Origin: Pelagerythrobacter rhizovicinus
Lineage (GTDB): Bacteria; Pseudomonadota; Alphaproteobacteria; Sphingomonadales; Sphingomonadaceae
NCBI RefSeq assembly: GCF_004135625.1
Contig: NZ_SDPV01000001.1
Coordinates: 1,300,501-1,364,500, forward strand
Reading direction: 5' to 3'
Length of the DNA stretch: 64,000 nucleotides
The notes beneath the pieces are model-generated. The model was given only the letters and a program-made list of their open reading frames with translations, was not told the origin of the DNA and did not search any database. The position numbers were made by a program, and so were the translations under genes. Positions 1 to 64,000 of this stretch are shown one piece after another. Each line of letters opens with the position of its first letter. Within the stretch, counting starts at the first letter, position 1.

Positions 1-204
1 CACGACCGGGTAGCAGCGTGCGGCGGCGGTCAGTTCCGCAGCCACAATGGGGACATAGGCCGCCTCTGCGGCGAAGGAGGCATCACCGCTCTTGAGCCGC
101 CAATCGGCGTGGGCCGACGACGAAAGCGGCTGCGGATCGCGGTAGAACAGCGGAAGGCCGGCCTTGCCGGTGCCGCCCGCTTCGGGTGCAGGTTGAGTTG
201 CCAT
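1..204 (-). CDS. SapC family protein, 5' part only
   Basis: The first 68 codons of a SapC-like protein are visible and the gene runs off the left edge. The ATG at 204-202 is preceded by AGGAGCACGTTC, a good ribosome binding site. The visible protein begins MATQPAPEAGG and continues LPLFYRDPQPLSS, AHADWRLKSGDASFAAEAAYVP and AAARCYPVV, the characteristic N-terminus of the SapC family. These proteins are common in sphingomonads and Caulobacter beside TonB-dependent receptors; their biochemical role is poorly defined. It starts 67 bp after the giant exoprotein gene on the same strand, so it is probably the last visible cistron of that operon. No signal peptide is visible in this part. Confidence 0.8.
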   Translation of the reverse strand, partial: MATQPAPEAGGTGKAGLPLFYRDPQPLSSSAHADWRLKSGDASFAAEAAYVPIVAAELTAAARCYPVV

Positions 205-271
205 GAACGTGCTCCTGGATGGGATAACCGAAGCCGCACTGACGGCTGCGGGGTGGATGCTCGCCTACGCC

Positions 272-3200
272 TCAGTTGTGAGCGTAGCGGCTGGGTTCGA
301 TCATGATCGTGCGGTCGTCGATCAGCACCGCCCGCAAGCGATTGCGAAGAAGCCGTGAGATCGCCTGCTTGAGGGTCATCGACCCACGAAGGGGAGCGGT
401 CCTGAAGTTGGCTGCGACATCGGTGCTGTAGAGGATGTTGTATCCAGACAGCCCGCCTATCTGCTGCATCGCCTCGTCAAGGTTCGTCGCCGCAATCTCG
501 ACGTGCATTTTGCGTTCGGGCCAGGTCGGCTGCTGCCGGTCCGCTTCGGCCCGCTCTGCCCGCGAAGGCGTCGCATTCGAGGATTGTGAGGCACCCGGCG
601 CGCACGCCTCGCGTCGGTCCCCCTCGCCGCAATCGCCATATCCGGTGACGCGAACCTCGATGATCGAGGGCGTGGTCGCGGCCGCGTTCTGGCGAACGGT
701 TTCGGTGAGGCTTTCGAGAAGGTTGCTGCCAAGCAGCGACTTGCTGCCGAGGTCGCCCACGTCCAGCGACGTGGGCGGTGCGGCCGGCGCCTCGGGCAGA
801 CCGGTCGTGCGGCCGGCCACGTCGATGTTGTCCGCCCCGAGGATTTCGATGGCGAAGACGTTGAGGTTGCCCGAGACGCGGATGCCCGCATCCCCCGCAT
901 CGACGACGCCATAGTTCGCGACCAGATCGACGTCGGCGGGCGGCACGCCCGGGGTGGACGCCAGCGTGCCGATGCCGGCACCGGTCGGCAGACCGGCGGG
1001 CGAGCGGGTGAAGTTGGCGAGTTCGTCGATATGCCGTTCGAAGTAGGGCGGCGTCATCGAGGTTTTGGCGCCGTTGCCCGCGGCAATGCTGCCGAACGAC
1101 GACCACATCATGATATTGCCGCCCTGGGTGGTGAGCACGCGGGACTGGTTCACATCCTGGTCCCCATGGGTGAGGACGTTCACCTCGCCGCCGCCCTGCG
1201 TGACGATACCGGCGCGCAAGGCATCGCCCTGTGGGTTGGTCTCCGACGGCTGGCCGGTCTGATCGGCATTGGCCGCCGCGCTGGCGAGGCGGAAGAAGCC
1301 CCCCGGCGCAACCACCGAGACATCGCCGCCGGCGTTGGAGAGGATCCGGCTGGCGAAGGTCTCGAAGTTGCCCGCCCAGCGGGATTCGCCGTCCGCCAGC
1401 TGCTCGTCGGCGGCCTTCTGCGCGCCCGGGTAAAGCGTACCGATGGCCGTGTAGCCCCGGTTCACCGAACCCTGGCGTTCGTTGTCGGGATCGTTTGCCT
1501 CCCGGCTGGCGGTGCGCAGTTCAAGGAACAGCGCCGAGCGATAGAAGGGCGCCTTGTAGGCATTGTCCAGACCCTCCCAGTACGCCAGCGCCTCATCCAT
1601 GTAGGCGCGCTGCTCCTGCGCGGTCTCCAGCGGCTCCAGCCCCTGCATCTCACGCACGTAGTTGACGAGGCCCTGGCGCCGCTCCGGCAGGAAGAATTCG
1701 CCCCGCAGCCGCTCGGCCTGTGCCTGCTGGGCCGTGTAGCGCGGCACCAGAGTGTCGTAGGGCGTTTCCTGCGAGGCCGGAAGGGCGAGCCAGTACTCCC
1801 AGGCCTGTTCCAGGTAACCGCGCTGGGCCTCCTCCCCGGCCAGCGGCTCGAGCCCCTGAAGCGAGCGGATGTAGTTTACGAAGCCACCGGCCATGTCCTC
1901 GCTCACCAGTTCCACGGTCGCGCCGTTGCCGCGGGCGTAGAAGCGGTCGAACAGGTACATGGGCATTTTCTCGCCGTCGCCCAGTTCACCGAGCAGGTAA
2001 TCGGCCATCGCCCCGGCATTCGCCGGATCGAAATAGGCGGCGTCGAACTCCTCGTAGGATGGCTGCTGATTGTAGCCGACGCTGATGGCGACCGTCGCCC
2101 CCTTCATGTCCGGATCGAATGGGACGTTCACAACCGCGTTGCTGCTGTTGCGCCCGAGGTCCAAAAGCGTGTCAGCGGTAATGCCTTCGGAATTGTTGGG
2201 GATCCAGAGATCGGTTCCGGCCTCGATCTCAAGCCTGCCTTGCCCGCGAATGTGCACTTGGCTGCCGGTCCTCAAGTTGCTTGAGCCGGCGGCCGACGAG
2301 ATAGTGCCGAAATAGATGCCCGCGCCCGCGGTGATCAGGCTGACGTCCTTCGGGTTGTTATGCTGGATGATAACGTTGGGGAAATAGACGTCGCTGCCGG
2401 CCTTCATCCAGAGCTGCTCGGCCGAAGCGATGCCGCTGATTCCGATGATGTCCCCGGCACCGGCATAGATCCGGCTGGGTTCGAAATCGCCCTCATGCAA
2501 CAGGAGATGGCGTTCGTTCCAACTCTGAGTCCCCTCGCCGTATACGCTGGGGGTCATCATATAGATGCCGTCCAAATGGTTGCGGTAATTGTTCTGGTGT
2601 TTGCGCAAGTTCCACGCAGAGTCACCAACATTTCGCGGCGCCGCGTCCTCGAGACGCGTGTAGTGGCCGATGCGGACATTGTTCTGCGCCAGAATGTCGA
2701 GATTCCCGTCTGGCGCCGGAGCAATTCGGAAACCGCCTTCCACATTCACATCGCCGCCCGCAGCGACCATCTCCACCGTACCGGGCCAGATCTGACCCTC
2801 CATAGAGTTGTAGCTGCCGCGGCCGACGGCGTTGATCCCATTGGGGCTGTGGGTCGTGACGTAGTAGGGAAAGTAGGGGCCGAAAGTGTCGTCTTCGAAA
2901 CCGGTCATCATGCGGGCGGAGCCAATGTTGGCATCATTGTTCCAGGCAATGATGTCGCCGCCGGCCGAATAGAGCGAGACGCTGGCTTCCGCGCCGCCCG
3001 TGGCCGTTTCCACATTCAGGTCGCCCGCGGCTTCCACCCGAAGGCTGCCGGCTTCCCCGATGTCGAACATCGTGTAGAGCGGATAGGCGCGCAGAACAGG
3101 GGTAGGATCGATGCTAGGGTCGCACCCGCGATAGACGTCGGTGATGTCGCAATCGGCATATGGTGGCTGCGGATCGCTCGTGCGGTCGTAAACCCGCACC

Positions 3201-6200
3201 ACGCTTCCCGACAGGATCGACCCGCCGGCGACCACGGTGCCGTTGCCGGTGATGCGGTAGATGCCGCCCAATATGTCGCCGCCGGCCCGCACCTCCAGGT
3301 CCCGGGCCGAGACCGTGAGGTTGCGAATGGCACCGCCGGCGGTGATAACTGCCTGACCATCGGTGATGATGTCGGTCACGATGGTCTTGGCCATCGCATC
3401 ATGCGCCACCACGTCGCCGCCGACCGCAACGGAAATCCGTGATCCCAATCCGGTCGCCTGAATGGACGAGGGGCGCTGCTCCAGCACCAGATCCCGGCCC
3501 GCCGCAACCTGCACTGAGCCGGAGCCGGTGCTGACCCGATACCCGACCGGATCATAGGTCTGGGCCATGTATGGCTGGCGGAAACCCAGCGACGTCCTAC
3601 CGATCCAGGGCAGAAGTTTGCGCGCATAGATGTCCGTGTCGGCGTATTCGCTCGCGCCCTCGGCATATTTGACGAGTTGCTTCTCGCCGCTCTCGTCCAG
3701 ATAATAATAGAAGCCAGTCACAATGTCGCGGTCCAGCTCCGCGCCCAGTGAGCCGTCCTCGTTCACGTAGAATAGGGCACTCTCTTGGCCATTGACCCGC
3801 AAGTAATAGGGGGCGGCTGGCACGGCCATTGTCGGAATTGGCACGACGGCGTCGTAGAACACTTCCGGATACTCACCAATCAGCCGGACCAGCCGCACAT
3901 AAGCATCTTTTCCGGTGGCATTACCGTCGTAGAAGCCACTGCTGCCGTGGCCGATTGCCTGATACTCTGCCAGATCTGCGCCGCTGAGACTGCCCGCGTA
4001 TTCGGCCCCTATCAGGTTATCGAGATCTTGATATGCACCGTCGTAGTCCATGCTTGGGGCAAAAAGGTAAGGATATTCATCAAGTAGGAGCTCAACCAAG
4101 TTGTATAGCGTCTCTTCCGGCGTATCCCCCCGGGATGCACGATCGATGGCCCTGTATTCGTCGTTTGTAATTTCTCCCGGATTGCGATGCCCTAGGACGA
4201 TATTCATGAATACAGAGCTTACTGCGCCTCCATAGCTTGGAACATCCAATTCTCCCACAATCACCGACATGTCGTAATCGAATGGGCTGAGCCCGGCATA
4301 GTCGAGCTGATCGGCCTCGCCGCCGATGATGACGGAGCCCTTGCCGTCGGCGAGCTGACCGGCGGAGAGCACCGCCAGGGAGGAGGGGCTCTCCAGATTG
4401 GCGCCGCCCACCAGATTGACGTTCCAGCTCCACGGCGCGTCCGTGGCGCTGTCGGTCAAGTTGGCGTTGATCAGCATATCGCCCGCGGCCCGCAGCGAGA
4501 GGACACCGGCGACCTGGTCCGCGCCGTAGCGCATGGCGGCCAGGTCCCAATCGTCGGTCAGCTCGACATCGCCGTCGTTGCGGATGTCGATGCCCGGCAC
4601 CAGGGTGACCGAGCCCAGACGCGCCTGCACGTTGTTCGCCGCCGCGGCCTCCATGAACGCCGTCGCATCCGCCGCGACTGCGGCCGCCACGTCTCTGTCG
4701 ATCACTTCGACGCCGTCGTAGACGCGGTAGGCTTCGGCAATGGCCCTGTCGGCTCCGGTCACGGTTCCTGCCAGGGAGTCGATGGCGACATCGCCATCGC
4801 CGATCTGCGGGGCGCGGAAGTGAACGGTGCCGCCGCGATCCTCGGCCCCACTCACGTCGATGCGCGCGCCACTGGCCATGGCGATCCGCCCGCCGTTGGC
4901 ACCGGCGGTTTCGATCTTCACAAGGCCGCCCGCGCCCTCTTCCGCCTCGGCGGCGGCGATCAGGGCGGACGACCCGCCCAGGGTGACATCGTTTGAGGCC
5001 GCAAGCCTGATGTCGCCGCCATTGGCGCCGACCGTGCGCACCGTGCCGGTCACATCGATCGTGCCGTTGTGGGCGATCACCGAGAGGCTTTCCACCTCGG
5101 TGACACCATCCAGCGTGACGCTGCCGGACAGGATCTCGAAGCTGCGGTCGCCGTTGAGGCCGCCCGCCGCCAGGGTGGAACTGAGGGCCGCGAAATCGGC
5201 CAGGGTGCCGATCCGCAAGGCGAAATCACCGGCCGACTTGCCCTCGCTCGCACCGCCCTTGAGCGCGCCGTTCAGCACCGCCTGGCCCTGCGGCACCACG
5301 ATGGCCAGCGAACCGGCGTTCCCCGCCGCGCCGCCGGAGATGTCGAGCACCGCGTCCGCGTTCTGCACCACATTGCCCCGGTCGGCCGTCAGGTTGATCG
5401 CCCCGGCGTTCAGGCCGATGGTCCGGTCGAACAGCTCGAAGGCCGTGCCGGAGACATCGATACCGCTGCCTTGCGCCAGGGTGACGTCCCCTGCGGTTGC
5501 CCGCAGGTTCACGGTGCCGGCATGCAGGCTGATCTGCCCGTTGTGCGTGATGCTGGTGCCGGTGAACGACAGGGTCGCGCCGAGCGAGTTCCGGCTCGCC
5601 TGCTCCGCCCCCGCGATGCTGTCGATGGTGATCGCGCCGCCGGCGTTGACCGCCAGCACATCGCCGTTGTCCACACTGATCTGACCGGCCTCGATCGCGA
5701 GCGCGCCGGGAACATTCAGCCCGCCCGCATCCTGGCCGACCAGCGTCCGCGTCGCCCGCAGCGTGACGCTGTTCGCGCCCGAGATCGCCTTGACGCCGCC
5801 CGTCAGCAGGAGGTCGCGCGCGGAAAGCAGCAGCGACGCCGAGCCGCCGGTCGCCTCCACCGAGCCGCCGTTGCTGTTGGCGAAGGTGAGGGTGCGCGCC
5901 GTGATGCTGGCCGCGCCGCCATCGTTGTCGATCAGCTGGATCTGGCGGGCGTCGAGCGTCAGGTCGCCTTCGGCGGTGAACTCGACCGCACCGTAGAAGT
6001 CGATGCTGGAGTAGCTCTTCAGAGCCAAATCCTGCGCATTGGCCAGCATGCTGGCGCTGTCGCCCGCGAAGACCAGCCCGCCCGTGCCGGCCGGGGCCGC
6101 GCCGATGCTCACCTGCGAGGCGGCAGCGGTGATCTGGTCTGCCGCCAGGTCGGTACCGGCGGACAGAGTGGTTTCGCGCGTGCCATCGAGCACCACCGAG

Positions 6201-9200
6201 CGGCCGGCCAGGCGCACGCCTTCTTCGATCGCAAGAACGCCTCCGGCCGGGTCGATCTCCTGCATGCCCCGATCACGCCGCTGAGCGTTGATCGCCGCGA
6301 GACGGGCCGGGTCGGCGCGCAGGGCGGCCATCGCATCGATCGCCACCTCGTCGCGCAGGAAGTCGGCACGGTCGCCCGCTGAGACATGCAGGACCGCGCC
6401 CTGATCCAGCTCTCCGTGGAGGAAATTCTCCGACGACCCGGATCCCACGATGAACTCGCCGAGAACCGGTACCAGCGCATAGCTGTCCGTCGCAGAGGCA
6501 AGCTCGCCGGTTGCTTCGACGATCGAGCCCGACTTGACCGTGACACCGTTCTGAGCGGTGAAGATCAGGTCTGCGCCCGACAGCACGTCGCCCGCGGTAT
6601 CGATGACCAGATCGGCCGCCGTGACCTGAATGGCGGTGCCGGTGTCCGTCGCACCGCGCACACCGCCCAGAAGCAGGCTTTCCACGCCGAAGCTCACCAG
6701 CCGGTCCGCGTCAAGCTGAAGATAGCCGTCGTAGCCCGAGCGGTCGGTGCCGGCGCCCGCCACCAGGATGCGCGCGGCGCTGACATCGACGTAACCGCCC
6801 TTGCCACCGTCCATGGCGGCGGCGTTGATCGTGCCGTCCAGCGTCAGGGACGACCCGGCGATCAGGGTCAGACCACCAGCATCCTTCGGCGTGCGCGGCA
6901 GGGAGTCCACCTGCAGGTTGCGCCGCTGGGCGGCCCGCAGGAAGGCATCGGAGTCGAAGTAGGTTGTTGCGCTGGCGAAGTTGTATTGCGAGCGCAGGGA
7001 CAGCACCTCCCGGTCCATGACCAGGAAGCCGTTGGTGAAGGGATCGCGATAGGCCAGGGACCCGTCGGGCCGGGTGGTGAAGCGGTAACCCGCCTGGATG
7101 ATGGACCCATCAGGCTTGGCGGCGGATTCACCCAGCGCGATGTTGCTGTAGTCGCCATACTGGTGGTTGGCCGTGACGCGATAGGCGCCCGGCAGCGCCG
7201 CATATTCGGCCGGCAACAGGGTATATTCACCGGCCGGCAGCCCGCCTTCGGCGCCGGACAGATAGATCTTGCCCAGATCGGGCGCATCATAGAGGTCGCC
7301 GGTGCCGAGCGGGGTCACGCCCGCGTCGTAGCCGGGGATGATCGCATACACCTGCGAGGCGTCGTCCACCCAGCGGTAGTCGTCGTCGCGATAGCCGGTC
7401 AGCCAGTTGTTCGAGCCGCCCACACCGGGCACGAATTCGCTGGCGACCAAGTCACCACCGGCCGAGACATCGACAGTGGCGTTCGCCGCAATGTCGATGA
7501 CATCGGCCTTCAGGCTGACTTCGCGGTCCGGCAGATAGGCCATTTCCCGCTGCGTGAACGGATCGACCCAAGTGTCGCCGTTCTGGAGGGAACCGTAGGG
7601 GATGACGTTGCCGTCCGCCGAAACCGAGGTGATGCTGCCGGGCAGCAGCCTGATCGTGCCCGCCCCTTCGCTACCGTCGTCCACGGCCTCCAGCGTGATC
7701 GACCCGAGCGGGGCGCGGACAATGCCGCCCTGCTCGATGCGCGGCGCGCGCAGCGTCAGGTTGGAGCCGCCTTCCAGGGGCGTCGCATTGACCTTGGTGC
7801 CGGCGTCCGGCCCTTTGATGGTCAGGGTCTTGGCCGCCTCGATGGCGACGTTGCGCCCGGATGCGGCATAGATCTGGTCGGCCTTCAGCGTGAGATTGCC
7901 GTTGGAGCGCAGCAGGCCTTCCGGTGCCGTGTTGTTGGAGGGGTTATAGTTGATCGGGGCAAGACGCAGGTCTCCCCCGCTGATCAGGGTGACGTCTTCG
8001 TAACCGATGAAATCGGCCGAAGTCAGCTCCAGCAGCCGGCCTGCCTCGAGCGTGATCACACCAGTATTCTCCGGGGTGATGCCGATATCGGCCAGCGCGG
8101 CCTCGAACCGCTCCTGATCCACGGTCCCGGAACCGGGCGCGGCGCGGCTGAGCAGGCGGACATGTTCCGCCAGCACCGTGAAGTCTCCGTCATCCCGGGC
8201 GTAGATCCTGGGCGTTCGCAGAGTGACTTCGTCGAGCAGATAGCCGCCGTCCGGCGACCGCGCGCCGAGCGTGGAGGTGCCCGCGATCACCATCGCGCCG
8301 GCCGAGATATCCACCCTGGAGAAACCCCCGGTCACGGGCGACAGGGTCATTGTCGCCTCCCGCTCGGGCAAGGTCGGCAAGATGAAATTCAGCTCCCTGT
8401 AAAGCGGCAGGAAAGTGTGATCGTATTCCGGCAGCTCCCCGTAATCGATCTTGCCGCCAATTTCGCCTTCGCCGATGTAAAGAACCGGCGGCGGCACCTT
8501 GGTTTCCGCCTCGTAGTACGCCTCGAACAGGGCAACGATGGAGTCCACGTCGGGAAGATAGGTCCCTTCCGGAAAATCCAGCCCCTCCATGCCAGATCGA
8601 TCGAAATCGACCGTCGAAAGGTCGACGCCGACCAGACCCTGATGCCCGGTGCCATCCTTCAGCGTGTACCACGTCGAGGTCAGCGAATTGCGCAGCCACA
8701 GGGGATTGCGATGGTTCAGCTTCTCATAGCGGCCGCTGTGCCACTGCAGGCGGAAGGTGCCGCCCCGCGCGCCTTCTCCGCCAGCGAAGGCACGGAACGT
8801 GGCATTGTTCACATCGATATTGCCGCCGAACAGGTTGATCAGGCCGCCATCGGACGCGATCGTCTTGGGCCGGAGCGATACCGCGCCGTTTTCCCGGACC
8901 GGCACATGGACCTGTGCGCTGGTGCCGGAGACATCGAGAATGGCGCCTTTCTCGATCACGAGCGGCTCAGCGCCGCGGGAGCTGGCAATCTCGCCGCCGC
9001 TGAGCACGTCACCGAGGATCACTTCGTTGCCGCCGCCGTCGATCCGGCGATCCGTGATCCGCAACGCGCCCTGCGCCAGCACGCGCGCGGTCGAGGCAAG
9101 ATGCCCGCTCAGCTCGATCGTGCCTGCGGGGGCAATCAGGGTGCCCGCAAGATCGCCGTGGAAAATGATGCGCCCACCCGGGTTCACCTCCAGCGAGGCA

Positions 9201-12200
9201 TCCTTGCCAAGCGTCGTGCGTGCGCCGTCCGAGCCGCTATAGGTCCCGAGATCGTGGATGGAGACCTCAGCGTATTCGGTGGACCAGGGGAAATTGGTGA
9301 AACCCACGAGGGCGCCGTCGCGCAGCTCTTTGGCGCGCCAGCCCGGCTCGACATAGCCGGTGGTGGTCACGTCGAGGATGTTGCTGCCGGTCTCCGCCCG
9401 CCATGCCTTCAGGATGCCGTCGCCGAGCGTGGCCGGCGCCAGCTGCATGGTGGCCTTGGTGGCCTTGATGGCCGTCCCCGGTGCCACGCTGATCCTGGGC
9501 GCATTCAGGTATATGCCAGAGAAGGGCATCTCCTCGAACAGGGCCGGATCGATCCGCGCGATGATGTTCCGTTCCGCGGCATCGGCGGGGAGCGCCTCGC
9601 CCACGTACAGCTCACCGCTGCTTTCCAGCGCAAACACGCCGTTGCCGCCCAGGCCGAGCGCCTGGGAATTGAAGGCGCCGGCAAGCTCGACGGGGTTGTC
9701 GAGCTGCATGTAGTTGCGGATGTTGATGTCGCCGCCCTTGCCGGCGGTGAGGTTGCCGTCCCGGTCGAGGTAACCGCCTCCGTTGGCGTTGAAGTAAACC
9801 GTTTCCGGCAGGCGGAACTCGTAAGTGCCATCGTCGCGCGTATTGACTTCGTCGTGGCTGAACGCCGTGATCAGGATGTTGCCGGCATCGACGATCGGCC
9901 GCTCGGCGAGCGGCAGGTACTCGGTCGTTTCGAACTCGGTGTGCCACTTCGCACTCGTGTCGATGAAGCTGTTCTCGCCGAAGATGATGCCCTGGCCGCG
10001 CAGCGCCACGTCACCGCCGTTGGTTGTGAGCGAGCCACCGAAATACATCGAGCTGGTGCCGATGAGTCTGAAGTCGGCGCCATTGGCGAAGTTGAGGTCG
10101 ACGCCGTCCTCAATGACGATATACAGCCTGTCGTAACCGTCGTCGGCCGTTTCGGAGAAGCTTCTGCCCGGCCCGTAGTGCCACTGGTTTATCTCGTAGT
10201 CGCCCATGGTCGAGCGCTCGAACATCTCTTCAGAGAAAAGGGCGAGGTTGCCGTTCCTGTCGAAATTGCCCCTGCGCTCCTCTTCCAGGCCGAAGATATC
10301 GCCATACACGCTGGTGAGGCTGTCGGTGAGCCCGAAGCCCGCGTCGAGCTTGGGCAAGGTCTTTGTAATCAGGATCCGGTCGCTGACATACTCGGCGTCA
10401 TGCTCGCCTTCGCGGTTGATGATCAGCGAGCCGGCATCCGGCATGTTGGTCCGCTGATATTTGCCGACCGTCACCTCACCGCGGAACGTGCCCTGATAGA
10501 CTCCGTCCGGCGCCCACAAGCCAATCTTGCCCGCATTGCCCCCTTCGACATAGCTGTCTTCATACCGGCCGCGGGCGGAGGAGACGAGCGGGACATAGTA
10601 GGTCTTCTGCTTGCCCCACTTGGTGTCGTAATCGACCCACTGGTCTGCCAGGCCCATGAAAACTTCGTCGGGATCCGCCTCGCGAATATCGACGATGGTG
10701 CCGTCGAGACGCCGCAGCATTGTCGTATAGACATAGCCCGCGTCATAGGTGATCGAGCCGCCCGACACATCGATCACCGATCCATCCTTCATGATGAAAT
10801 CGTCGCCGCTGGCGATCGTCAGGGTGCCGCCATCGACGATCATCTGATCGAGCGTCAGCTGGTTGAGATTGTCGAAACTCTGCCAGTCGGCGACATTGGT
10901 GCCGTAGCGGCGATCGACCTTGATTTCCTTGCGGTAGAGCGGACCGCCCCGCTGCACCGGGGTGTCTCTGAGCTGGGCGACGAACACCCGGCCCGCGACC
11001 TGGTGATATCCCATGGCGCGGCTGACGTCCCAGCCTGACAAGTCAATAGTCGCGCCGGCTTCCAGCACCAGGCGAGAGCCATCCTGACCGTTCGGGTTAC
11101 CGCCGCTGCCCAGCGGGCGGCGCACCGCCCCGTCGGCGTCGGCGTAGAGTTCCACCGTGCCCGAGGGCAAATAGACAAGGGAGTCCTTGAGGAAGTGAAT
11201 TTTCCCGCCGGCCACATGCAAGCTGCCGACCGACTGGTTGCCTTCGGTGAGCGGCAACATGTCATTCGAGTTCAGATCGGGCGTAATCTGCGTGATGCTG
11301 CCTTCCCCGAACACGATCGTGCCGTTGCCGGCCAGCTCGGCATCGCCGTTCTGTTTGGCATGGTCCTGCATCAGGGCGTGGATGGAAATGTCGGCCCGGA
11401 AGTTGGCCGTCGAGGTCAGTGTGATCCCGCCGTTCTGCTCGATGGTCCAACCGCGCAGATCCACATCGCTGCCGGCCGTGCCGTTGATCACGCCATCGTT
11501 CCGCACGGTAAACCCGTACTTGTTGGCGCGCTCAAGACGGCGTTGATCGAGATAGCGCAGGATCAGATTACCCTCGCCGCCGCCGGACGGCGTGTCGATC
11601 AAGGCCTGGGCAACCGCCTTGGGCAGGATGTCGCCCGCCTGATACAAGCCCTCCCCGTTCGGCTTGCCCCCGGTGACCGCGTTGACGAAATCCACCCACT
11701 CGGCGGGAATGGGGCTGTCCGTCGGCTTCATCTGATTACTGGCGCTGGAATCACGCGCCCAAAGCAGAAACTGGGGTGCAAAGCTCTGGGTGCGAACATT
11801 TGACCGCCGCATGTCGAGCGGATTGTGGACGCTGGTGTAGATTTCAAACTCGGCGCTGTTGTTCTGGGCGCGCTCGATGAAGATGTTGTCACCGGCGCCC
11901 AGAACCACCTGGCCTTCGTCCTGCACGTTCAAGGTGCCGCTATTGGTCACATTGGGGCCGAAGAGCATGATCTTGCCCTTGTCGCCCGTGCTGATTGTGC
12001 CCGTGCGGCCAACCGTCACGGCAAAGCGCAGCGGGTTATCAGCGTCGGCGACGACCGGCATGTCCTCAAGCAGATTCAGATAGCGGTCGGTCTTCCCCTG
12101 GGGGGTCTGATCGGGATAGGTCGTGTCCGCATAGATCCAGCTGTTGCTGAAGGTGGGATCGATCCGGCGGTAATTTTTCCTGAACTCGTAGGACAGCAGT

Positions 12201-13333
12201 CCGCCCTCGCCCTGAAAGCCGTTGAACGCGAAATCGCGGATCTCCAGCGCGGAGGCGACGACCTGCCCGGCTTCGATCGAACCGTTAATGGCCAGGCCGT
12301 CGCGCGAGACCAGCAGCAGACCGGCATCGGCCGTGATGTTGCCGTCCAGGTGCGCCACGCCACCGCCCAGATGGCGGTTGAGCGCCATCCAGCCTTCGCC
12401 TTCCTGATGGAACCGGATGCTCTGGCCGCTTGCCAGGTTCATGTCGCTCCAGCTGATGACGGCGCGTTCGCGTTCCTGCGTGATGCTGACACGGGTGTCC
12501 GTGACGTCGATGTCGCTGACGCCCTGGGTCAGGAAATAGCGGTTTGCCTCGATCTCGGCGTCCTCGCCGATGTTGAAGCCCGTATCGTCATTGACGACGA
12601 GAATGCCGTCCGCCTCGATCCGGCCATCGATGGTGGTGTTGGCGGCCAGCCGCAGCGATTCAGTCCCTGGCCTGTCCGTGTCGTTCAGATCGCGGTTGAA
12701 AACGATCCAGTCGGACGACTGCTGCGCAAACTTCAGAACCTCATCCGTCTGAACTTCGAATTTTTTCCAGTCGAGCACTGCCTTCTTCGCGCTCTGCACG
12801 AAGGTCGTGGTGCCGTCTGCCACATCGACGTCGCTGATCCCCGATCCGACGACCAGCTGCCGGGTGTTGATCTGCGCGTCCTCACCGATCAGCACGCCAT
12901 TGTCATTGAAGATGTAGACCGAGCCGATGGCGCGGATCTCGCCGTCGATCTGCGCGGCGTGCTCGCCATGCACCCGGTTGATAACGAACCAGTCCGACGA
13001 CTGCTGCTGAAATTCCAGAATCTCCTGAGTTTTCAGGCGGAAATCCTCCCAGTCTAGGATAGCCTTCCGCTCGGTCTGCTTGATGGTCATCAGCGCACGG
13101 TCGCCCTCCGTGCCGATCACCGGACGGTTGGCACCCTGCCACACGGAAACCTGCCCGTTCGGGCCGATCGTCCGCCCTGCCTGCATCCCCACCATGCTGC
13201 CGAGCGGAGAGTCGGCCTGGGCCGATGCCGGGAAGACGGCAGTCATGGTCGCCAATGCGACCAGGCTCGCCCCGAGTTCGAGGCGCTTCTTGGAGAAGGG
13301 GCGCTTGCGAGAACCGGTGGTGTTTCCGAACAT
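272..13333 (-). CDS. Giant filamentous-haemagglutinin-like exoprotein (TpsA) with DUF3739 and C-terminal STN domain
   Basis: This 4353-residue protein is probably the passenger of a two-partner secretion system: a secreted, beta-helical surface or filamentous protein. It starts at an ATG preceded by AGGA and has a long signal peptide (residues 1-40, cleavage near PASAQA). Residues 82-365 hold three successive copies of a module of the TPS/haemagglutination type (AILDW, SSDWFVINR, then a buried IDG.I). The bulk is Gly/Asp/Val-rich beta-helix-like sequence. Around residues 3990-4180 lies a DUF3739-like region (GGNIMMWSS, GSIAAGNGAKT, VDAGDAGIRVSGNLN). Residues 4276-4353 form an STN (secretin/TonB short N-terminal) domain, unusual for an exoprotein. 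It is the last large cistron downstream of exbB-exbD-tonB-tpsB. The fold is firm; the ligand and the role (adhesion, biofilm, capture) are not known. Confidence 0.93.
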   Translation of the reverse strand: MFGNTTGSRKRPFSKKRLELGASLVALATMTAVFPASAQADSPLGSMVGMQAGRTIGPNGQVSVWQGANRPVIGTEGDRALMTIKQTERKAILDWEDFRLKTQEILEFQQQSSDWFVINRVHGEHAAQIDGEIRAIGSVYIFNDNGVLIGEDAQINTRQLVVGSGISDVDVADGTTTFVQSAKKAVLDWKKFEVQTDEVLKFAQQSSDWIVFNRDLNDTDRPGTESLRLAANTTIDGRIEADGILVVNDDTGFNIGEDAEIEANRYFLTQGVSDIDVTDTRVSITQERERAVISWSDMNLASGQSIRFHQEGEGWMALNRHLGGGVAHLDGNITADAGLLLVSRDGLAINGSIEAGQVVASALEIRDFAFNGFQGEGGLLSYEFRKNYRRIDPTFSNSWIYADTTYPDQTPQGKTDRYLNLLEDMPVVADADNPLRFAVTVGRTGTISTGDKGKIMLFGPNVTNSGTLNVQDEGQVVLGAGDNIFIERAQNNSAEFEIYTSVHNPLDMRRSNVRTQSFAPQFLLWARDSSASNQMKPTDSPIPAEWVDFVNAVTGGKPNGEGLYQAGDILPKAVAQALIDTPSGGGEGNLILRYLDQRRLERANKYGFTVRNDGVINGTAGSDVDLRGWTIEQNGGITLTSTANFRADISIHALMQDHAKQNGDAELAGNGTIVFGEGSITQITPDLNSNDMLPLTEGNQSVGSLHVAGGKIHFLKDSLVYLPSGTVELYADADGAVRRPLGSGGNPNGQDGSRLVLEAGATIDLSGWDVSRAMGYHQVAGRVFVAQLRDTPVQRGGPLYRKEIKVDRRYGTNVADWQSFDNLNQLTLDQMIVDGGTLTIASGDDFIMKDGSVIDVSGGSITYDAGYVYTTMLRRLDGTIVDIREADPDEVFMGLADQWVDYDTKWGKQKTYYVPLVSSARGRYEDSYVEGGNAGKIGLWAPDGVYQGTFRGEVTVGKYQRTNMPDAGSLIINREGEHDAEYVSDRILITKTLPKLDAGFGLTDSLTSVYGDIFGLEEERRGNFDRNGNLALFSEEMFERSTMGDYEINQWHYGPGRSFSETADDGYDRLYIVIEDGVDLNFANGADFRLIGTSSMYFGGSLTTNGGDVALRGQGIIFGENSFIDTSAKWHTEFETTEYLPLAERPIVDAGNILITAFSHDEVNTRDDGTYEFRLPETVYFNANGGGYLDRDGNLTAGKGGDINIRNYMQLDNPVELAGAFNSQALGLGGNGVFALESSGELYVGEALPADAAERNIIARIDPALFEEMPFSGIYLNAPRISVAPGTAIKATKATMQLAPATLGDGILKAWRAETGSNILDVTTTGYVEPGWRAKELRDGALVGFTNFPWSTEYAEVSIHDLGTYSGSDGARTTLGKDASLEVNPGGRIIFHGDLAGTLIAPAGTIELSGHLASTARVLAQGALRITDRRIDGGGNEVILGDVLSGGEIASSRGAEPLVIEKGAILDVSGTSAQVHVPVRENGAVSLRPKTIASDGGLINLFGGNIDVNNATFRAFAGGEGARGGTFRLQWHSGRYEKLNHRNPLWLRNSLTSTWYTLKDGTGHQGLVGVDLSTVDFDRSGMEGLDFPEGTYLPDVDSIVALFEAYYEAETKVPPPVLYIGEGEIGGKIDYGELPEYDHTFLPLYRELNFILPTLPEREATMTLSPVTGGFSRVDISAGAMVIAGTSTLGARSPDGGYLLDEVTLRTPRIYARDDGDFTVLAEHVRLLSRAAPGSGTVDQERFEAALADIGITPENTGVITLEAGRLLELTSADFIGYEDVTLISGGDLRLAPINYNPSNNTAPEGLLRSNGNLTLKADQIYAASGRNVAIEAAKTLTIKGPDAGTKVNATPLEGGSNLTLRAPRIEQGGIVRAPLGSITLEAVDDGSEGAGTIRLLPGSITSVSADGNVIPYGSLQNGDTWVDPFTQREMAYLPDREVSLKADVIDIAANATVDVSAGGDLVASEFVPGVGGSNNWLTGYRDDDYRWVDDASQVYAIIPGYDAGVTPLGTGDLYDAPDLGKIYLSGAEGGLPAGEYTLLPAEYAALPGAYRVTANHQYGDYSNIALGESAAKPDGSIIQAGYRFTTRPDGSLAYRDPFTNGFLVMDREVLSLRSQYNFASATTYFDSDAFLRAAQRRNLQVDSLPRTPKDAGGLTLIAGSSLTLDGTINAAAMDGGKGGYVDVSAARILVAGAGTDRSGYDGYLQLDADRLVSFGVESLLLGGVRGATDTGTAIQVTAADLVIDTAGDVLSGADLIFTAQNGVTVKSGSIVEATGELASATDSYALVPVLGEFIVGSGSSENFLHGELDQGAVLHVSAGDRADFLRDEVAIDAMAALRADPARLAAINAQRRDRGMQEIDPAGGVLAIEEGVRLAGRSVVLDGTRETTLSAGTDLAADQITAAASQVSIGAAPAGTGGLVFAGDSASMLANAQDLALKSYSSIDFYGAVEFTAEGDLTLDARQIQLIDNDGGAASITARTLTFANSNGGSVEATGGSASLLLSARDLLLTGGVKAISGANSVTLRATRTLVGQDAGGLNVPGALAIEAGQISVDNGDVLAVNAGGAITIDSIAGAEQASRNSLGATLSFTGTSITHNGQISLHAGTVNLRATAGDVTLAQGSGIDVSGTAFELFDRTIGLNAGAINLTADRGNVVQNADAVLDISGGAAGNAGSLAIVVPQGQAVLNGALKGGASEGKSAGDFALRIGTLADFAALSSTLAAGGLNGDRSFEILSGSVTLDGVTEVESLSVIAHNGTIDVTGTVRTVGANGGDIRLAASNDVTLGGSSALIAAAEAEEGAGGLVKIETAGANGGRIAMASGARIDVSGAEDRGGTVHFRAPQIGDGDVAIDSLAGTVTGADRAIAEAYRVYDGVEVIDRDVAAAVAADATAFMEAAAANNVQARLGSVTLVPGIDIRNDGDVELTDDWDLAAMRYGADQVAGVLSLRAAGDMLINANLTDSATDAPWSWNVNLVGGANLESPSSLAVLSAGQLADGKGSVIIGGEADQLDYAGLSPFDYDMSVIVGELDVPSYGGAVSSVFMNIVLGHRNPGEITNDEYRAIDRASRGDTPEETLYNLVELLLDEYPYLFAPSMDYDGAYQDLDNLIGAEYAGSLSGADLAEYQAIGHGSSGFYDGNATGKDAYVRLVRLIGEYPEVFYDAVVPIPTMAVPAAPYYLRVNGQESALFYVNEDGSLGAELDRDIVTGFYYYLDESGEKQLVKYAEGASEYADTDIYARKLLPWIGRTSLGFRQPYMAQTYDPVGYRVSTGSGSVQVAAGRDLVLEQRPSSIQATGLGSRISVAVGGDVVAHDAMAKTIVTDIITDGQAVITAGGAIRNLTVSARDLEVRAGGDILGGIYRITGNGTVVAGGSILSGSVVRVYDRTSDPQPPYADCDITDVYRGCDPSIDPTPVLRAYPLYTMFDIGEAGSLRVEAAGDLNVETATGGAEASVSLYSAGGDIIAWNNDANIGSARMMTGFEDDTFGPYFPYYVTTHSPNGINAVGRGSYNSMEGQIWPGTVEMVAAGGDVNVEGGFRIAPAPDGNLDILAQNNVRIGHYTRLEDAAPRNVGDSAWNLRKHQNNYRNHLDGIYMMTPSVYGEGTQSWNERHLLLHEGDFEPSRIYAGAGDIIGISGIASAEQLWMKAGSDVYFPNVIIQHNNPKDVSLITAGAGIYFGTISSAAGSSNLRTGSQVHIRGQGRLEIEAGTDLWIPNNSEGITADTLLDLGRNSSNAVVNVPFDPDMKGATVAISVGYNQQPSYEEFDAAYFDPANAGAMADYLLGELGDGEKMPMYLFDRFYARGNGATVELVSEDMAGGFVNYIRSLQGLEPLAGEEAQRGYLEQAWEYWLALPASQETPYDTLVPRYTAQQAQAERLRGEFFLPERRQGLVNYVREMQGLEPLETAQEQRAYMDEALAYWEGLDNAYKAPFYRSALFLELRTASREANDPDNERQGSVNRGYTAIGTLYPGAQKAADEQLADGESRWAGNFETFASRILSNAGGDVSVVAPGGFFRLASAAANADQTGQPSETNPQGDALRAGIVTQGGGEVNVLTHGDQDVNQSRVLTTQGGNIMMWSSFGSIAAGNGAKTSMTPPYFERHIDELANFTRSPAGLPTGAGIGTLASTPGVPPADVDLVANYGVVDAGDAGIRVSGNLNVFAIEILGADNIDVAGRTTGLPEAPAAPPTSLDVGDLGSKSLLGSNLLESLTETVRQNAAATTPSIIEVRVTGYGDCGEGDRREACAPGASQSSNATPSRAERAEADRQQPTWPERKMHVEIAATNLDEAMQQIGGLSGYNILYSTDVAANFRTAPLRGSMTLKQAISRLLRNRLRAVLIDDRTIMIEPSRYAHN

Positions 13334-13386
13334 GGGTGAATTCCTGTGAGAGTGCGCTGCCGTTAGTGTTGAGATCGCAGTTGACG

Positions 13387-13839
13387 TCAGTTGTTCTGGG
13401 CAGACTGCTCGTTCTGCTTCTGCAAACTGGGCGGCGGTGTTCCGGGATAGATTCGCACCGCGTGCGCGCGATCGACGTAGTCCTGCTGAAGGTTCTCCAT
13501 CTTAACCCTGGCGGTCTGCAGGAACGGCTCGACCGAACGCTTGCTCAGCCCTTTCTCGATCACCTCCACGGCGAGTTCGTAGAGCTGGGCGTTCCGCTCG
13601 ATCCCGAGGGCGATCAGTTCGTCCTTGAGCGCCAGTTCGGCTCGCAGTCGGGCCACTTGCTGCCGCGCGTTCTCGGCCACTCGCTTCGCGCGTGCGAGCT
13701 CCCCCTCGAGGCGCGCAATTCGCGCTTCGACGGGCGGCGTTTCGGCCGTTCCCCCAGCTTGGGGCTCGGCGCCCGCGCCCTGCGCGGCGACCGGCGCGGC
13801 GAGTAGGGCGAGCGGCATCATCAATACGATGTGTTTCAT
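13387..13839 (-). CDS. Small periplasmic coiled-coil protein
   Basis: This 150-residue protein has a clear signal peptide (MKHIVLMMPLALLAAPVAAQ) and a Pro/Glu-rich spacer. From about residue 38 follows a charged heptad-like helix (ARIARLEGELARAKRVAENA...) that probably forms a coiled coil. The C-terminus is PGTPPPSLQKQNEQSAQNN. A purine-rich GAGGGGGGATCC precedes the ATG. The gene lies 10 bp after the porin-like gene and 53 bp before the exoprotein gene, so it is co-transcribed with the secretion cluster. I do not recognise a family. A periplasmic adaptor or chaperone for the secreted protein is an inference from position and coiled-coil character only. Confidence 0.75.
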   Translation of the reverse strand: MKHIVLMMPLALLAAPVAAQGAGAEPQAGGTAETPPVEARIARLEGELARAKRVAENARQQVARLRAELALKDELIALGIERNAQLYELAVEVIEKGLSKRSVEPFLQTARVKMENLQQDYVDRAHAVRIYPGTPPPSLQKQNEQSAQNN

Positions 13840-13849
13840 GGATCCCCCC

Positions 13850-15397
13850 TCAGAACCGCGAGTTCAACTCGACTTGGAGTATGTCGACGGAGAACGGCGC
13901 TCGGTTGATGGAGTCGGACGACATCCAGCGCAGGCCCAAGGTCGTATTTTTGTGGATCCCTACCGATCCCTCGAGCTCATATCCCTCAACATCGGTACCT
14001 CCGAGGCCGAAGTCGGAATCTGTAAAGATATCCATGACAGCGTCGGTCTCCACGCGCCGATAGGCGGCAGCGACGCGCCACTCGCCAAGGTTCGAGATCA
14101 CCGGATGACCGGCCTCGAACCGAGCGTGCCAGCCCAGATCGCCAGGCGTGACGCCGTCACCGGCCTCCTCTCCGCGCAGGGAAACGATCTCGGCACGGTC
14201 GAGCGCCAGATTTCTCACCACCTCGCCGGTGAGCTTGAACGTGAGCGGCCCCGCCCGATAGCCAAGCTCTGCGGTACCGGCGAGCAGCTCGAATTCCGAA
14301 GCCAGGCCGGCAAGCGTGGTGAGCCCGTCCGTGCGCATGTTGAACAGGGAGTTGCCCTGCCGCAGATAAGCTGGCGCGCTCCAGTCGTTAACCCGCGAGC
14401 CGTCCGCCGGATTCTTCAAGCTCTGAACATTGTCGAACAGATAGTAGGCGATGCCCGTGCTGGCGAACATGGCCGCACCCGTGTCGTATGACGCGCCAAG
14501 CTGGCCGGCATAGAGATAGGCGTCCGGGTAGATCTCCCGCTCACTCAGCGGGAAAAGCCCCCCCGTCGCGAACAGCCCGAGGCCCATTTCGAGCTTTCGA
14601 TCGACGGCGAGCGCCACGCCTTCGGGATTGATATCGGCGTCCCACACCAAGCTGGTCGAATAGAATGGGTTGGACATGCGCCCCGCGACCAGGTGAGCGC
14701 CCTGAAGAGGCTCTATGTCGATGAAGGCGCGATCGACCCACAAAGTGTTGCGATCGAAGTAGTTGCCGAAGGTGGAATTGGTCGAAACCGCGCCGGGTTC
14801 ATCGCCCGAAGCCAAGCGCAATCCGACCTGAATACCGTCCGCGACCCGCGCCTCGAAGTTCAGCCGCGCCCGATAGCTCACCCGCTCCCGGTCCACCGTC
14901 GAGTTGAGAAGCGGAAATCCCTGGGCGTCCGTCACCCCGCCAAGCTGGTTGATGGCATTGGCGTCGGGGAAGCTCGGGAAGTTGCCGTCAGCAAAGTTGT
15001 CATACTGACCGCGCACCCGCAGGTCGCCCGAAATGCGGACGGCATTCACCCAATCGGGCAGGGTGTTGGGGGAAACCCACCCTTCTTCCTTGGCCGTCTG
15101 GACGACTTCGTTCCGCACCTCGTTCTTGATCTCGTCCCGAACGGTCTCGGGCACATAGGGCACATTGACGACGTCTTCTGCCTTCGCCGCAGCCTCTGTT
15201 TCCGCGCGAAGAGCAGCGTTCTCGCGGGCCCTGTCGAGAATGGACTGCGCCTTCTCGAACGGGATCACCCCTTCATCGACCAGAAGCTGGAGTATCTCGA
15301 CCCCGACGTCGTCGGTCGATTGCGCCATCGCTGGCGTCGGACCAAGCATGGCAAGCGCAATTGCCGAACTTCCCAGGAGAACCTTTGTCTTGAGCAT
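13850..15397 (-). CDS. Putative porin-like outer-membrane beta-barrel with N-terminal helical region
   Basis: A 515-residue outer-membrane protein. I place the start at the ATG at 15397-15395, because MLKTKVLLGSSAIALAMLG...AMAQ is a clean signal peptide preceded by GAGGATTGAA. An in-frame ATG at 15487 overlaps the upstream stop as TGATG and could give a 545-residue form with a 30-residue extension. After the signal comes a helical, charged stretch (SILDRARENAALRAETEAAAKAEDVV). Alternating amphipathic strands follow (ISGDLRVRGQYDNF, RARLNFEARVADGIQVGLRLASGDEPG) and end in the aromatic VELNSRF. This matches the putative-porin type with an SLH/coiled-coil-like N-terminus. Its place between tpsB and the exoprotein suggests an accessory outer-membrane channel, but no substrate can be read from the sequence. 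Confidence 0.82.
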   Translation of the reverse strand: MLKTKVLLGSSAIALAMLGPTPAMAQSTDDVGVEILQLLVDEGVIPFEKAQSILDRARENAALRAETEAAAKAEDVVNVPYVPETVRDEIKNEVRNEVVQTAKEEGWVSPNTLPDWVNAVRISGDLRVRGQYDNFADGNFPSFPDANAINQLGGVTDAQGFPLLNSTVDRERVSYRARLNFEARVADGIQVGLRLASGDEPGAVSTNSTFGNYFDRNTLWVDRAFIDIEPLQGAHLVAGRMSNPFYSTSLVWDADINPEGVALAVDRKLEMGLGLFATGGLFPLSEREIYPDAYLYAGQLGASYDTGAAMFASTGIAYYLFDNVQSLKNPADGSRVNDWSAPAYLRQGNSLFNMRTDGLTTLAGLASEFELLAGTAELGYRAGPLTFKLTGEVVRNLALDRAEIVSLRGEEAGDGVTPGDLGWHARFEAGHPVISNLGEWRVAAAYRRVETDAVMDIFTDSDFGLGGTDVEGYELEGSVGIHKNTTLGLRWMSSDSINRAPFSVDILQVELNSRF

Positions 15398-15486
15398 TTC
15401 AATCCTCGCTAGATTGGTGTCGGCGCCGTTCACGCGCGCCGCCGGAATGGTGGTTGTCTGATCTTTGGTGAGGCGGATCCTGGCCA

Positions 15487-17109
15487 TCAGAACTGCTCCC
15501 AGACCCTGAACTGGATGCGGAACCCGTCACCGAAGTCCGAAAGGGTGGCCTCTTCATCGACCAGCGGCCGCGAGACGCTCACCACGCCGTTGAGTCCGTA
15601 ATCGAGTTGGAGCCTGAGGCCGCCGCCAACGCTTAGAAGGCGCATGTGCTCGTCCTGGACGCTCAGCGGATCGTGGATTCTGGCGTATCCACCGTCGACA
15701 AAGGTGAAGAAGCGCAGTTGCTTGACGAGGTCGGAATTGTGCAGAGACGGCGTATCGATCTGGAACTGGCCTGAAATGCCGTCATCGCCCAGGTTGAAGC
15801 TTTCGTAATATCCGCGAACGCTGTCGTAGCCGCCGAGCGCGAACTGCTCATTGGAGATCAGCGGTTCTCCGGCATATTGCCACTGGATCGAACCACCGAC
15901 CCGCCAGTCGTTCAACTTGCGGGTGTAAGAAGCGTCACCGCGCAAGACGGACCAGTTCGCATTCGCGTTGAAGCGCTTGAGTCCGAACTCGATATCGTCG
16001 GCGGCAAGCCCCCGAAGGCCAAACGCCGCGCCGATGCCGAGATCGAAGTCGAATGTCTCTGTTCGCTTCGACAAGGCGTAGCGAAGCATCAGGGGGATGT
16101 AATCGATCGGTGTGTATGAGGCGCTGTCCTCATTTTCCGCGAGGAGGTTCTCCTTAAAGTTCTTGTAATCGACCCCGGCCGTGAACTGATGGACGGTCGG
16201 TGAAGCAGGATCGCCGGAAATACTGGAGTAGATCGCCCGCAGGCCGAGGATATCGCCTTTACCGAGGACGTTGATGCCGCCCAGTGCGGCAACGTCGCTG
16301 TCGGTATGAACCCCGTAAGCAACAAGCGTGATCGGCGTGTTGGGAATCGGCGCGGCATAAGAGGCCGAGACCGCCCAGGATTCGCTCGGGTCCTCAGGGC
16401 TCATCTGCCCCTGCAGGCTCAGGCTGTGGTCGAGCTGGAAGAGATTGGCATATGTAAGCGAGCCCGAGAGCTTGAGACGCTCGGTATTGGAACTCGCTCG
16501 GTCGTTTAGCTCGAGGGTGCCGTGCAGCGGCAACTTGTCTTCCACGAGCAGATCGATGTCGACCGTTCCAGGTTCGAGGCCCGCTCTCAGGGTCGGGGCG
16601 ACAACCCTGTCTTGGGACCTGTTGATCCTGGCGAGATCGTCTGAAAGCTCGTTATAGTTGGGAACCTCGCCTTCTTCGAGCGAAGGGACACGTTCGCCGA
16701 TGTCCTCGGGCGAATAGTAGGTTGCGCCGTCCACCCGCAGGCGGCCGACCCGCATCTCCACCACTTTGAGGCGAATGTTCCCGCCTTGGACTTCCTGGGC
16801 AGGAATAACGACGTTGACGGTTTCGAACCCTTTCGCGTGATACGCTTCCATCAAGGCGGTACGCGCCGCATCGACGTCGGAGAGCGGCCTCTGTGAGCCC
16901 AGAAAGGGCATCACCGCCTGCTCGATCTCCTTGCGGGAAAGGACGCTGTTGCCCTCGACCTGATAGTTCAGGATGTCGACCCGGCGATCGGCAGCTGGCG
17001 CAGCAGCGCCCTCGGTCGGAGGCGTCTCTGCGTCCTGCGCATGGAGCGCCGGGGCAAAGACAATGCTCAGGGCCAGTGCACTGACGCAGTGAGCCGTGCG
17101 AAAAATCAT
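15487..17109 (-). CDS. ShlB/FhaC/HecB-family two-partner secretion translocator (TpsB)
   Basis: A 540-residue Omp85-superfamily transporter that would export the exoprotein across the outer membrane. I choose the ATG at 17109: it gives a proper signal peptide (MIFRTAHCVSALALSIVFAPALHAQ) and follows TTGGAG, whereas the longer frame to 17196 adds a basic non-signal extension. A POTRA region spans about residues 45-120 (VDILNYQVEGNSVLSRKEIEQAV) with a second at about 120-195 (LKVVEMRVGRLRVDG). The ShlB-type barrel follows, with the conserved-type strands NEQFALGGYDSVRGYYE and FFTFVDGGYARI and a C-terminal Phe (FRVWEQF). The stop overlaps the first possible ATG of the next gene, implying translational coupling. 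Position makes the 4353-residue protein its likely substrate. Confidence 0.92.
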   Translation of the reverse strand: MIFRTAHCVSALALSIVFAPALHAQDAETPPTEGAAAPAADRRVDILNYQVEGNSVLSRKEIEQAVMPFLGSQRPLSDVDAARTALMEAYHAKGFETVNVVIPAQEVQGGNIRLKVVEMRVGRLRVDGATYYSPEDIGERVPSLEEGEVPNYNELSDDLARINRSQDRVVAPTLRAGLEPGTVDIDLLVEDKLPLHGTLELNDRASSNTERLKLSGSLTYANLFQLDHSLSLQGQMSPEDPSESWAVSASYAAPIPNTPITLVAYGVHTDSDVAALGGINVLGKGDILGLRAIYSSISGDPASPTVHQFTAGVDYKNFKENLLAENEDSASYTPIDYIPLMLRYALSKRTETFDFDLGIGAAFGLRGLAADDIEFGLKRFNANANWSVLRGDASYTRKLNDWRVGGSIQWQYAGEPLISNEQFALGGYDSVRGYYESFNLGDDGISGQFQIDTPSLHNSDLVKQLRFFTFVDGGYARIHDPLSVQDEHMRLLSVGGGLRLQLDYGLNGVVSVSRPLVDEEATLSDFGDGFRIQFRVWEQF

Positions 17110-17192
17110 CGAATGCTCCAAATCATGTTCGTGCGTGCGTCGGCCGAGACGCCTCCCGCCCAATTGGCGCGCGCCGCGGATCGGCAGGCCGC

Positions 17193-17897
17193 TCAACTTC
17201 GCCTCATGTCGATTGTCGCGTAGGTCGTGGCCGCCTGCTCCGCCGGACGGCGGACGTTGAGCGGCGGCAGGTTGCTCAGCACATCCCGGATGGCCGCATC
17301 GAGTTCTTGATCGCCGGTGGTGGTGCGCAAGGCTGCGCGAGTGAACCGCCCAGCATCAGAAATAACGACCGTGACGTCCACCGATCCCTTTGCCGCCCGC
17401 GTTCGAGGGTCGCGCATCAGTGCGCGGCGGATATGGCCTTCGACATAGGCGCCCCATTCGCCGCCCCCGCGCCCGCCGCCGGTTCCGCGGCCGAACAGCC
17501 CCCCGCCGCCGCCTGCCGCGAGGCGGAAATTATCGGAGCCCGCGTCGGCAGGACGGTCGAGGCCCGCCAGCTGGTTCGATGCAGTGCTGGGTTCGGGCGC
17601 ATCCTGCGGCTGGTCGACTGGTTCTTCGCTCGGCGTCTCGCTGGGCGGCTCCTCGCTCGGCTCGACGATCTCCTCTTCCTCTTCCATGATCGGTTCTTCC
17701 GGCTCCGGTTCGGGAGGCGGCGGAGGCTGGAGCATCTCGATCTCGGTGACGAAGCGTTCGGTGCTCGGCGCCCCCTCGCCGTCCGGCCAGATCAGCCAAG
17801 CCAGCAGGCCGAGCAAGACGATCGGGGCGAGGATTGCTCCCGCCTGGCGGGCGCGCCCCTTCCCCTCGGACCGGGAGGTGGGGACTTGCTCGCTCAT
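17193..17897 (-). CDS. TonB-like energy transducer with acidic proline-rich linker
   Basis: A 234-residue inner-membrane-anchored protein. The ATG at 17897 overlaps the exbD stop as ATGA, which fixes the start. A basic cytoplasmic tail is followed by one membrane segment (GAILAPIVLLGLLAWLIWP). Next is a long Pro/Glu linker (PPPPPEPEPEEPIMEEEEE), a Gly-rich hinge (AAGGGGGLFGRGTGGG) and a TonB/TolA-like C-terminal domain (VEGHIRRALMRDPRTRAAKGSVDVTV...). Most TonB linkers are Pro-Lys as well as Pro-Glu; this one is almost wholly acidic. It would couple ExbB-ExbD to an outer-membrane partner. The expected partner in the operon is unusual: there is no TonB-dependent receptor in it, only TpsB, a porin-like barrel and the STN-bearing exoprotein. 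Confidence 0.88.
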   Translation of the reverse strand: MSEQVPTSRSEGKGRARQAGAILAPIVLLGLLAWLIWPDGEGAPSTERFVTEIEMLQPPPPPEPEPEEPIMEEEEEIVEPSEEPPSETPSEEPVDQPQDAPEPSTASNQLAGLDRPADAGSDNFRLAAGGGGGLFGRGTGGGRGGGEWGAYVEGHIRRALMRDPRTRAAKGSVDVTVVISDAGRFTRAALRTTTGDQELDAAIRDVLSNLPPLNVRRPAEQAATTYATIDMRRS

Positions 17898-18301
17898 GAC
17901 GGGCGCACTCGTTCGCTGACGAGGCCGAGCTGGCTGATGCCGACGCGGTTGCACACGTCGAGCACTTCCATGATCCGGCCGTACTGGGTGACCCGGTCGC
18001 CCTTCACCACCACCGGGAACTCCTCGGTCGTCGCCTTGAAGGTGCGCAGCTGCGATTCCAGCTCGTCGAGCGTCACCGCGAAGGTATCGAGATAGATCTG
18101 CCCCTGCTCGTCGATGGTGATTGCCTTGGTCGTCGGCTTGGCCAGGCTCACCGACGAGCTCGCCTTGGGTACGTTGACCTTGATCCCCTGCACCGCCGCC
18201 GTGGTCAGCAGGATGAAGATGATCAGCAGCACCAGGGTGAGATCGACCATCGGCGTGACGTTGATCTCGTCATAGGGCTTGCGCTTCTTCTGGACGTGCA
18301 T
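17894..18301 (-). CDS. exbD: ExbD/TolR-type proton-channel subunit
   Basis: A 135-residue biopolymer-transport protein. It has the ExbD pattern: a cytoplasmic basic N-terminus (MHVQKKRKPYDEINVTPMVD), a single membrane helix carrying the conserved Asp (MVDLTLVLLIIFILLTTA), and a periplasmic domain ending in GRIMEVLDVCNRVGISQLGLVSER. With the ExbB-like protein it should form the inner-membrane stator that uses the proton gradient to drive the TonB-like protein. It lies 24 bp after exbB, and its stop overlaps the tonB start by ATGA, so the three are a tight operon. Confidence 0.95.
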   Translation of the reverse strand: MHVQKKRKPYDEINVTPMVDLTLVLLIIFILLTTAAVQGIKVNVPKASSSVSLAKPTTKAITIDEQGQIYLDTFAVTLDELESQLRTFKATTEEFPVVVKGDRVTQYGRIMEVLDVCNRVGISQLGLVSERVRPS

Positions 18302-18325
18302 CGCTCGTCTCCCCTCTCTCGTGCG

Positions 18326-20095
18326 TCAGGCTGCGGCGGCGGCGAGGGACGGTCGGTAGGTTTCGGCGATGCGCTTCTCGAGCTCGTCGACGAAGACCTG
18401 GTTATCGATCTCGATCTTCTCGACCCGGGAGAGCAGCCAGTTGTATCCGAATAGCGCAGGGATCGCGACCGCAAGGCCCGCCACGGTCGCCAGCAAGGCG
18501 GCGGCGATGCCTGGCGCGATCGCGTTGATGTTGACGTCACCCGCGGCCGCAACGCCGGCAAAGGTGATCATCACCCCGATCACCGTGCCGAGCAGGCCCA
18601 GGAACGGTCCGCCGGAGATGGCGATCGTCAGCAGCACCATGCGCGCGTTCAGCCGCTGGCCCTCGCGGGCCATCTCCGCGTCCATCGCCGCGCGGATCGC
18701 TGCCACCGACTGCGGCGCGAGGGCGAACTGGTCGCGCGCCGAACGGCGCCCTTCGGCCAGGCGCTGGCGCGTCTCCTCGCGTCCGACGGCAAACAAGCGG
18801 CCCAGCGTCGAGACTTCCGGCCAGCTCAGCTTGTCCGAGTTGACCAGCCCGTCATGCAGCCCCGCTTCACCCGAGTTGCGGCGGAACTCCCGGCGGAATG
18901 TTTCGTTCGCGCGCTCCACCCGCGACAACAGTCCCGCTTTCAGCACCATCACCGCAATGGCGATGGCCAGCATTACCGCTAGAATTGCTATCACGATCCA
19001 GGCGTCGAGCGTCAGCGCGCCGAACAGAATGCCGAGATAGTTGTGCTCGCCGCTTTCGCCGGCTTCCTGTGCCTCTCCACTGACCTGAACCACGGTGGCA
19101 TCCCGCCCCTGCGAGTTGGCAGCGAAGGCGATGAAGTCCGCAGAACGCGCGGTGTTGGCGCGCCACACTTCGTCCACATCGCCCATGAAGCCGGGAAGCT
19201 CGCCATTGGCGCCGATGATCTCGCCGCCGCCCAAGGCTGGGAGGTCCGCCGCCAGCTGCGCCACCTCGTTGCCATCGACATAGAGCCGCACGGCGCCTTC
19301 TCCGGCGGTCACCGCCAGGTGCGCCCAGCTGCCGGAAGGAAGCGGCGCCTGCGCCGCCGCCTCTGCACCGTTGACGCTGACGTAAGGCGTCGCTCCGCGC
19401 AGGCCGATCACCAGGCGCGAACCCGCCTCACCGAGCTTGGTGTAAATAGCCGCCTCGGCTGGCAGTTGGTTATCCGGCTTGATCCAGGCCGACACGGTCA
19501 TGCCGCCGCCGGCGGGCACAGTGAGCGACTGGCTCCCCGCCACCTGCATCTGGTTTTCGGCACCGAAGCGCGCACCGCCGGCGACCAGTCCTTCGGGAAT
19601 CAGCTGCCCCGAGAAGCTGCCGATCGCGTTGGCATTGGCCGTCTCGTCGCGCGGACTCGCGCCATCGGCGAAGTGGACGACCAGCGACTGCTCGCCGTCA
19701 TATGTATCCGCCGGCGACAGGGCCGCAGAAGCTTCGCCGTTGCCGTAATAGGCATAGATCGTCTGGCTCCCGGAAGAGACCTCCGGCAGCTTCACCCAGG
19801 CAAGGGCGATCTCCGCCTGCCGGTTGAAGCTCTCCAGGTGGAAATCCAGCGGCGTGCCGTCCGCCGTGACGAAGCGCAGATCGCTGCCGTCGTCCTGCAG
19901 GCGGGTGAAATCGACGTTTCCGGCATGAAGGCGAACGAGAACCGGGGCATTGTCGATCTCGTCGCCGACGACCCCCTCGGCATTGACGGAGATCGCCTGG
20001 CGATACCCCCAGTCGTCGCTCCACCACTCCTGCGCCGATGCCGCACTCGGCACAGCCATCAACATCGCGCACAAGGCGACAAATACTCGCTTCAT
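18326..20095 (-). CDS. exbB: ExbB/TolQ proton channel fused to periplasmic DUF2341 and LamG-like domains
   Basis: A 589-residue fusion. The ATG at 20095 follows GTGGGGGAA and begins a signal peptide (MKRVFVALCAMLMAVPSAASA). A DUF2341 region comes first (about residues 24-130: WWSDDWGYRQAISV, VRLHAGNVDFTRLQDDGSDLRFV). A LamG/concanavalin-like domain occupies about 150-330 (GGGMTVSAWIKPDNQ, LYVDGNEVAQLAA, GFMGDVDEVWRAN). Then come a membrane helix (LDAWIVIAILAVMLAIAIAV) and a MotA/TolQ/ExbB domain with two further helices (GGPFLGLLGTVIGVMITF and IAAALLATVAGLAVAIPALF). Ordinary ExbB is about 230-330 residues; the extra half faces the periplasm and has a carbohydrate-binding-like fold. This is the first gene of the operon. 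The fusion is plainly real because the frame is continuous. Confidence 0.92.
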   Translation of the reverse strand: MKRVFVALCAMLMAVPSAASAQEWWSDDWGYRQAISVNAEGVVGDEIDNAPVLVRLHAGNVDFTRLQDDGSDLRFVTADGTPLDFHLESFNRQAEIALAWVKLPEVSSGSQTIYAYYGNGEASAALSPADTYDGEQSLVVHFADGASPRDETANANAIGSFSGQLIPEGLVAGGARFGAENQMQVAGSQSLTVPAGGGMTVSAWIKPDNQLPAEAAIYTKLGEAGSRLVIGLRGATPYVSVNGAEAAAQAPLPSGSWAHLAVTAGEGAVRLYVDGNEVAQLAADLPALGGGEIIGANGELPGFMGDVDEVWRANTARSADFIAFAANSQGRDATVVQVSGEAQEAGESGEHNYLGILFGALTLDAWIVIAILAVMLAIAIAVMVLKAGLLSRVERANETFRREFRRNSGEAGLHDGLVNSDKLSWPEVSTLGRLFAVGREETRQRLAEGRRSARDQFALAPQSVAAIRAAMDAEMAREGQRLNARMVLLTIAISGGPFLGLLGTVIGVMITFAGVAAAGDVNINAIAPGIAAALLATVAGLAVAIPALFGYNWLLSRVEKIEIDNQVFVDELEKRIAETYRPSLAAAAA

Positions 20096-20660
20096 TTCCC
20101 CCACTCCAGGTTTGAGGATTAGATTGGAAACCGGCCACGCCGCCGGTCGGCACGATGCCTCCCGAGCCACCGAATTACGCAGGACACCAAGCGTACTTGC
20201 CCACCGATCCGCGGTCGGCATCGCCGTTGCGCATGCGAATTCAAGGGATTCAAAAGGCCCCCTAAGTCAATACAAATAACCAGACCCTTTCTTGCGAGGT
20301 CTGATAGATTCGCTGTATTTCAAGTTTAAGACTCAGTCAGCCTTTTTTGGGTGTATATTATCAGAATATCTTGGAAATACTTAAATATTTTATGCGCGCC
20401 AAACCTCTCCAGCCCACTTGAACTAGAGATGCCTCTTCTTTCGAGTAACTCTTATTTTAAAACGCCCGGCCTACTGGCCGCCGCCCCTACACCCCCAAGG
20501 ACGTCGGACTCGCGAGAACCCGCACCACCTTTTTCAGGGCTTGAATGCTGGCCGAAACGCTGAAGCGGCCGTGCCGCACTATCACTGGCCACGCCGACTC
20601 CAGGCTCCAGACGGCGCGCCGCAAGTCCACATCATCGAAGCGGTATCGAAACGCTGCCGA
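20096..20660. other. Regulatory gap between fecR and the secretion operon
   Basis: No gene is visible. Bases about 20265-20460 are clearly more AT-rich than their surroundings and lie upstream of the exbB start, so the operon promoter is probably here. A perfect 6-bp inverted repeat (CAGACC, 11-base spacer, GGTCTG) sits at 20281-20303 and could be an operator. No sigma-70 promoter is obvious, which would fit recognition by the neighbouring ECF sigma factor. Confidence 0.5.
20452..20480 (-). terminator. Candidate terminator of the fecI-fecR pair
   Basis: On the minus strand CGGCC-AGTA-GGCCG (20480-20467) forms a 5-bp GC stem with a 4-base loop. It is followed by GGCGTTTTAAAATAA, a short T-run. 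It lies about 180 bp after the fecR stop and before the exbB operon, where separate transcription units would be expected. Confidence 0.4.
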
Positions 20661-21647
20661 TCAAGGCTCGATCAGATATCGATCGTCCAATCGGACGAGA
20701 CGGAGTCCGCATATCCTCGCCAGGCTATTGGCAAAGCGCTCCGTATCGGCGACGCGAAACACGCCGCTTACTTGACACTGCTCAGTGCTGACGGAGGGAT
20801 CGAGCGTTATCGGTTTTCGCCCGTAGCGGTTCATTTCGCGCACCGCAGCGACCGCGGACATATCCTGCAGAATCAATCTCCCGTCGCGCCAAGCCGTCAC
20901 AGCTGGAAGCGAGGGCTTATCGACCGTGGCGGAGCCGGTCACACCAAGCCGCACTCTTTGACCGGGCGCCATGATGAAGCTCGCCTGACCCGATTTCTGG
21001 GGATCCACGAGGACGCTGCCGGAGAGGAGCGTGACCTCCATTACATCCTGCCAGTCACGAACGACAAATTTCGTCCCCAGCGCTGTCACCCTGCCCAGAC
21101 GGGTCTGCACGACAAACGGACGATCTGGATCTTTGCTTACTTCGAATAGCGCCTCGCCGCGATCGAGCATGATCAACCGCTCGCTCCCCGTAAACCGCGC
21201 GGACAGTCGCGAATTCGTGTTCAGCGTCACACGCGAGGCATCCGGGAGGGAAGCAACTTGCCGGCCCCCGACCGGTGTCTCGAAAATCGTCGGACTGGTG
21301 ATCCGGAGATGCCAGGCAAACACGAGCATCAATGTAGCGACCGCAGCCGCGATGCCAGCAGCAACCGGCCAGGTGCGCGCTCTCGTCAATCCCGATCCGG
21401 CGCGGCCGCCCTCACCACCCCTCTGAGGATCCGCAGCTCGAGCAGCTGCAACGCCCGAACTGTAGAAGGATAGCGCGGCAACGTGCTCGAGGTCGGACCA
21501 CAGCGCCTCCATCTCGGCCAACGCTGCGGCGTTGGCCGGCCGCTCGCCACGCCAGCTGGCCAGCCCGCAATGTCCTTCTGGACTGCGCGCGTCATCGCCC
21601 AGGCGCGCAAACCAGACGGCCGCTTCGGCTTCAGCTCTTCCGGTCAA
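20661..21647 (-). CDS. FecR-like anti-sigma factor with STN/DUF4974-like C-terminus
   Basis: A single-pass membrane anti-sigma factor. The N-terminal DUF4880-type domain reads EAEAAVWFARLGDDARSPEG...LASWRGERPANAAALAEMEALW. One membrane helix follows (PVAAGIAAAVATLMLVFAWHL), then a FecR domain (TPVGGRQVASLPDASRVTLN, RGEALFEVSKDPDRPFVVQT, LGTKFVVRD). The C-terminus resembles STN/DUF4974 (GRLILQDMSAVAAVREMNRY...VSGVFRVADTERFANSLARI). I give the TTG at 21647, just before the conserved region. The frame also opens at an ATG at 21728, inside fecI. The ATG overlapping the fecI stop (TGATGAATG) is out of frame and stops after six codons, which may mean a one-base change in a CCTCCC run. It should hold FecI inactive until a periplasmic signal arrives. 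Confidence 0.85.
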   Translation of the reverse strand: MTGRAEAEAAVWFARLGDDARSPEGHCGLASWRGERPANAAALAEMEALWSDLEHVAALSFYSSGVAAARAADPQRGGEGGRAGSGLTRARTWPVAAGIAAAVATLMLVFAWHLRITSPTIFETPVGGRQVASLPDASRVTLNTNSRLSARFTGSERLIMLDRGEALFEVSKDPDRPFVVQTRLGRVTALGTKFVVRDWQDVMEVTLLSGSVLVDPQKSGQASFIMAPGQRVRLGVTGSATVDKPSLPAVTAWRDGRLILQDMSAVAAVREMNRYGRKPITLDPSVSTEQCQVSGVFRVADTERFANSLARICGLRLVRLDDRYLIEP

Positions 21648-21663
21648 GGGAGGCCAACATTCA

Positions 21664-22152
21664 TCAGAAGTTCCGCATCCAGGACGAGAGTGACACCATA
21701 GCTTTGGCAAACCGCTTCTCGACCGCACTCACACTGAGGCCTTCTCGCAGCGCAATCTCCCGCATCGACAGCCCCTCGATGCGCCGCGCCTTGACGATCG
21801 AGCGGGTTATGGGGTCGAGCCGCTCAAACCCCATGGCGAGATACTCGAGCCGACTTCGTCCGATCGCGACCCGCTCCGGGTCGGGCAAATCATCGACGAG
21901 GGGCAGGTCCTCCACCGGCTCCGAAACAAGATCCAAACGCTCCGCGCGCCGGCCGGCGTCGATCGACAGATTGACTGCCGTTCGCACCAAAAACCCTTCC
22001 TCTCTCGCGACATCGTTTTCTTTACTGTACTGCAAAAGGCGAAGAAACGCCTCCTGAACGAGCTCCTCAGCCTCGGAATCGGATAGACCCCTCTTCTTCA
22101 AAATCGTACCAAGACGCGGCGCGAATCTCTTGAAGAGGGACATCTGAGTCAC
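21664..22152 (-). CDS. FecI-family ECF RNA polymerase sigma factor
   Basis: A 162-residue ECF sigma factor. Region 2 reads SDSEAEELVQEAFLRLLQYSKEN...EGFLVRTAVNLSIDAGRRAER. Region 4 reads FERLDPITRSIVKARRIEGLSMREIALREGLSVSAVEKRFAKAM. The start is a GTG at 22152 or an ATG three codons later (22143); neither has a strong ribosome binding site. It is immediately upstream of the FecR-like gene. By position its likely target is the exbB-to-exoprotein operon beginning 2.05 kb further along the same strand. That target is inference. Confidence 0.9.
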   Translation of the reverse strand: MTQMSLFKRFAPRLGTILKKRGLSDSEAEELVQEAFLRLLQYSKENDVAREEGFLVRTAVNLSIDAGRRAERLDLVSEPVEDLPLVDDLPDPERVAIGRSRLEYLAMGFERLDPITRSIVKARRIEGLSMREIALREGLSVSAVEKRFAKAMVSLSSWMRNF

Positions 22153-22378
22153 TGGCCCGACTCATTAGACATGGCTCGTGCCCTGCCAGCCGGGCATGAC
22201 AAAGCGATTTCATTCACCCCTCGCAGACTTTCACAGAACGCACGGAACCCCGGGTACTCACTTCCAAGGACGTTCCCTCACGCCAAAACCACACATGAAA
22301 ATTCAACTTCGAGGTCGCAGTTCGGAGCCGCTCCGCCAGGAAAACGACGAATACGCGCACCCGCGCCGGCAGGTGCTG

Positions 22379-23242
22379 TCAGACTCGTGACAACTTTCTC
22401 CGAAAGACGTCACACGCGGCGCGCTGACCGCGGTCGGCAACCACCGCCCACACTTGGCGGCCTTCGCCCACAGGACGCTTTTCCTCGTTACCGCGATAAT
22501 TCTTGCGCTGACCGCGGCCGCCGACCTCCTCGTAATCAGGTATCCGCGCCTTCGGCTTGGCCTGCATCTCGAGATAGGTCTGGATCAATCGGTCGGTCCA
22601 GAGGTCTCCTTCGCCGGCTTCAGGATGCTCGGTGCCGAGCAATAATTCGATATTGACCTTGCGAACCTTGCATGCGTCCTCATCGGTCACGAGATACCAG
22701 CCGCAGTTCTTCTCCGCCCAGTACCGCCTCTCGACCTCCAATCTGTCGATTGTATTGGTCACTTGGGTATTCGTCTTACCTGGCCTCTCCTTCACGGAGC
22801 GGCGAAGGGCGGAGACCGGCTTCGCGGCGACCGCACGGCGCACAAGCGGTTCGTCTGGCCCGAAACGGAAGTCGACGACGAAATCGCTGGTCATGGGCAG
22901 GAGACCGCCATCACCGCTCAATTTGGGATGGTTGATGCCCATCTCGTCGGCAATCCGCTTGGTAACATCGCGTTCGAGAGGAAATTGCTCGCGGATCTCA
23001 ACCACGTTGGGATGCCACATCAAATCCTGGAAGACTGCAGTTTCCAGATCCGACATCATATGCGCTTCGCGGTCCCTGTATTTCACCCGAGAGACGCGAC
23101 CGATCGAAGTGAAGTCGTGGATCAGGAGGAAGGGTTTGTATTCACCCTCGAGCGAGCCGCGCTTCTCGGCTTTCAGCTTTCGTGTGACTTGCTTTTCAGT
23201 CGTGATCCGCGCCCGCTTCGGATTTGGCACCTGCATCTCCAT
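22379..23242 (-). CDS. TnsA-like transposon endonuclease, orphan
   Basis: A 287-residue protein with the TnsA endonuclease pattern. It shows SDLETAVFQDLMWHPNVVEI and REQFPLERDVTKRIADEMGI, then MTSDFVVDF, VAAKPVSALRR and LEVERRYWAEKNCGWYLVTDED. The catalytic Glu (SDLE), Asp (TSDF) and Lys (AAKP) of the restriction-like fold can all be placed. TnsA cuts the 5' ends of Tn7-like transposons and works with TnsB and TnsC, neither of which is in the window. After about residue 205 the sequence (KPKARIPDYEEVGGRGQRKNY...) no longer resembles TnsA, so the TnsC-binding tail may be decayed. The ATG at 23242 is chosen over a GTG ten codons upstream. It is probably a remnant or a domesticated gene. Confidence 0.75.
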   Translation of the reverse strand: MEMQVPNPKRARITTEKQVTRKLKAEKRGSLEGEYKPFLLIHDFTSIGRVSRVKYRDREAHMMSDLETAVFQDLMWHPNVVEIREQFPLERDVTKRIADEMGINHPKLSGDGGLLPMTSDFVVDFRFGPDEPLVRRAVAAKPVSALRRSVKERPGKTNTQVTNTIDRLEVERRYWAEKNCGWYLVTDEDACKVRKVNIELLLGTEHPEAGEGDLWTDRLIQTYLEMQAKPKARIPDYEEVGGRGQRKNYRGNEEKRPVGEGRQVWAVVADRGQRAACDVFRRKLSRV

Positions 23243-23905
23243 TCGTGTCGCAGCACTGAGCCTGGAGCTCACGCGCGCAATCGAGCGGCAGGACTAAGAG
23301 CCGATTCCTTACAGAACGTTGATGTTGGTGCTTTGATCGAGTGCGGAAGTGTAAGCTTTAAGTCGGACCATTCCCAAGGCGAATGACTTTGTAGGCAAGC
23401 TGCCTCTGGGCTGATTGGAACCACCATAGCGCCCCTCACCCGACCTCGTCTGATGATCGAACCGCCAACGATATACATTGGAGATGAGCCGCTTCGCGCC
23501 GCCGTACTCGATCGTCGGAGACTGGGCTTCAATTGCCCCGAGAGCGGACATCAGTTGCTGAAGCTGGAACGGCCGCAAAGTTCGACAAAGCCGACGTTCG
23601 CGGCGCTTCGCCTGAGCGTCGAAACCGGCCGCTCATTCACGCGGCTAGGTATGGCACCTTCTGGGCCGTGAGCTGACGGCAGCTTTCAGCAGCGAAAAGC
23701 GGGATTGCTGCCCTTCGTGGCGTGCGGGTAGCTGTGTCAGCTCACGACTCCAAGTGCGTAGAAAATTGCTGCGCGGACAGGTTTCCTCACCGTGTCGTCC
23801 CGCCCGATGCTGACCGGCGGTTTCATCGTGCCGCAATCGAACAGCCTCTTGAGCGTCACATATCGCGCATAGCTGCGCCCCCGAGCCTCAGGATCGGGAG
23901 CCACT
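23243..23905. other. Gene-free stretch with a decayed repeat
   Basis: Only short, unconvincing frames are present. Bases 23584-23650 match a degenerate repeat seen elsewhere in the window (GACAAAGCCG ... GAAACCGGCCGCTCATTCACGC). Bases 23660-23720 contain a related palindrome-like stretch (CTGACGGCAGCTTTCAGCAG). The promoter of the TonB-dependent receptor gene should lie at the right end, but I cannot pick it out. Confidence 0.5.
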
Positions 23906-26284
23906 ATGAACGTTCGTTACGCAAGTGCACGCCTTCTTCTCGCCTCTACGGCGCTGGTCGCCTGCCCTGCCTTGGCGCAGGACGCGACCGACACGATGGA
24001 CCTCGAAGGCACCGGACAGTCGGGCAACGAGATCGTCGTCACCGCGCAGAAATTCGAACAGCGTGCGCAGGATGTGCCGATCACCATTTCCGCGCTGAGC
24101 GGCGAGCGGATCGAGGAGCTGGGGGTCTCCGATCTCGACGAACTTTCGAACTACGTCCCCGGTCTGAACGTCCAGGAGCAGAGTGCGAACAACCCGGGCA
24201 TCGTGATCCGCGGCGTGACGTCGGACTCCGGTTCGGCGCAGCAGGGGCCGCGCGTCACACTCTACTACAACGGCGTCGACATCTCGCGCTCGCGTGGGAG
24301 CTATCAGTCGATCTACGATCTTGACCGTATCGAGGTCATCAAGGGGCCGCAGGCCACCCTGTTCGGCACAGCTTCCGCCGTGGGCGCGATCAGCATCGTG
24401 CCTGCAAGGCCCGAGCCGGGCGTTTCGGCCGAACTGAGCGGTGCGTACGGCAATTTCGACTACACCAAGCTGTCGGGCTTCGTGAACGCGGGCAACGACA
24501 AGGTGGCTGGCCGCATCGCTTTCGAATGGAAGAAGCGCGATGGCTATGTCGAAAACCTCAACCCTTCGCAGGAAGAGGCGCTGTATGCGCTCGACAACCT
24601 GGGGCTGCGCGCTTCGCTGCGCCTGACCCCGAACGACGATCTGACGATCGACCTGGTCGGCACCTTCGATCGCCAGCGCAATGGCGGAACGCCGTTCATT
24701 TCCGGTACCTTGCCGACGGAAGCGGGGCCGGCCGATCCTTTTGACCCGGCCAACCTGGGCGGATCGCCCCTGTCCGCCGAAGTGCTGGGCAAGGACCAGC
24801 TCGGGCTCGACCGCGAAATCTATGACCTGAACCTTACTGCCGAATACGCGATCGCCGACGATTGGACCTTCACCACGGTCAACGGCTACCGGGAGTTCGA
24901 CAGCCTCGAGACCTTCGATGCCGACGGGTCGGCCGCCTGGTTCCTGGAATTCGCCGAGATCGCCAAGGGCTGGCAGTTCAGCCACGAGGGTCGCTTCGCC
25001 TACTCGGGCACGAATCTGCGTGGCTCCTTCGGCTGGAACTACTTCACCGAGGACGGCCGGCAGACCGTGCCTTTCTCCGGCGAGGAAGGGACGTTCCTGC
25101 AGTGCCTGACCCGCGCGGTGCCGAATGTGCCCTGCGTGGCGGCGGACGGCAGCGTGCCCGCATCGCAGGTCCTGGCGGCCCTGACCGGAGGCGCGTTGAC
25201 GCAGCTTCCCTATCGGTCGGTTTACGAAAACCAGGGGCAGAACGATAGCTATTCGGTGTTCGCAGATGGAACCTGGCTGGCGACCGACAGACTGGAACTT
25301 ACCGCCGGCGTCCGCCTGCTGTGGGAAGACCGCCAGTCGGGCTATTCCGCCACTGCGCCGGCCCCGGTGCTGATCGGCCTGCTCCCGGCAGAGATGCGCC
25401 AGGCACTGCTGGCGGCGCTGCCGAGCCTCGCTTACTCGCTGATCCCCGGCCAGACCGATACGGGCGGGCAGCCCTATACCGCGCAGGACGACTTCTTCGA
25501 CGTGCTGCCGCGCTTCAACGTGCTTTATCGCGCCACCGACGATGTGAACCTCTACGCGACCGTGTCGAAGGGCCGCCGCTCGGCCGTCGTGCAGCTGGGC
25601 GCTACGCGGGATAGCCAAGGAAACGCGGTACCTGACTACCAGCTCGTGCCGGAAGAGGTGGTGTGGAACTACGAAGCCGGCGTGAAGGTCAGCAGCGGGC
25701 CGGTCTCCGCTTCACTCGGCGCCTATTACCTCGACTATTCGGGCTTCCAGGTCAGCGTGCTGCAGGACGATGGCTCGAGCCGCACCGAAAGCGCCGGCTC
25801 GGCCGCCAATCTCGGCCTGGAGGCGGAGCTGGCGGTGCAGGCCACGCCGTGGCTGAGCCTGTTCGCCAATGGCGCCTACATCGACGCCAAGGTGGACGAA
25901 GATAGCGCCCTGACGCCGGCCTATTCCGGCGCGCGCTTCCGTCTGCAGCCGAAATGGCAGGGGGCGGCCGGCTTCACCGTGGATGCGCCGGTCGGCAACG
26001 GGATGCGCTTCTTCGCGACGCCCAGCATCACCCACCGAAGCCGCATCTATTTCGAGATGCCCAACAGCGAGCTGCTCTCGCAGGATGCGGTCACTCTGCT
26101 CAATGCGCGCGCGGGGCTCAGCTTCGCCGAGGACCGGTTCGAGATCGCCGGCTTCATCCGCAACGCGACTGACGAGGACTACTTGCTCGATGCGGGCAAC
26201 ACCGGCGGCGCTTTCGGCATTCCGACCTTCATCCCAGCAGAGCCGCGCTTCTACGGCGTGGAACTGACCGGTCGGTTCTTCTGA
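23906..26284 (+). CDS. TonB-dependent outer-membrane receptor
   Basis: A 792-residue receptor. It has a signal peptide (MNVRYASARLLLASTALVACPALAQ) and a TonB-box-like EIVVTAQK at residues 43-50. The plug domain follows (DVPITISALSGERIEELGVSDLDEL, NNPGIVIRGV, IEVIKGPQATLFG) and the beta-barrel ends in VELTGRFF. It belongs to the broad sphingomonad receptor type that imports siderophores, vitamins or organic molecules; there is no STN extension. GGGAGCCACT precedes the ATG. A phosphodiesterase/phosphatase gene follows 31 bp downstream, so the ligand may be a phosphorylated organic compound. That substrate is inference. Confidence 0.93.
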   Translation: MNVRYASARLLLASTALVACPALAQDATDTMDLEGTGQSGNEIVVTAQKFEQRAQDVPITISALSGERIEELGVSDLDELSNYVPGLNVQEQSANNPGIVIRGVTSDSGSAQQGPRVTLYYNGVDISRSRGSYQSIYDLDRIEVIKGPQATLFGTASAVGAISIVPARPEPGVSAELSGAYGNFDYTKLSGFVNAGNDKVAGRIAFEWKKRDGYVENLNPSQEEALYALDNLGLRASLRLTPNDDLTIDLVGTFDRQRNGGTPFISGTLPTEAGPADPFDPANLGGSPLSAEVLGKDQLGLDREIYDLNLTAEYAIADDWTFTTVNGYREFDSLETFDADGSAAWFLEFAEIAKGWQFSHEGRFAYSGTNLRGSFGWNYFTEDGRQTVPFSGEEGTFLQCLTRAVPNVPCVAADGSVPASQVLAALTGGALTQLPYRSVYENQGQNDSYSVFADGTWLATDRLELTAGVRLLWEDRQSGYSATAPAPVLIGLLPAEMRQALLAALPSLAYSLIPGQTDTGGQPYTAQDDFFDVLPRFNVLYRATDDVNLYATVSKGRRSAVVQLGATRDSQGNAVPDYQLVPEEVVWNYEAGVKVSSGPVSASLGAYYLDYSGFQVSVLQDDGSSRTESAGSAANLGLEAELAVQATPWLSLFANGAYIDAKVDEDSALTPAYSGARFRLQPKWQGAAGFTVDAPVGNGMRFFATPSITHRSRIYFEMPNSELLSQDAVTLLNARAGLSFAEDRFEIAGFIRNATDEDYLLDAGNTGGAFGIPTFIPAEPRFYGVELTGRFF

Positions 26285-26315
26285 GGTGGAACGGACGAGC
26301 AGAAGGAGAACCGAA

Positions 26316-27971
26316 ATGCCGATGAATCGCCGCGGCGCGCTTGCGCTGCTGGGCTCCGGGGGCGCGTTGGGCCTCCCCGGGATCGCCATCGCGCAACAGC
26401 CGCCCCGGGAGGTCCGCTTCGCCCACGGTGTCGCCAGCGGCGACCCGGCGGCGGACGGCGCGGTGATCTGGACGCGGGCTACGGCCGAGGAGGGCTATGG
26501 CGGCGACATTCCCCTCGCCTGGCGCGTCTCTACTTCCCCCCACGGCGCTCCGATCGCCTCGGGTGAGGTCGCTGCACGCGCTTCCGCCGATCACACCGCC
26601 AAGGTGGAAGTGACCGGCCTTGAGCCGGGGCGCGACTACTTTTACCGTTTCGAAGGCCCTGGCGGCGCGCGCTCTCAGCCAGGCCGCTTCCGCACCCTGC
26701 CCACGGGCGTGGTGGACGAACTGGTGCTCGCGGTCGCCTCTTGCCAGCTCTATCCCGGCGGCCTGTTCAACGCCTATGCCGACATGGCCGCCCTGCCGCG
26801 CCTGGACGCCGTGGTGCACCTGGGCGATTACATCTACGAATATGGCCAGACGGGCTATGGCGCGGAGATCGGCCGCCGGCTCGGCCGGCTGCCCGATCCG
26901 CCGCACGAGATCGTCACGCTCGCCGATTACCGCCGCCGCCACGCGCAGATGAAGTCCGACCCGGACCTGCAGGCCGCCCATGCCCGCGCAGCCTTCATTT
27001 GCGTGTGGGACGATCACGAAGTCACCAACGACGGATGGATCGGCGGGGCGGAGAACCACCAGCCGGAAAGCGAGGGCGACTGGGCCGGGCGCAAGGCGGT
27101 GGCGATGCAGGCCTACTTCGAATGGATGCCGATCCGCGATCCCGATCCGCTGCGCGCGCGTGAGGCGATCTTCCGCAACTTCGAATTCGGCGACCTCGCC
27201 ACTCTGGCGATGGTCGAGACCCGGCTGCTGGCGCGCGACCGGCAGGCGGCCCCCAAGGGCGAACTGCCGGCGGCGAAACGCGTCGCGGCGCTGCTGGCCG
27301 AGCGCGAGCGGCCCGAACGCGAATTGCTCGGGCGCGGGCAGAGCGAATGGCTGGAAGGGGTGCTGGGCGCCTCCGTGTGGGCCGGCAAGCCGTGGCAGCT
27401 GCTCGGCAACCAGGTGGTGATGGCGCGGGTTGCCGGGCCGGATCTTGAAGCGAGCCTCGGCGCCGAGGCATATGCCGAGATGCGCGCGCAGATGCCCGAG
27501 CAATATCGCGCACAGATCGACACCGCGCTGGCTGGATACCGCGCGGGCGTTCCGTTCAATCTCGATAGCTGGGACGGCTATCCGCACGCGCGCGAGCGGC
27601 TTTACGAACTGTTCGCCCGGGCCGGATCACGGCCGCTGGTGCTGTCCGGCGACAGCCATGCCGCCTGGAGCAACAATCTGCACGATCGCTCGGGCCGGCT
27701 GGCGGGCGTCGAGGTCGGCTGCACGGCAATCTCGAGCCCGTCCTACGGCTCGATCCTGCCGGGCCTGGGCCGCTTCCTCGCCGCGGCCAACGACGAAGTC
27801 ATCTACTGCGACCAGGACAACAAGGGTTATGCGCTGGTCACGCTGACGCCTGAGCAGGCGCGGGTGGAGCATGTCGCCGTTTCGACGATTTTCGCCAAAC
27901 CGTTCGAGCGGCGCGTAACCGCCACATTCCGCACCCGTCCCGATGGCCCGCTGCAAGCGCTAGAGAGCTGA
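26316..27971 (+). CDS. phoD: PhoD-family alkaline phosphatase/phosphodiesterase
   Basis: A 551-residue secreted metallophosphoesterase. The ATG at 26316 follows AGAAGGAGAA. The N-terminus is Tat-like (MPMNRRGALALLGSGGALG...AIAQ), as usual for PhoD, which is exported folded with its metals. The PhoD N-terminal domain (VRFAHGVASGDPAADGAVIWTR) precedes the catalytic domain with HLGDYIYEYGQ, WDDHEVTNDGW and LSGDSHAAW metal-binding motifs. The enzyme would release phosphate from monoesters or diesters in the periplasm. It almost certainly shares a transcript with the receptor gene 31 bp upstream, a common pairing in sphingomonads. No Pho-box was recognised. Confidence 0.93.
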   Translation: MPMNRRGALALLGSGGALGLPGIAIAQQPPREVRFAHGVASGDPAADGAVIWTRATAEEGYGGDIPLAWRVSTSPHGAPIASGEVAARASADHTAKVEVTGLEPGRDYFYRFEGPGGARSQPGRFRTLPTGVVDELVLAVASCQLYPGGLFNAYADMAALPRLDAVVHLGDYIYEYGQTGYGAEIGRRLGRLPDPPHEIVTLADYRRRHAQMKSDPDLQAAHARAAFICVWDDHEVTNDGWIGGAENHQPESEGDWAGRKAVAMQAYFEWMPIRDPDPLRAREAIFRNFEFGDLATLAMVETRLLARDRQAAPKGELPAAKRVAALLAERERPERELLGRGQSEWLEGVLGASVWAGKPWQLLGNQVVMARVAGPDLEASLGAEAYAEMRAQMPEQYRAQIDTALAGYRAGVPFNLDSWDGYPHARERLYELFARAGSRPLVLSGDSHAAWSNNLHDRSGRLAGVEVGCTAISSPSYGSILPGLGRFLAAANDEVIYCDQDNKGYALVTLTPEQARVEHVAVSTIFAKPFERRVTATFRTRPDGPLQALES

Positions 27972-28904
27972 GTTCGGGGCACGTCGGCGCTCTGACCAGC
28001 GCTCGATCTAGGAACCTGCGCAGCGGCCTCGGCAACTCAAACGGATCAAGGCTTGAGCCAGACTATTGGAAGCAAGAAGCATTTCGGCTTCAGCTGGCTG
28101 GCCAAGTTGCACGGAACTCCAAGTGCACTCTAACCGGTATGATGCGACCGAACGAAGTGAAGAGCATGATGCCGACAAAACCGCCGTTCCGCAGCTCACT
28201 CTAAATTCCCGATAGCGGCCGTTTGTTCATGCACCGACACCCCATCCGCTTCTCGTTGTGCCCGCATACCCACACGCCTGGGTCAGAGGCAGAGTTGGCA
28301 TGAAACGCCTCTGCTCCTCGAGATGATCGAAGCGCGATCGTCAGCCTCAAGCGACCTCTTCCGCGGCGACTGATGGAGGCACGCCCCGGCTGCCGTCGTT
28401 CCCTGCAACGATTCCCATCCTTCATTCAGTAATGCGCGCCATGGTCAGTCTCGTCGCGCTCAGTGTTCGCGCGGCTTGCTGGCGTCGAGGCGCTGGATTT
28501 CGAAGAGATTGGCGTATTCACCGGCCGTGGTGAGCCTGAAGCCTCGCAACCGAGTGAAGCAGCGCGTTGATCTCGGTGACAGTCGGCAGGGCACTGATGC
28601 TGCCCCGCTCCGGTTCGCGTAACTTCCGCTCGGCCTCGTCGTGCTGTGGCCTGAGTTGGGCGATCTGATTGTTGAGCCCCGTCCATGGCCGCCGAGCCGT
28701 TCGTCTGCTCGTGGCAGAGGCAGCTCGGAGCACCCGTTTTGGTTCCATCGCGCGGACGACGCACTCGAGCTGACTTCGTTGGAAGCAAGGGGCGCTTTGA
28801 TGGACGCCAAGCGCGCAACCGAACATTGCTGGCGGTGTCTGGCTGGATGCTCCCCGGGGGCAACGCGGCTAGGACGAAGTGGCCCTCTGTGCTAGCGACC
28901 GGGC
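27972..28904. other. Long gap with decayed sequence
   Basis: No intact gene is convincing. Bases 28174-28240 are a copy of the degenerate repeat (GACAAAACCG ... GCGGCCGTTTGTTCATGC). On the minus strand about 28440-28700 there may be a broken small gene: one frame reads LNNQIAQLRPQHDEAERKLR and SISALPTVTEINALL, and the adjacent frame continues TTAGEYANLFEIQRLDASK. No family is recognised. Confidence 0.4.
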
Positions 28905-29690
28905 ATGGTCTTGCAGCGCAACAATGTGAATGTCTTTGGGAACGGCGTGCGCACGATGATGTTCGCGCATGGTTTCGGCTGCGATCAGCACATGTGGGAT
29001 CCAGTTGCACGGAACTTCGCGGACGATTTCCGCGTCGTCCTATTCGATCAGGTGGGCTCCGGGCGCTCCGACCTGACGTCCTATGACTCTGCCAAGTATT
29101 CTACTCTGGACGGATACGCCGACGACATTGTGGAGATCGGAGAGGCGCTCGGACTGACCGACGCGGTCTTTGTTGGTCACTCCGTAAGTGCCATGATCGG
29201 CGCGCTGGCGACACGGAAGGCGCCTGGCCTGTTTTCCGACCTTGTTATGGTCGGCCCATCGCCGCGCTACATTGACGACGAAGGCTATGTCGGCGGTTTT
29301 TCCAGGGCGCAGATCGATGAGCTTCTCGACTTTCTTGCCGACAATCACCTCGGCTGGTCCGCAGCCATGGCGCCCGCGATCATGGGCAATGCCGATCGAC
29401 CAGAACTTGGCGAGGCACTAACCAACAGCTTCTGCAACACGGACCCGGACATTGCGCGGGAATTCGCCCGAGTTACGTTCCTTTCCGACAATCGCGCCGA
29501 CCTGCCTGGGATCACGGCGCGAACGCTAATCCTCCAATGCCGCGAGGACATCATCGCTCCGCCGTGCGTGGGCGAATATGTTCACGCTCAAGTTCCAAAC
29601 AGTCGTTTTGTTCTGCTCGACGCCACCGGCCACTGCCCGAACCTGAGCGCCCCCGATGAAGTCACCGCAGCAATCCGCGCCTTTGTCTGA
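28905..29690 (+). CDS. RsbQ-like alpha/beta hydrolase
   Basis: A 261-residue alpha/beta hydrolase close to Bacillus subtilis RsbQ. The N-terminus (NNVNVFGNGVRTMMFAHGFGCDQHMW) and FDQVGSGRSD are diagnostic. The catalytic triad is Ser93 (VGHSVSAM), Asp215 (CREDIIAPP) and His243 (ATGHCPNLSAP). RsbQ acts with the PAS phosphatase RsbP in energy-stress signalling, presumably by processing a small ligand for the PAS pocket. Here the next gene, overlapping by 35 bp, is a PAS histidine kinase rather than a PAS phosphatase. The role is therefore likely ligand supply to that kinase. No strong ribosome binding site precedes the ATG; alignment with the family supports this start. Confidence 0.88.
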   Translation: MVLQRNNVNVFGNGVRTMMFAHGFGCDQHMWDPVARNFADDFRVVLFDQVGSGRSDLTSYDSAKYSTLDGYADDIVEIGEALGLTDAVFVGHSVSAMIGALATRKAPGLFSDLVMVGPSPRYIDDEGYVGGFSRAQIDELLDFLADNHLGWSAAMAPAIMGNADRPELGEALTNSFCNTDPDIAREFARVTFLSDNRADLPGITARTLILQCREDIIAPPCVGEYVHAQVPNSRFVLLDATGHCPNLSAPDEVTAAIRAFV

Positions 29691-30798
29691 GTCAGTGCCA
29701 ACAGAGGATTTGGCAGATCTCTACGAGAACGCGCCGTGCGGGTACCTGTCGCTTTCGCCCCATGGCAGGATCGTCAAGGTAAATACAACGCTGGCGAACT
29801 GGCTCGATACACCCGCCGAGCGGCTTCTGAATCGTACGATACACGAGTTGCTTAGCGTCGGAGGCCGGATAGCGTACGAGACGCATCTCGCACCCTTGCT
29901 GCGGATGCAGGGCTTCGTGTTCGAGATCGCGCTCGACCTCGTGCAGCGCGACGGAAGAAAGGTGCCGGTTCTGGCGAACGCCACAGAACGTCGGGACGAT
30001 AGCGGTCATCACATCTTTACGCGCTTGACTCTTTTCAAGGCCGTCGACCGGCGCACTTACGAGCGCAGCTTGCTCGAAGCGCGGATCAGGGCCGAAACAG
30101 TCGCGAAGGCGGAGCAGGAGACGGCCGCGCTGCGCGAGCAATTCATAGCGGTGCTCGGGCATGACCTTCGCAACCCTCTGGCGGCGCTGGCCGCGGGCGT
30201 TCGCATGCTCACCGAACGCGAAGCATTAAGCGAGCGCGGGATCAGAGTGGCGAAGGAGATGGGATCGACTGTCGCGCGTGCCTCAGCGCTGGTCGACAAT
30301 CTGCTCGATTTCGCTCGTGGGAGGCTTGGCGAGGGGCTTACGCTGTCCCGCGAAAGCGAAGTGCCTATCGAACCCATCCTGGAGCAGGTCGTAGCAGAAA
30401 TCCAGGCCGTCCACCCCGAACGCGCGATTATCACGGAGTTTGCAATCGAGGGCCCGATCGCTTGCGACCCGGCGAGGATCGGCCAACTGGCCGCGAATCT
30501 CCTGTCCAATGCCGTCACCCACGGCGCCGCCGACGCTCCGATCAGGGTCCAGGCCTTCACCAAGGACGCTCACTTCGTGTTCTCTGTCGCCAACGGGGGC
30601 GACCCGATACCGCTCGCGGCGCGCGAACGACTTTTTCAGCCGTTCGCAAGGGGCGATGTGCGCAAAAGCCAGAACGGCCTTGGACTCGGCCTCTTCATCG
30701 TAAGCGAAATTGCAAGGGCGCACGGCGGGACGGTGGGCGTAAAGTCCTCGGATGAAGAGACGCGCTTCACCTTCACCATGCCCCTGGAACACGAGTAA
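29656..30798 (+). CDS. PAS-domain sensor histidine kinase partnered with the RsbQ-like hydrolase
   Basis: A 380-residue soluble kinase with no membrane segment. A PAS domain covers about residues 18-130 (LYENAPCGYLSLSPHGRIVKVN, LANWLDTPAERLLNRTIHELL). A short coiled linker leads to the HisKA box with His169 (LGHDLRNPLAALAAGV). The ATPase domain has an N-box (AANLLSNAVTHG) and a G-box (NGLGLGLFIVSEIARAHGG). The ATG lies within the rsbQ-like gene, 35 bp before its stop, so the two are translationally coupled. No response regulator is adjacent, so the phospho-acceptor is unknown. Confidence 0.9.
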   Translation: MKSPQQSAPLSESVPTEDLADLYENAPCGYLSLSPHGRIVKVNTTLANWLDTPAERLLNRTIHELLSVGGRIAYETHLAPLLRMQGFVFEIALDLVQRDGRKVPVLANATERRDDSGHHIFTRLTLFKAVDRRTYERSLLEARIRAETVAKAEQETAALREQFIAVLGHDLRNPLAALAAGVRMLTEREALSERGIRVAKEMGSTVARASALVDNLLDFARGRLGEGLTLSRESEVPIEPILEQVVAEIQAVHPERAIITEFAIEGPIACDPARIGQLAANLLSNAVTHGAADAPIRVQAFTKDAHFVFSVANGGDPIPLAARERLFQPFARGDVRKSQNGLGLGLFIVSEIARAHGGTVGVKSSDEETRFTFTMPLEHE

Positions 30799-30948
30799 TC
30801 CGTGTTGAGAAGCTACCATCCAGCGGGAAACGGCTGGGCTACCGCGCCCAAGCGGCAACGAACGTAAGAACCGCGCGTGAGTGCACCCTAGTAGACCGCG
30901 TCCGGGCCGTTCACCAGCCGCCGGTATGACCAGCTCTCGCCAAGGCCC

Positions 30949-31158
30949 TTACGCGTGAGCGCGAGCTTCATCGCCGCGAAAGAGCGGAACAAGCTGCCAC
31001 AACGCTGAGAGGCCTACCAGCACGTACACAATTCGAGAGAGCATCGACATCTCTCCGAACAGCGCCGCCACGAGATTGAATTCGAAGAGGCCCACAAGCC
31101 CCCAGTTAAGTCCGCCTACGATGACCAGGATCAAAGTAACGATATTCAGAACGCGCAT
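30949..31158 (-). CDS. DUF378 small membrane protein
   Basis: A 69-residue protein with two membrane helices and the DUF378 signature: VLNIVTLILVIVGGLNWGLVGLFEFNLV, then RIVYVLVGLSALWQL. The function of the family is unknown; members are often stress-induced. The minus-strand upstream region carries a near-perfect EcfG-type promoter (31206-31181) with a leader of only about 16 bases, supporting control by the general stress response. Confidence 0.88.
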   Translation of the reverse strand: MRVLNIVTLILVIVGGLNWGLVGLFEFNLVAALFGEMSMLSRIVYVLVGLSALWQLVPLFRGDEARAHA

Positions 31159-31180
31159 GAGATATTCCCTTCTCTACGGC

Positions 31181-31206
31181 AACGCATCCGAAGCCCACGA
31201 TGTTCC
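31181..31206 (-). promoter_or_regulatory. EcfG-type promoter of the DUF378 gene
   Basis: Read on the minus strand: GGAAC (31206-31202), 17 bases, CGTT (31184-31181). This matches the alphaproteobacterial general-stress sigma EcfG consensus. It lies 22 bp before the ATG at 31158. Confidence 0.7.
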
Positions 31207-31287
31207 CCTCCGGCGGTATTTCATCGTGATACCCCCATCCGCTGGTAACGCCGGGAAGGAAAGACTGTATCGGCCGAGGGCCGGACA

Positions 31288-31312
31288 GGAACTCCGGGCG
31301 AGCTTTGCTGTT
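31288..31312 (+). promoter_or_regulatory. EcfG-like promoter of the NhaP-type antiporter
   Basis: GGAAC (31288-31292), 16 bases, TGTT (31309-31312). One mismatch in the -10 element. The antiporter ATG begins at 31321, only eight bases after the -10, so a transcript from here would be nearly leaderless. Confidence 0.5.
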
Positions 31313-31320
31313 GCAAATGG

Positions 31321-32631
31321 ATGCCCACTCTCCCGCCGCCGGAATCCTATATATTGTGGCTCACGGGAGCAGGCGTACTGATAGCACTGGTCGCGTGGCT
31401 GCCGCTTGCGTTGCGGCGCTTACCGCTTTCGTTGCCCATCATCTGCATAGCGATCGGTGGGGTGATCTTCTCCATTCCGGCGATCTCACTGCAGCCACTT
31501 CCGATGGCCTATCCTACGATTAGCGAACGGTTCACTGAATTCGTCGTCATCATCGCGTTGATGGGCGCGGGTCTGAAGCTCGACAGGACGTTCGAATGGC
31601 GACGCTGGAGTGTCACCTGGCGGCTGCTTGCCATCACGATGCCGCTTAGCATCGCGGCAATCACCTTGATCGGCGGCTGGGGACTTGGCCTCACGTGGGT
31701 GGCGGCGCTGCTCCTCGGGGCGAGCCTGGCACCGACCGATCCGGTGCTCGCGGCGGATGTGCAGGTCGGACCACCAAGATCGGGCGAGGAAGACGAGGTG
31801 CGCTTCGGCCTGACATCGGAAGCTGGCCTGAACGACGGCCTCGCATTCCCGTTCGTCAATCTGGCCATCGTGCTGGGCTTGGCTGCCACCATGGGTGAAC
31901 CCTGGGCCCGGGAGTGGGTGCTACACAGCGTCCTATGGGAAGTCGGCGTCGGTGTCGCGGGCGGCTGGTTGATCGGCAAACTGTTCGGCTGGCTTACCTT
32001 CCGCGTACCGGCAGAGACCAAGCTCGCGAGAACGGGCGATGGTCTGATCGCGATCGCTGCAACTTTCGTATCATATGGCGTAACGGAAATTCTGAACTGC
32101 TATGGCTTTCTCGCTGTATTCGTGACGGCGTTAACGTTGCGGCGATCCCATCGAGACCACGAGTTCAATTACCAGATGCACGCGATCACCGAGCAGCTGG
32201 AGCGCATAGCCATGATGGTGCTGCTGGTCCTGTTCGGCGGAGCCCTGATCGACGGACTGCTGCAACCGCTCCGCTGGCAGGATTGGCTTGCCGCCGTTGC
32301 AGTCATCCTCTTGGTGCGCCCCGCCGCCGGAATGATCGCAATGACCGGCTTTAGGGCCGACCTGTCGGAGAAATTGACCCTTTCTTTCTTTGGCATCCGC
32401 GGCGTTGGATCATTCTACTACGTCGCTTACGCGCTCAATCATGGCGACTTTGCGGACGGGGAGCGACTCTGGGCGATCGTGGGACTGGTCGCGCTGCTCT
32501 CCATCCTGCTTCACGGCTTGACGGTTACGCCTATGATGCGGGCGCTTGATCGCCAGCATGCCCGCGACCCGGATGCGCCGGAGAGGCCCCCGCCTGGTCT
32601 GCAAGGGCCCGCCGCAGGGGCTCCGGATTAG
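31321..32631 (+). CDS. NhaP-type (CPA1) sodium or potassium/proton antiporter
   Basis: A 436-residue polytopic inner-membrane protein with about twelve hydrophobic segments. Family motifs are LLLGASLAPTDPVLAADV, LTSEAGLNDGLAFPFV and SFFGIRGVGSFYYVAYALNHG, with the acidic residues of the CPA1 ion site. It would exchange monovalent cations for protons and help with salt or pH stress. The C-terminus is short, with no regulatory TrkA-C domain. No Shine-Dalgarno sequence precedes the ATG, consistent with a leaderless message from the adjacent promoter. Confidence 0.9.
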   Translation: MPTLPPPESYILWLTGAGVLIALVAWLPLALRRLPLSLPIICIAIGGVIFSIPAISLQPLPMAYPTISERFTEFVVIIALMGAGLKLDRTFEWRRWSVTWRLLAITMPLSIAAITLIGGWGLGLTWVAALLLGASLAPTDPVLAADVQVGPPRSGEEDEVRFGLTSEAGLNDGLAFPFVNLAIVLGLAATMGEPWAREWVLHSVLWEVGVGVAGGWLIGKLFGWLTFRVPAETKLARTGDGLIAIAATFVSYGVTEILNCYGFLAVFVTALTLRRSHRDHEFNYQMHAITEQLERIAMMVLLVLFGGALIDGLLQPLRWQDWLAAVAVILLVRPAAGMIAMTGFRADLSEKLTLSFFGIRGVGSFYYVAYALNHGDFADGERLWAIVGLVALLSILLHGLTVTPMMRALDRQHARDPDAPERPPPGLQGPAAGAPD

Positions 32632-32731
32632 AACGCGGAAGTACGTTCACGCAGAAACATTGGTGGCAAAGTGGCGGGTATCGATGGTGTCAGGACAAGC
32701 TTGATGACGGAAGAAGGGTGGGACACGGACG

Positions 32732-33106
32732 TTAGCTGGTCGCCGCGAAGCCCCACAGAAAAAGCACCGTCGACGCCGCGCGCAGCGCGCTCCTCACGTT
32801 GTGTAGTCTTCCCCACTGGATGAGCATCACACGGCTCTCCGCACCAGCTTCACATTCCTGCATTGCCATCAAGTACTTGTTGACCAGCGCGATGGCTAAC
32901 AGGGTGAGCGGCCAGTTCGCCAACATCACGACGCCCCCAGCAAGCCACCGCCAATCCCAAGAGACATAGCAAGCCACGAGGCCTGCCAGCCCAGGGACGA
33001 TCCCGATGCCAGACTGCAGAGGAAGTGCCCGTTTGTAGCTTGGCTGCCACTGAGCGTGGAAGGCCGGTTTGCTACGTGAGCGATTGTGCTCGGCGGCTGA
33101 GCGCAA
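32732..33106 (-). CDS. DUF1772-like membrane protein, N-terminus probably truncated
   Basis: A 124-residue frame whose bulk matches the DUF1772 (anthrone oxygenase-like) family: FHAQWQPSYKRALPLQSG, WRWLAGGVVMLANWPLTLLAI, VNKYLMAM and LIQWGRLHNVRSALRAASTVLFLWGF. Normal members have an extra N-terminal membrane helix before the W.PSY motif. Here the first twelve residues (MRSAAEHNRSRS) are charged and unlike the family, and upstream DNA gives no continuation in any frame. It is either a shortened gene or the surviving part of a broken one. Three hydrophobic stretches remain. Confidence 0.55.
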   Translation of the reverse strand: MRSAAEHNRSRSKPAFHAQWQPSYKRALPLQSGIGIVPGLAGLVACYVSWDWRWLAGGVVMLANWPLTLLAIALVNKYLMAMQECEAGAESRVMLIQWGRLHNVRSALRAASTVLFLWGFAATS

Positions 33107-33206
33107 GCGCAGCGCATCAGCACTGCCGTATGTTGAAGATGTTCAGCGGCCGTCCCGCGGAACGTTTCCTATCACCTCGTCCGCTTGCCACCGGCGAAGC
33201 TGCAGA

Positions 33207-33566
33207 TCACACGCGGCTACTGGCAACGGTTAATGCAGATGCCAGGTCTTCAGGACTGTAGGGTTTCGTTAGCGTCGGCACTAACTTCAGCCCCTCCGGA
33301 TGCTCAGCGTTCCCATTGCCGGTCGCAAAGATGAACGGCACGCCCAAGCTGCTCAGTTTATCGGCCACACCATAGCTTCGTTCGCCCCGGATATTAACGT
33401 CCAGGACCGCGACATCCGGGCTATCGATTTCGAGTGAGCGGAACGCATCCTCGATGGAAGTCGTAAGCCGTACGTCTTCAAAGCCAAGATCGAGGAGCAT
33501 GTCCTCCAGCGTGAACGCGACAATGGGCTCATCTTCAAGTATCAGAACCGAGGTTAGCTCCCTCAC
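33207..33566 (-). CDS. Single-domain response regulator
   Basis: A 119-residue CheY-like receiver. The GTG at 33566 comes one base after the kinase stop and follows GGAGGCATGAG, a better start than the ATG eight codons upstream. Key residues are visible: the acidic pair (LILEDEPIV), the phospho-acceptor Asp in VAVLDVNIRGE, Thr in FIFATGNGN and Lys in TLTKPYSPEDL. Receivers of this kind often follow HWE kinases in alphaproteobacteria and act as phosphate sinks or shuttles. It is co-transcribed with the kinase gene. Confidence 0.9.
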   Translation of the reverse strand: MRELTSVLILEDEPIVAFTLEDMLLDLGFEDVRLTTSIEDAFRSLEIDSPDVAVLDVNIRGERSYGVADKLSSLGVPFIFATGNGNAEHPEGLKLVPTLTKPYSPEDLASALTVASSRV

Positions 33567-33567
33567 C

Positions 33568-36054
33568 TCATGCCTCCGGCAATGGAGCATCGATCACGCA
33601 GCGAACACCGCTTGATGCAAATTCGAGTACAACTTCGCCGCGAAGCTCGGCCGCCAACCCACGTTCGATCATGCGCGTGCCGAATCCCTTCTTCGTCGGT
33701 ACGGCAACCGGCGGTCCTCCGAGCTCGATCCACTCGAGATGAAGGCGCGGCCCGTCCTCGCCCCGGGTTACACGCCACACGACTGAAACGGTTCCAGCAT
33801 CATGGGAGAGCGCGCCGTATTTGATAGCATTGGTGCTGAGTTCGTGGATTGCCATAGCGAGGGAAACCGCTGTTTGAGGAGAAAGGACCATCTGAGGCCC
33901 TCCGCACGTGACTTGCGATGAAGCTGCTCCAGCGGTTGCACGCACTGAGCTTGAGATGATGTCCAACAGCGATGCTCTTTCCCAACCCGCGCTTGTTAGA
34001 AGATTATGGGCTGCGGCGAGTGCACTCAACCGAGCATTGAACGCCGCCCGCGCAACATCGGCCGAGACGTCCCCCTTGAAGGACTGTTGCGCCAGTCCCT
34101 GCACAATCGCGAGAGTGTTCTTCACCCGGTGATTGAGCTCGTTGATCAATAGTTGCTGCTGCTTTTCCGCCTTGCGCCGCTGCTCGATCTCAAGCTGGGC
34201 GTCACGATAGAGACGCGCATTATCGATGGCGATTGCCGCTTGGGCCGCGACGCCCAGCATCAAAGTCTCATGGCGTTCGTTGAATCGGCCAGGCTCGGGA
34301 TGACCGAAGAACAGCCCGCCGATGATCTCACCCGAGCGTGAGGCCACTGGGACGGCGAGGTAGCTGCGGACCGGCAGGTGCCCCTCGGGCATTCCCCAGT
34401 GCGGCGCACTCTTGCCGTAGCGCGGGTCAGCAAGGATATCGTCGGACCGAATGATACCCTCGCCGTCGAAGGTCGGTTTGAACACGGCCGTCGCACGCGG
34501 CGTTCCGAAGCGCTCGAACTGAGAACGGTTAGCGCCGGACAACGTGTAGAGCATGAAGGCCTCTCCGGCTTCATTGAGCACGTTGTAGAAAAAGGCGCCG
34601 AACTGTGCGCCGGTCAGCTCGACGCCTGCATCTGTGACCGTCTGCACCACACGCTCCAAGTCAAGTTCAGCCGCGACCGTCGCTCCCGTGCGGTTCAGGG
34701 TCTCCAGGATGCGCTTCTGTTCGTGCAGCGCCTCGTCACGGGCTTTCTCCTCGGCGATGTTGCGAGCTTCGATCACCGTGCCGACCGGGCTTCCTTCTTC
34801 ATCGAGAAGCGGACTCGCGGTGAACCCGACCGGATAGAAGGAGCCGTCCGGCGCGACGAATAACTCCTCACCGCTCATCTGCGCGCGAGCCGGGAAGGCC
34901 CGGTCGATAGGACACTCCTCGATCGGGTAGGGGGAGCCGTCCGGCTTCTTGTGGTGAATCAGCTCGTGCAGCGGCCGCCCATGCAGGTCCTCGGCGCGGT
35001 AGCCGGTCAGCGCTTCTGCTGCGGCATTTGCATAGACGCAATGCTGTTGATGATCCATCAGGAACACAGCTTCGCGTGTGTTGTTCAGGATCGCATCCAG
35101 CTTCCGGGATGTTTCCTGAAGCGCGGTTTCAGTCCGGCGGCGTTCCTCGATATCGAGCAACACACCAGGGAAGCTCAGTGGCGTACCGTCGCTCGCCTTG
35201 TCGACACGCCCGTTCGCCTCGATCCAGTAATATCTCCCATCCATCCGACGCACCCGGTACTGGTGAGCATAAGGCCCACCTTTTGCGATCGCCTCCTCGA
35301 CTGCGGCGACCAGGGCGGGCTTATCGTCGGGGTGAACGGTGGCGATCATCTCCTCCAAACCGAGACCGCTGCGGCCACGCTCCGGATCGATGCCAAAGGC
35401 GTTTGCGAACTGCTCGTCCACGGCGAAACGATCGGCAGGAATGTCATAGAACCACGTCCCGATGATCGCGCCAGCGTCCAACGCTAGCCTCACTCGTTCG
35501 GCATCGGCCTGAGCACGAGCTTCGCTTTCCCTGAGGCTCCGTTCCGCAACGATCTGAGCTGTAATCTCTTGGCACACGCAGAAGAATCCATCGACATCGC
35601 CGGAGTCGCCGCGCACGGGGGTGTAGGAGAAGGTGAAGTGGGCCTCCTCGCGAAAGCCCTTGCGGTCTACCCAGAGCTCGATGTCATCCATCTGCACGGG
35701 ATCACCCCGGTAAGCCTTATCGACGATCGGGACGAGATCGCCGCGTATCTCCTGCCATACCTTCAGAAAATCCTGCCCCAGCGCCGCCGGGTGCTTGGAT
35801 GCGAGAATCTCGGCGTAAGCGTCGTTGTATAGAAGGCATCGATCCCCTCCCCAAGCCAGGAACATGGCTTGGCTTGATCCTAGCATCACCGCGACCAGCG
35901 TCTTGAGTGCCTCCGGCCAGGTCTCCGGCGACCCAAGCGGCGTCGACGTCCAGTCGCGCGCACGCATGAGGGCACCGGCTTGTCCGCCGCCTGTCAGGAC
36001 GGATGATGTAAGGCCTCTGCCCCTTCTGGCAGACGTATTTCCGCGATCAATCAT
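33568..36054 (-). CDS. Multi-PAS, GAF, HWE-type sensor histidine kinase
   Basis: An 828-residue cytoplasmic kinase without membrane helices. From the ATG at 36054 the order is: a PAS ([20 protein letters not shown]...[12 protein letters not shown]), a second PAS ([15 protein letters not shown]...[12 protein letters not shown]), a third PAS ([32 protein letters not shown]), a GAF ([25 protein letters not shown]...[13 protein letters not shown]), and the HWE core. The phosphorylated His is about residue 642 ([17 protein letters not shown]), with [19 protein letters not shown] and GTRMIERGL following. Such kinases commonly feed the PhyR-NepR-EcfG stress response. An in-frame ATG at 36144 gives a longer, less likely form. 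A stress-type promoter lies about 280 bp upstream. Confidence 0.88.
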
Positions 36055-36177
36055 CGTAGGACTACCGGGCACCGGCTGCTCCCGCAGCAGGCGAACGCCA
36101 GAGGCGCCGAGCCGGCGCTCGCCGGCCTCTCCAAAGGCTCCCATGAACTGGGAACGGATATGCCCCGGGAACCATCC

Positions 36178-36300
36178 TCATCTAGAGCGCAGCTGAACCA
36201 GGATCGGATACTTCGTTCGACCGGTCACAGTCGCATTCGTGCCTGTAGTGACTTGCACAGGCGCGCATTTGGTCGGGTGCTCGGTCGACTGCATAGTCAT
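36178..36300 (-). CDS. Possible 40-residue small protein
   Basis: A short frame, ATG at 36300 and TGA at 36180-36178. It begins MTMQSTEHPTKCAPVQ and ends YPILVQLRSR. A ribosome binding site (GGAGAAGA) abuts the first ATG and is better spaced for the third codon (also ATG). An EcfG-type promoter ends 32 bp upstream. There is no signal peptide or membrane helix and no family is recognised. Its location between that promoter and the HWE kinase suggests a leader peptide or a stress micro-protein; existence as a gene is inferred from signals alone. Confidence 0.4.
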   Translation of the reverse strand: MTMQSTEHPTKCAPVQVTTGTNATVTGRTKYPILVQLRSR

Positions 36301-36331
36301 TCTTCTCCAGCTGTTAATCCCGACGGAGCGT

Positions 36332-36356
36332 AACGGTTAGCCGACTGCCGCGTTCC
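36332..36356 (-). promoter_or_regulatory. EcfG-type promoter upstream of the small ORF and HWE kinase
   Basis: Read on the minus strand: GGAAC (36356-36352), 16 bases, CGTT (36335-36332), an exact match to the consensus. It points toward the 40-residue frame and the kinase gene. Confidence 0.65.
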
Positions 36357-36799
36357 ATTCCGTCGACAGCATTCGGCCCGCGTGATCTATGAAAGGGCTA
36401 GCGGTCTACAACAACCGCATCAACCGGCCGAGCAGACGGCTGCACCCATTCAATGCCAAGACCTCACAAACCCGTGCAACGCGGGAGCCATCCACAGAAG
36501 ACACTCGACGTTGCTCGCAGCTTGTTGCGAGAGACGGGCAGTCGTACCCGTTCAAACGGGGGGTATAATTCTCATTTTGAATACGGCATTCGCTCCGGTT
36601 CGACAGCCAGAGCTCGGATTGCAAAAAGCACGGGGAGGGCCTCTCTTTTCGAGCGGACGGCCATACAGTTCGCGCTATAGGCACTGTTGGGCCGAACTGC
36701 TCAGCTAAATTCTCTATCGACCGAGCCGCTCCTTGCTTCTGTTCTTCGTTCTCATGCCCAAGCGGTGCTCAAGCGGATCGGAAATGCGAGTTTTCCGTT
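36357..36799. other. Gap without a supported gene
   Basis: Nothing convincing is encoded. A perfect inverted repeat CCCGTT-CA-AACGGG (36547-36560) is followed directly by GGGTATAAT (36561-36569), which looks like an operator beside a -10 box, but no gene with a start signal follows. Confidence 0.35.
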
Positions 36800-38164
36800 C
36801 TACATAGGGGCATCTTGCCGGGGGCTGCCGCTTCGAGCCAGAGGGGCCTCGGATAAAGCCTGCGCTGCCTTCCTGAAACGCCGCTCGATGTCGTGAATAT
36901 CCGCGCGTTGGCAGGTCTCCCTGCGCCCGGTTTCCAAGATCAGTCTGGCGTGACGAACAAGGGCGTCACGCTGCTCCTGAGTTCGAATGTGTTCCGCGAT
37001 CTCTCCGATCGCCTCGAGCATATGAGTGAGCACGGCCGGCTTCTGGCACCCCGCTTGGCGAATCTGGTTGAACGCCATGTCAGCCGCTCCGGCGTAGGTG
37101 GGGACTCGCCGTACCACGCGCGGCTCCCCGCCCGCATCGCACACGATGGGCGTCGGCATACTGCGGTTTGCCAGACGAGAAAGGCCGCCCCGGAGCCGAT
37201 CAATAACAGCGAGGGCCGTAAAGGGGTCGTTGATCCCCGGCGATAAAGCGCGAACTGCAACTTCCACGAGAAGGCGAATTGCATATTCCAGGTCCTGCGT
37301 GGGCGTTCGTTCCTGTCCGCTGACGATGAACCGCTCAATCTCCCTGCGGGCCCAATCCGGCTCGATGCTAGCGGGATAAACAAGCACCTTGCGATCTCCC
37401 TCCACCACGAAATCCCCAGGGCGAAAGTTCAACTTTACTGTAAGATCGTGCTCTGCGGCCCATCTCGCGAGATCTTCGAACTCCACTGCCTGAACATAGC
37501 CCTCTCTGGGCAGCTGAACACGCACGGCATCTGTCTCGAAGTCGCGCTCGACTCCGGGAGGAATCGGAGCGTGCTCGGACTGATTGAGTGGTGTGAGACT
37601 TTCAACTGCATCGTCGAGCTCCTTCCTCACCCGCCGCACGACCTCGTCCGCAACCATCAGGCGAGACAGTCCCTGGATGAAGGCAAGCAGTCCAAGAACG
37701 GCTCCCAGGGAAAACAAGCTGCCAACCGCCACCGAGATGTGTGGGACCGTCTGCGATTCCATCCGGTGGCTGACTGAGCTCAGCACAATTAGCAGATAGA
37801 CGATCGTCATGACAAAGATGCCCAGCGTGACTTGCGTGCTCGTGGCGCTCCGGAATGTGCGGATCAGCCTGGGGCCATACGAGTTCGCCGCCAGCGACAG
37901 CGCCACGACCGTCACGGAAAAGACAATGCTGGCCATAGCGATGACGGAGGTGAGCAGAGTCGAAAGGAGATTGCTTACATCCTGGCCATCGCCCCCGCTT
38001 AGCCACCAGCTCGGCGGGCCGTCCTGCGGGCCTGCAACTTTGTCGACGTTGAGCATTGCAATGGCGAGAAGCACGCCCAGTGCGAACATGCCGCTGGGAA
38101 GCAGCCACAGACCTGTGCGTACCGCGTCCCACTTGGCCCTCAGATGGTTCTGTGTCCCACTCAT
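36800..38164 (-). CDS. DUF2254 membrane protein
   Basis: A 454-residue inner-membrane protein. Four hydrophobic helices lie in the first 200 residues (LWLLPSGMFALGVLLAIAML, LLTSVIAMASIVFSVTVVAL, LGIFVMTIVYLLIVLSSV, LGAVLGLLAFIQGL). A soluble domain follows with the family motifs FRPGDFVVEG and ALSPGINDPFTALAVIDRL. DUF2254 proteins have no established biochemical role. The ATG at 38164 gives the family-like N-terminus; the frame opens 36 codons further up. Confidence 0.9.
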   Translation of the reverse strand: MSGTQNHLRAKWDAVRTGLWLLPSGMFALGVLLAIAMLNVDKVAGPQDGPPSWWLSGGDGQDVSNLLSTLLTSVIAMASIVFSVTVVALSLAANSYGPRLIRTFRSATSTQVTLGIFVMTIVYLLIVLSSVSHRMESQTVPHISVAVGSLFSLGAVLGLLAFIQGLSRLMVADEVVRRVRKELDDAVESLTPLNQSEHAPIPPGVERDFETDAVRVQLPREGYVQAVEFEDLARWAAEHDLTVKLNFRPGDFVVEGDRKVLVYPASIEPDWARREIERFIVSGQERTPTQDLEYAIRLLVEVAVRALSPGINDPFTALAVIDRLRGGLSRLANRSMPTPIVCDAGGEPRVVRRVPTYAGAADMAFNQIRQAGCQKPAVLTHMLEAIGEIAEHIRTQEQRDALVRHARLILETGRRETCQRADIHDIERRFRKAAQALSEAPLARSGSPRQDAPM

Positions 38165-38651
38165 CTCAAGGTCCAATTGTGCCCGTGATCGTGCCACCGT
38201 CTGGGACGAGCTATGGCAGAGCACCACGGCCAGCATCCGCCGACGAGCGCAGAATACCCCACGTTCAAGCATTCCTCCATGGATTCACGAAACATCTCCA
38301 GGGTCGTCGCGGCGCGTCCCACATGATCTATGCCCGTAGCCTTTGAGCCAGTGGAGCATCGCCGCCGGAATGGCTGCGAACGCCCGCTTGGCTTGGACGG
38401 GCCAGCAGAGCCGGCCCTGCCTGCACAGGGGATGACACGGCAGGGAGCATCGGCGTGCCCGGGCCATTGCTCGCGCTTCCAATCCCATGCATTAGCAGGA
38501 GCTCCTTGCCGGTACCTTCAGCGACGGATTGCAATCTTCTACTCCAAAGCCGGACCGCACCTGCACTTGGCGATCGTCCGCAACTTGCGCGATTGTCGAT
38601 GCTCCGCTGCCCGAGGCTCGGCGTTCAGGTTCAACCAACGCGCACCGGATC
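38165..38651. other. Gap without a supported gene
   Basis: Frames here are short and lack start signals. No repeat, promoter match or RNA is recognised. The DUF2254 promoter should lie at the left end. Confidence 0.4.
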
Positions 38652-39161
38652 TTACCGCGCGCGCCGCCATCTCAGCAGCGTGACCACGCCCGCGCCGAGG
38701 GCCGCGACCACGACTGCCTTGGTCGCGAAGCCCTTCTTGTTGTGCTGCCATTCCGATCGGGCGCCCATCTCGGCCGGAATGTTCAGCAACCTGCCGCGGG
38801 CGAGATCCTGCGCAATCCCTTCAACCACGTTCACTCGGTCCGCGCCCATCAGCAGCAGCCAGTGCAGCCAGTTGGACTCGCTCCAGCGAAATGCAGCGCG
38901 GCGGATCATCCCGCTTACGCCGCTCGGGGGTACGCTGGTGCCATAGACTGCCGGGGTGTGCGCGAACTCTATGGACTGAAGTATCTCCATGCCGGAATCC
39001 TGTTGTTGCGGCCGCTTCCAATCGACCGACAGACCGTCCTCCTTGCTGCGGTCGCGTAAAGGATAGGTCGGGTCGTTCTGTGGATCGGCGTCGACGCCCC
39101 AGCCGAGGATCTTGCTGGCGTCGGCGGGAGTCCTCGTGTTTGTCCTCTGCAACTTGTTCAT
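38652..39161 (-). CDS. Hypothetical protein with C-terminal membrane helix
   Basis: A 169-residue protein of unknown function. The ATG at 39161 follows AAGGATCGCGCC; another ATG at 39176 overlaps the upstream dehydrogenase stop as TGATG. The N-terminal half is polar (KILGWGVDADPQNDPTYPLRD, DWKRPQQQDSGMEILQSIEF, VYGTSVPPSGVSGMIRRAAF). A region SNWLHWLLLMGADRVNVVEGIAQDL precedes a single C-terminal helix (KAVVVAALGAGVVTLLRW) with a basic tail. It is translationally coupled to the dehydrogenase gene, so it probably belongs to the same stress or detoxification unit. Confidence 0.8.
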   Translation of the reverse strand: MNKLQRTNTRTPADASKILGWGVDADPQNDPTYPLRDRSKEDGLSVDWKRPQQQDSGMEILQSIEFAHTPAVYGTSVPPSGVSGMIRRAAFRWSESNWLHWLLLMGADRVNVVEGIAQDLARGRLLNIPAEMGARSEWQHNKKGFATKAVVVAALGAGVVTLLRWRRAR

Positions 39162-39175
39162 GGCGCGATCCTTCA

Positions 39176-40324
39176 TCAGGCGTTCGATGGGACCAGCACG
39201 GGCTTGATGCACCCGTCGAGCTTGGCCGCGAAGATGTGGTAAGCGTCCGCGATATGCTCGAGCGGCACCCTGTGCGTGATCAGGGCTTTGGGATTGATAC
39301 GCCCTTCCTTCACGTGCTCGATCATCTTGGGAAGCAAACGGGGAACCGCGGCTTGGTTTGCGCGGATCGTGATTCCCTTGTTCACGACATTGCCGATCGG
39401 CACCACGTTACCAGTGGGGCCGTAGACCCCCACAATGGAGACGATCCCGCCTTTCTTGACCGAGTTGATCGCCCAGTGAAGCGCGATGGCGTTGCCGGCT
39501 TGCAGCTTTAGCTTGTTGCCCAGCAGGGTTTGAAGGAAGTTGCCCTTGGCGTCCCCGCCCACCGCATCGATCGCAACGTCGACACCGAGTCCGTCCGTGG
39601 CGTGCTTGATGAAGGTGACCACGTCGTCGAGCGCTTCGTAGTTGTAGACTTCGGCAGGTCCGTAGTCCCTCACGAACTCAAGCCGGTATTCGAACCGGTC
39701 GATCACGATCACGCGGCCCGCGCCAAATAGCCAGGCACACCGCGCGGCCATTATGCCCACGGGCCCGGCGCCGAACACGACGACGGTATCTCCCTTTTGT
39801 ATCCCGCCCATCTCGGCCGCCTGGTAGCCTGTCGGGACCACGTCGGTCAGAAGGACGGCATCGTCTACGTCCATCCAATCCGGAATAAGAGTCGGCCCCA
39901 CGTCGGCATAGGGCACGCGAACATACTCGGCCTGCCCGCCGTTGTAGCCGCCTGCCGTGTGAGAATAGCCGTAGATGCCGCCTACGGCCGTCGCGTGGGG
40001 ATTGGCCTCGTGACAGTTGCCGAAGAGGCCCTGCTTGCAGAAATGACATTGGCCGCAGGCAATATTGAACGGCACGATCACGTGGTCGCCCACGTTCAGG
40101 TTCTCTACGCCGGAACCAACCTCCTCCACAATCCCCGTGAACTCGTGACCAAAGGTCGAGCCCACGCGAGTGTCAGGTACCATGCCGTGGTAGAGATGAA
40201 GGTCGGATCCGCAGATGCACGAGCGGGTGACTCGAACGATGGCATCGCGGGGATGCTCGATCCGCGGCATGGGCTTCTCATCGACACGGATCCGGTATGG
40301 TCCCCGGTAGTCCATCGCTAGCAC
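39176..40324 (-). CDS. Zinc-dependent, formaldehyde-dehydrogenase-like alcohol dehydrogenase
   Basis: A 382-residue medium-chain dehydrogenase of the glutathione-independent formaldehyde dehydrogenase type. The GTG at 40324 is well placed after AGGAGAAGCTCA and gives the family N-terminus LAMDYRGPYRIRVDEKPMP; an ATG three codons later is also possible. Catalytic zinc motifs are SCICGSDLHLYHG and GHEFTGIVEEVG. Structural zinc cysteines are in ACGQCHFCKQGLFGNC, and the NAD site is VVVFGAGPVGIMAA. It would oxidise an aldehyde or alcohol with NAD. A weak EcfG-like promoter lies just upstream. Confidence 0.92.
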   Translation of the reverse strand: MLAMDYRGPYRIRVDEKPMPRIEHPRDAIVRVTRSCICGSDLHLYHGMVPDTRVGSTFGHEFTGIVEEVGSGVENLNVGDHVIVPFNIACGQCHFCKQGLFGNCHEANPHATAVGGIYGYSHTAGGYNGGQAEYVRVPYADVGPTLIPDWMDVDDAVLLTDVVPTGYQAAEMGGIQKGDTVVVFGAGPVGIMAARCAWLFGAGRVIVIDRFEYRLEFVRDYGPAEVYNYEALDDVVTFIKHATDGLGVDVAIDAVGGDAKGNFLQTLLGNKLKLQAGNAIALHWAINSVKKGGIVSIVGVYGPTGNVVPIGNVVNKGITIRANQAAVPRLLPKMIEHVKEGRINPKALITHRVPLEHIADAYHIFAAKLDGCIKPVLVPSNA

Positions 40325-40359
40325 TGAGCTTCTCCTATCGGACGACACTGTGCTGAGCA

Positions 40360-40384
40360 TACGTCAGCCACTGCTGTCCGTTCC
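40360..40384 (-). promoter_or_regulatory. Weak EcfG-like promoter of the dehydrogenase gene
   Basis: Read on the minus strand: GGAAC (40384-40380), 16 bases, CGTA (40363-40360). The -10 has one mismatch to CGTT. It is 36 bp before the GTG start. Confidence 0.4.
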
Positions 40385-40660
40385 GGCGGACGAGCACACG
40401 AATGCACTCACACTGGTTAGGTTTCCTCAACGAACAAGCATCCTTCGCCGGGCATGCTGGCTCACGGACCCGTAGCTACCGACCCTCACCCTTGCGTGAC
40501 CACAATCTAGCGAAAGAGTATTTTACGCCTTCCGCGTCGTCGATGGAACCTGTTGGCCAGGCGACCGCGGACGGACTCCGAGGCCGATGCCGATGAAAAA
40601 CGTACGGCAGTTCGCAACTCCCGTAGCCCAGTTCGGGAGCAGGAATTTTTTCGAGAGCGG

Positions 40661-40685
40661 GGAACTGACGCTTGCCGTTGCCGTT
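40661..40685 (+). promoter_or_regulatory. EcfG-type promoter of the manganese catalase gene
   Basis: GGAAC (40661-40665), 16 bases, CGTT (40682-40685), an exact consensus match, 115 bp before the catalase ATG. The rest of the gap 40385-40800 shows no gene. Confidence 0.65.
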
Positions 40686-40800
40686 TCATAAGCTTCTCAA
40701 AGTTCAGCAAGTTAACGAATGCGATCCACCACCGAAAGCGATTGGCTTTCGGGCGCGGACTCATCTGTTCGCTTGAAGACTGGCGAGCGGAGAACCCCCT

Positions 40801-41694
40801 ATGTTCATGCACAACAAACGCCTGCAGTACACGGTTCGCGTCGAAGGCCCGGATCCCGTCCTGGCTTCGTTCCTGCTGGAGCAGTTTGGCGGGCCCGATG
40901 GTGAGCTTGCCGCTGCCATGCGGTACTTCACCCAAGGCTTGGGTGAAGTGGATCCGGGCCGCAAGGACATGCTGCTCGATATTGCCACGGAGGAGCTCAG
41001 CCACCTTGAAGTGATCGGGTCGATTGTCGCTATGCTCAACAAGGGCGTCAAGGCTCGGCTGAGTGAGGGCGCGATGGAAGAAGCGGAGATGTATCTCGCC
41101 CTGAATCAGGGCGGCAACAGTCACACGCAATCGATTCTCTACGGCGGCGGACCCTCGCTCACCAATTCAAGCGGCGTGCCGTGGACTGCAGCCTATATCG
41201 ACTCACGAGGTGATCCGACATGCGATCTGCGGTCGAACATCGCAGCGGAAAGCCGCGCCAAGATTATCTACGAAAGGCTGATCAACGCCACCGACGACCC
41301 GGGCATCAAGGACGCGCTGGGCTTCTTGATGACCCGCGAAATCGCGCATCAGAAGTCCTTCGAGAAGGCGCTGTACGCGATCGACGACAATTTCCCTCCC
41401 GGCAAGCTCCCCGGGCAAGACGAATTCACGAACCTCTATGTGAACGGCTCGCAAGGTGACGGAGACATGGACGGCCCTTGGAACTCGGGCGAGATGTGGG
41501 ACCGCGATGACGGTCCTACCCCCGCCCTAGACGGTGGAGATGGAACGGCCAGCGTCAAGCTAGCGAGCGACGACAGCAAGATTGTCAAGGCTCTGGCGGA
41601 GCGCACCCTGTCCGATCCAGGCGTCGATGCGGTCACTGGCGCAGACTTGGGTGCGGGACCAGGCGCGGGCCGCACTACGCCGGTCGAGGACTGA
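40801..41694 (+). CDS. Manganese catalase
   Basis: A 297-residue non-haem catalase that breaks down hydrogen peroxide at a dinuclear manganese site. The metal ligands of the family can be placed: Glu35 (GPDGELAAAMRY), Glu65 and His68 (ATEELSHLE), Glu150 (SNIAAESRAKIIYE) and His183 (TREIAHQKSFEKAL). The C-terminus (after about residue 225) is a Gly/Asp-rich tail, as in related proteins. It leads a cluster with two short membrane-type proteins and, further on, a PA2169-like protein, typical of alphaproteobacterial stress islands. A stress-type promoter precedes it. Confidence 0.96.
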   Translation: MFMHNKRLQYTVRVEGPDPVLASFLLEQFGGPDGELAAAMRYFTQGLGEVDPGRKDMLLDIATEELSHLEVIGSIVAMLNKGVKARLSEGAMEEAEMYLALNQGGNSHTQSILYGGGPSLTNSSGVPWTAAYIDSRGDPTCDLRSNIAAESRAKIIYERLINATDDPGIKDALGFLMTREIAHQKSFEKALYAIDDNFPPGKLPGQDEFTNLYVNGSQGDGDMDGPWNSGEMWDRDDGPTPALDGGDGTASVKLASDDSKIVKALAERTLSDPGVDAVTGADLGAGPGAGRTTPVED

Positions 41695-41696
41695 CC

Positions 41697-42002
41697 GTGC
41701 GCGGCTGCCACGGGTTCAGCGCCGATCTACTGAACCTCAAGACTGCGAGCTATGCCCTTATGCATCTCATAGTGGCAGTCATGGTTGCCTATGCGCTCAC
41801 TTGGGACTGGCGAAAGGCTCTGGCGATCGGACTCATCGAACCCTTCGTACAGACGTTCGCGTTCGCGGTTCACGATCGCTACTGGCGCCGCCGGGAACAC
41901 GGTAGTCCGATATCGATCAACGCCGTCGCTGTGTATCCGCGCGCGCCTGTAAACTTCCCGGTGCGCAACAATGATAAGGAGGAACTGCTGTGTTCAAACT
42001 AG
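41697..42002 (+). CDS. DUF2061-like small membrane protein
   Basis: A 101-residue frame starting at a GTG two bases after the catalase stop. The core reads LKTASYALMHLIVAVMVAYALTWDWRKALAIGLIEPFVQTFAFAVHD, two membrane helices with the GLIEP motif typical of DUF2061. The last 30 residues (PRAPVNFPVRNNDKEELLCSN) read through the ribosome binding site of the next small gene and overlap its start by 13 bp. The function is unknown; co-transcription with the catalase is likely. Confidence 0.75.
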   Translation: MRGCHGFSADLLNLKTASYALMHLIVAVMVAYALTWDWRKALAIGLIEPFVQTFAFAVHDRYWRRREHGSPISINAVAVYPRAPVNFPVRNNDKEELLCSN

Positions 42003-42157
42003 CCGCTCTCGGAGCACTCGGCTATGCCGGATACCGCTACTACCAGAGGAAGAGGCGCGCCGTGGAAGACCGTGCCAGTCGAGAGGCGGCTGTCGCTGGC
42101 GGACCACTCAGCGAGAATGCCGCATTCCGGCACTCTGCTGACGGGCTTCCCGCCTGA
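41990..42157 (+). CDS. 55-residue small membrane-anchored protein
   Basis: A short gene with a near-perfect ribosome binding site (AAGGAGGAACTGCT) before a GTG at 41990 and a TGA at 42155-42157. The protein begins VFKLAALGALGYAGYRYYQRKRR, one short hydrophobic segment with a basic stop-transfer. It continues AVEDRASREAAVAGGPLSEN and ends ADGLPA. No family name is recognised, but the start signal, codon use and position in the catalase unit support it. It overlaps the end of the DUF2061-like frame in another frame. Confidence 0.65.
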   Translation: MFKLAALGALGYAGYRYYQRKRRAVEDRASREAAVAGGPLSENAAFRHSADGLPA

Positions 42158-42483
42158 CAAGACCCGAACCGATCTGGTCGGTCGAGGATTGTTGAGCTCA
42201 ATTGGATTGTCGCAAACCCGACGGATCGTAGCCGAACGCAGGTGCAGGAAGTGCGCAGCCAAGTCCGTAGCGCTGTGGCTGCCAACCCGGCGCCCTCCAC
42301 AAGAAAAGCGAAATCTGCTCCCGTTGCACTTCTTTGAAGAGGCGGGGCCCGGGTTGCCCGCATCAGTCGTTTCCTTTCGCGCCCGGCGCGGCTCTCATGT
42401 GCGACAGCGGCGTCTAGGTGAGAAAGTGCCGCTACTATTCCGGCGGTCGAGCGTTGTTGGCTCATCTGCAAGGAGATTTTCCA
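42158..42483. other. Gap before the PA2169-like gene
   Basis: No gene, EcfG match or terminator is visible in this stretch. AAGGAG at its right end serves the next gene. Confidence 0.4.
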
Positions 42484-42978
42484 ATGAATGAATTCCGCGA
42501 TACATCCGCTAGCCCCGCCAACGGGGCTGAAAACCGCACAGCGAGCGACGTCACCGTGCTGAATACGTTGATCGCAACTCTGCTGGACAGCATCGAGGGT
42601 TATCAGAAATCCGCCGAGAACGTCGAGAACCCCCGCTTTGCCGAGCTGTTCAACGAACGCGCGCAGGAACGCCAGCAAGTCGTCACCAGTCTGCAAGCCG
42701 CCGTAGCGGAAGCGGGCGGCACTCCCGAGGACGATGCCTCAACCCTCGGCTCTATGCACCGCGTGTTTGTCGACCTGAAGTCGGCGGTCACTGGAACTGA
42801 CGACAAAGCTATCGTCAACGAGGTCGAGCGGGGCGAAGACTACCTCAAGGAAAAGTTCGAAACAGCCATGCGCAACACCGACCTTTCAGCGCGAGCTCAA
42901 GCGGCGGTGAACGAAGCCTGGACCTCCGTCAAAGCCGGCCACGATCAAATGAGCCAGCTGAAGCACGGTATTGCATAA
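42484..42978 (+). CDS. PA2169/DUF2383-family four-helix-bundle protein
   Basis: A 164-residue ferritin-like helical protein. The ATG at 42484 follows AAGGAGATTTTCCA. The pattern DVTVLNTLIATLLDSIEGYQKSAENV, then FAELFNERAQERQQVVTSLQ, then VHRVF-type HRVFVDLKSAVTGTDDKAIVNEVERGEDYLKEKFETAM identifies the family. Members are stress-induced and of unknown biochemical role. It ends at a strong hairpin, so it closes this transcription unit. Confidence 0.9.
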   Translation: MNEFRDTSASPANGAENRTASDVTVLNTLIATLLDSIEGYQKSAENVENPRFAELFNERAQERQQVVTSLQAAVAEAGGTPEDDASTLGSMHRVFVDLKSAVTGTDDKAIVNEVERGEDYLKEKFETAMRNTDLSARAQAAVNEAWTSVKAGHDQMSQLKHGIA

Positions 42979-42986
42979 GAGTGCAT

Positions 42987-43017
42987 GAGCCGGCGGGCCT
43001 TCACTGCGGGCCGGCTC
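42987..43017 (+). terminator. Hairpin after the PA2169-like gene
   Basis: GAGCCGGC (42987-42994) pairs perfectly with GCCGGCTC (43010-43017). It is followed by AGCATTTTGG, a short T-run. It lies 8 bp after the stop codon. Confidence 0.6.
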
Positions 43018-43207
43018 AGCATTTTGGCACGACAGAGTCTTCTGGCTGGTATTAGCCGAACTGCGCGCGACAAGGGCGAGGTTGACACCTCGGCTTCTTG
43101 AGCCTGCATCGGGGCGCGAATGACCCCGGGTTGACGCCCACAGCGCAAACAGCGTCCATACCCGCGGCGCCCGCGAGATAGCGCCGGGATCGCAATCTCC
43201 AGGTCCG

Positions 43208-44344
43208 TTAGCCGTTCGACTGCTCCTGGGTGTTGCTTTCGGCAGCCAATTCAGCGCGCGTGTGGAACGGGCGTTCGCCCACATTTTCTTCAAGGATGTG
43301 TCGCGGAGTGGCTGCATTCCTCATACGCGTGTTACGATAGCGCACCCCTCCGAAGATGAGCCGCGTCCCGAGCGCCATCCAGGAAGTCACCGCTCGCTCC
43401 GCAAGCCAGGCCGGCGCCCACAGCGCGCTGCTGGCTGGGAAAACGCTTCGGCCGTTTCCTCGCCGCCGTCCTGCCTCCGCGGCGGCCATAGTGCAGACCG
43501 CTGCCGCCAACAGCCAGCCCGGCCCGCGGCGGCTCACCAGTATCGCAGCAGGCAGAAGGGCCAATTCTGCGGCAAAACGCCGAGGCCGTGCCCATTCGTC
43601 GTAGGCCTGGCGCACCCGCTGGGACAGGAAGTGAGCTGTGTCCGGCGGGCGACGAACGACGAATAGATCGAACGGAACCGCCTCGCGCCCTCCAGCTGCA
43701 TGGATCGTACGAACCAGTTCGAGGTTCTCGAACAGGACCTCTCCTGAGTAACCGCCTGCATTCAACAGGAATGACCGGCGCACGCCCAGCGTGCCGGGCC
43801 AGTCGCCATCACCGAGCCGGTTCAGCAAACTGCGTGCAGCATCCCACCGCGCGTGCCACGGCAGAGGGTGGAAATAATTTTGCGGTCGCACCACCTCGTG
43901 TTCTTGCAGCAAGGCCCGCATCCGGACGAGTTCCGCGTGCCGATAGCGAACATCGTCGTCTGCGACGATCAGGCATTCGTGACGCGCGGCCTGTACGCCT
44001 GTCATCACTCCTGCGACCTTGCCATTCGTGGTCTGCATTCCCGGGCGCAGATGGCGAACATGCGAGGACCAGGAGCGGGCATGCGCATCGAAGATCTCTT
44101 CCGGAGAGCCATCCACCACAATCACGTCGTCCACCGTTCGGCTGAGTCTCCGAAGATAGCCGGATAACGCGCGTGTTTGGGGCACATGTGCTGCAATCGG
44201 CAGGACATAGCTGAGGGCCAGATGGTCCCCCTTAGCCGGAACTGCGCGGGCGGCGACATCTTCCATGAAGAATAAAGCTCCCATTGGGCCCAATGTTTCC
44301 TGAACCGCAAAAAGTGGGGTGAACGGGAGGAGCACCTGCTCCAT
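43208..44344 (-). CDS. Family 2-like glycosyltransferase with membrane segments
   Basis: A 378-residue protein. The first part matches a GT2 fold: LSYVLPIAAHVPQTRALSGYLRRL, VDDVIVVDGSPEEIF, then the metal-binding aspartates in CLIVADDDVRYRHAELVRM. GTLGVRRSFLLNAGGYSGEVLFENLELVRTI is the acceptor-side motif region. Two hydrophobic stretches near residues 260-300 (ELALLPAAILVS, WLLAAAVCTMAA) suggest membrane attachment. It would transfer a sugar at the cytoplasmic face; donor and acceptor cannot be told. It is divergent from the YcgG-like gene, and only 124 bp separate their starts. Confidence 0.8.
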   Translation of the reverse strand: MEQVLLPFTPLFAVQETLGPMGALFFMEDVAARAVPAKGDHLALSYVLPIAAHVPQTRALSGYLRRLSRTVDDVIVVDGSPEEIFDAHARSWSSHVRHLRPGMQTTNGKVAGVMTGVQAARHECLIVADDDVRYRHAELVRMRALLQEHEVVRPQNYFHPLPWHARWDAARSLLNRLGDGDWPGTLGVRRSFLLNAGGYSGEVLFENLELVRTIHAAGGREAVPFDLFVVRRPPDTAHFLSQRVRQAYDEWARPRRFAAELALLPAAILVSRRGPGWLLAAAVCTMAAAEAGRRRGNGRSVFPASSALWAPAWLAERAVTSWMALGTRLIFGGVRYRNTRMRNAATPRHILEENVGERPFHTRAELAAESNTQEQSNG

Positions 44345-44416
44345 CTTTCATCCCCGCAGTTACTTCTGCTGCTCTCCTCTGGCGAACCACCCCTCGCCGC
44401 GCGCGCCACCCTGCAC

Positions 44417-44441
44417 GGAACATTGCTCCGGCTCTCTCGTT
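44417..44441 (+). promoter_or_regulatory. EcfG-type promoter of the YcgG/DUF1989 pair
   Basis: GGAAC (44417-44421), 16 bases, CGTT (44438-44441), an exact match, 27 bp before the ATG at 44469. Confidence 0.65.
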
Positions 44442-44468
44442 TCCGTGACAGACCGGAATTGCCATCTC

Positions 44469-45149
44469 ATGCTTGTCGACGAAGATACCGTTCTCAGAGG
44501 GCGAGAAGAGCTGCTCGCGGCGATTGCCGACGAGAGGTTTCCGTGCGTGGGAGCGAAATCGGCGATGGCGTGCGGTACGCTGCGGACGCTTGTATGCCAC
44601 TCGCTCGAAAGCGCGTGGGACGACGTGCGAATACATTCCGAGCTGCTCGACTGGGCTGAGGCCTATCGCACGAATCCGGTCGGGCTACGCAGCTTGGCGG
44701 CTATCTTCGAAGGGCCTGCCGATCTTGATGAAGAACGGTTCGAAGCCACCATGTGGGCGCGGCTGCAATCGCTGGCCGACAAAGATGACTGGCGCGGTCA
44801 GCCGTACGATGGCAGCGTGAGCTCCGATCCTGACGACCCGCATTTCTCGCTCAGTTTCGGCGGGGCAGCGTTCTTCGTGATCGGGCTGCATCCCAACGCC
44901 TCGCGTCCGGCGCGACGCGTTCCGCGCCCGACGCTGGTGTTCAACCTGCATGACCAGTTCGAGCGTCTGCGCAGCGAAGGGCGCTACGAGCGCATGCGGG
45001 AGGCAATCGTCGCGCGCGACGTGGCGCTCTCCGGTAACGTCAATCCGATGCTCGCTCGTTTCGGCGAAGCGAGCGAAGCGCGGCAGTACAGCGGGCGCGT
45101 GGTTGGAGAAGACTGGCGGTGCCCCTTTCAGGATCCGCGAACCAGATGA
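44469..45149 (+). CDS. YqcI/YcgG-family (GntA-like) haem-dependent guanidino N-hydroxylase candidate
   Basis: A 226-residue cytoplasmic protein of the YqcI/YcgG family. Family features are FPCVGAKSAM near the N-terminus, DPHFSLSFGGAAFFVIGLHPNASRPARR in the middle, and NPMLARFGEASEARQYSGR followed by WRCPF near the end. Known relatives include GntA, a haem enzyme that N-hydroxylates a guanidino compound in guanitoxin synthesis. A similar chemistry is possible here but not proven. The ATG at 44469 gives the family-like start; the frame opens 50 codons upstream with no signal. Its stop overlaps the next start by ATGA, and a stress promoter lies just ahead. Confidence 0.8.
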   Translation: MLVDEDTVLRGREELLAAIADERFPCVGAKSAMACGTLRTLVCHSLESAWDDVRIHSELLDWAEAYRTNPVGLRSLAAIFEGPADLDEERFEATMWARLQSLADKDDWRGQPYDGSVSSDPDDPHFSLSFGGAAFFVIGLHPNASRPARRVPRPTLVFNLHDQFERLRSEGRYERMREAIVARDVALSGNVNPMLARFGEASEARQYSGRVVGEDWRCPFQDPRTR

Positions 45150-45745
45150 CGGTTGCCGAGATCCTTCCGCGCAGCGGGGTAGGCTTTCAAATCCAGCAAG
45201 GCCAGGTGCTGCGCGTGATTGATCCGGAGGGGGCGCAGGTGTCCGACCTCCTTGCCTACAACGCCGCGGACGTGCGCGAAGTCATTTCTAACGGGCGGAC
45301 CTTCGATTACGAGGAGACAATCGCCCTGACGACCGGCAATCGCATATGGTCCAACCGATCGAATCCGATGCTGACCATTGTCGAGGACACCGTGGGCCGG
45401 CACGATTTCTTGTTGACGCCGTGCAGCGAGGCGACGTTTCGCCACTTCTATCCCGAGCAGCCGGTGCATCGCGGTTGCTTCGGGAATCTGGCCGTGGCGC
45501 TAGCGCCGTACGGAGTGGAGCCGGACATGATTCCGTGTGCGTTCAACCTGTTCATGAACGTGCCGATCGCCAGCAACGGAAGGCTTCGGGTCGATTCTCC
45601 GGTGAGTGGGCCTGGAGATTATATCTGTTTACGCGCCGAGATGGACCTGATCATCGGGCTGACGGCCTGTTCGGCTTATGCCTCGAACGGGGGGAGCTTC
45701 AAACCGATCCACTACGACGTAGCCGAGGCTCCGATGCCCGCCTGA
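45146..45745 (+). CDS. DUF1989 (urea-carboxylase-associated) family protein
   Basis: A 199-residue protein that starts at an ATG overlapping the previous stop (ATGA). Family motifs are GQVLRVIDPEGAQVSDLLAYNA, NRIWSNRSNPMLTIVEDT, DFLLTPCSEATFRHFY and CAFNLFMNVPI, with FKPIHYDV at the end. DUF1989 proteins include the two subunits of carboxyguanidine deiminase, so the family is linked to guanidine-type nitrogen chemistry. Coupling to a YcgG-like N-hydroxylase strengthens that reading. Here only one DUF1989 gene is present, whereas the deiminase needs two. Confidence 0.88.
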   Translation: MTVAEILPRSGVGFQIQQGQVLRVIDPEGAQVSDLLAYNAADVREVISNGRTFDYEETIALTTGNRIWSNRSNPMLTIVEDTVGRHDFLLTPCSEATFRHFYPEQPVHRGCFGNLAVALAPYGVEPDMIPCAFNLFMNVPIASNGRLRVDSPVSGPGDYICLRAEMDLIIGLTACSAYASNGGSFKPIHYDVAEAPMPA

Positions 45746-46169
45746 ACTCAGGTGTTGTAATCGTGAAGTGCCCGTCGAGCACTCCGGCCCTGTCGATGGC
45801 AGAGCTTTTCCTGCCGTTGGGAATAAAATCCGCTCCCTCAAAGAGACCGTCCGTTCACGTCGCGCCGATGGCTGGCATGGGCGGATAGCTGATCGCCCGC
45901 AGATAGGCGGAGCGGCGAAAAGCTGACCGCCGCTCTCAGCAGCCAGCTCTATGGATAACAGCTGGGACGTGGAAAGCAGACGCAGAGAGCCTTTCCACAC
46001 GTGCCGCCCGGAGTTCCGGAGCTTACTTAAAGTTGCGCGCTCTTGCTCCATCTGTGGTAGGCGTGTCTTTCTTCCGTGTTCTTCCAGAACTTGGAAGCGG
46101 CGAGCGCTGGGCAAGATTTCGTGCCGCGGACTCCAGCATCACAAGTTCGGCTATGGACCATTCAATCCT
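45746..46169. other. Gap with decayed repeat and kinase leader
   Basis: Bases 45760-45960 carry decayed intergenic repeat (GACCGTCCGTTCACGTCGC, AAAGCTGACCGCCGCTCTCA). Bases about 46060-46169 resemble the region upstream of the second kinase copy near 56700-56800: both translate as LPCS..., then ETSIGEQP or ETTIGEQP in a shadow frame. The duplication therefore includes leader DNA. Confidence 0.45.
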
Positions 46170-47195
46170 ATGAAACATCAATCGGCGAGCAGCCTTGGAT
46201 TGGCCTTAGTCGTTTCATCGAGCACCCCGCTTATCCTGCTGAACGAGCAACTCGTCGTGAAAGCTGCCAGCGGCTCATTCTGCCGCAGCTTTTCGGTCGA
46301 TTGTAACAGCGTTGTCGGCAAGCAGCTGTTCGAGCTTGGTGACGGTGAGTGGGATATCCCGCAGTTGAGATCGTTATTGACGGCAACGGCCGCAGGGAAT
46401 GCTGCTATCGACGCTTACGAGATGGATCTGGAGCGCCCCGGTGGTCCAACGCGCAATCTCATTATCCATGCCCATGTGCTCGATCACGAGGAAGACGAGG
46501 CCCCGCGCCTCGCGGTGGCCGTGACCGACGTCACCGAAGCTCTTCAGGCGCGCCGCGCTCACGACGCACTGGTGCAAGAGAAGCAGGTGCTACTCCAGGA
46601 ACTGAATCACCGGGTCGCGAACAGCCTGCAGATCATCGCCAGCGTCCTGATGCAGCGCGTGCGCATTGCTCAATCCGAAGAAACCCGAACTCACCTGCGC
46701 GAGGCCCATCACCGGGTCATGTCGGTCGCCACCCTGCAACGGCAACTCGCCTCCAGCGCCACTGGCGAAGTGGCGCTCCGCCCCTATTTCACCGATTTAT
46801 GTGCGAGCATCGGGGCTTCCATGATCCTCGATGCCGAATTGCTGTCCCTGACTGTCGAGGCCGATGGCAGTGTCGCCACCGCTGACAAGTCGGTCAGCAT
46901 GGGACTGATCGTAACCGAGCTGGTGATCAACTCCCTCAAGCACGCTTATCCTTCCCAAGCCAAGGGCAGGATCAGGATCGGATTTCACTCGACTGGCGAT
47001 GCCTGGACCCTGACCGTTGCCGACGACGGCGTAGGTATCGAGGGTGGTCACGCGAGTGCGAAATCCGGCCTTGGCACCGGCATCGTCAATGCGCTTGCAG
47101 CTCAGCTCGATGCTACGGTCGAGGTGACCAATGCGGATCCGGGCTGCCTGGTTTCAATCACTCACCCCGGCACCGCCAAAGCAACTGCGCCCTAG
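46170..47195 (+). CDS. HisKA_2-type PAS sensor kinase, copy 1 (intact)
   Basis: A 341-residue soluble kinase. A PAS-like N-terminus (VVSSSTPLILLNEQLVVKAASGSFCRSF) covers about residues 10-130. The HisKA_2 box has His147 (LLQELNHRVANSLQIIASVLMQRV). The ATPase domain shows MGLIVTELVINSLKHAYP, VADDGVGIEG and SGLGTGIVNALAAQL and ends naturally in VSITHPGTAKATAP. No regulator or membrane helix is attached. It is nearly identical in layout to the minus-strand copy at 55652-56680. Such kinases often act on PhyR-type regulators. Confidence 0.9.
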   Translation: MKHQSASSLGLALVVSSSTPLILLNEQLVVKAASGSFCRSFSVDCNSVVGKQLFELGDGEWDIPQLRSLLTATAAGNAAIDAYEMDLERPGGPTRNLIIHAHVLDHEEDEAPRLAVAVTDVTEALQARRAHDALVQEKQVLLQELNHRVANSLQIIASVLMQRVRIAQSEETRTHLREAHHRVMSVATLQRQLASSATGEVALRPYFTDLCASIGASMILDAELLSLTVEADGSVATADKSVSMGLIVTELVINSLKHAYPSQAKGRIRIGFHSTGDAWTLTVADDGVGIEGGHASAKSGLGTGIVNALAAQLDATVEVTNADPGCLVSITHPGTAKATAP

Positions 47196-47391
47196 CCTTT
47201 GAGCCTCACTTAAAGTCTGCCTGATCGCTGCTGCCGACGGGGCTGGTTGCTCCGCCTCCTGTACAGGTGCCGTAGCCCCTATATCGATCACCGCAGAACT
47301 TCTCCTGCTGCGCCGGGTGCTTTTTGACCGCTCTCGCCGACTTAGCCGTCATTCCCCGCTTCGGATTAGCTTGTCGAAAGCTGTCCTATGT

Positions 47392-47751
47392 TCAGGCGCT
47401 CAAGCTATCGGGTAACTCGCACGCGGCAGCATTGTTCACCAACCCGTCGAGCGGTTCGACTGCCTGTTCAGCTTCGGACACGGGCGCGGCTACGTCGCTC
47501 TCGGAGGAAAGGTCTGCCGCAAGAGTCGCGGCGTTTGCTCCGAAGCGCCGGACCGTCTCGACGACCTCAAGCGCTGCATCCACACCGAGAATGGGATGGG
47601 CTGCGCTGGGCGCTCCAGCCGTCGCCGGAAGATAATGGACGGCAACGTTCGCACCTTGCACGCCGAGCGCGATTGCGATCGCACGACCGATGCCGGAGTT
47701 TGCGCCGGTGATGAGGTAGTTTCTGCCTGTAAGGCCAAAGTGAAGCTGCAT
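47392..47751 (-). pseudogene. Truncated short-chain dehydrogenase (SDR)
   Basis: The frame encodes only the first 119 residues of an SDR. The Rossmann motif (LITGANSGIGRAIAIALG), a substrate-loop region and the NNAA motif (LDGLVNNAAACELP) are present. It then ends at a stop (SLSA). The catalytic Ser and Tyr-x-x-x-Lys and the C-terminal half are missing, and no other frame downstream restores them. It cannot be an active SDR; most likely a deletion remnant. Confidence 0.75.
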
Positions 47752-48083
47752 GTGAGGACTTCCAGATGAGTATCCGCAACAGAAGGTGTCGCAGGCACTA
47801 GGCGCCTGCGGCTCCTTCTGTTGACGTCATTGACGTCGAATCAGATGCGGGTCGGTCAGCCATGGTGCCTCTCGCTTGGTTCCGACAGCTAACTCGCAGT
47901 CTTACGCTATCCAACCCGGTTAATATTTCGATATATTGCGAACGCAGCTTGGACGCTGTTGGGCTGTCTAGGCCCTATCCAGTCCGACCCAGTGTCGCGC
48001 TAGCTGCGCAATAATCAGCGACCGAACCTTGGTGGAAAATCGACAGATACCTTTGGTGCAGGTCAGGAGAAAGGCCGACGCCA
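47752..48083. other. Gap without a supported gene
   Basis: No gene is visible. A short AT-rich patch (AATATTTCGATATATT near 47924-47940) stands out from the GC-rich surroundings, but no promoter layout is clear. Confidence 0.35.
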
Positions 48084-48878
48084 TTAGACATGTCGCAAGC
48101 TTGCGAGAATGCGCTCGCTAATCTCCTCGGTGGTCTTCCAGACTTCTGTCCTCCGAAGATGCAGATCATCATCCCCCCCACCAAGATAGGCGTCGCGCGC
48201 AAGCGCGAGGATTGCCGCTGCTTGCTCGGACAACTGCGGCCCTGCCCAATCAGCAGCGGAATCCTTGGAAACGAACTGACCTGTTGCGAGAGTTCTCCAC
48301 ATACGCGCCAGCGTCAGAAGGACATTGCGTTCGTCCCCTTCTACAGACCGGAGAAGCTCCGGCAGGAGATCACCAATCGCTCGGCGAATTACCTCTGAAG
48401 GTATGTCCGGATAGAGGTCGGCAATGTTCGGGCCGACCAAGGACACCGCTTCTCGCCTCGCTTGAGCGAGAAGCAGAGTGAATTCGGGGTTCGCCTCGAC
48501 TTGCGAAACTGCGCCGCCTTCGACAGCGGCGCGCAACCATTCACCGTAGACGAACTCGAAGCGCGCCGGATACGGCATTCGTTCGAGATCAGCCAAACGC
48601 ACGATTACGACCTCCAACGGTCGTCGCCCCATCGGGTCGGACGGATAGAGTCCCGAGACGGCCATGAGATCGGCCCAAAGGGCCATGCGCACCGAAGCGG
48701 GCAGAGAGTCCCCGACAACAGCGAGAAGGTCAACGTCGCTCCGCTTGCGCAAACCTTCCCCTACGGCGGAGCCATGAAGATACACCGCCCTAAGAGATGA
48801 TCCCAACCGATGCATCAGGATTGGCAGCGCATTCATCGCCTCGGGCGGAATGTTCAGTTTTTCGATACGGGCGTCCAT
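48084..48878 (-). CDS. Aminoglycoside nucleotidyltransferase (ANT/AadA-like)
   Basis: A 264-residue nucleotidyltransferase. The N-terminal fold has the metal-binding motif GSAVGEGLRKRSDVDLLAVV, as in AadA-type enzymes (GSAxxGxxxxxSDxD). The helical C-terminal domain reads NVLLTLARMWRTLATGQFVSKDSAADWA and EVWKTTEEISERILASL, the conserved acceptor-side pattern (LT..R...T...G...SK..A..WA). It may adenylylate streptomycin or spectinomycin, or another hydroxyl compound; resistance cannot be read from the sequence. The ATG at 48878 is chosen because the frame upstream (to 49121) is decayed repeat. No strong ribosome binding site is present. Confidence 0.82.
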   Translation of the reverse strand: MDARIEKLNIPPEAMNALPILMHRLGSSLRAVYLHGSAVGEGLRKRSDVDLLAVVGDSLPASVRMALWADLMAVSGLYPSDPMGRRPLEVVIVRLADLERMPYPARFEFVYGEWLRAAVEGGAVSQVEANPEFTLLLAQARREAVSLVGPNIADLYPDIPSEVIRRAIGDLLPELLRSVEGDERNVLLTLARMWRTLATGQFVSKDSAADWAGPQLSEQAAAILALARDAYLGGGDDDLHLRRTEVWKTTEEISERILASLRHV

Positions 48879-49256
48879 GCGGAGCGGATCATCGTTGAAC
48901 GTTAGACCTCTGCGATTTTGCGTAAGTGGAACGGCCGCTTTCGGCAACCGGGCCATCGTGGACCAACGTCGCTCTTTGGGCCGTGTCCGGACAGGCAAAT
49001 TTCGGTCCCAGTCTTCGGAATGCTGCCATTCCGGTAGGATGAGGGCTGATAGACCGATGCCGCCGACAAAGCCGTCATTCCACTGCCCAGATCGCCCTGT
49101 CGAAACCGGCCGTACGTTCACGCAGAAACATCGGCAAACAGATGACGGGTATCAGGTGGAGCCTGGGGGCACGCTCAGCGGCGGCCGTCTGGTACTGCAG
49201 CTTCACAAGGCTCTGGCAGTGCTGTTCCGCAAACAGGGCTCGCAGCTGGTCGGCAC
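48879..49256. repeat. Decayed intergenic repeat block
   Basis: This stretch contains the clearest copy (49065-49134) of a degenerate repeat: GACAAAGCCGTCATTCC, then TGTCGAAACCGGCCG, then GTTCACGCAGAAACATCGG. Related copies are at 23584-23650, 28174-28240, 32636-32666 and 51263-51327. It keeps minus-strand reading frame open upstream of the nucleotidyltransferase gene, but the sequence is not protein-like. Confidence 0.5.
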
Positions 49257-49397
49257 GCGCTCATCAACGCGTTGCCTGGGTTCGCTACACGGGAAGCCGA
49301 CGGCGATTTGCAGACTACCGCGCTGAAGATCGAGGGCGACCAGATCGTGGCGATCTATGTCATGCGCAATTTAGACAAGCTGAAGCATCTGCACTGA
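49257..49397 (+). pseudogene. C-terminal remnant of a SigJ-like sigma factor
   Basis: The plus-strand frame ending in TGA at 49395-49397 reads ALINALPGFATREADGDLQT and TALKIEGDQIVAIYVMRN, then LDKLKHLH. This is the end of the SnoaL-like C-terminal domain of SigJ-type ECF sigma factors (NGLPG.V...DG.LQT..L.I..G.I..IY.MRNPDKL.HL). No start or sigma regions 2 and 4 are present upstream, so only the tail of a deleted gene survives. Confidence 0.7.
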
Positions 49398-49456
49398 AGA
49401 TGAAGAAGCTGCAGCGCAAGATCCGCTCGCTTCTCCCGTGTCATATATTCGCCAGT

Positions 49457-49900
49457 TCAACCTTCGGCGGAACAGCGAGGGGTTCCGTATTCCCCAGTGT
49501 ACTTCAGGCTGACAAGACGCTGCCGGCCCAGTTCCAGACGACAAGCAGCCGAATTGACCCAGGAGGGGGTGTTTCCAGGAGAGCGTTCAACAAGATCGCA
49601 CATCCGTTTCCGGTAAGCCAACCAATCGGAATGGCTTTGCCGATAGTCCTCACGATCCTTAGCAGCGCAATACCGTCTTTCGCCGTCCGCGATCGCGACA
49701 TCAATCTCGCGATCCACCGCGCGGCTGTGTTCCGTGAGGCAATCGCCAATCATCGCTCCGCCAACGCGGAACCTCGGGTTCTCCCGACATTCTTCGATAG
49801 TCTGATCAATAGATTGAACAGATTGATCCGCCGGAAGTGCAGGCATCTGAGCCGTCAGTAACATGGCCGCGCCTGCAACAGTCCAAGGATGCCAATTCAT
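49457..49900 (-). CDS. LprI/DUF1311-like secreted protein
   Basis: A 147-residue protein. The ATG at 49900 follows GCGGGAGAGGTAC. A signal peptide (WTVAGAAMLLTAQMPALPA) precedes a Cys-containing domain (IEECRENPRFRVGGAMIGDCLTEHSRAVDREIDVAIADGE...DWLAYRKRMCDLV...SAACRLELGRQRLVSL). This is the LprI (lysozyme inhibitor)/DUF1311 pattern with paired cysteines. It is probably periplasmic; actual lysozyme inhibition is unproven. Confidence 0.78.
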   Translation of the reverse strand: MNWHPWTVAGAAMLLTAQMPALPADQSVQSIDQTIEECRENPRFRVGGAMIGDCLTEHSRAVDREIDVAIADGERRYCAAKDREDYRQSHSDWLAYRKRMCDLVERSPGNTPSWVNSAACRLELGRQRLVSLKYTGEYGTPRCSAEG

Positions 49901-50257
49901 GTACCTCTCCCGCATCGTGTGGTTGCTCTGTGAGTGATGAACTGAACGATTCCCGTGATACTCCGGTACCCAGACCGTCTACCGGAGCGCAATGGCCGTC
50001 GCCAAGTTTGGCCGTGCCGACGGAGGACGCGCTGGAGGCTATGCCTCCGAACCAGCAAAGAGATCTCGCCCGGCAAATCATTAAACCATCTTACGCGAGA
50101 ATCCCGCTTTGCCGTATGACAACGAATACAGCCGAAAGTCAGATGTGGGCGAGGAAAGAGGCATGCGTCTTGGTCGGCGAGTGCAAGGCCATACCAGCTC
50201 CGTCCCAGATGTTCTGAAAAGCAAGCCCGCATTCACCGGCGACCGCCGACGACCGCA
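49901..50257. other. Gap without a supported gene
   Basis: Only short frames without start signals occur. No repeat or RNA is recognised. Confidence 0.35.
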
Positions 50258-50857
50258 CTACCTCAGATACTGCAGAAACGCTGCCGGCACGCGATCGGCA
50301 GGAATGGAAACGGGGCTGAACTCCAGATTGTTCGCAGTCGCCGTTCCGATATTGGTGACGTAGAAAAAGCCCCTCAAGCGTAGAGCAATCCGGCCATTCG
50401 CATATTCGCAGCGCACACGGGCAAAGGGTGCGCCGCGGGCAAGGTCCAATGCCATTTTGAACAGAAGGTGATTGTTTTCGGGGTCGGGTCTGCCGGAGAT
50501 CACAACACCGTCCGGCCCAGAGGCCCTGCGCTCGATGTGTCCGCAGGTCGTGTCGTCGGTCGCAGTCTCCTCGCCATCGCTGCCGACAGTCTGACCCCAT
50601 CTCGTTTGCGCTGCGTTCAACAACGTCCAATCGAGATAGAGGATCGTCTTCTCGTGCGCGTCCTGCAGCAGAGCGCCAAACTGCCGCTTGCCGTCCGGCG
50701 TAGCGAAATCGATTGTCGCCTTCTGCGCACTCCAGACAAATCCATTCGCAGCCGTTACGGATTCCGATTGCGCCATGACGGGGGAAGGCGGGTGCGCGAC
50801 AGCGAACAAGCCGACGAGGCAGGCGGCCCATCCCTTAGCAGATGGCAGCTTGGTCAT
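50258..50857 (-). CDS. Hypothetical secreted protein
   Basis: A 199-residue protein of unknown function. The ATG at 50857 gives a signal peptide (MTKLPSAKGWAACLVGLFAV...PVMAQ); in-frame ATGs at 50890 and 50977 would add basic residues. The mature part is a mixed domain: GFVWSAQKATIDFATPDGKR, QDAHEKTILYLDWTLLNAAQ, CGHIERRASGPDGVVISGR and ARVRCEYANGRIALRLRGFFYVTNIGTA. Two cysteines could pair. I do not recognise a family. It is not clearly linked to its neighbours. Confidence 0.65.
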   Translation of the reverse strand: MTKLPSAKGWAACLVGLFAVAHPPSPVMAQSESVTAANGFVWSAQKATIDFATPDGKRQFGALLQDAHEKTILYLDWTLLNAAQTRWGQTVGSDGEETATDDTTCGHIERRASGPDGVVISGRPDPENNHLLFKMALDLARGAPFARVRCEYANGRIALRLRGFFYVTNIGTATANNLEFSPVSIPADRVPAAFLQYLR

Positions 50858-51410
50858 GCGCGTCTTTGCGTGTTTTGTCGTCTTTCGCATGATAGAAGAA
50901 AACAGGCTAAGTGAAAATCTAATCATACCACGTGTATCGTGGTTTAAGCGACCAGAGAAGTCGCTGTTTTCAGCCATCGCTCGCCTGCCTGGCGCCGCTC
51001 CTCGACAATTCGTGTATAGGCTCCCAAGTGCACCGAGCCTAGAAACTCGCGATTGAAGCGTTTGAAGGCCGAAAAATGAACGGATGGCTGCTTGCAGGTT
51101 GCGCGACTTTGTTGCCCAACTATCGAAATTGGGGGCGCGTTGCTGACCAACGGCTTACGCCAAGGCCGGTCCAGCCGCTTCTGGCCCGTGTCTTGCCTGT
51201 CCAGTTTCGAGCGTAGGAATAGCCGACATTCGCGAGGCTAGTCGGCGAAGTCCGTAAGCGCCGACAAAAGCTGCCGTTCAGCATCTCAAGTTTGCTCGCC
51301 GAAAGCTGCCAGTGGTTCAGGTGCAGGCTCGACGCGGAAATACGCCGGGACCAGAATGTGAACTTGCAGGCGCTAGAGGCCCGAAGCCGACATTGTGCAT
51401 CCACCGCCGC
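50858..51410. other. Gap with decayed repeat
   Basis: Bases 51225-51410 carry decayed intergenic repeat (GACAAAAGCTGCCGTTCAGC at 51263; CGAAAGCTGCCAGTGGTTCA). Bases 50891-51220 show no gene or clear signal. Confidence 0.4.
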
Positions 51411-52940
51411 TCATGCCGCCCGGACCATAGCACCTCTCATGATCAGCTCTCTAAGACTACGCTCCTCCCCACTCATCTCAGGCGAGCAGATCGCTCCGAA
51501 GGCGGCGGCGGCAGCTGCCGTCTGCGCCGGTGCATCGGCGAGACCATCCGGCCCCTGGAGGCGGAAGGAGACGGCCGAGAGGGGACCGAAGAGCAGTGCA
51601 CGCTCCAGCTCCGGCCAGCGGTCGAGATCGGGCTCGACCTGGGCATTGCGCGCAAAGAGCAGCGCCAGCTCCTGCATCGGAATGCCCGGCACGGAGCGGC
51701 TGCGCGCGAGGCCTGCGGCGAGTTCCTTCCGGCTTGGTGCCGGGATGACTCCGGCCCAGCAGTAGGCGATCCACCGCGCCTGCAGCTCCAGGACCGGAAA
51801 GAGCGGGCCAACCTGGTCGAAGAGGCCGAGGAAGGCTGCGCCGTCGAGCATGGGATGGAATGTATGGTCGCAAAGGTCGATGCGGCCGCGATTCAGCCCG
51901 AGCACTTCGGCGAGATCTGGTGCGACGAAGGGCAGTGACAGGCGGTAGCCGGTGCCGAACAGAAGCGCATCGAAGGTACCACGGCTTCCATCGGCGAATC
52001 GCACGTCTTGTCCTTCGACGGCCTCGATCCAGGGACGGACCGTGATCCGCCCTTCAGCAACCAGCGGCAGGAAATCCTGCGACTGCGAGATACCGGCGGC
52101 AAAGATGTCCGGGTCGGGCACCATCGCGCCGAACTGGTCGGGCGAGCCAGCAAGGCGCAGCACCGTCGCCTTGAGTCCGGCTGCGAGTTCGTCCGGCGGA
52201 AGGACCTCGCCTGCAAGCGCTGCCACCCGCGTGAACATCACATGGTCGGTGGGCACGCCGGCCAGCAGCTTGGGCAGGACATAGCGCTGCCGACGGTAAC
52301 AGACCGTCACGCTGCGGCCGCCGGAAAGGGCGATGTCCGAGGCGATCTCGAGCGCGCTGATCGAGCATCCGGCGACCAGCACATCCCGGTCGCGATAGGC
52401 ACGTCCCCCAGCATACTGGCTGCTGTGGGAGGCGCCGAGCACACCAGTGAAGCCGGCAAGGCCCGGCACCGGCGGCAGCGCGGGCGCCACATAGCGGCCG
52501 GAGGCGACCACCACGCGGGCGAAGCGCTCTGTTCGGGCCCCTCCATCGCAGCGCGAGCGGACAAGCCAGCCGCCGCCTAGGCGCTGGAGATGCTCGACCC
52601 AGGTGCGGGTGCGGATCCGCGCCGTCAGGTCAAAGCGCGCCGCATAGTCCTCCAGGTAAGAACGCACCTCTTCTCGGCTCGGGTAGAGCGGCGTTCCGTC
52701 AGGATAGTCGAGATCCGAGAAGCGCGTCATGACGCGGCTCGTGTTGGTGCGCATGCCGCTCCAGGTGCCGCTCAGCCGCGAGCCGGCGTTCCACTGGCCG
52801 CCCGGGCGGTCTGTACCCTCGAACAGCACCGGCTCGAAGCCATGATGCGAAAGCCAGCGGGCCATTACCAGTCCCGCCGGCCCCGCACCGATGATCGCCA
52901 CGGCGTTCGCAGGCAGGTCGTCGCATTCGGTATCGGTCAT
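51411..52940 (-). CDS. Class B flavin-containing monooxygenase
   Basis: A 509-residue FAD/NADPH monooxygenase. The ATG at 52940 follows GAGGAGCCAGAG. The FAD site is VAIIGAGPAGLVMARWL. The family fingerprint is visible as FTGVLGASHSSQY. The NADPH site is VLVAGCSISALEIASDIAL, and LLFGTGYRLSLPF matches the FATGY motif. The enzyme would insert one oxygen into a nucleophilic substrate (amine, sulfide or ketone); the substrate is unknown. The C-terminal Ala-rich part (QTAAAAAAFGAICSPEMSGEER) is extra. It is divergent from two PPOX-fold genes with repeated elements between them, suggesting flavin- or redox-linked regulation. Confidence 0.9.
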   Translation of the reverse strand: MTDTECDDLPANAVAIIGAGPAGLVMARWLSHHGFEPVLFEGTDRPGGQWNAGSRLSGTWSGMRTNTSRVMTRFSDLDYPDGTPLYPSREEVRSYLEDYAARFDLTARIRTRTWVEHLQRLGGGWLVRSRCDGGARTERFARVVVASGRYVAPALPPVPGLAGFTGVLGASHSSQYAGGRAYRDRDVLVAGCSISALEIASDIALSGGRSVTVCYRRQRYVLPKLLAGVPTDHVMFTRVAALAGEVLPPDELAAGLKATVLRLAGSPDQFGAMVPDPDIFAAGISQSQDFLPLVAEGRITVRPWIEAVEGQDVRFADGSRGTFDALLFGTGYRLSLPFVAPDLAEVLGLNRGRIDLCDHTFHPMLDGAAFLGLFDQVGPLFPVLELQARWIAYCWAGVIPAPSRKELAAGLARSRSVPGIPMQELALLFARNAQVEPDLDRWPELERALLFGPLSAVSFRLQGPDGLADAPAQTAAAAAAFGAICSPEMSGEERSLRELIMRGAMVRAA

Positions 52941-53002
52941 CTCTGGCTCCTCGATCATCAGGGGGAGCTCACGTATCTAGGCCGGTCAGCGGCGCCCGTT
53001 TG

Positions 53003-53050
53003 CTAAATGCTTCCTAAATGACCGCGCCCCGTTATTAAAATGATCCTAAA
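53003..53050. promoter_or_regulatory. Candidate operator between the monooxygenase and PPOX genes
   Basis: CTAAATG occurs at 53003-53009 and again at 53014-53020, exactly 11 bp apart (one helical turn). A related CCTAAA is at 53045-53050. The rest of the 143-bp divergent region is AT-richer than the genes. Spacing suggests a regulator binding in tandem; the GAF-PPOX protein next door is the natural candidate. Confidence 0.45.
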
Positions 53051-53083
53051 GCGCTAGGCTGAGCCAAAAGGAGACTCACGCGC

Positions 53084-53551
53084 TTGTCGATCGACGAAGA
53101 GCTCGCAGCTTTCATGGCAAGCCCGGTAATGATCATCCTGGGCAGCTGTGACGGGCAGTCGAAACCCGAGATCGGGCGGGCCATGGGCGCCCTCGCGCAC
53201 GCAGCGGACAACCGCATCGATCTGATGGTGTCCGCCTGGCAGTGGCCGAGAATGGTGGCGAACGTTCGTGCCGGCGCCCGGCTCGCCGCCACCTTTGCGC
53301 GACCCTCTGACTACGTTTCCTATCAAGTGAAGGGGCATGCCACGGTCGCCACCGCGACCGACGACCATGCCGCCGCTGCCGCGCACTACATCGAGCGCAT
53401 CACGGCAACGCTTGGCGGGCTCGGCCTCGACCGGCACCTTGTGGCGCCCTGGCTCGTGAGCCGGGATCTGGTGGTCCTGTGCCTATCGGTCGAGGAAATC
53501 TTCATTCAGACGCCGGGCACCAAGGCCGGTCAACGCATCGAGCGGCGGTAA
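53084..53551 (+). CDS. Pyridoxamine 5'-phosphate oxidase-fold (FMN-binding split barrel) protein
   Basis: A 155-residue protein starting at TTG 53084 after AAGGAG. The split-barrel pattern is present: FMASPVMIILGSCDGQSKPE, RAMGALAHAADNRIDLMVSAWQW, NVRAGARLAATFARPSDYVSYQV. Proteins of this fold bind FMN or F420, or act on small molecules and nitrogen oxides. Its stop (TAA) shares a base with the next ATG (TAATG), so the two are translationally coupled. The active role is unknown. Confidence 0.8.
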   Translation: MSIDEELAAFMASPVMIILGSCDGQSKPEIGRAMGALAHAADNRIDLMVSAWQWPRMVANVRAGARLAATFARPSDYVSYQVKGHATVATATDDHAAAAAHYIERITATLGGLGLDRHLVAPWLVSRDLVVLCLSVEEIFIQTPGTKAGQRIERR

Positions 53552-54867
53552 TGGCGATCGCTCTGCGGGACCTCGCCGCCTGCTTCGAGGGGGTCATTCC
53601 TTCGATCGTTGCGACCGCAGCACCGGATGGCACGCCGAACATTTCCTATCTCTCGCATGTCGTGCTGGTCGACGACGTCCACATCGCGCTGTCCAACCAG
53701 TTCTTCTCGAAGACGGCTGCCAACGTGCGGGTGAACCCCAATGCCGCCGTGCTGATCGTCGACCCGCGTGACGGGACGCAGTACCAGCTCGATACAAGCT
53801 ACGAGCGCTCGCTCGATGCTGGCGAGCTGTTCGAGGAAATGGCAGGCCAGCTTCGGGCGAGCAGCGCACAGATCGGGATGGCTCAGGTCATGCGGCTGCG
53901 TAGCGCCGACATCTACCGGGTGAACGGCGTGCACGCCATCGCCTCGCCGTCACCCGCGGTCATGGCCGCACCCGCGAAAGCCGTGCCGCTCACCACCATT
54001 GCCGGGATCGCGCAACGGGTGTCGGAGGCAGCGGACCTCGGCGCCGTCGTCGATGCCATCTTGTCCGGGTTCGATCATGCGATGCTGCTGCTCAAGGAAG
54101 GTGAACGGCTCGTCACCATCGGCACCCGCGGCTATGAGCGGAGCGGCATTGGTTCCGAGGTCGCGATCGGCGAGGGCGTGATCGGCACGGCGGCTGCGGA
54201 ACAACGCCCAGTCAGGGTCAGCGACCTGAGCCGAATCCGCCGGTTCGGTTCCGCCGTCGAGGCCTCGTCGAACGAGGAGAACCGCACCCGCACGATCCCT
54301 CTGCCGGGAATGGCCGAGGCGATGAGCCAGATTGCGCTCCCGATGGTCGCCCAGGGCAAGCTGAAGGGGGTGCTGTTTCTCGAAAGTCGGGATCGGCTCG
54401 CCTTCAGCAAGGACGATGAGACAGCGTTTGCATTGCTCGCAGCCCAGGCCGCCGCCATCCTAACCCTGTCGGAAGGGGAGGCCGCGGAAGCGCAAACACC
54501 CTCCCCGTCTGCCGCGGCCCTGCCAAGCGCGGGTGGGCGGCCTTTCCGCGTCGTCCACTACAGCTATGACGACAGCGTCTTCATCGACAACGAATATGTG
54601 ATCAAGGGCGTCGCCGGGCGGCTGTTGATGTACCTTCTGCGCACGCACCTGCGCGAGGGCCGCACGGATTTCACCAACCGTGAGATTCGGCTCGCGAATG
54701 AATTGCGCCTGCCGGAGATCAAGGACAATCTCGAGACGCGCCTGCTCCTGCTCCGGCGCCGACTGGAGGAGAAGGTCGCCCCCATCCGGCTTGTGCGGAC
54801 CGGTCGTGGCCGCATCCGACTGGACCTCGCCAGGCCTCCCTCTTTGGAGGAGGCTACCGCCGACTAG
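53551..54867 (+). CDS. PPOX-GAF regulator-like protein with C-terminal DNA-binding-like domain
   Basis: A 438-residue protein beginning at the ATG that overlaps the upstream stop. A PPOX-fold domain (residues 1-135: VIPSIVATAAPDGTPNISYLSHV, NPNAAVLIVDPRDGTQYQLD) is followed by a GAF domain (about 150-310: DLGAVVDAILSGFDHAMLLL, GEGVIGTAAAEQRPVRVSDL, IALPMVAQGKLKGVLFLESRD). The C-terminus (about 345-435: FRVVHYSYDDSVFIDNEYVI, AGRLLMYLLRTHLREGRTDF, NREIRLANELRLPEIKDNLE) looks like a winged-helix. This reads as a redox or flavin-sensing transcription factor. Its likely target is the divergent monooxygenase. Confidence 0.8.
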   Translation: MAIALRDLAACFEGVIPSIVATAAPDGTPNISYLSHVVLVDDVHIALSNQFFSKTAANVRVNPNAAVLIVDPRDGTQYQLDTSYERSLDAGELFEEMAGQLRASSAQIGMAQVMRLRSADIYRVNGVHAIASPSPAVMAAPAKAVPLTTIAGIAQRVSEAADLGAVVDAILSGFDHAMLLLKEGERLVTIGTRGYERSGIGSEVAIGEGVIGTAAAEQRPVRVSDLSRIRRFGSAVEASSNEENRTRTIPLPGMAEAMSQIALPMVAQGKLKGVLFLESRDRLAFSKDDETAFALLAAQAAAILTLSEGEAAEAQTPSPSAAALPSAGGRPFRVVHYSYDDSVFIDNEYVIKGVAGRLLMYLLRTHLREGRTDFTNREIRLANELRLPEIKDNLETRLLLLRRRLEEKVAPIRLVRTGRGRIRLDLARPPSLEEATAD

Positions 54868-55104
54868 ATCAAAGAGCAGGACGGGCTGGGACGGGAGCTG
54901 CACGGCTTACAAGGCGATCGAACGTATGCCGTCTCTACGGCAGGCCACCGTACAGCAATACATCAACATCAACGCATGTGCAGTTGTATCCAAAGGACCG
55001 GCGAACGCCCGGTTTCAAAGAATCGGAGCGCACCGGAAACGACTGCGATGAGGGCCGAAGCCCGGCGTGGCCGGCCTTTGACGGCGCCAAAGACCGGCAA
55101 GGGG

Positions 55105-55700
55105 TCAGATCTCAGTTCGCTCTGACAAAGTCAGAGCGTCATCGACATCGACTCCCAAATATCTGACGGTGTTTTCGACGTTGGTATGTCCGAGGAGGAT
55201 CTGGACAGCTCGCAGGTTCCCGGTGGCCTTGTAGATCAGCGAGGCCTTGGTCCGTCGCATGGAGTGCGTGCCGTACTCCCGCTTATCAAGGCCAACGGTC
55301 GACACCCATTCATCGACGAGGCGGGCATATTGCCGGGTACTCAAGTGACCGAGATAATCGATCCTGCTTGGAAATACGAAGTCGCGGATGGTTCCGCCGC
55401 GCCGGTCAAGCCATGCCGTCAGGCTCTTGCGCGCTTCGGGCATGATCTCGAATTGCACAGGCCGGCCGGTCTTCTGCTGGATGATCGTCGCGCGTCACGA
55501 AATGAACCTGCGCTCATCAGATCGCCTATCCTGATCTTGACCAGATCGCAGCCGCGCAACTTGCTGTCGATCGCCAGGTCGAATAGCGCTCGGTCGCGCA
55601 GACGCTTGTGTTCGTCGAGATAGAAGTGGATCGCCCAGATATCGCGCAGCTTCAATGGGCGCTTCTGCCCCACATTCTGTCCGGTATACCAAGGGCGACG
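55105..55700 (-). pseudogene. Frameshifted tyrosine recombinase
   Basis: Two frames together match the intact recombinase at 60646-61278. The upstream part reads VGQKRPLKLRDIWAIHFYLD and SKLRGCDLVKIRIGDL. The downstream part reads QQKTGRPVQFEIMPEARKSL, YGTHSMRRTKASLIYKATGN and LLGHTNVENTVRYLGVDVDD. The frame breaks at about 55488-55500 (in ACGCGCGACGATC on the minus strand). The N-terminus (the equivalent of MTYSQYDPAM) is missing because the gene joins the 3' end of the kinase copy. All catalytic residues survive but lie in two frames. Confidence 0.8.
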
Positions 55701-56680
55701 CTCGTGGACGTGACGGTGGCCGAAAGCTGAGTGGCGAGCGCGTTGACAATGCCGGTTCCAAGACCGGCTTTCCCGCTCGCGTGCTCGCCTTGTATCCCTA
55801 CCCCGTCGTCGGCAACCGTCAGAACCCAGCCACTGGCAGTCGCGCTGAACCCGATCTTGATCGTGCCTTTAGCTTCGGCCGGATAGGCATGCTTGAGCGA
55901 GTTGATCACCAATTCGGTGACGATCAGCCCCATGCTGACGGACTTGTCGGCGGTGGTGACGCTGTCATCCGCCTCGACAGTCAGAGACAGCAGCTCGGGA
56001 TCGGGGATCATCGAAGCCCCGATGCTCGCACATAGATCGGTGAAGTAAGGGCGCAGCGCGACCTCGCCCGTGGCACTCGATGCGAGCTGCCGCTGCAATG
56101 TGGCGACTGACATGACACGGTGATGGGCATCGCGCAGATGAGTCCGCGTCTCTTCGGATTGAGCGATGCGCACGCGCTGCATGAGCACGCTGGCGATGAT
56201 CTGTAGACTGTTCGCGACCCTGTGGTTCAATTCCTGGAGCAGCACCTGCTTTTCGTGCACCAGTGCATCGTTGGCCCGCCGCGCCTGCAGGGCATCTGTA
56301 ACGTCGGTAACAGCAACCGCAAGGCGCAGGGCTTCGTCCTCACGGTGATCGAGCACATGGGCGTGGATGACGAGGTGACGCGTTGGACTACCAGCGCGCG
56401 TCAGATCCACTTCATAAGCGTCGATGGCAGCGTTTCCCGCAGCCGTCGCCACCAGCAGTGATCTCAGCTGCGGGATGTCCCACTCGCCGTCGCCCAGTTC
56501 GAACAGCTCCTTGCCGACCACAGTCTCGCAGTTCACTGAAAAGCTGCGGCAGAAGGAGCCGCTGGCGGCCTTAACCACGAGCTGTTCGTTCAGCAGGATG
56601 AGCGGCGGGCTGGACGACACAACGAGGGCTAATCCCAGGCTGCTCGCCGATTGTGGTTTCACAAGTTTGGAAGGTTCCAT
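55652..56680 (-). CDS. HisKA_2-type PAS sensor kinase, copy 2, C-terminus replaced
   Basis: A 342-residue paralogue of the kinase at 46170-47195, with most residues identical (PAS, LLQELNHRVANSLQIIASVL with His153, LIVTELVINSLKHAYP, VADDGVGIQGEHASGKAGLGTGIV). From about residue 322 it departs: instead of VEVTNADPGCLVSITHPGT it reads VTSTSVALGIPDRMWGRSAH, encoded by the start of the recombinase pseudogene in another frame. The last strand of the ATPase domain is thus lost, and activity is doubtful. It is a recombination junction rather than a natural end. Confidence 0.85.
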   Translation of the reverse strand: MEPSKLVKPQSASSLGLALVVSSSPPLILLNEQLVVKAASGSFCRSFSVNCETVVGKELFELGDGEWDIPQLRSLLVATAAGNAAIDAYEVDLTRAGSPTRHLVIHAHVLDHREDEALRLAVAVTDVTDALQARRANDALVHEKQVLLQELNHRVANSLQIIASVLMQRVRIAQSEETRTHLRDAHHRVMSVATLQRQLASSATGEVALRPYFTDLCASIGASMIPDPELLSLTVEADDSVTTADKSVSMGLIVTELVINSLKHAYPAEAKGTIKIGFSATASGWVLTVADDGVGIQGEHASGKAGLGTGIVNALATQLSATVTSTSVALGIPDRMWGRSAH

Positions 56681-56995
56681 GTCCGGAGCTTCTGAAAACC
56701 GGAGACTCGCGGTGCGAAAGCCATTCCCGGCGCTTGCTCGCTCGTCGATCTTCCAGCGAGCATGGAAGAATCATGACGATACCACGTCGCCGCGTCCACT
56801 TTCCACCCCTCTCGGCCGTTCCGTTACCAGCGCGGCCCTTCAAAGTGGTCTGTCTGCACACCCTTGTCTGGAGGGTGCTCCGTTAGCAAGTTCATTTGCA
56901 CGCGCTTGGCTAGATCATCAGCCAAGCCAACAAGGCAAGCGCTGCAAGGGGCATCAACACCCCAAAGTACGCGGGCTGCTGCGTGTCACGGACGC
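56681..56995. other. Leader region of kinase copy 2
   Basis: No gene is visible. Bases 56690-56800 resemble the region before kinase copy 1, so the duplication extends upstream of the coding part. No EcfG consensus was found. Confidence 0.4.
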
Positions 56996-57199
56996 TCACA
57001 GACCTGCGTCCTGCTTTTGCATCCGGCGCCCCTGAGCAATGGCATCCCGCGGATTCGCATAAGAGTATCCGCCGACAACTAACGTTTCGCTCAGGAAACG
57101 AGTTACACCGAGGACTTCGGCCTCGGTCTGCGGACGAAGGCTGCCGCCCTCGCTCTCCCAGTTTTCGGTCGTAGGCTTGGAAACTGGCTGATTAAGCAT
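56996..57199 (-). CDS. Small hypothetical protein with YSYANPRDAI motif
   Basis: A 67-residue protein. The ATG at 57199 follows AAGGGAGTTTAGCC, a good ribosome binding site. Polar throughout, with no signal peptide or helix: MLNQPVSKPTTENWESEGG, EAEVLGVTRFLSETL, then VGGYSYANPRDAIAQGRRMQ and KQDAGL. The C-terminal motif is shared with the divergent gene at 57523. No known family is recognised. Confidence 0.7.
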   Translation of the reverse strand: MLNQPVSKPTTENWESEGGSLRPQTEAEVLGVTRFLSETLVVGGYSYANPRDAIAQGRRMQKQDAGL

Positions 57200-57522
57200 G
57201 GCTAAACTCCCTTTTACAAGCGGGAGCGCGAGGTCTCTCAGCCAAGGGCGCTTATATGCGTTTGCCCGTGATAACCTCTAAGTGGGAAAGAACGCAGCAG
57301 AAACAAGGAAAAAAGATCAAGTGAGAAGTCCTTGACTTATGTTGTTATAATACTGAAGAAACTTGAAATATTGTCTTGATTGGTGGCACGAAGAACGGTC
57401 AGGACAGTGAGGCGACGACTTGTATCGCGCGCAATGGTCCCTAAATTGGAGCCATCGCACTCCCCATTTTGAGCAGGGTGCGACTGAGAGTTTGGCAGCT
57501 CCCGCTCCTGCGGAGATACGCC
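57200..57522. other. Divergent AT-rich intergenic region
   Basis: Between two divergent small genes. Bases 57280-57390 are markedly AT-rich (runs of A, then TTGTTATAATACTG near 57341-57354, which contains a TATAAT-like box). It probably holds both promoters. No EcfG consensus was found. Confidence 0.45.
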
Positions 57523-57948
57523 GTGACCAGCCAGTCCCCCCCAAACCCCGCCAACTTCAGCGCCTTTTCCTCGGCTGCGACTGAAGCGAGGCGAGCCGAC
57601 CAGAACGATGCCCGCAGAGCCAGAACCTCCGAAGAGCGGAAGGTTCTTGCTCTGGAGATGATTGCCGATCAACTTGCCCTGATCCACGCCGACCTCTGCT
57701 CAATCGACGATTTCGCACGCGCCGGTACCGCCAGCAGCGGACCCGCTCCCGGCGGCGGGGAGGTCGATGAGCAGGATCGCTGGGACAACGAGGGTGGCGG
57801 CTTCACGGAAGAAACGCTTATGGACCCCGACGTCACCCGCTCCGCGGAGCAGCAGTACGCGGTCGGCGAGTATCGCTACACCAACCTGCAGCATGCGATA
57901 GCGGAAGCCAAGCGAGCAAGACAGGCCGCGGAGGCAGCAGGCGAATAG
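57523..57948 (+). CDS. Small hypothetical protein with VGEYRYTNLQHAI motif
   Basis: A 141-residue acidic, polar protein. The GTG at 57523 follows GCGGAGATACGCC; a TTG at 57469 would add a basic non-conserved stretch. Sequence blocks are SPPNPANFSAFSSAATEARR, a helix RKVLALEMIADQLALIHADL, a Gly/Asp-rich linker (PAPGGGEVDEQDRWDNEGGG), and the C-terminal QYAVGEYRYTNLQHAIAEAK. The last motif matches the divergent 67-residue protein. It is 43 bp before the transglutaminase gene and may share its transcript. Confidence 0.7.
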   Translation: MTSQSPPNPANFSAFSSAATEARRADQNDARRARTSEERKVLALEMIADQLALIHADLCSIDDFARAGTASSGPAPGGGEVDEQDRWDNEGGGFTEETLMDPDVTRSAEQQYAVGEYRYTNLQHAIAEAKRARQAAEAAGE

Positions 57949-57991
57949 GTTCGCCGGAACAAGTGGCCTTGCTGCTGCTTGAAGCTCTGAT

Positions 57992-58894
57992 ATGCTGCTC
58001 TGCGTCAAGCACACGACGATCTATCGGTATAACAAGCCTGTCGCTCTGCTGCCGCATCGCCTGATGCTGACCCCCCGAAGCAGTCACCACCTCAATCTGC
58101 GGAGGACGCGGGTCAGCACATCGCCGCCGGCAGACATCGAGTGGTCGCAAGACGTCTTCGGAAACTTGATTGCGACGGCCGTTTTCTCTGAGGCTTCGGA
58201 CCAACTGACCGTCTCCGGAGATATGGTTGTAGACCAGGGAGCGCCCGCATGGCCGATTTTCAAAGTGGCCCCGCATGCACACAGCTATCCATTCGGATAT
58301 TCCGAGGCCGATCGATCCTCCTTGGGTGAGCTTCTGGTCCCGGAGTACGAGGACCTGGCCGGGCAGATCGAGAGTTGGGCCAGAAGCATCGTGGCAAGCG
58401 CGCAAACCGACACACTCTCCCTATTGCAGGACCTCAACAGCGCGGTCCGCACCTCGGCCATATACATGCAACGAGACGATGAAGGCACGCAGGCGCCATC
58501 GGAGACACTCAACACCGCCAGCGGTTCTTGCCGAGACTTGGCAACGCTGTTCATCGAGGCAGCCCGCCACCTCGGCTTCGGTGCTCGTGCCGTGTCAGGT
58601 TACCTGTACGATCAGGTCCCAGCAGACACCGCCGACAGCCGGCAACATGGTTCGACGCACGCGTGGGCAGAAGTCTATTTACCCTGCGCTGGATGGATCG
58701 CTTTCGATCCGACGAATGGTCGGATGGGGGAAGCACACCTCGTGCCGGTGGCAACCGCCCGTAGCATAGTTCAGATCAAGCCAGTGGAAGGGAGCTTCAT
58801 TGGCGCACTCGAAGACTTCCTCGGCCTGGAAGTCGATGTCATCGTCTCTCAAGGCGCTGCCGATGACGGCTTAAGTGACAAGTTGAAGGTCTAA
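57992..58894 (+). CDS. Transglutaminase-family protein
   Basis: A 300-residue protein of the bacterial transglutaminase-like type. The N-terminal beta domain (CVKHTTIYRYNKPVALLPHRLMLTPRSS, WSQDVFGNLIATAVF) precedes the papain-like core. The triad is Cys in ASGSCRDLATLFIEAARHLG, His in GSTHAWAEVYLPC and Asp in GWIAFDPTNGRMG. There is no signal peptide. Such proteins may be proteases or amidases rather than true cross-linkers; substrates are unknown. Family members often occur in stress or cyanophycin-like gene sets, but nothing here points to one. Confidence 0.9.
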   Translation: MLLCVKHTTIYRYNKPVALLPHRLMLTPRSSHHLNLRRTRVSTSPPADIEWSQDVFGNLIATAVFSEASDQLTVSGDMVVDQGAPAWPIFKVAPHAHSYPFGYSEADRSSLGELLVPEYEDLAGQIESWARSIVASAQTDTLSLLQDLNSAVRTSAIYMQRDDEGTQAPSETLNTASGSCRDLATLFIEAARHLGFGARAVSGYLYDQVPADTADSRQHGSTHAWAEVYLPCAGWIAFDPTNGRMGEAHLVPVATARSIVQIKPVEGSFIGALEDFLGLEVDVIVSQGAADDGLSDKLKV

Positions 58895-59165
58895 CCTCGC
58901 GATGTTGCGCCACACGCATGTGAATTGCCGCCGCTTTCGCAAGCGCCTTTGGCCGATCACAATAGGTCAGGACATTCGGCTTGAGCTCGTCTGCTCCAAC
59001 GGTCAGACGAGAGGCACGGCGCACGTGGGTCTCACGCTGCGGTTTGGGGAAGTGGTCATCCACTCAGTTCCATCACGGCTGGGGCTCGAGCGAACTAAGT
59101 GGCACTGCAGCGCCGACCGTGCTCCCGTTCGCTGCCGCTCCTCGGAACATAGAAGTGGGTAACGC

Positions 59166-60491
59166 ATGACCGATCAGGACCAGGCGGCCTTCCCCATCGA
59201 GACTGCCGATCGGATTTCCGGCACCCTGGCACGGTTTCTCAAGATCGAGGCTGCGGCCGGTGGTCTGCTGCTTCTTTCCACGATCCTTGCGCTGATCCTG
59301 GCAAACACCGCCTTCTCCACACCTTTCCTGGCGTTCTGGCAGATGCCGATAGGCCTGAAATTCGGCCCCCTCGATTTTACTCGTTCTATCCAGCACTGGA
59401 TCAACGACGGGTTGATGACCCTCTTCTTCTTCGTGGTTTCTCTCGAATTGAAGCGGGAGTTCGTGCTGGGGGAGTTGAAAGACTTGCGAACGGCGGCGCT
59501 TCCGTTGGCCGCGGCTTTGGGCGGCATGATAGTGCCCGCATCCTTCTATCTTGGCGCGATGGCGGGCCAGCCTGGAATGCACGGGTGGGGAACGGTGATG
59601 GCCACCGATACTGCATTCGTCATCGGAGCACTCGCACTCTTCGGTCGCCGCATCCCGCAAAGCCTGCGCGTTTTCCTGATATCGCTGGCGATCTTCGACG
59701 ATGTCGGCGCCATCCTGGTCGTCGCGATTGGCTATGGAGATTCGCTGAACTTGGGCGCCCTCGCCCTTGCAGTGCTGGCGCTCTGCACAGTTGCGGTTTC
59801 GGCGCGGATCGGGATCAGAAGCATTCCGATCTATGTCCTCTTCGGTGTCCTGGTCTGGCTGAGCTTTGATGCCTCAGGCCTTCACGCTACGATCGCGGGG
59901 GTCATCCTGGGGTTGATGACCCCGACGCGCGTGTGGGTGGTCGACGAGCGGATGCGTGCTTTTCTCGGACGCGTCCTCGCCCGACCGCTCGGTGAGCATT
60001 GGAGTGGGAACACGTCCGAGCGCCACGATCTCAGGGATGCAGGCAGGGCGATCAAGGAGTCCCTGTCACCCTTGGAGCGGCTGGAAATCATGCTACATCC
60101 GTGGGTGGGATTTCTGGTCATCCCCCTGTTTGCCCTGGCCAACGCGGGCGTTGCGATGACAGCGGGGGATTTCGGCCAGCGACTGTCCTTCGCGATCTTT
60201 GCCGGACTGGTATTCGGAAAGCCGATAGGGGTGCTGGTGTTCAGTTGGGTTGCCAGCCGCCTTGGACTGGCCAGGCTGGGAGACGAACTGAGCTGGCCCC
60301 TGCTCACGGCCGGCGCCTTCTTGACCGGGATCGGTTTCACGATGTCCTTGTTCATCGCCAACCTGGCATACGATCCGGCCCTCCTCGCTGAAGCCAAGCT
60401 GGGGATCCTAGTCGCTTCGGCGACATCTGCTGTCATCGGCATTCTGCTCTTGGCTTGGCTGAGCTTGCGGAAGCACGCGGCTCAGCCGTAA
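59166..60491 (+). CDS. nhaA: NhaA sodium/proton antiporter
   Basis: A 441-residue inner-membrane antiporter, longer than the 388 of E. coli at the N-terminus and in the middle loop. Recognisable parts are GLMTLFFFVVSLELKREFVLGEL, DTAFVIGALALFGRRIPQSLRVF and the paired aspartates of the ion site in SLAIFDDVGAILVVAIGYG, then LTPTRVWVVDE, HPWVGFLVIPLFALANAGV and LTGIGFTMSLFIANLAY. It exports sodium in exchange for protons. It is the second antiporter of the window, from a different superfamily branch than the NhaP type at 31321. Confidence 0.95.
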   Translation: MTDQDQAAFPIETADRISGTLARFLKIEAAAGGLLLLSTILALILANTAFSTPFLAFWQMPIGLKFGPLDFTRSIQHWINDGLMTLFFFVVSLELKREFVLGELKDLRTAALPLAAALGGMIVPASFYLGAMAGQPGMHGWGTVMATDTAFVIGALALFGRRIPQSLRVFLISLAIFDDVGAILVVAIGYGDSLNLGALALAVLALCTVAVSARIGIRSIPIYVLFGVLVWLSFDASGLHATIAGVILGLMTPTRVWVVDERMRAFLGRVLARPLGEHWSGNTSERHDLRDAGRAIKESLSPLERLEIMLHPWVGFLVIPLFALANAGVAMTAGDFGQRLSFAIFAGLVFGKPIGVLVFSWVASRLGLARLGDELSWPLLTAGAFLTGIGFTMSLFIANLAYDPALLAEAKLGILVASATSAVIGILLLAWLSLRKHAAQP

Positions 60492-60645
60492 CCTTCCGGG
60501 CGTCCGCCAGGCTTCCAATGGCTCCGGCAGGGCCGGATGTTGTAGCTGGGGACGCGTTTAGGCCCAAGCTCCCGCCATGACCGCGTTATCGGTTCAGGGC
60601 GGAAGTGAGAGCAGTCCTTCAGCTGTACCGAAGGACCGCCCATTC

Positions 60646-61278
60646 TCAAATCTCGGTGCGTTCGGAGAGCAGCAGCGCGTCTTCGATATCCACGCCCAGA
60701 TATCTCACCGTGTTCTCGATCTTGGTATGACCGAGCAGGATCTGAACGGCTCGAAGATTACCAGTCGCCTTATAGATCATCGAGGCCTTCGTGCGTCGCA
60801 GTGAATGCGTCCCGTATTCTTCGCGCCGTAGCCCCACGGCTGTGACCCACTCATCGACGAGGCGGGCATATTGCCTCGTGCTCATGTGGTGGGTGTGATC
60901 GACGCGGCTTGGGAAGGCATGATCGTCGAGCGTTCCACCGCGGCGTTCCAGCCAAGCCAGCAGACTGGCTCGCACATCGCCTGTCAACTCGAACTGAACG
61001 GGTCGGCCCGTCTTCTGTTGTGTGACGATGGCGCGGGTTCGGATGTCCGGCCCGGCAACCAGGTCGCCGATCTTGATCTTCACCAAGTCGCATCCTCGCA
61101 GCTTGCTGTCGATTGCCAGATCGAAGAGTGCTCGGTCTCGCATGCGTTGCTCACGGTCGAGAAAGAAGCGGATTGCCCATATCTGTTTCTGCGTGAGCGG
61201 CCGCTTGGTGCCTACCGTCTTCCCGGCGTTCCACGCTGCTCGACCTTGCATGGCAGGGTCATATTGAGAGTAAGTCAT
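60646..61278 (-). CDS. Small tyrosine recombinase/integrase (intact)
   Basis: A 210-residue site-specific recombinase. The ATG at 61278 follows AGGAGAAATGCT. The catalytic set is complete: Arg61 (SKLRGCDLV), Lys89 (QQKTGRPVQ), His158 and Arg161 (GTHSLRRTKAS), His184 (LLGHTKIENT) and Tyr193 (VRYLGVD). It lacks a long N-terminal arm- or core-binding domain, so it is half the size of a phage integrase. Its closest relative in the window is the broken copy at 55105-55700, in the same orientation. It may act in exchanging the segment between them. Confidence 0.9.
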   Translation of the reverse strand: MTYSQYDPAMQGRAAWNAGKTVGTKRPLTQKQIWAIRFFLDREQRMRDRALFDLAIDSKLRGCDLVKIKIGDLVAGPDIRTRAIVTQQKTGRPVQFELTGDVRASLLAWLERRGGTLDDHAFPSRVDHTHHMSTRQYARLVDEWVTAVGLRREEYGTHSLRRTKASMIYKATGNLRAVQILLGHTKIENTVRYLGVDIEDALLLSERTEI

Positions 61279-62155
61279 AGCATTTCTCCTCGGCCTCGCT
61301 GGCCTATCGAGAAACGATTGAGTTCGGATGCTGTTGATTGGGCGGGGTTGGCGGACATCGCGACAGTGCCGCGAGCTAAGGAAGCTCGCGAGCGCGGGGT
61401 CCTCCGCTCGATCGCCATTCGTCCGCATGAGGAAGGATGGGGTCGTGTAGAAGGACGGCCGCGAGACCAGAAGTCGGCGCGATAATCTGGTGCACTGGCT
61501 TCCGCCCTGCATGGACCATCTCCGGCCGCTTAATGTGGTCGGAGATGGCGATCGTGTTGAAGTAAGTGAGCAGCCGCCGCGCAGAGGGCCATGCCTCTGG
61601 CTCGCTCGCTATGGCGACTGGTGTGGACCCGGCTCCTCGACGATCATGGGAGCGGCCGAACGCACGAGGCCTGGCAGGGGAACTCATTTCAGCGCTCTGG
61701 CGGCGAGAATGTGGAACGTCCGCTGTGCAGAGCGCGGAGAATACTCCCAAACGACCGGAATTGGGGCGCAAAGCTGCCGTGCGACGGCTCGGCCGAATGT
61801 CCGCAATTAGGCCGGTTTCGGAATGACCCGCTTTCGTCAGAGCACCTGGGCATTAGCTGACATTCGCTACACCCTCGGGTGGTCCACGGAGCACCTTAGC
61901 GCCCCGAGGCAAAACCGCTGGTGCGGTAGCCAGTGTCGTCCGGGTACACCCGCAAATACCACCAATTTACGTTCCGCTAACCACGCTTCGCCAGCCGCAT
62001 TTCCGCAAGTCGAGGATTTATCTTGCTGATTCCACATGAAATTATCGAATTTCAAACGGAAGAACTTTTTTGTCTCAAACCCCAAAAATGGAAAAACTTT
62101 ATTGGAAACGGAAAGACTTTTTTGTCTTCCTACAACGCTTATGCCTACCCTTTCG
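61279..62155. other. Gap upstream of the recombinase and downstream of glmS
   Basis: No gene is supported. Bases 61755-61870 contain decayed repeat-like DNA (GCGCAAAGCTGCCG, GACATTCGCTACACC). Bases 62030-62155 are AT-rich and hold a tandem pair of 23-bp repeats at 62054-62076 and 62106-62128 (AAACGGAAGAACTTTTTTG and AAACGGAAAGACTTTTTTG). The second copy forms the hairpin described separately. Confidence 0.45.
62105..62130 (-). terminator. Candidate terminator of glmS
   Basis: On the minus strand GGAAGAC, AAAAAA loop, GTCTTTCC forms an imperfect stem. An AT-rich stretch with AAAGTTTTTCC follows. It begins 26 bp after the glmS stop. Confidence 0.5.
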
Positions 62156-63979
62156 TCATTCGACCGTGACGGACTTGGCGAGGTTGCGCGGCTGATCCAC
62201 GTCCGTGCCTTTCACACAGGCGGTGTGATAGGCGAGCAGTTGCACCGGCACCGCGTAGACCAGCGGCGCAATCAGCGGATGGACCTTGGGCATCTGGATC
62301 GTGGCCATGCATCCCTCGCCGGCTTCCAGCAGTCCCTCGGCGTCGGAGATCAGCACGATCTTGCCGCCCCGGGCACGCACTTCCTGCATGTTCGAGACCG
62401 TTTTCTCGAACAGTGGCCCTGACGGTGCAAGCACGATCACCGGTACGGCCTCGTCGATCAGCGCGATCGGTCCATGCTTCATCTCGCCCGAAGCGTAACC
62501 TTCGGCGTGGATATAGCTGACTTCCTTTAGCTTCAGCGCTCCCTCCAGCGCGAGCGGATAGTCAGGTCCACGCCCGAGGTAGAGCACGTCGCGCGCTGGG
62601 GCAATCAAGTGCGCCATGCCGGCAATGTCCTCGTCATGATCGAGAGCGGCGTTGAGCGCTGCGGGTGCTTCCAGCAAGTGCTTTACAACCTCCTGTTCCT
62701 CAGTTCGCTTCATGCGCCCTTTCTTTACCGCGAGGTGCGCGGCGAGCGCGGCGAGAACCGCGAGTTGGCAAGTGAAGGCCTTGGTGCTCGCAACGCCGAT
62801 CTCAGGTCCAGCGTGGGTCGGAAGCAGCAGGTCCGCTTCACGCGCCATCGAACTGGTCGGCACGTTGACGACGACTCCGATTGTCTGACCAGCGGCCTTG
62901 CAGTGGCGCAGAGCCGCAAGCGTGTCCGCCGTCTCGCCGCTCTGTGAGATGAACAACGCGAGGCCGCCCTCCTCCAGTACCGGATCGCGATAGCGAAACT
63001 CGCTCGCGACATCGATGTCGACCGGGACGCGCGCAAAATGCTCAAACCAGTATTTGGCAACCATGCCCGCGTAGTACGAGGTACCGCAGGCCACAATCGT
63101 CACGCGCTTGATGGCCGAAAGATCGAAATCGATCTGCGGCAGGGCGACTGTGTTGTTCGCCTGGTGCACATAGCTGCGAAGCGTCTGCGCGACCACGGTA
63201 GGCTGCTCGAAAATCTCCTTCTGCATGAAATGGCGATAATTGCCTTTCTCCACCGCTGCGGCGGAGGCACCTGAGGTTGTGATCTCGCGCTCGGCCGGAT
63301 TGTCGTCCGAATCGAAGACTTGAGCGCCATCTCGCCGCACGACGACCCAGTCACCCTCATCAAGGTAGGCGATATTCTGCGTCAGCGGGGCGAGCGCCAG
63401 AGCGTCGGATCCCAGATAGGTTTCTCCCTCACCGTAGCCGACGACCAGCGGCGAGCCGAGGCGGGCGCCAATCAGCATGTCCGGATGATCGCGGAAGGCG
63501 ATGGCGAGCGCGAAGGCACCACGAAGCCGGGGCAGCACGGCCTTGACCGCCTCTTCGGGCGAGGCGCCGTTCTCAATCTCCTCGGAGATGAGGTGCGCGA
63601 CGACCTCGCTGTCGGTCTCGCTTTCGAGCAGACGCCCCCTTGTAACAAGCTCGTCGCGCAGTGATTTGAAGTTCTCGATGATGCCGTTGTGGACCAGCGC
63701 GACATGCTCGGTCGCATGCGGATGCGCGTTGTTGGCGGTCGGTGCGCCATGCGTCGCCCAGCGAGTGTGCGCTATGCCGATCGTCCCACGAGCGGGAACC
63801 CGCTCAAGCTCCTTCACGAGGTTCGCAAGCTTACCCTCCGCGCGACGGCGGACAAGGCGACCGTCTGCGACGGTGCAGACGCCGGCGCTGTCGTAGCCGC
63901 GGTATTCCATCCGCCTCAAGCCCTCGACCAGCCGGTCCGCCACCTCATCCTTGCCGACGATGCCGATGATTCCGCACAT
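62156..63979 (-). CDS. glmS: Glutamine--fructose-6-phosphate aminotransferase (isomerising)
   Basis: A 607-residue cytoplasmic enzyme that makes glucosamine-6-phosphate, the first step toward peptidoglycan and lipopolysaccharide amino sugars. The N-terminal glutaminase has Cys2 as nucleophile (MCGIIGIVG) and HTRWATHGAPTANNAHPH. Two SIS domains follow (VACGTSYYAGMVAKYW, SQSGETADTLAALRHCKA, GRGPDYPLALEGALKLKEVSYIHAEGYASGEMKHGP). The C-terminus DQPRNLAKSVTVE is canonical. The length is normal. The start at 63979 follows AAGGACAAAAGCGCT. It is a housekeeping gene and probably marks the edge of the accessory segment. Confidence 0.97.
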   Translation of the reverse strand: MCGIIGIVGKDEVADRLVEGLRRMEYRGYDSAGVCTVADGRLVRRRAEGKLANLVKELERVPARGTIGIAHTRWATHGAPTANNAHPHATEHVALVHNGIIENFKSLRDELVTRGRLLESETDSEVVAHLISEEIENGASPEEAVKAVLPRLRGAFALAIAFRDHPDMLIGARLGSPLVVGYGEGETYLGSDALALAPLTQNIAYLDEGDWVVVRRDGAQVFDSDDNPAEREITTSGASAAAVEKGNYRHFMQKEIFEQPTVVAQTLRSYVHQANNTVALPQIDFDLSAIKRVTIVACGTSYYAGMVAKYWFEHFARVPVDIDVASEFRYRDPVLEEGGLALFISQSGETADTLAALRHCKAAGQTIGVVVNVPTSSMAREADLLLPTHAGPEIGVASTKAFTCQLAVLAALAAHLAVKKGRMKRTEEQEVVKHLLEAPAALNAALDHDEDIAGMAHLIAPARDVLYLGRGPDYPLALEGALKLKEVSYIHAEGYASGEMKHGPIALIDEAVPVIVLAPSGPLFEKTVSNMQEVRARGGKIVLISDAEGLLEAGEGCMATIQMPKVHPLIAPLVYAVPVQLLAYHTACVKGTDVDQPRNLAKSVTVE

Positions 63980-64000
63980 AGCGCTTTTGTCCTTCAGAGT

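Follow-up and report, generated by a model that had tools for sequence, protein, structure and literature searches.

A two-partner secretion cluster with a co-encoded proton motor and a transducer-type signalling domain on its exoprotein in Pelagerythrobacter rhizovicinus

Why should a two-partner secretion (TPS) pair be encoded together with its own ExbB-ExbD-TonB motor and a FecI/FecR pair, and what might such a motor do for a giant exoprotein? The question is raised by a gene cluster of Pelagerythrobacter rhizovicinus that we analysed within a window of 64,000 nucleotides (contig 1, bases 1300501-1364500; the genome comprises 3.0 Mb in three contigs). The initial annotation had made the union of TPS, motor and sigma factor its headline; because the same association was published for Pseudomonas aeruginosa in 2009, according to the portions of that literature at hand, the headline is a rediscovery, and what is new is the STN signalling domain carried by TpsA itself.

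Gene content and transcription units

The genes named at the outset were all found, and all on the - strand, through their open reading frames and Pfam matches, with further evidence for tonB and the STN domain (coordinates of cluster features are hereafter those of the window on the - strand). Read from 22143 to 272, their order is fecI, fecR, exbB, exbD, tonB, tpsB, a porin gene, a gene for a coiled-coil-like protein and tpsA. The FecI-type ECF sigma factor (21664..22143; Pfam Sigma70_r2 and Sigma70_r4_2), whose start we set at MSLFKR, an alternative longer GTG start being at 22152, is followed by the anti-sigma/sigma regulator FecR (20661..21728; Pfam FecR and DUF4880). ExbB (18326..20095) joins a signal peptide and periplasmic DUF2341 and LamG domains to a TolQ/ExbB channel, the proton-channel part coming last (Pfam DUF2341, Laminin_G_3 and MotA_ExbB). 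The other motor components are ExbD (17894..18301; Pfam ExbD/TolR, 101.8 bits) and TonB (17193..17897), the latter with a transmembrane helix, a proline-rich stretch and a TolA/TonB-type C-terminal domain. Co-encoded with this motor are the TPS transporter TpsB (15487..17109; Pfam POTRA_2 and ShlB; CdiB 6wim, E 2.2e-13), a Porin_5 porin (13850..15487; Pfam, 456 bits), a small secreted protein of coiled-coil-like sequence (13387..13839) for which a Pfam scan gave nothing above the cut-off, and the 4353-residue exoprotein TpsA (272..13333; Pfam TPS, DUF3739 and STN), whose N-terminal TPS domain is matched in three stretches at 89 bits.

Genome-wide, there are five matches of the MotA/ExbB type, 43 to Plug and one to DUF3739, which makes this motor one of several and TpsA single. 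As had been noted earlier, no TonB-dependent receptor lies within the operon, the proteins of which gave neither a Plug nor a receptor-barrel match in Pfam; one is, however, encoded on the + strand (23906-26284), about 1.8 kb from fecI. A PhoD phosphatase gene also neighbours the cluster.

From exbB to tpsA the successive junctions are 24 bp, an ATGA overlap, 83 bp, a TGATG overlap, 10 bp and 53 bp, the TGATG overlap being that of the first possible porin start, with the signal-peptide start 90 bp further in. The description of the cluster as having overlaps or gaps below 90 bp holds for this stretch (maximum 83 bp) but fails between fecR and exbB, which lie 565 bp apart when exbB is started at its signal peptide (20095). 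The proposal of one operon fused with fecI-fecR finds no support in view of this gap and the promoter-like box inside it. This box (GACGTCCTTGGGGGTG, 20490..20505) has a counterpart upstream of fecI (AACGTCCTTGGAAGTG, 22259..22274). Exact copies of the pattern RACGTCCTTGGNNGTG occur twice in the genome, before fecI and before exbB only, their exact match being by construction as the pattern was written from these two; five more sites differ by one mismatch, and the reversed control gave none. With both exact copies at this cluster, a FecI regulon scattered across the genome was rejected. Two relatives (G603 and G727) have a similar box in the fecR-exbB gap, and the fecI-upstream box is retained in G727 and weaker in G603. 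Because of the 565-bp gap and its promoter-like box, fecI-fecR probably forms a separate transcript, and the sequence points to two transcription units, both probably FecI-controlled. Phosphate control through a pho box was a further candidate, for which none was found upstream of the cluster: the best site has 4 mismatches of 14, in a search run without a control.

Conservation of the module and affinities of its motor

Comparative genome data place the co-location of these genes far beyond chance. DUF3739 exceeded its cut-off in 5/385, 13/396 and 14/398 genomes of the class, order and phylum samples, respectively (28 distinct genomes), and DUF2341 was present in 26 of these 28, the exceptions being a genome with a decayed TpsA (G569, an 819-aa open frame) and one in which TpsA is present and DUF2341 absent (G1024). 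Within the order sample, DUF2341 occurs in 12 of the 13 genomes with DUF3739 versus 10 of the 383 without it (Fisher p 3e-16). The set tpsB-exbB-exbD-tonB-porin is complete in the flanks read of four genomes (G169, G355, G886 and G1058), in some of them away from TpsA. Of 586 named relatives of exbB, the best 80 were read over spans of at most 10 kb with many contigs cut; their neighbours include ExbD in 80, TonB in 77, the porin in 72, TpsB in 51 and DUF3739 in 31, and their record titles assign these best 80 to the alpha-, beta- and gammaproteobacteria and to some further phyla. Five of them lack both TpsB and DUF3739 in the stretch read, and the two of the five whose genomes were searched (L163 and L170) both have DUF3739 elsewhere in the genome; the genome search for DUF3739 covered nine hand-picked genomes and found it in all nine. 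A counter-example is G708, which has exbB-exbD-tonB and neither TpsB nor porin within the 20 kb read. Gene order varies, with tpsB first in many loci and after tonB in the window, and the set remains together. The initial annotation had counted unconserved neighbours among the points that would speak against its proposal, and the neighbours prove to be conserved; on this comparison of genome sequences, TPS plus an ExbB-ExbD-TonB motor is a conserved module. The idea of a proton motor serving a giant exoprotein stands in so far as the motor genes travel with the DUF3739 TpsA, although the association itself had already been published in 2009.

The ExbB profile is closer to TolQ (E 1.8e-31) than to ExbB (4.8e-19) in the PDB. 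The TonB_2 match of TonB (17.7 bits) is below the 22-bit cut-off, and the assignment is supported by the structure model and its fold matches: TolA and TonB domains fill nearly all of ranks 1-25, and the C-terminal domain is nearer to TolA domain III than to TonB, in a ranking which, like that of the STN domain below, re-scores the Foldseek top chains only. DUF2341 on ExbB-like proteins is catalogued as an unknown appendage in the accessible text of PMC12505986. The porin and TpsB were rejected as TonB-box carriers for want of a good match: on a scoring matrix derived from 30 of the 43 receptors in the genome, their best stretches reach -0.3 and 0.6, respectively, compared with 9.1-27.3 for true boxes.

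The signalling domain and tail of TpsA

The most informative feature of the cluster, named by the initial annotation only among its proposed checks, is the C-terminal STN domain of TpsA (about residues 4276-4348; 290..508), which surfaced in Pfam only on scanning the tail alone. Its structure model is well folded and best matches transducer signalling domains (FpvA 13.2, 6ovk_B 12.7, FoxA 12.4, PupA 11.6 and FecA 10.9), with secretin N0 domains below them at 9.0 or less; the signalling domains of PupB, FpvA, FoxA and FecA are all among its matches. On the other side, FecR residues 151-344 match the C-terminal cell-surface signalling domain of PupR (PDB 6ovk_R, E 2.5e-15), and PupR binds the signalling domain of PupB according to the part of PMC7186176 at hand. 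The cluster fits cell-surface signalling, with a receptor-binding-type domain on FecR and an STN carrier both present; the carrier here is not a TonB-dependent beta-barrel receptor. That TpsA ends in a transducer-type signalling domain suggests that the cell monitors the condition of the protein it has exported, and a coupling between STN and FecR is likely. Among release, retraction and signalling, the uses originally offered for the proton gradient, it is signalling that is genuinely strengthened by the STN that TpsA carries and the PupR-like domain within FecR. In the Fox system the STN is reported to protect the anti-sigma factor (PMC11637429, in the section available), so the signal could be of either sign.

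No STN gene lies beside fecI in the window, the STN being on TpsA instead. Elsewhere a VreA-like STN reading frame adjoins fecI in 39 of 49 non-fused fecI-fecR pairs versus 0 of 5 STN-fused ones (p 0.001), by a rule-based count in which the same species was possibly entered twice as named and unnamed records, the VreA-like genes of G1024 C24, G1102 C14 and L235 seen in the locus listing were missed, L168 runs off its contig, and L156 and L157, whose TpsA lies elsewhere than in the locus, are members of the fused group. The gene is absent from one pair each of G1039 and G950, both accompanying a non-fused TpsA, and from L188 and L207. The supposition that VreA-less fecI-fecR loci carry a fused STN was borne out by S. 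gei (L157/L263) but not by L188 or L207, and was dropped. Pfam finds an STN with TonB_2 (near the cut-off) in four of five VreA-like frames and TonB_2 only in the fifth; an STN with a TolA/TonB-type domain is likewise the published VreA architecture in the text accessible to us. The occurrence of the STN as a separate gene product in one lineage and within TpsA in another suggests joint action of a VreA-type protein and TpsA.

The STN is present on five of 72 TpsA tails (75 complete distinct tails minus three broken or out-of-frame pieces from L193), S. gei and Sphingomonas ERG5 having been added later. The six intact STN-fused systems form one ExbB clade with a support of 100 (FastTree, 107 rows), in which ExbB branches are up to 0.44. 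Ahead of the STN, TpsA carries DUF3739 (residues 4071-4180; 794..1123; Pfam), a strand shared by tails across the family, PSIIEVRVTGYGD (residues 4222-4234; 632..670; pattern V-x-V-x-G-[FY]-G), and a cysteine pair C-x8-C (residues 4235-4244; 602..631) that is a possible anchor loop. Across the 72 tails the two V and two G positions of the strand are kept in 69, 62, 66 and 63, respectively, and the strict pattern in 61, with 2.7 expected after shuffling. Cysteines after the motif number none in 50 tails and two in 22, never one; all five STN-fused tails have the pair, which in the window TpsA is C4235-C4244. As an ordinary TonB box the motif was rejected, for it scores 3.8 versus 9.1-27.3 for the genome's own boxes; another TpsA stretch outscores it on the same matrix (10.8). 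It is a possible motor-specific site. No STN-bearing TpsA, family-wide strand or cysteine pairing came up in searches of open-access papers.

Proposed mechanism, alternatives and known systems

We tentatively favour a PUMA3/PdtAB-type system in which the anchored exoprotein replaces the cell-surface-signalling transducer and the motor acts on its tail or on TpsB. TpsB would export TpsA N-terminus first, and the C-terminus would remain periplasmic, probably pinned at TpsB by the cysteine loop, by analogy with HMW1 and HxuA; the 50 of 72 tails lacking the pair count against this anchoring. Besides the conserved beta-strand motif, the periplasmic tail would in this clade bear the STN, whose binding partner would be FecR with its PupR-like periplasmic domain; FecR might thereby read whether and how TpsA sits in the transporter. 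FecI would tune how strongly fecIR and the operon from exbB to tpsA are transcribed. The TolQ/TolA-like motor would work on the anchored tail or TpsB, its output being perhaps tension, retraction or release of TpsA, or a movement coupled to signalling, by analogy with TonB and its receptors; action of the motor on the tail is less likely than the STN-FecR coupling. A bolder version makes the TPS exoprotein the transducer and has a dedicated proton-powered motor, gripping the conserved C-terminal strand, drive the export, tension or retraction of this exoprotein; it seems to us rather doubtful. Were it true, type Vb secretion would gain a proton-powered branch, outside contact would be sensed as a pull on a 4000-residue tether, and the TolA/TonB-like domain of VreA would be an adaptor gripping the same strand in other lineages, a role under which VreA would be missing where the STN is fused to TpsA.

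Other explanations bear on the same evidence. The near-constancy of the porin (72 of the best 80 of 586 loci, almost that of ExbD) would suit an uptake function, with TpsA capturing an outside substrate and the motor energising the Porin_5 channel, or TpsB, for import as TonB does with receptors. Porins, however, require no energy, neither the porin nor TpsB has a TonB-box-like stretch, and no pho box was found upstream. Although the neighbouring TonB receptor and PhoD genes, together with the regulation by phosphate that the consulted parts of PMC4971064 and PMC7035377 describe for the P. aeruginosa system, hint at nutrient acquisition, we regard uptake as unlikely.

The affinities of ExbB for TolQ and of the TonB C-terminal domain for TolA domain III would equally fit a Tol-like envelope device, a motor that does not pull on TpsA and instead helps to build or steady the outer membrane where a very large TpsA-TpsB complex sits. 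TolQRA systems serve the whole cell, whereas the motor here tracks one exoprotein family, and neither the ORF list nor Pfam shows a Pal- or TolB-like gene within the operon, which leaves such a device distinctly improbable. Least probable in our estimate is co-regulation only, with the STN as a secretion stop or fusion remnant devoid of a signalling role. The common upstream boxes require nothing more, and VreA was dispensable in P. aeruginosa under the condition tested (PMC4971064 and PMC7035377, in part), yet the modelled STN has a good fold and best matches transducer domains, and one clade retains the domain in six intact systems despite the ExbB divergence within this clade.

Several known systems share features with the cluster. 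With FecA-FecR-FecI, FpvA, PupB-PupR and FoxA-FoxR the cluster shares a sigma/anti-sigma pair, a PupR-like FecR, a transducer-type STN and a TonB-type motor; unlike in those, the STN is C-terminal and its carrier is a secreted TPS exoprotein with no beta-barrel receptor. HMW1/HMW1B and HxuA/HxuB have in common with it the TPS pair and the C-terminal cysteine pair, which is reported to hold the TpsA end in the periplasm for HMW1 and HxuA; the available part of that source, in contrast, mentions neither a dedicated motor nor a sigma factor or STN for them, and HxuA works with the TonB receptor HxuC (PMC5422565). The long ExbB of the Serratia Has system, which works with HasB, likewise has a periplasmic N-terminal extension tied to a TonB paralogue and signalling, but in the text at hand this is a disordered, Ala/Pro-rich stretch of about 50 residues, whereas here it consists of folded DUF2341 and LamG domains (PMC9008036).

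The closest counterpart is the PUMA3/PdtA-PdtB system of P. aeruginosa, in which VreI and VreR control pdtA and the phdA-pdtB-exbB2-exbD2-tonB4-PA0696-PA0701 operon (PMC2729926, PMC4971064 and PMC7035377), with conserved neighbourhoods described in Pseudomonas, Burkholderia, Rhodopseudomonas and Janthinobacterium (PMC2729926, 2009). P. aeruginosa is not among the best 80 of 586 exbB relatives, and its orthology rests on the papers and gene order. In the passages available, VreA was not required for VreI-dependent expression at low phosphate (PMC4971064 and PMC7035377), and a zebrafish assay under VreI overexpression, with a readout other than TpsA, showed a PA0695 (tonB) mutant to behave as the wild type does (PMC2729926); because of these two results, the STN and motor may be dispensable in the conditions tested. 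The VreI signal and the role of VreA were called unknown, and exbB2-exbD2-tonB4 an uncharacterised TonB system, in 2020 (PMC7035377, in part). The PUMA3/PdtAB-type set is complete in our cluster, namely a DUF3739 TpsA, TpsB, ExbB, ExbD, TonB, a porin and an ECF sigma factor with its FecR-type regulator, and, as in P. aeruginosa by the same three papers, the motor and tpsB share one operon, sigma-dependent there and probably so here. The two differ in that pdtA has its own promoter whereas tpsA ends the operon here, in that vreAIR is PhoB-controlled and not self-regulated whereas the same box here precedes fecI and exbB, and in that PUMA3 has its STN on the separate VreA, whereas here it is on TpsA, with no VreA-like gene seen in the window.

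Sequence features of TpsA and of VreA-like linkers

The N-terminal region of TpsA, from residue 82 onward, is matched by the Pfam TPS model in three stretches, a pattern which suggests that the protein carries repeated partial TPS domains. Besides the cysteine pair of the tail, TpsA has just two cysteines, residues 3395 and 3404; these form another C-x8-C pair, a long way N-terminal to the tail. In the VreA-like ORFs of five compared loci (L198, L203, L194, L158 and L192), inspection by eye revealed box-like strings (e.g., DTLRVTAP and LGTLRVRG) in the linker between the STN and the TonB-like domain; given these strings, VreA may act as a strand donor as well as a strand binder.

Genes following tpsA and a decayed locus

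Directly after tpsA, just past the window and on the minus strand, lie a SapC-family gene and a gene resembling, as judged by eye only, a periplasmic Skp/OmpH-type chaperone (11899-12765 and 11288-12295 of locus L236). SapC homologues are also found near tpsA in genomes G603, G640, G727, G616 and G604. In G569, a genome of the same genus, the locus on contig 8 has decayed, leaving as its sole remnant an 819-aa TpsA end with the STN; motor genes were absent from the stretches read, and the genome lacks DUF2341. After the fecI-fecR pair of G569 comes a receptor gene bearing an STN of its own.

DNA upstream of fecI

Upstream of fecI on the minus strand (about 22170-22210) is a direct repeat with the pattern YTGTCAY-N6-CTGGCA, common to the window and the relatives G603 and G727; its spacing is not that of a pho box. 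A TnsA-like endonuclease ORF (22379-23272, minus strand; PF08722, 51.8 bits) sits immediately upstream of fecI and suggests a mobile-element boundary. A TonB-dependent receptor gene and an adjoining PhoD-like phosphatase gene (23906-27971, plus strand) possibly constitute a phosphate-acquisition pair; the two genes adjoin a system whose P. aeruginosa counterpart, the PUMA3/PdtA-PdtB locus, is phosphate-controlled.
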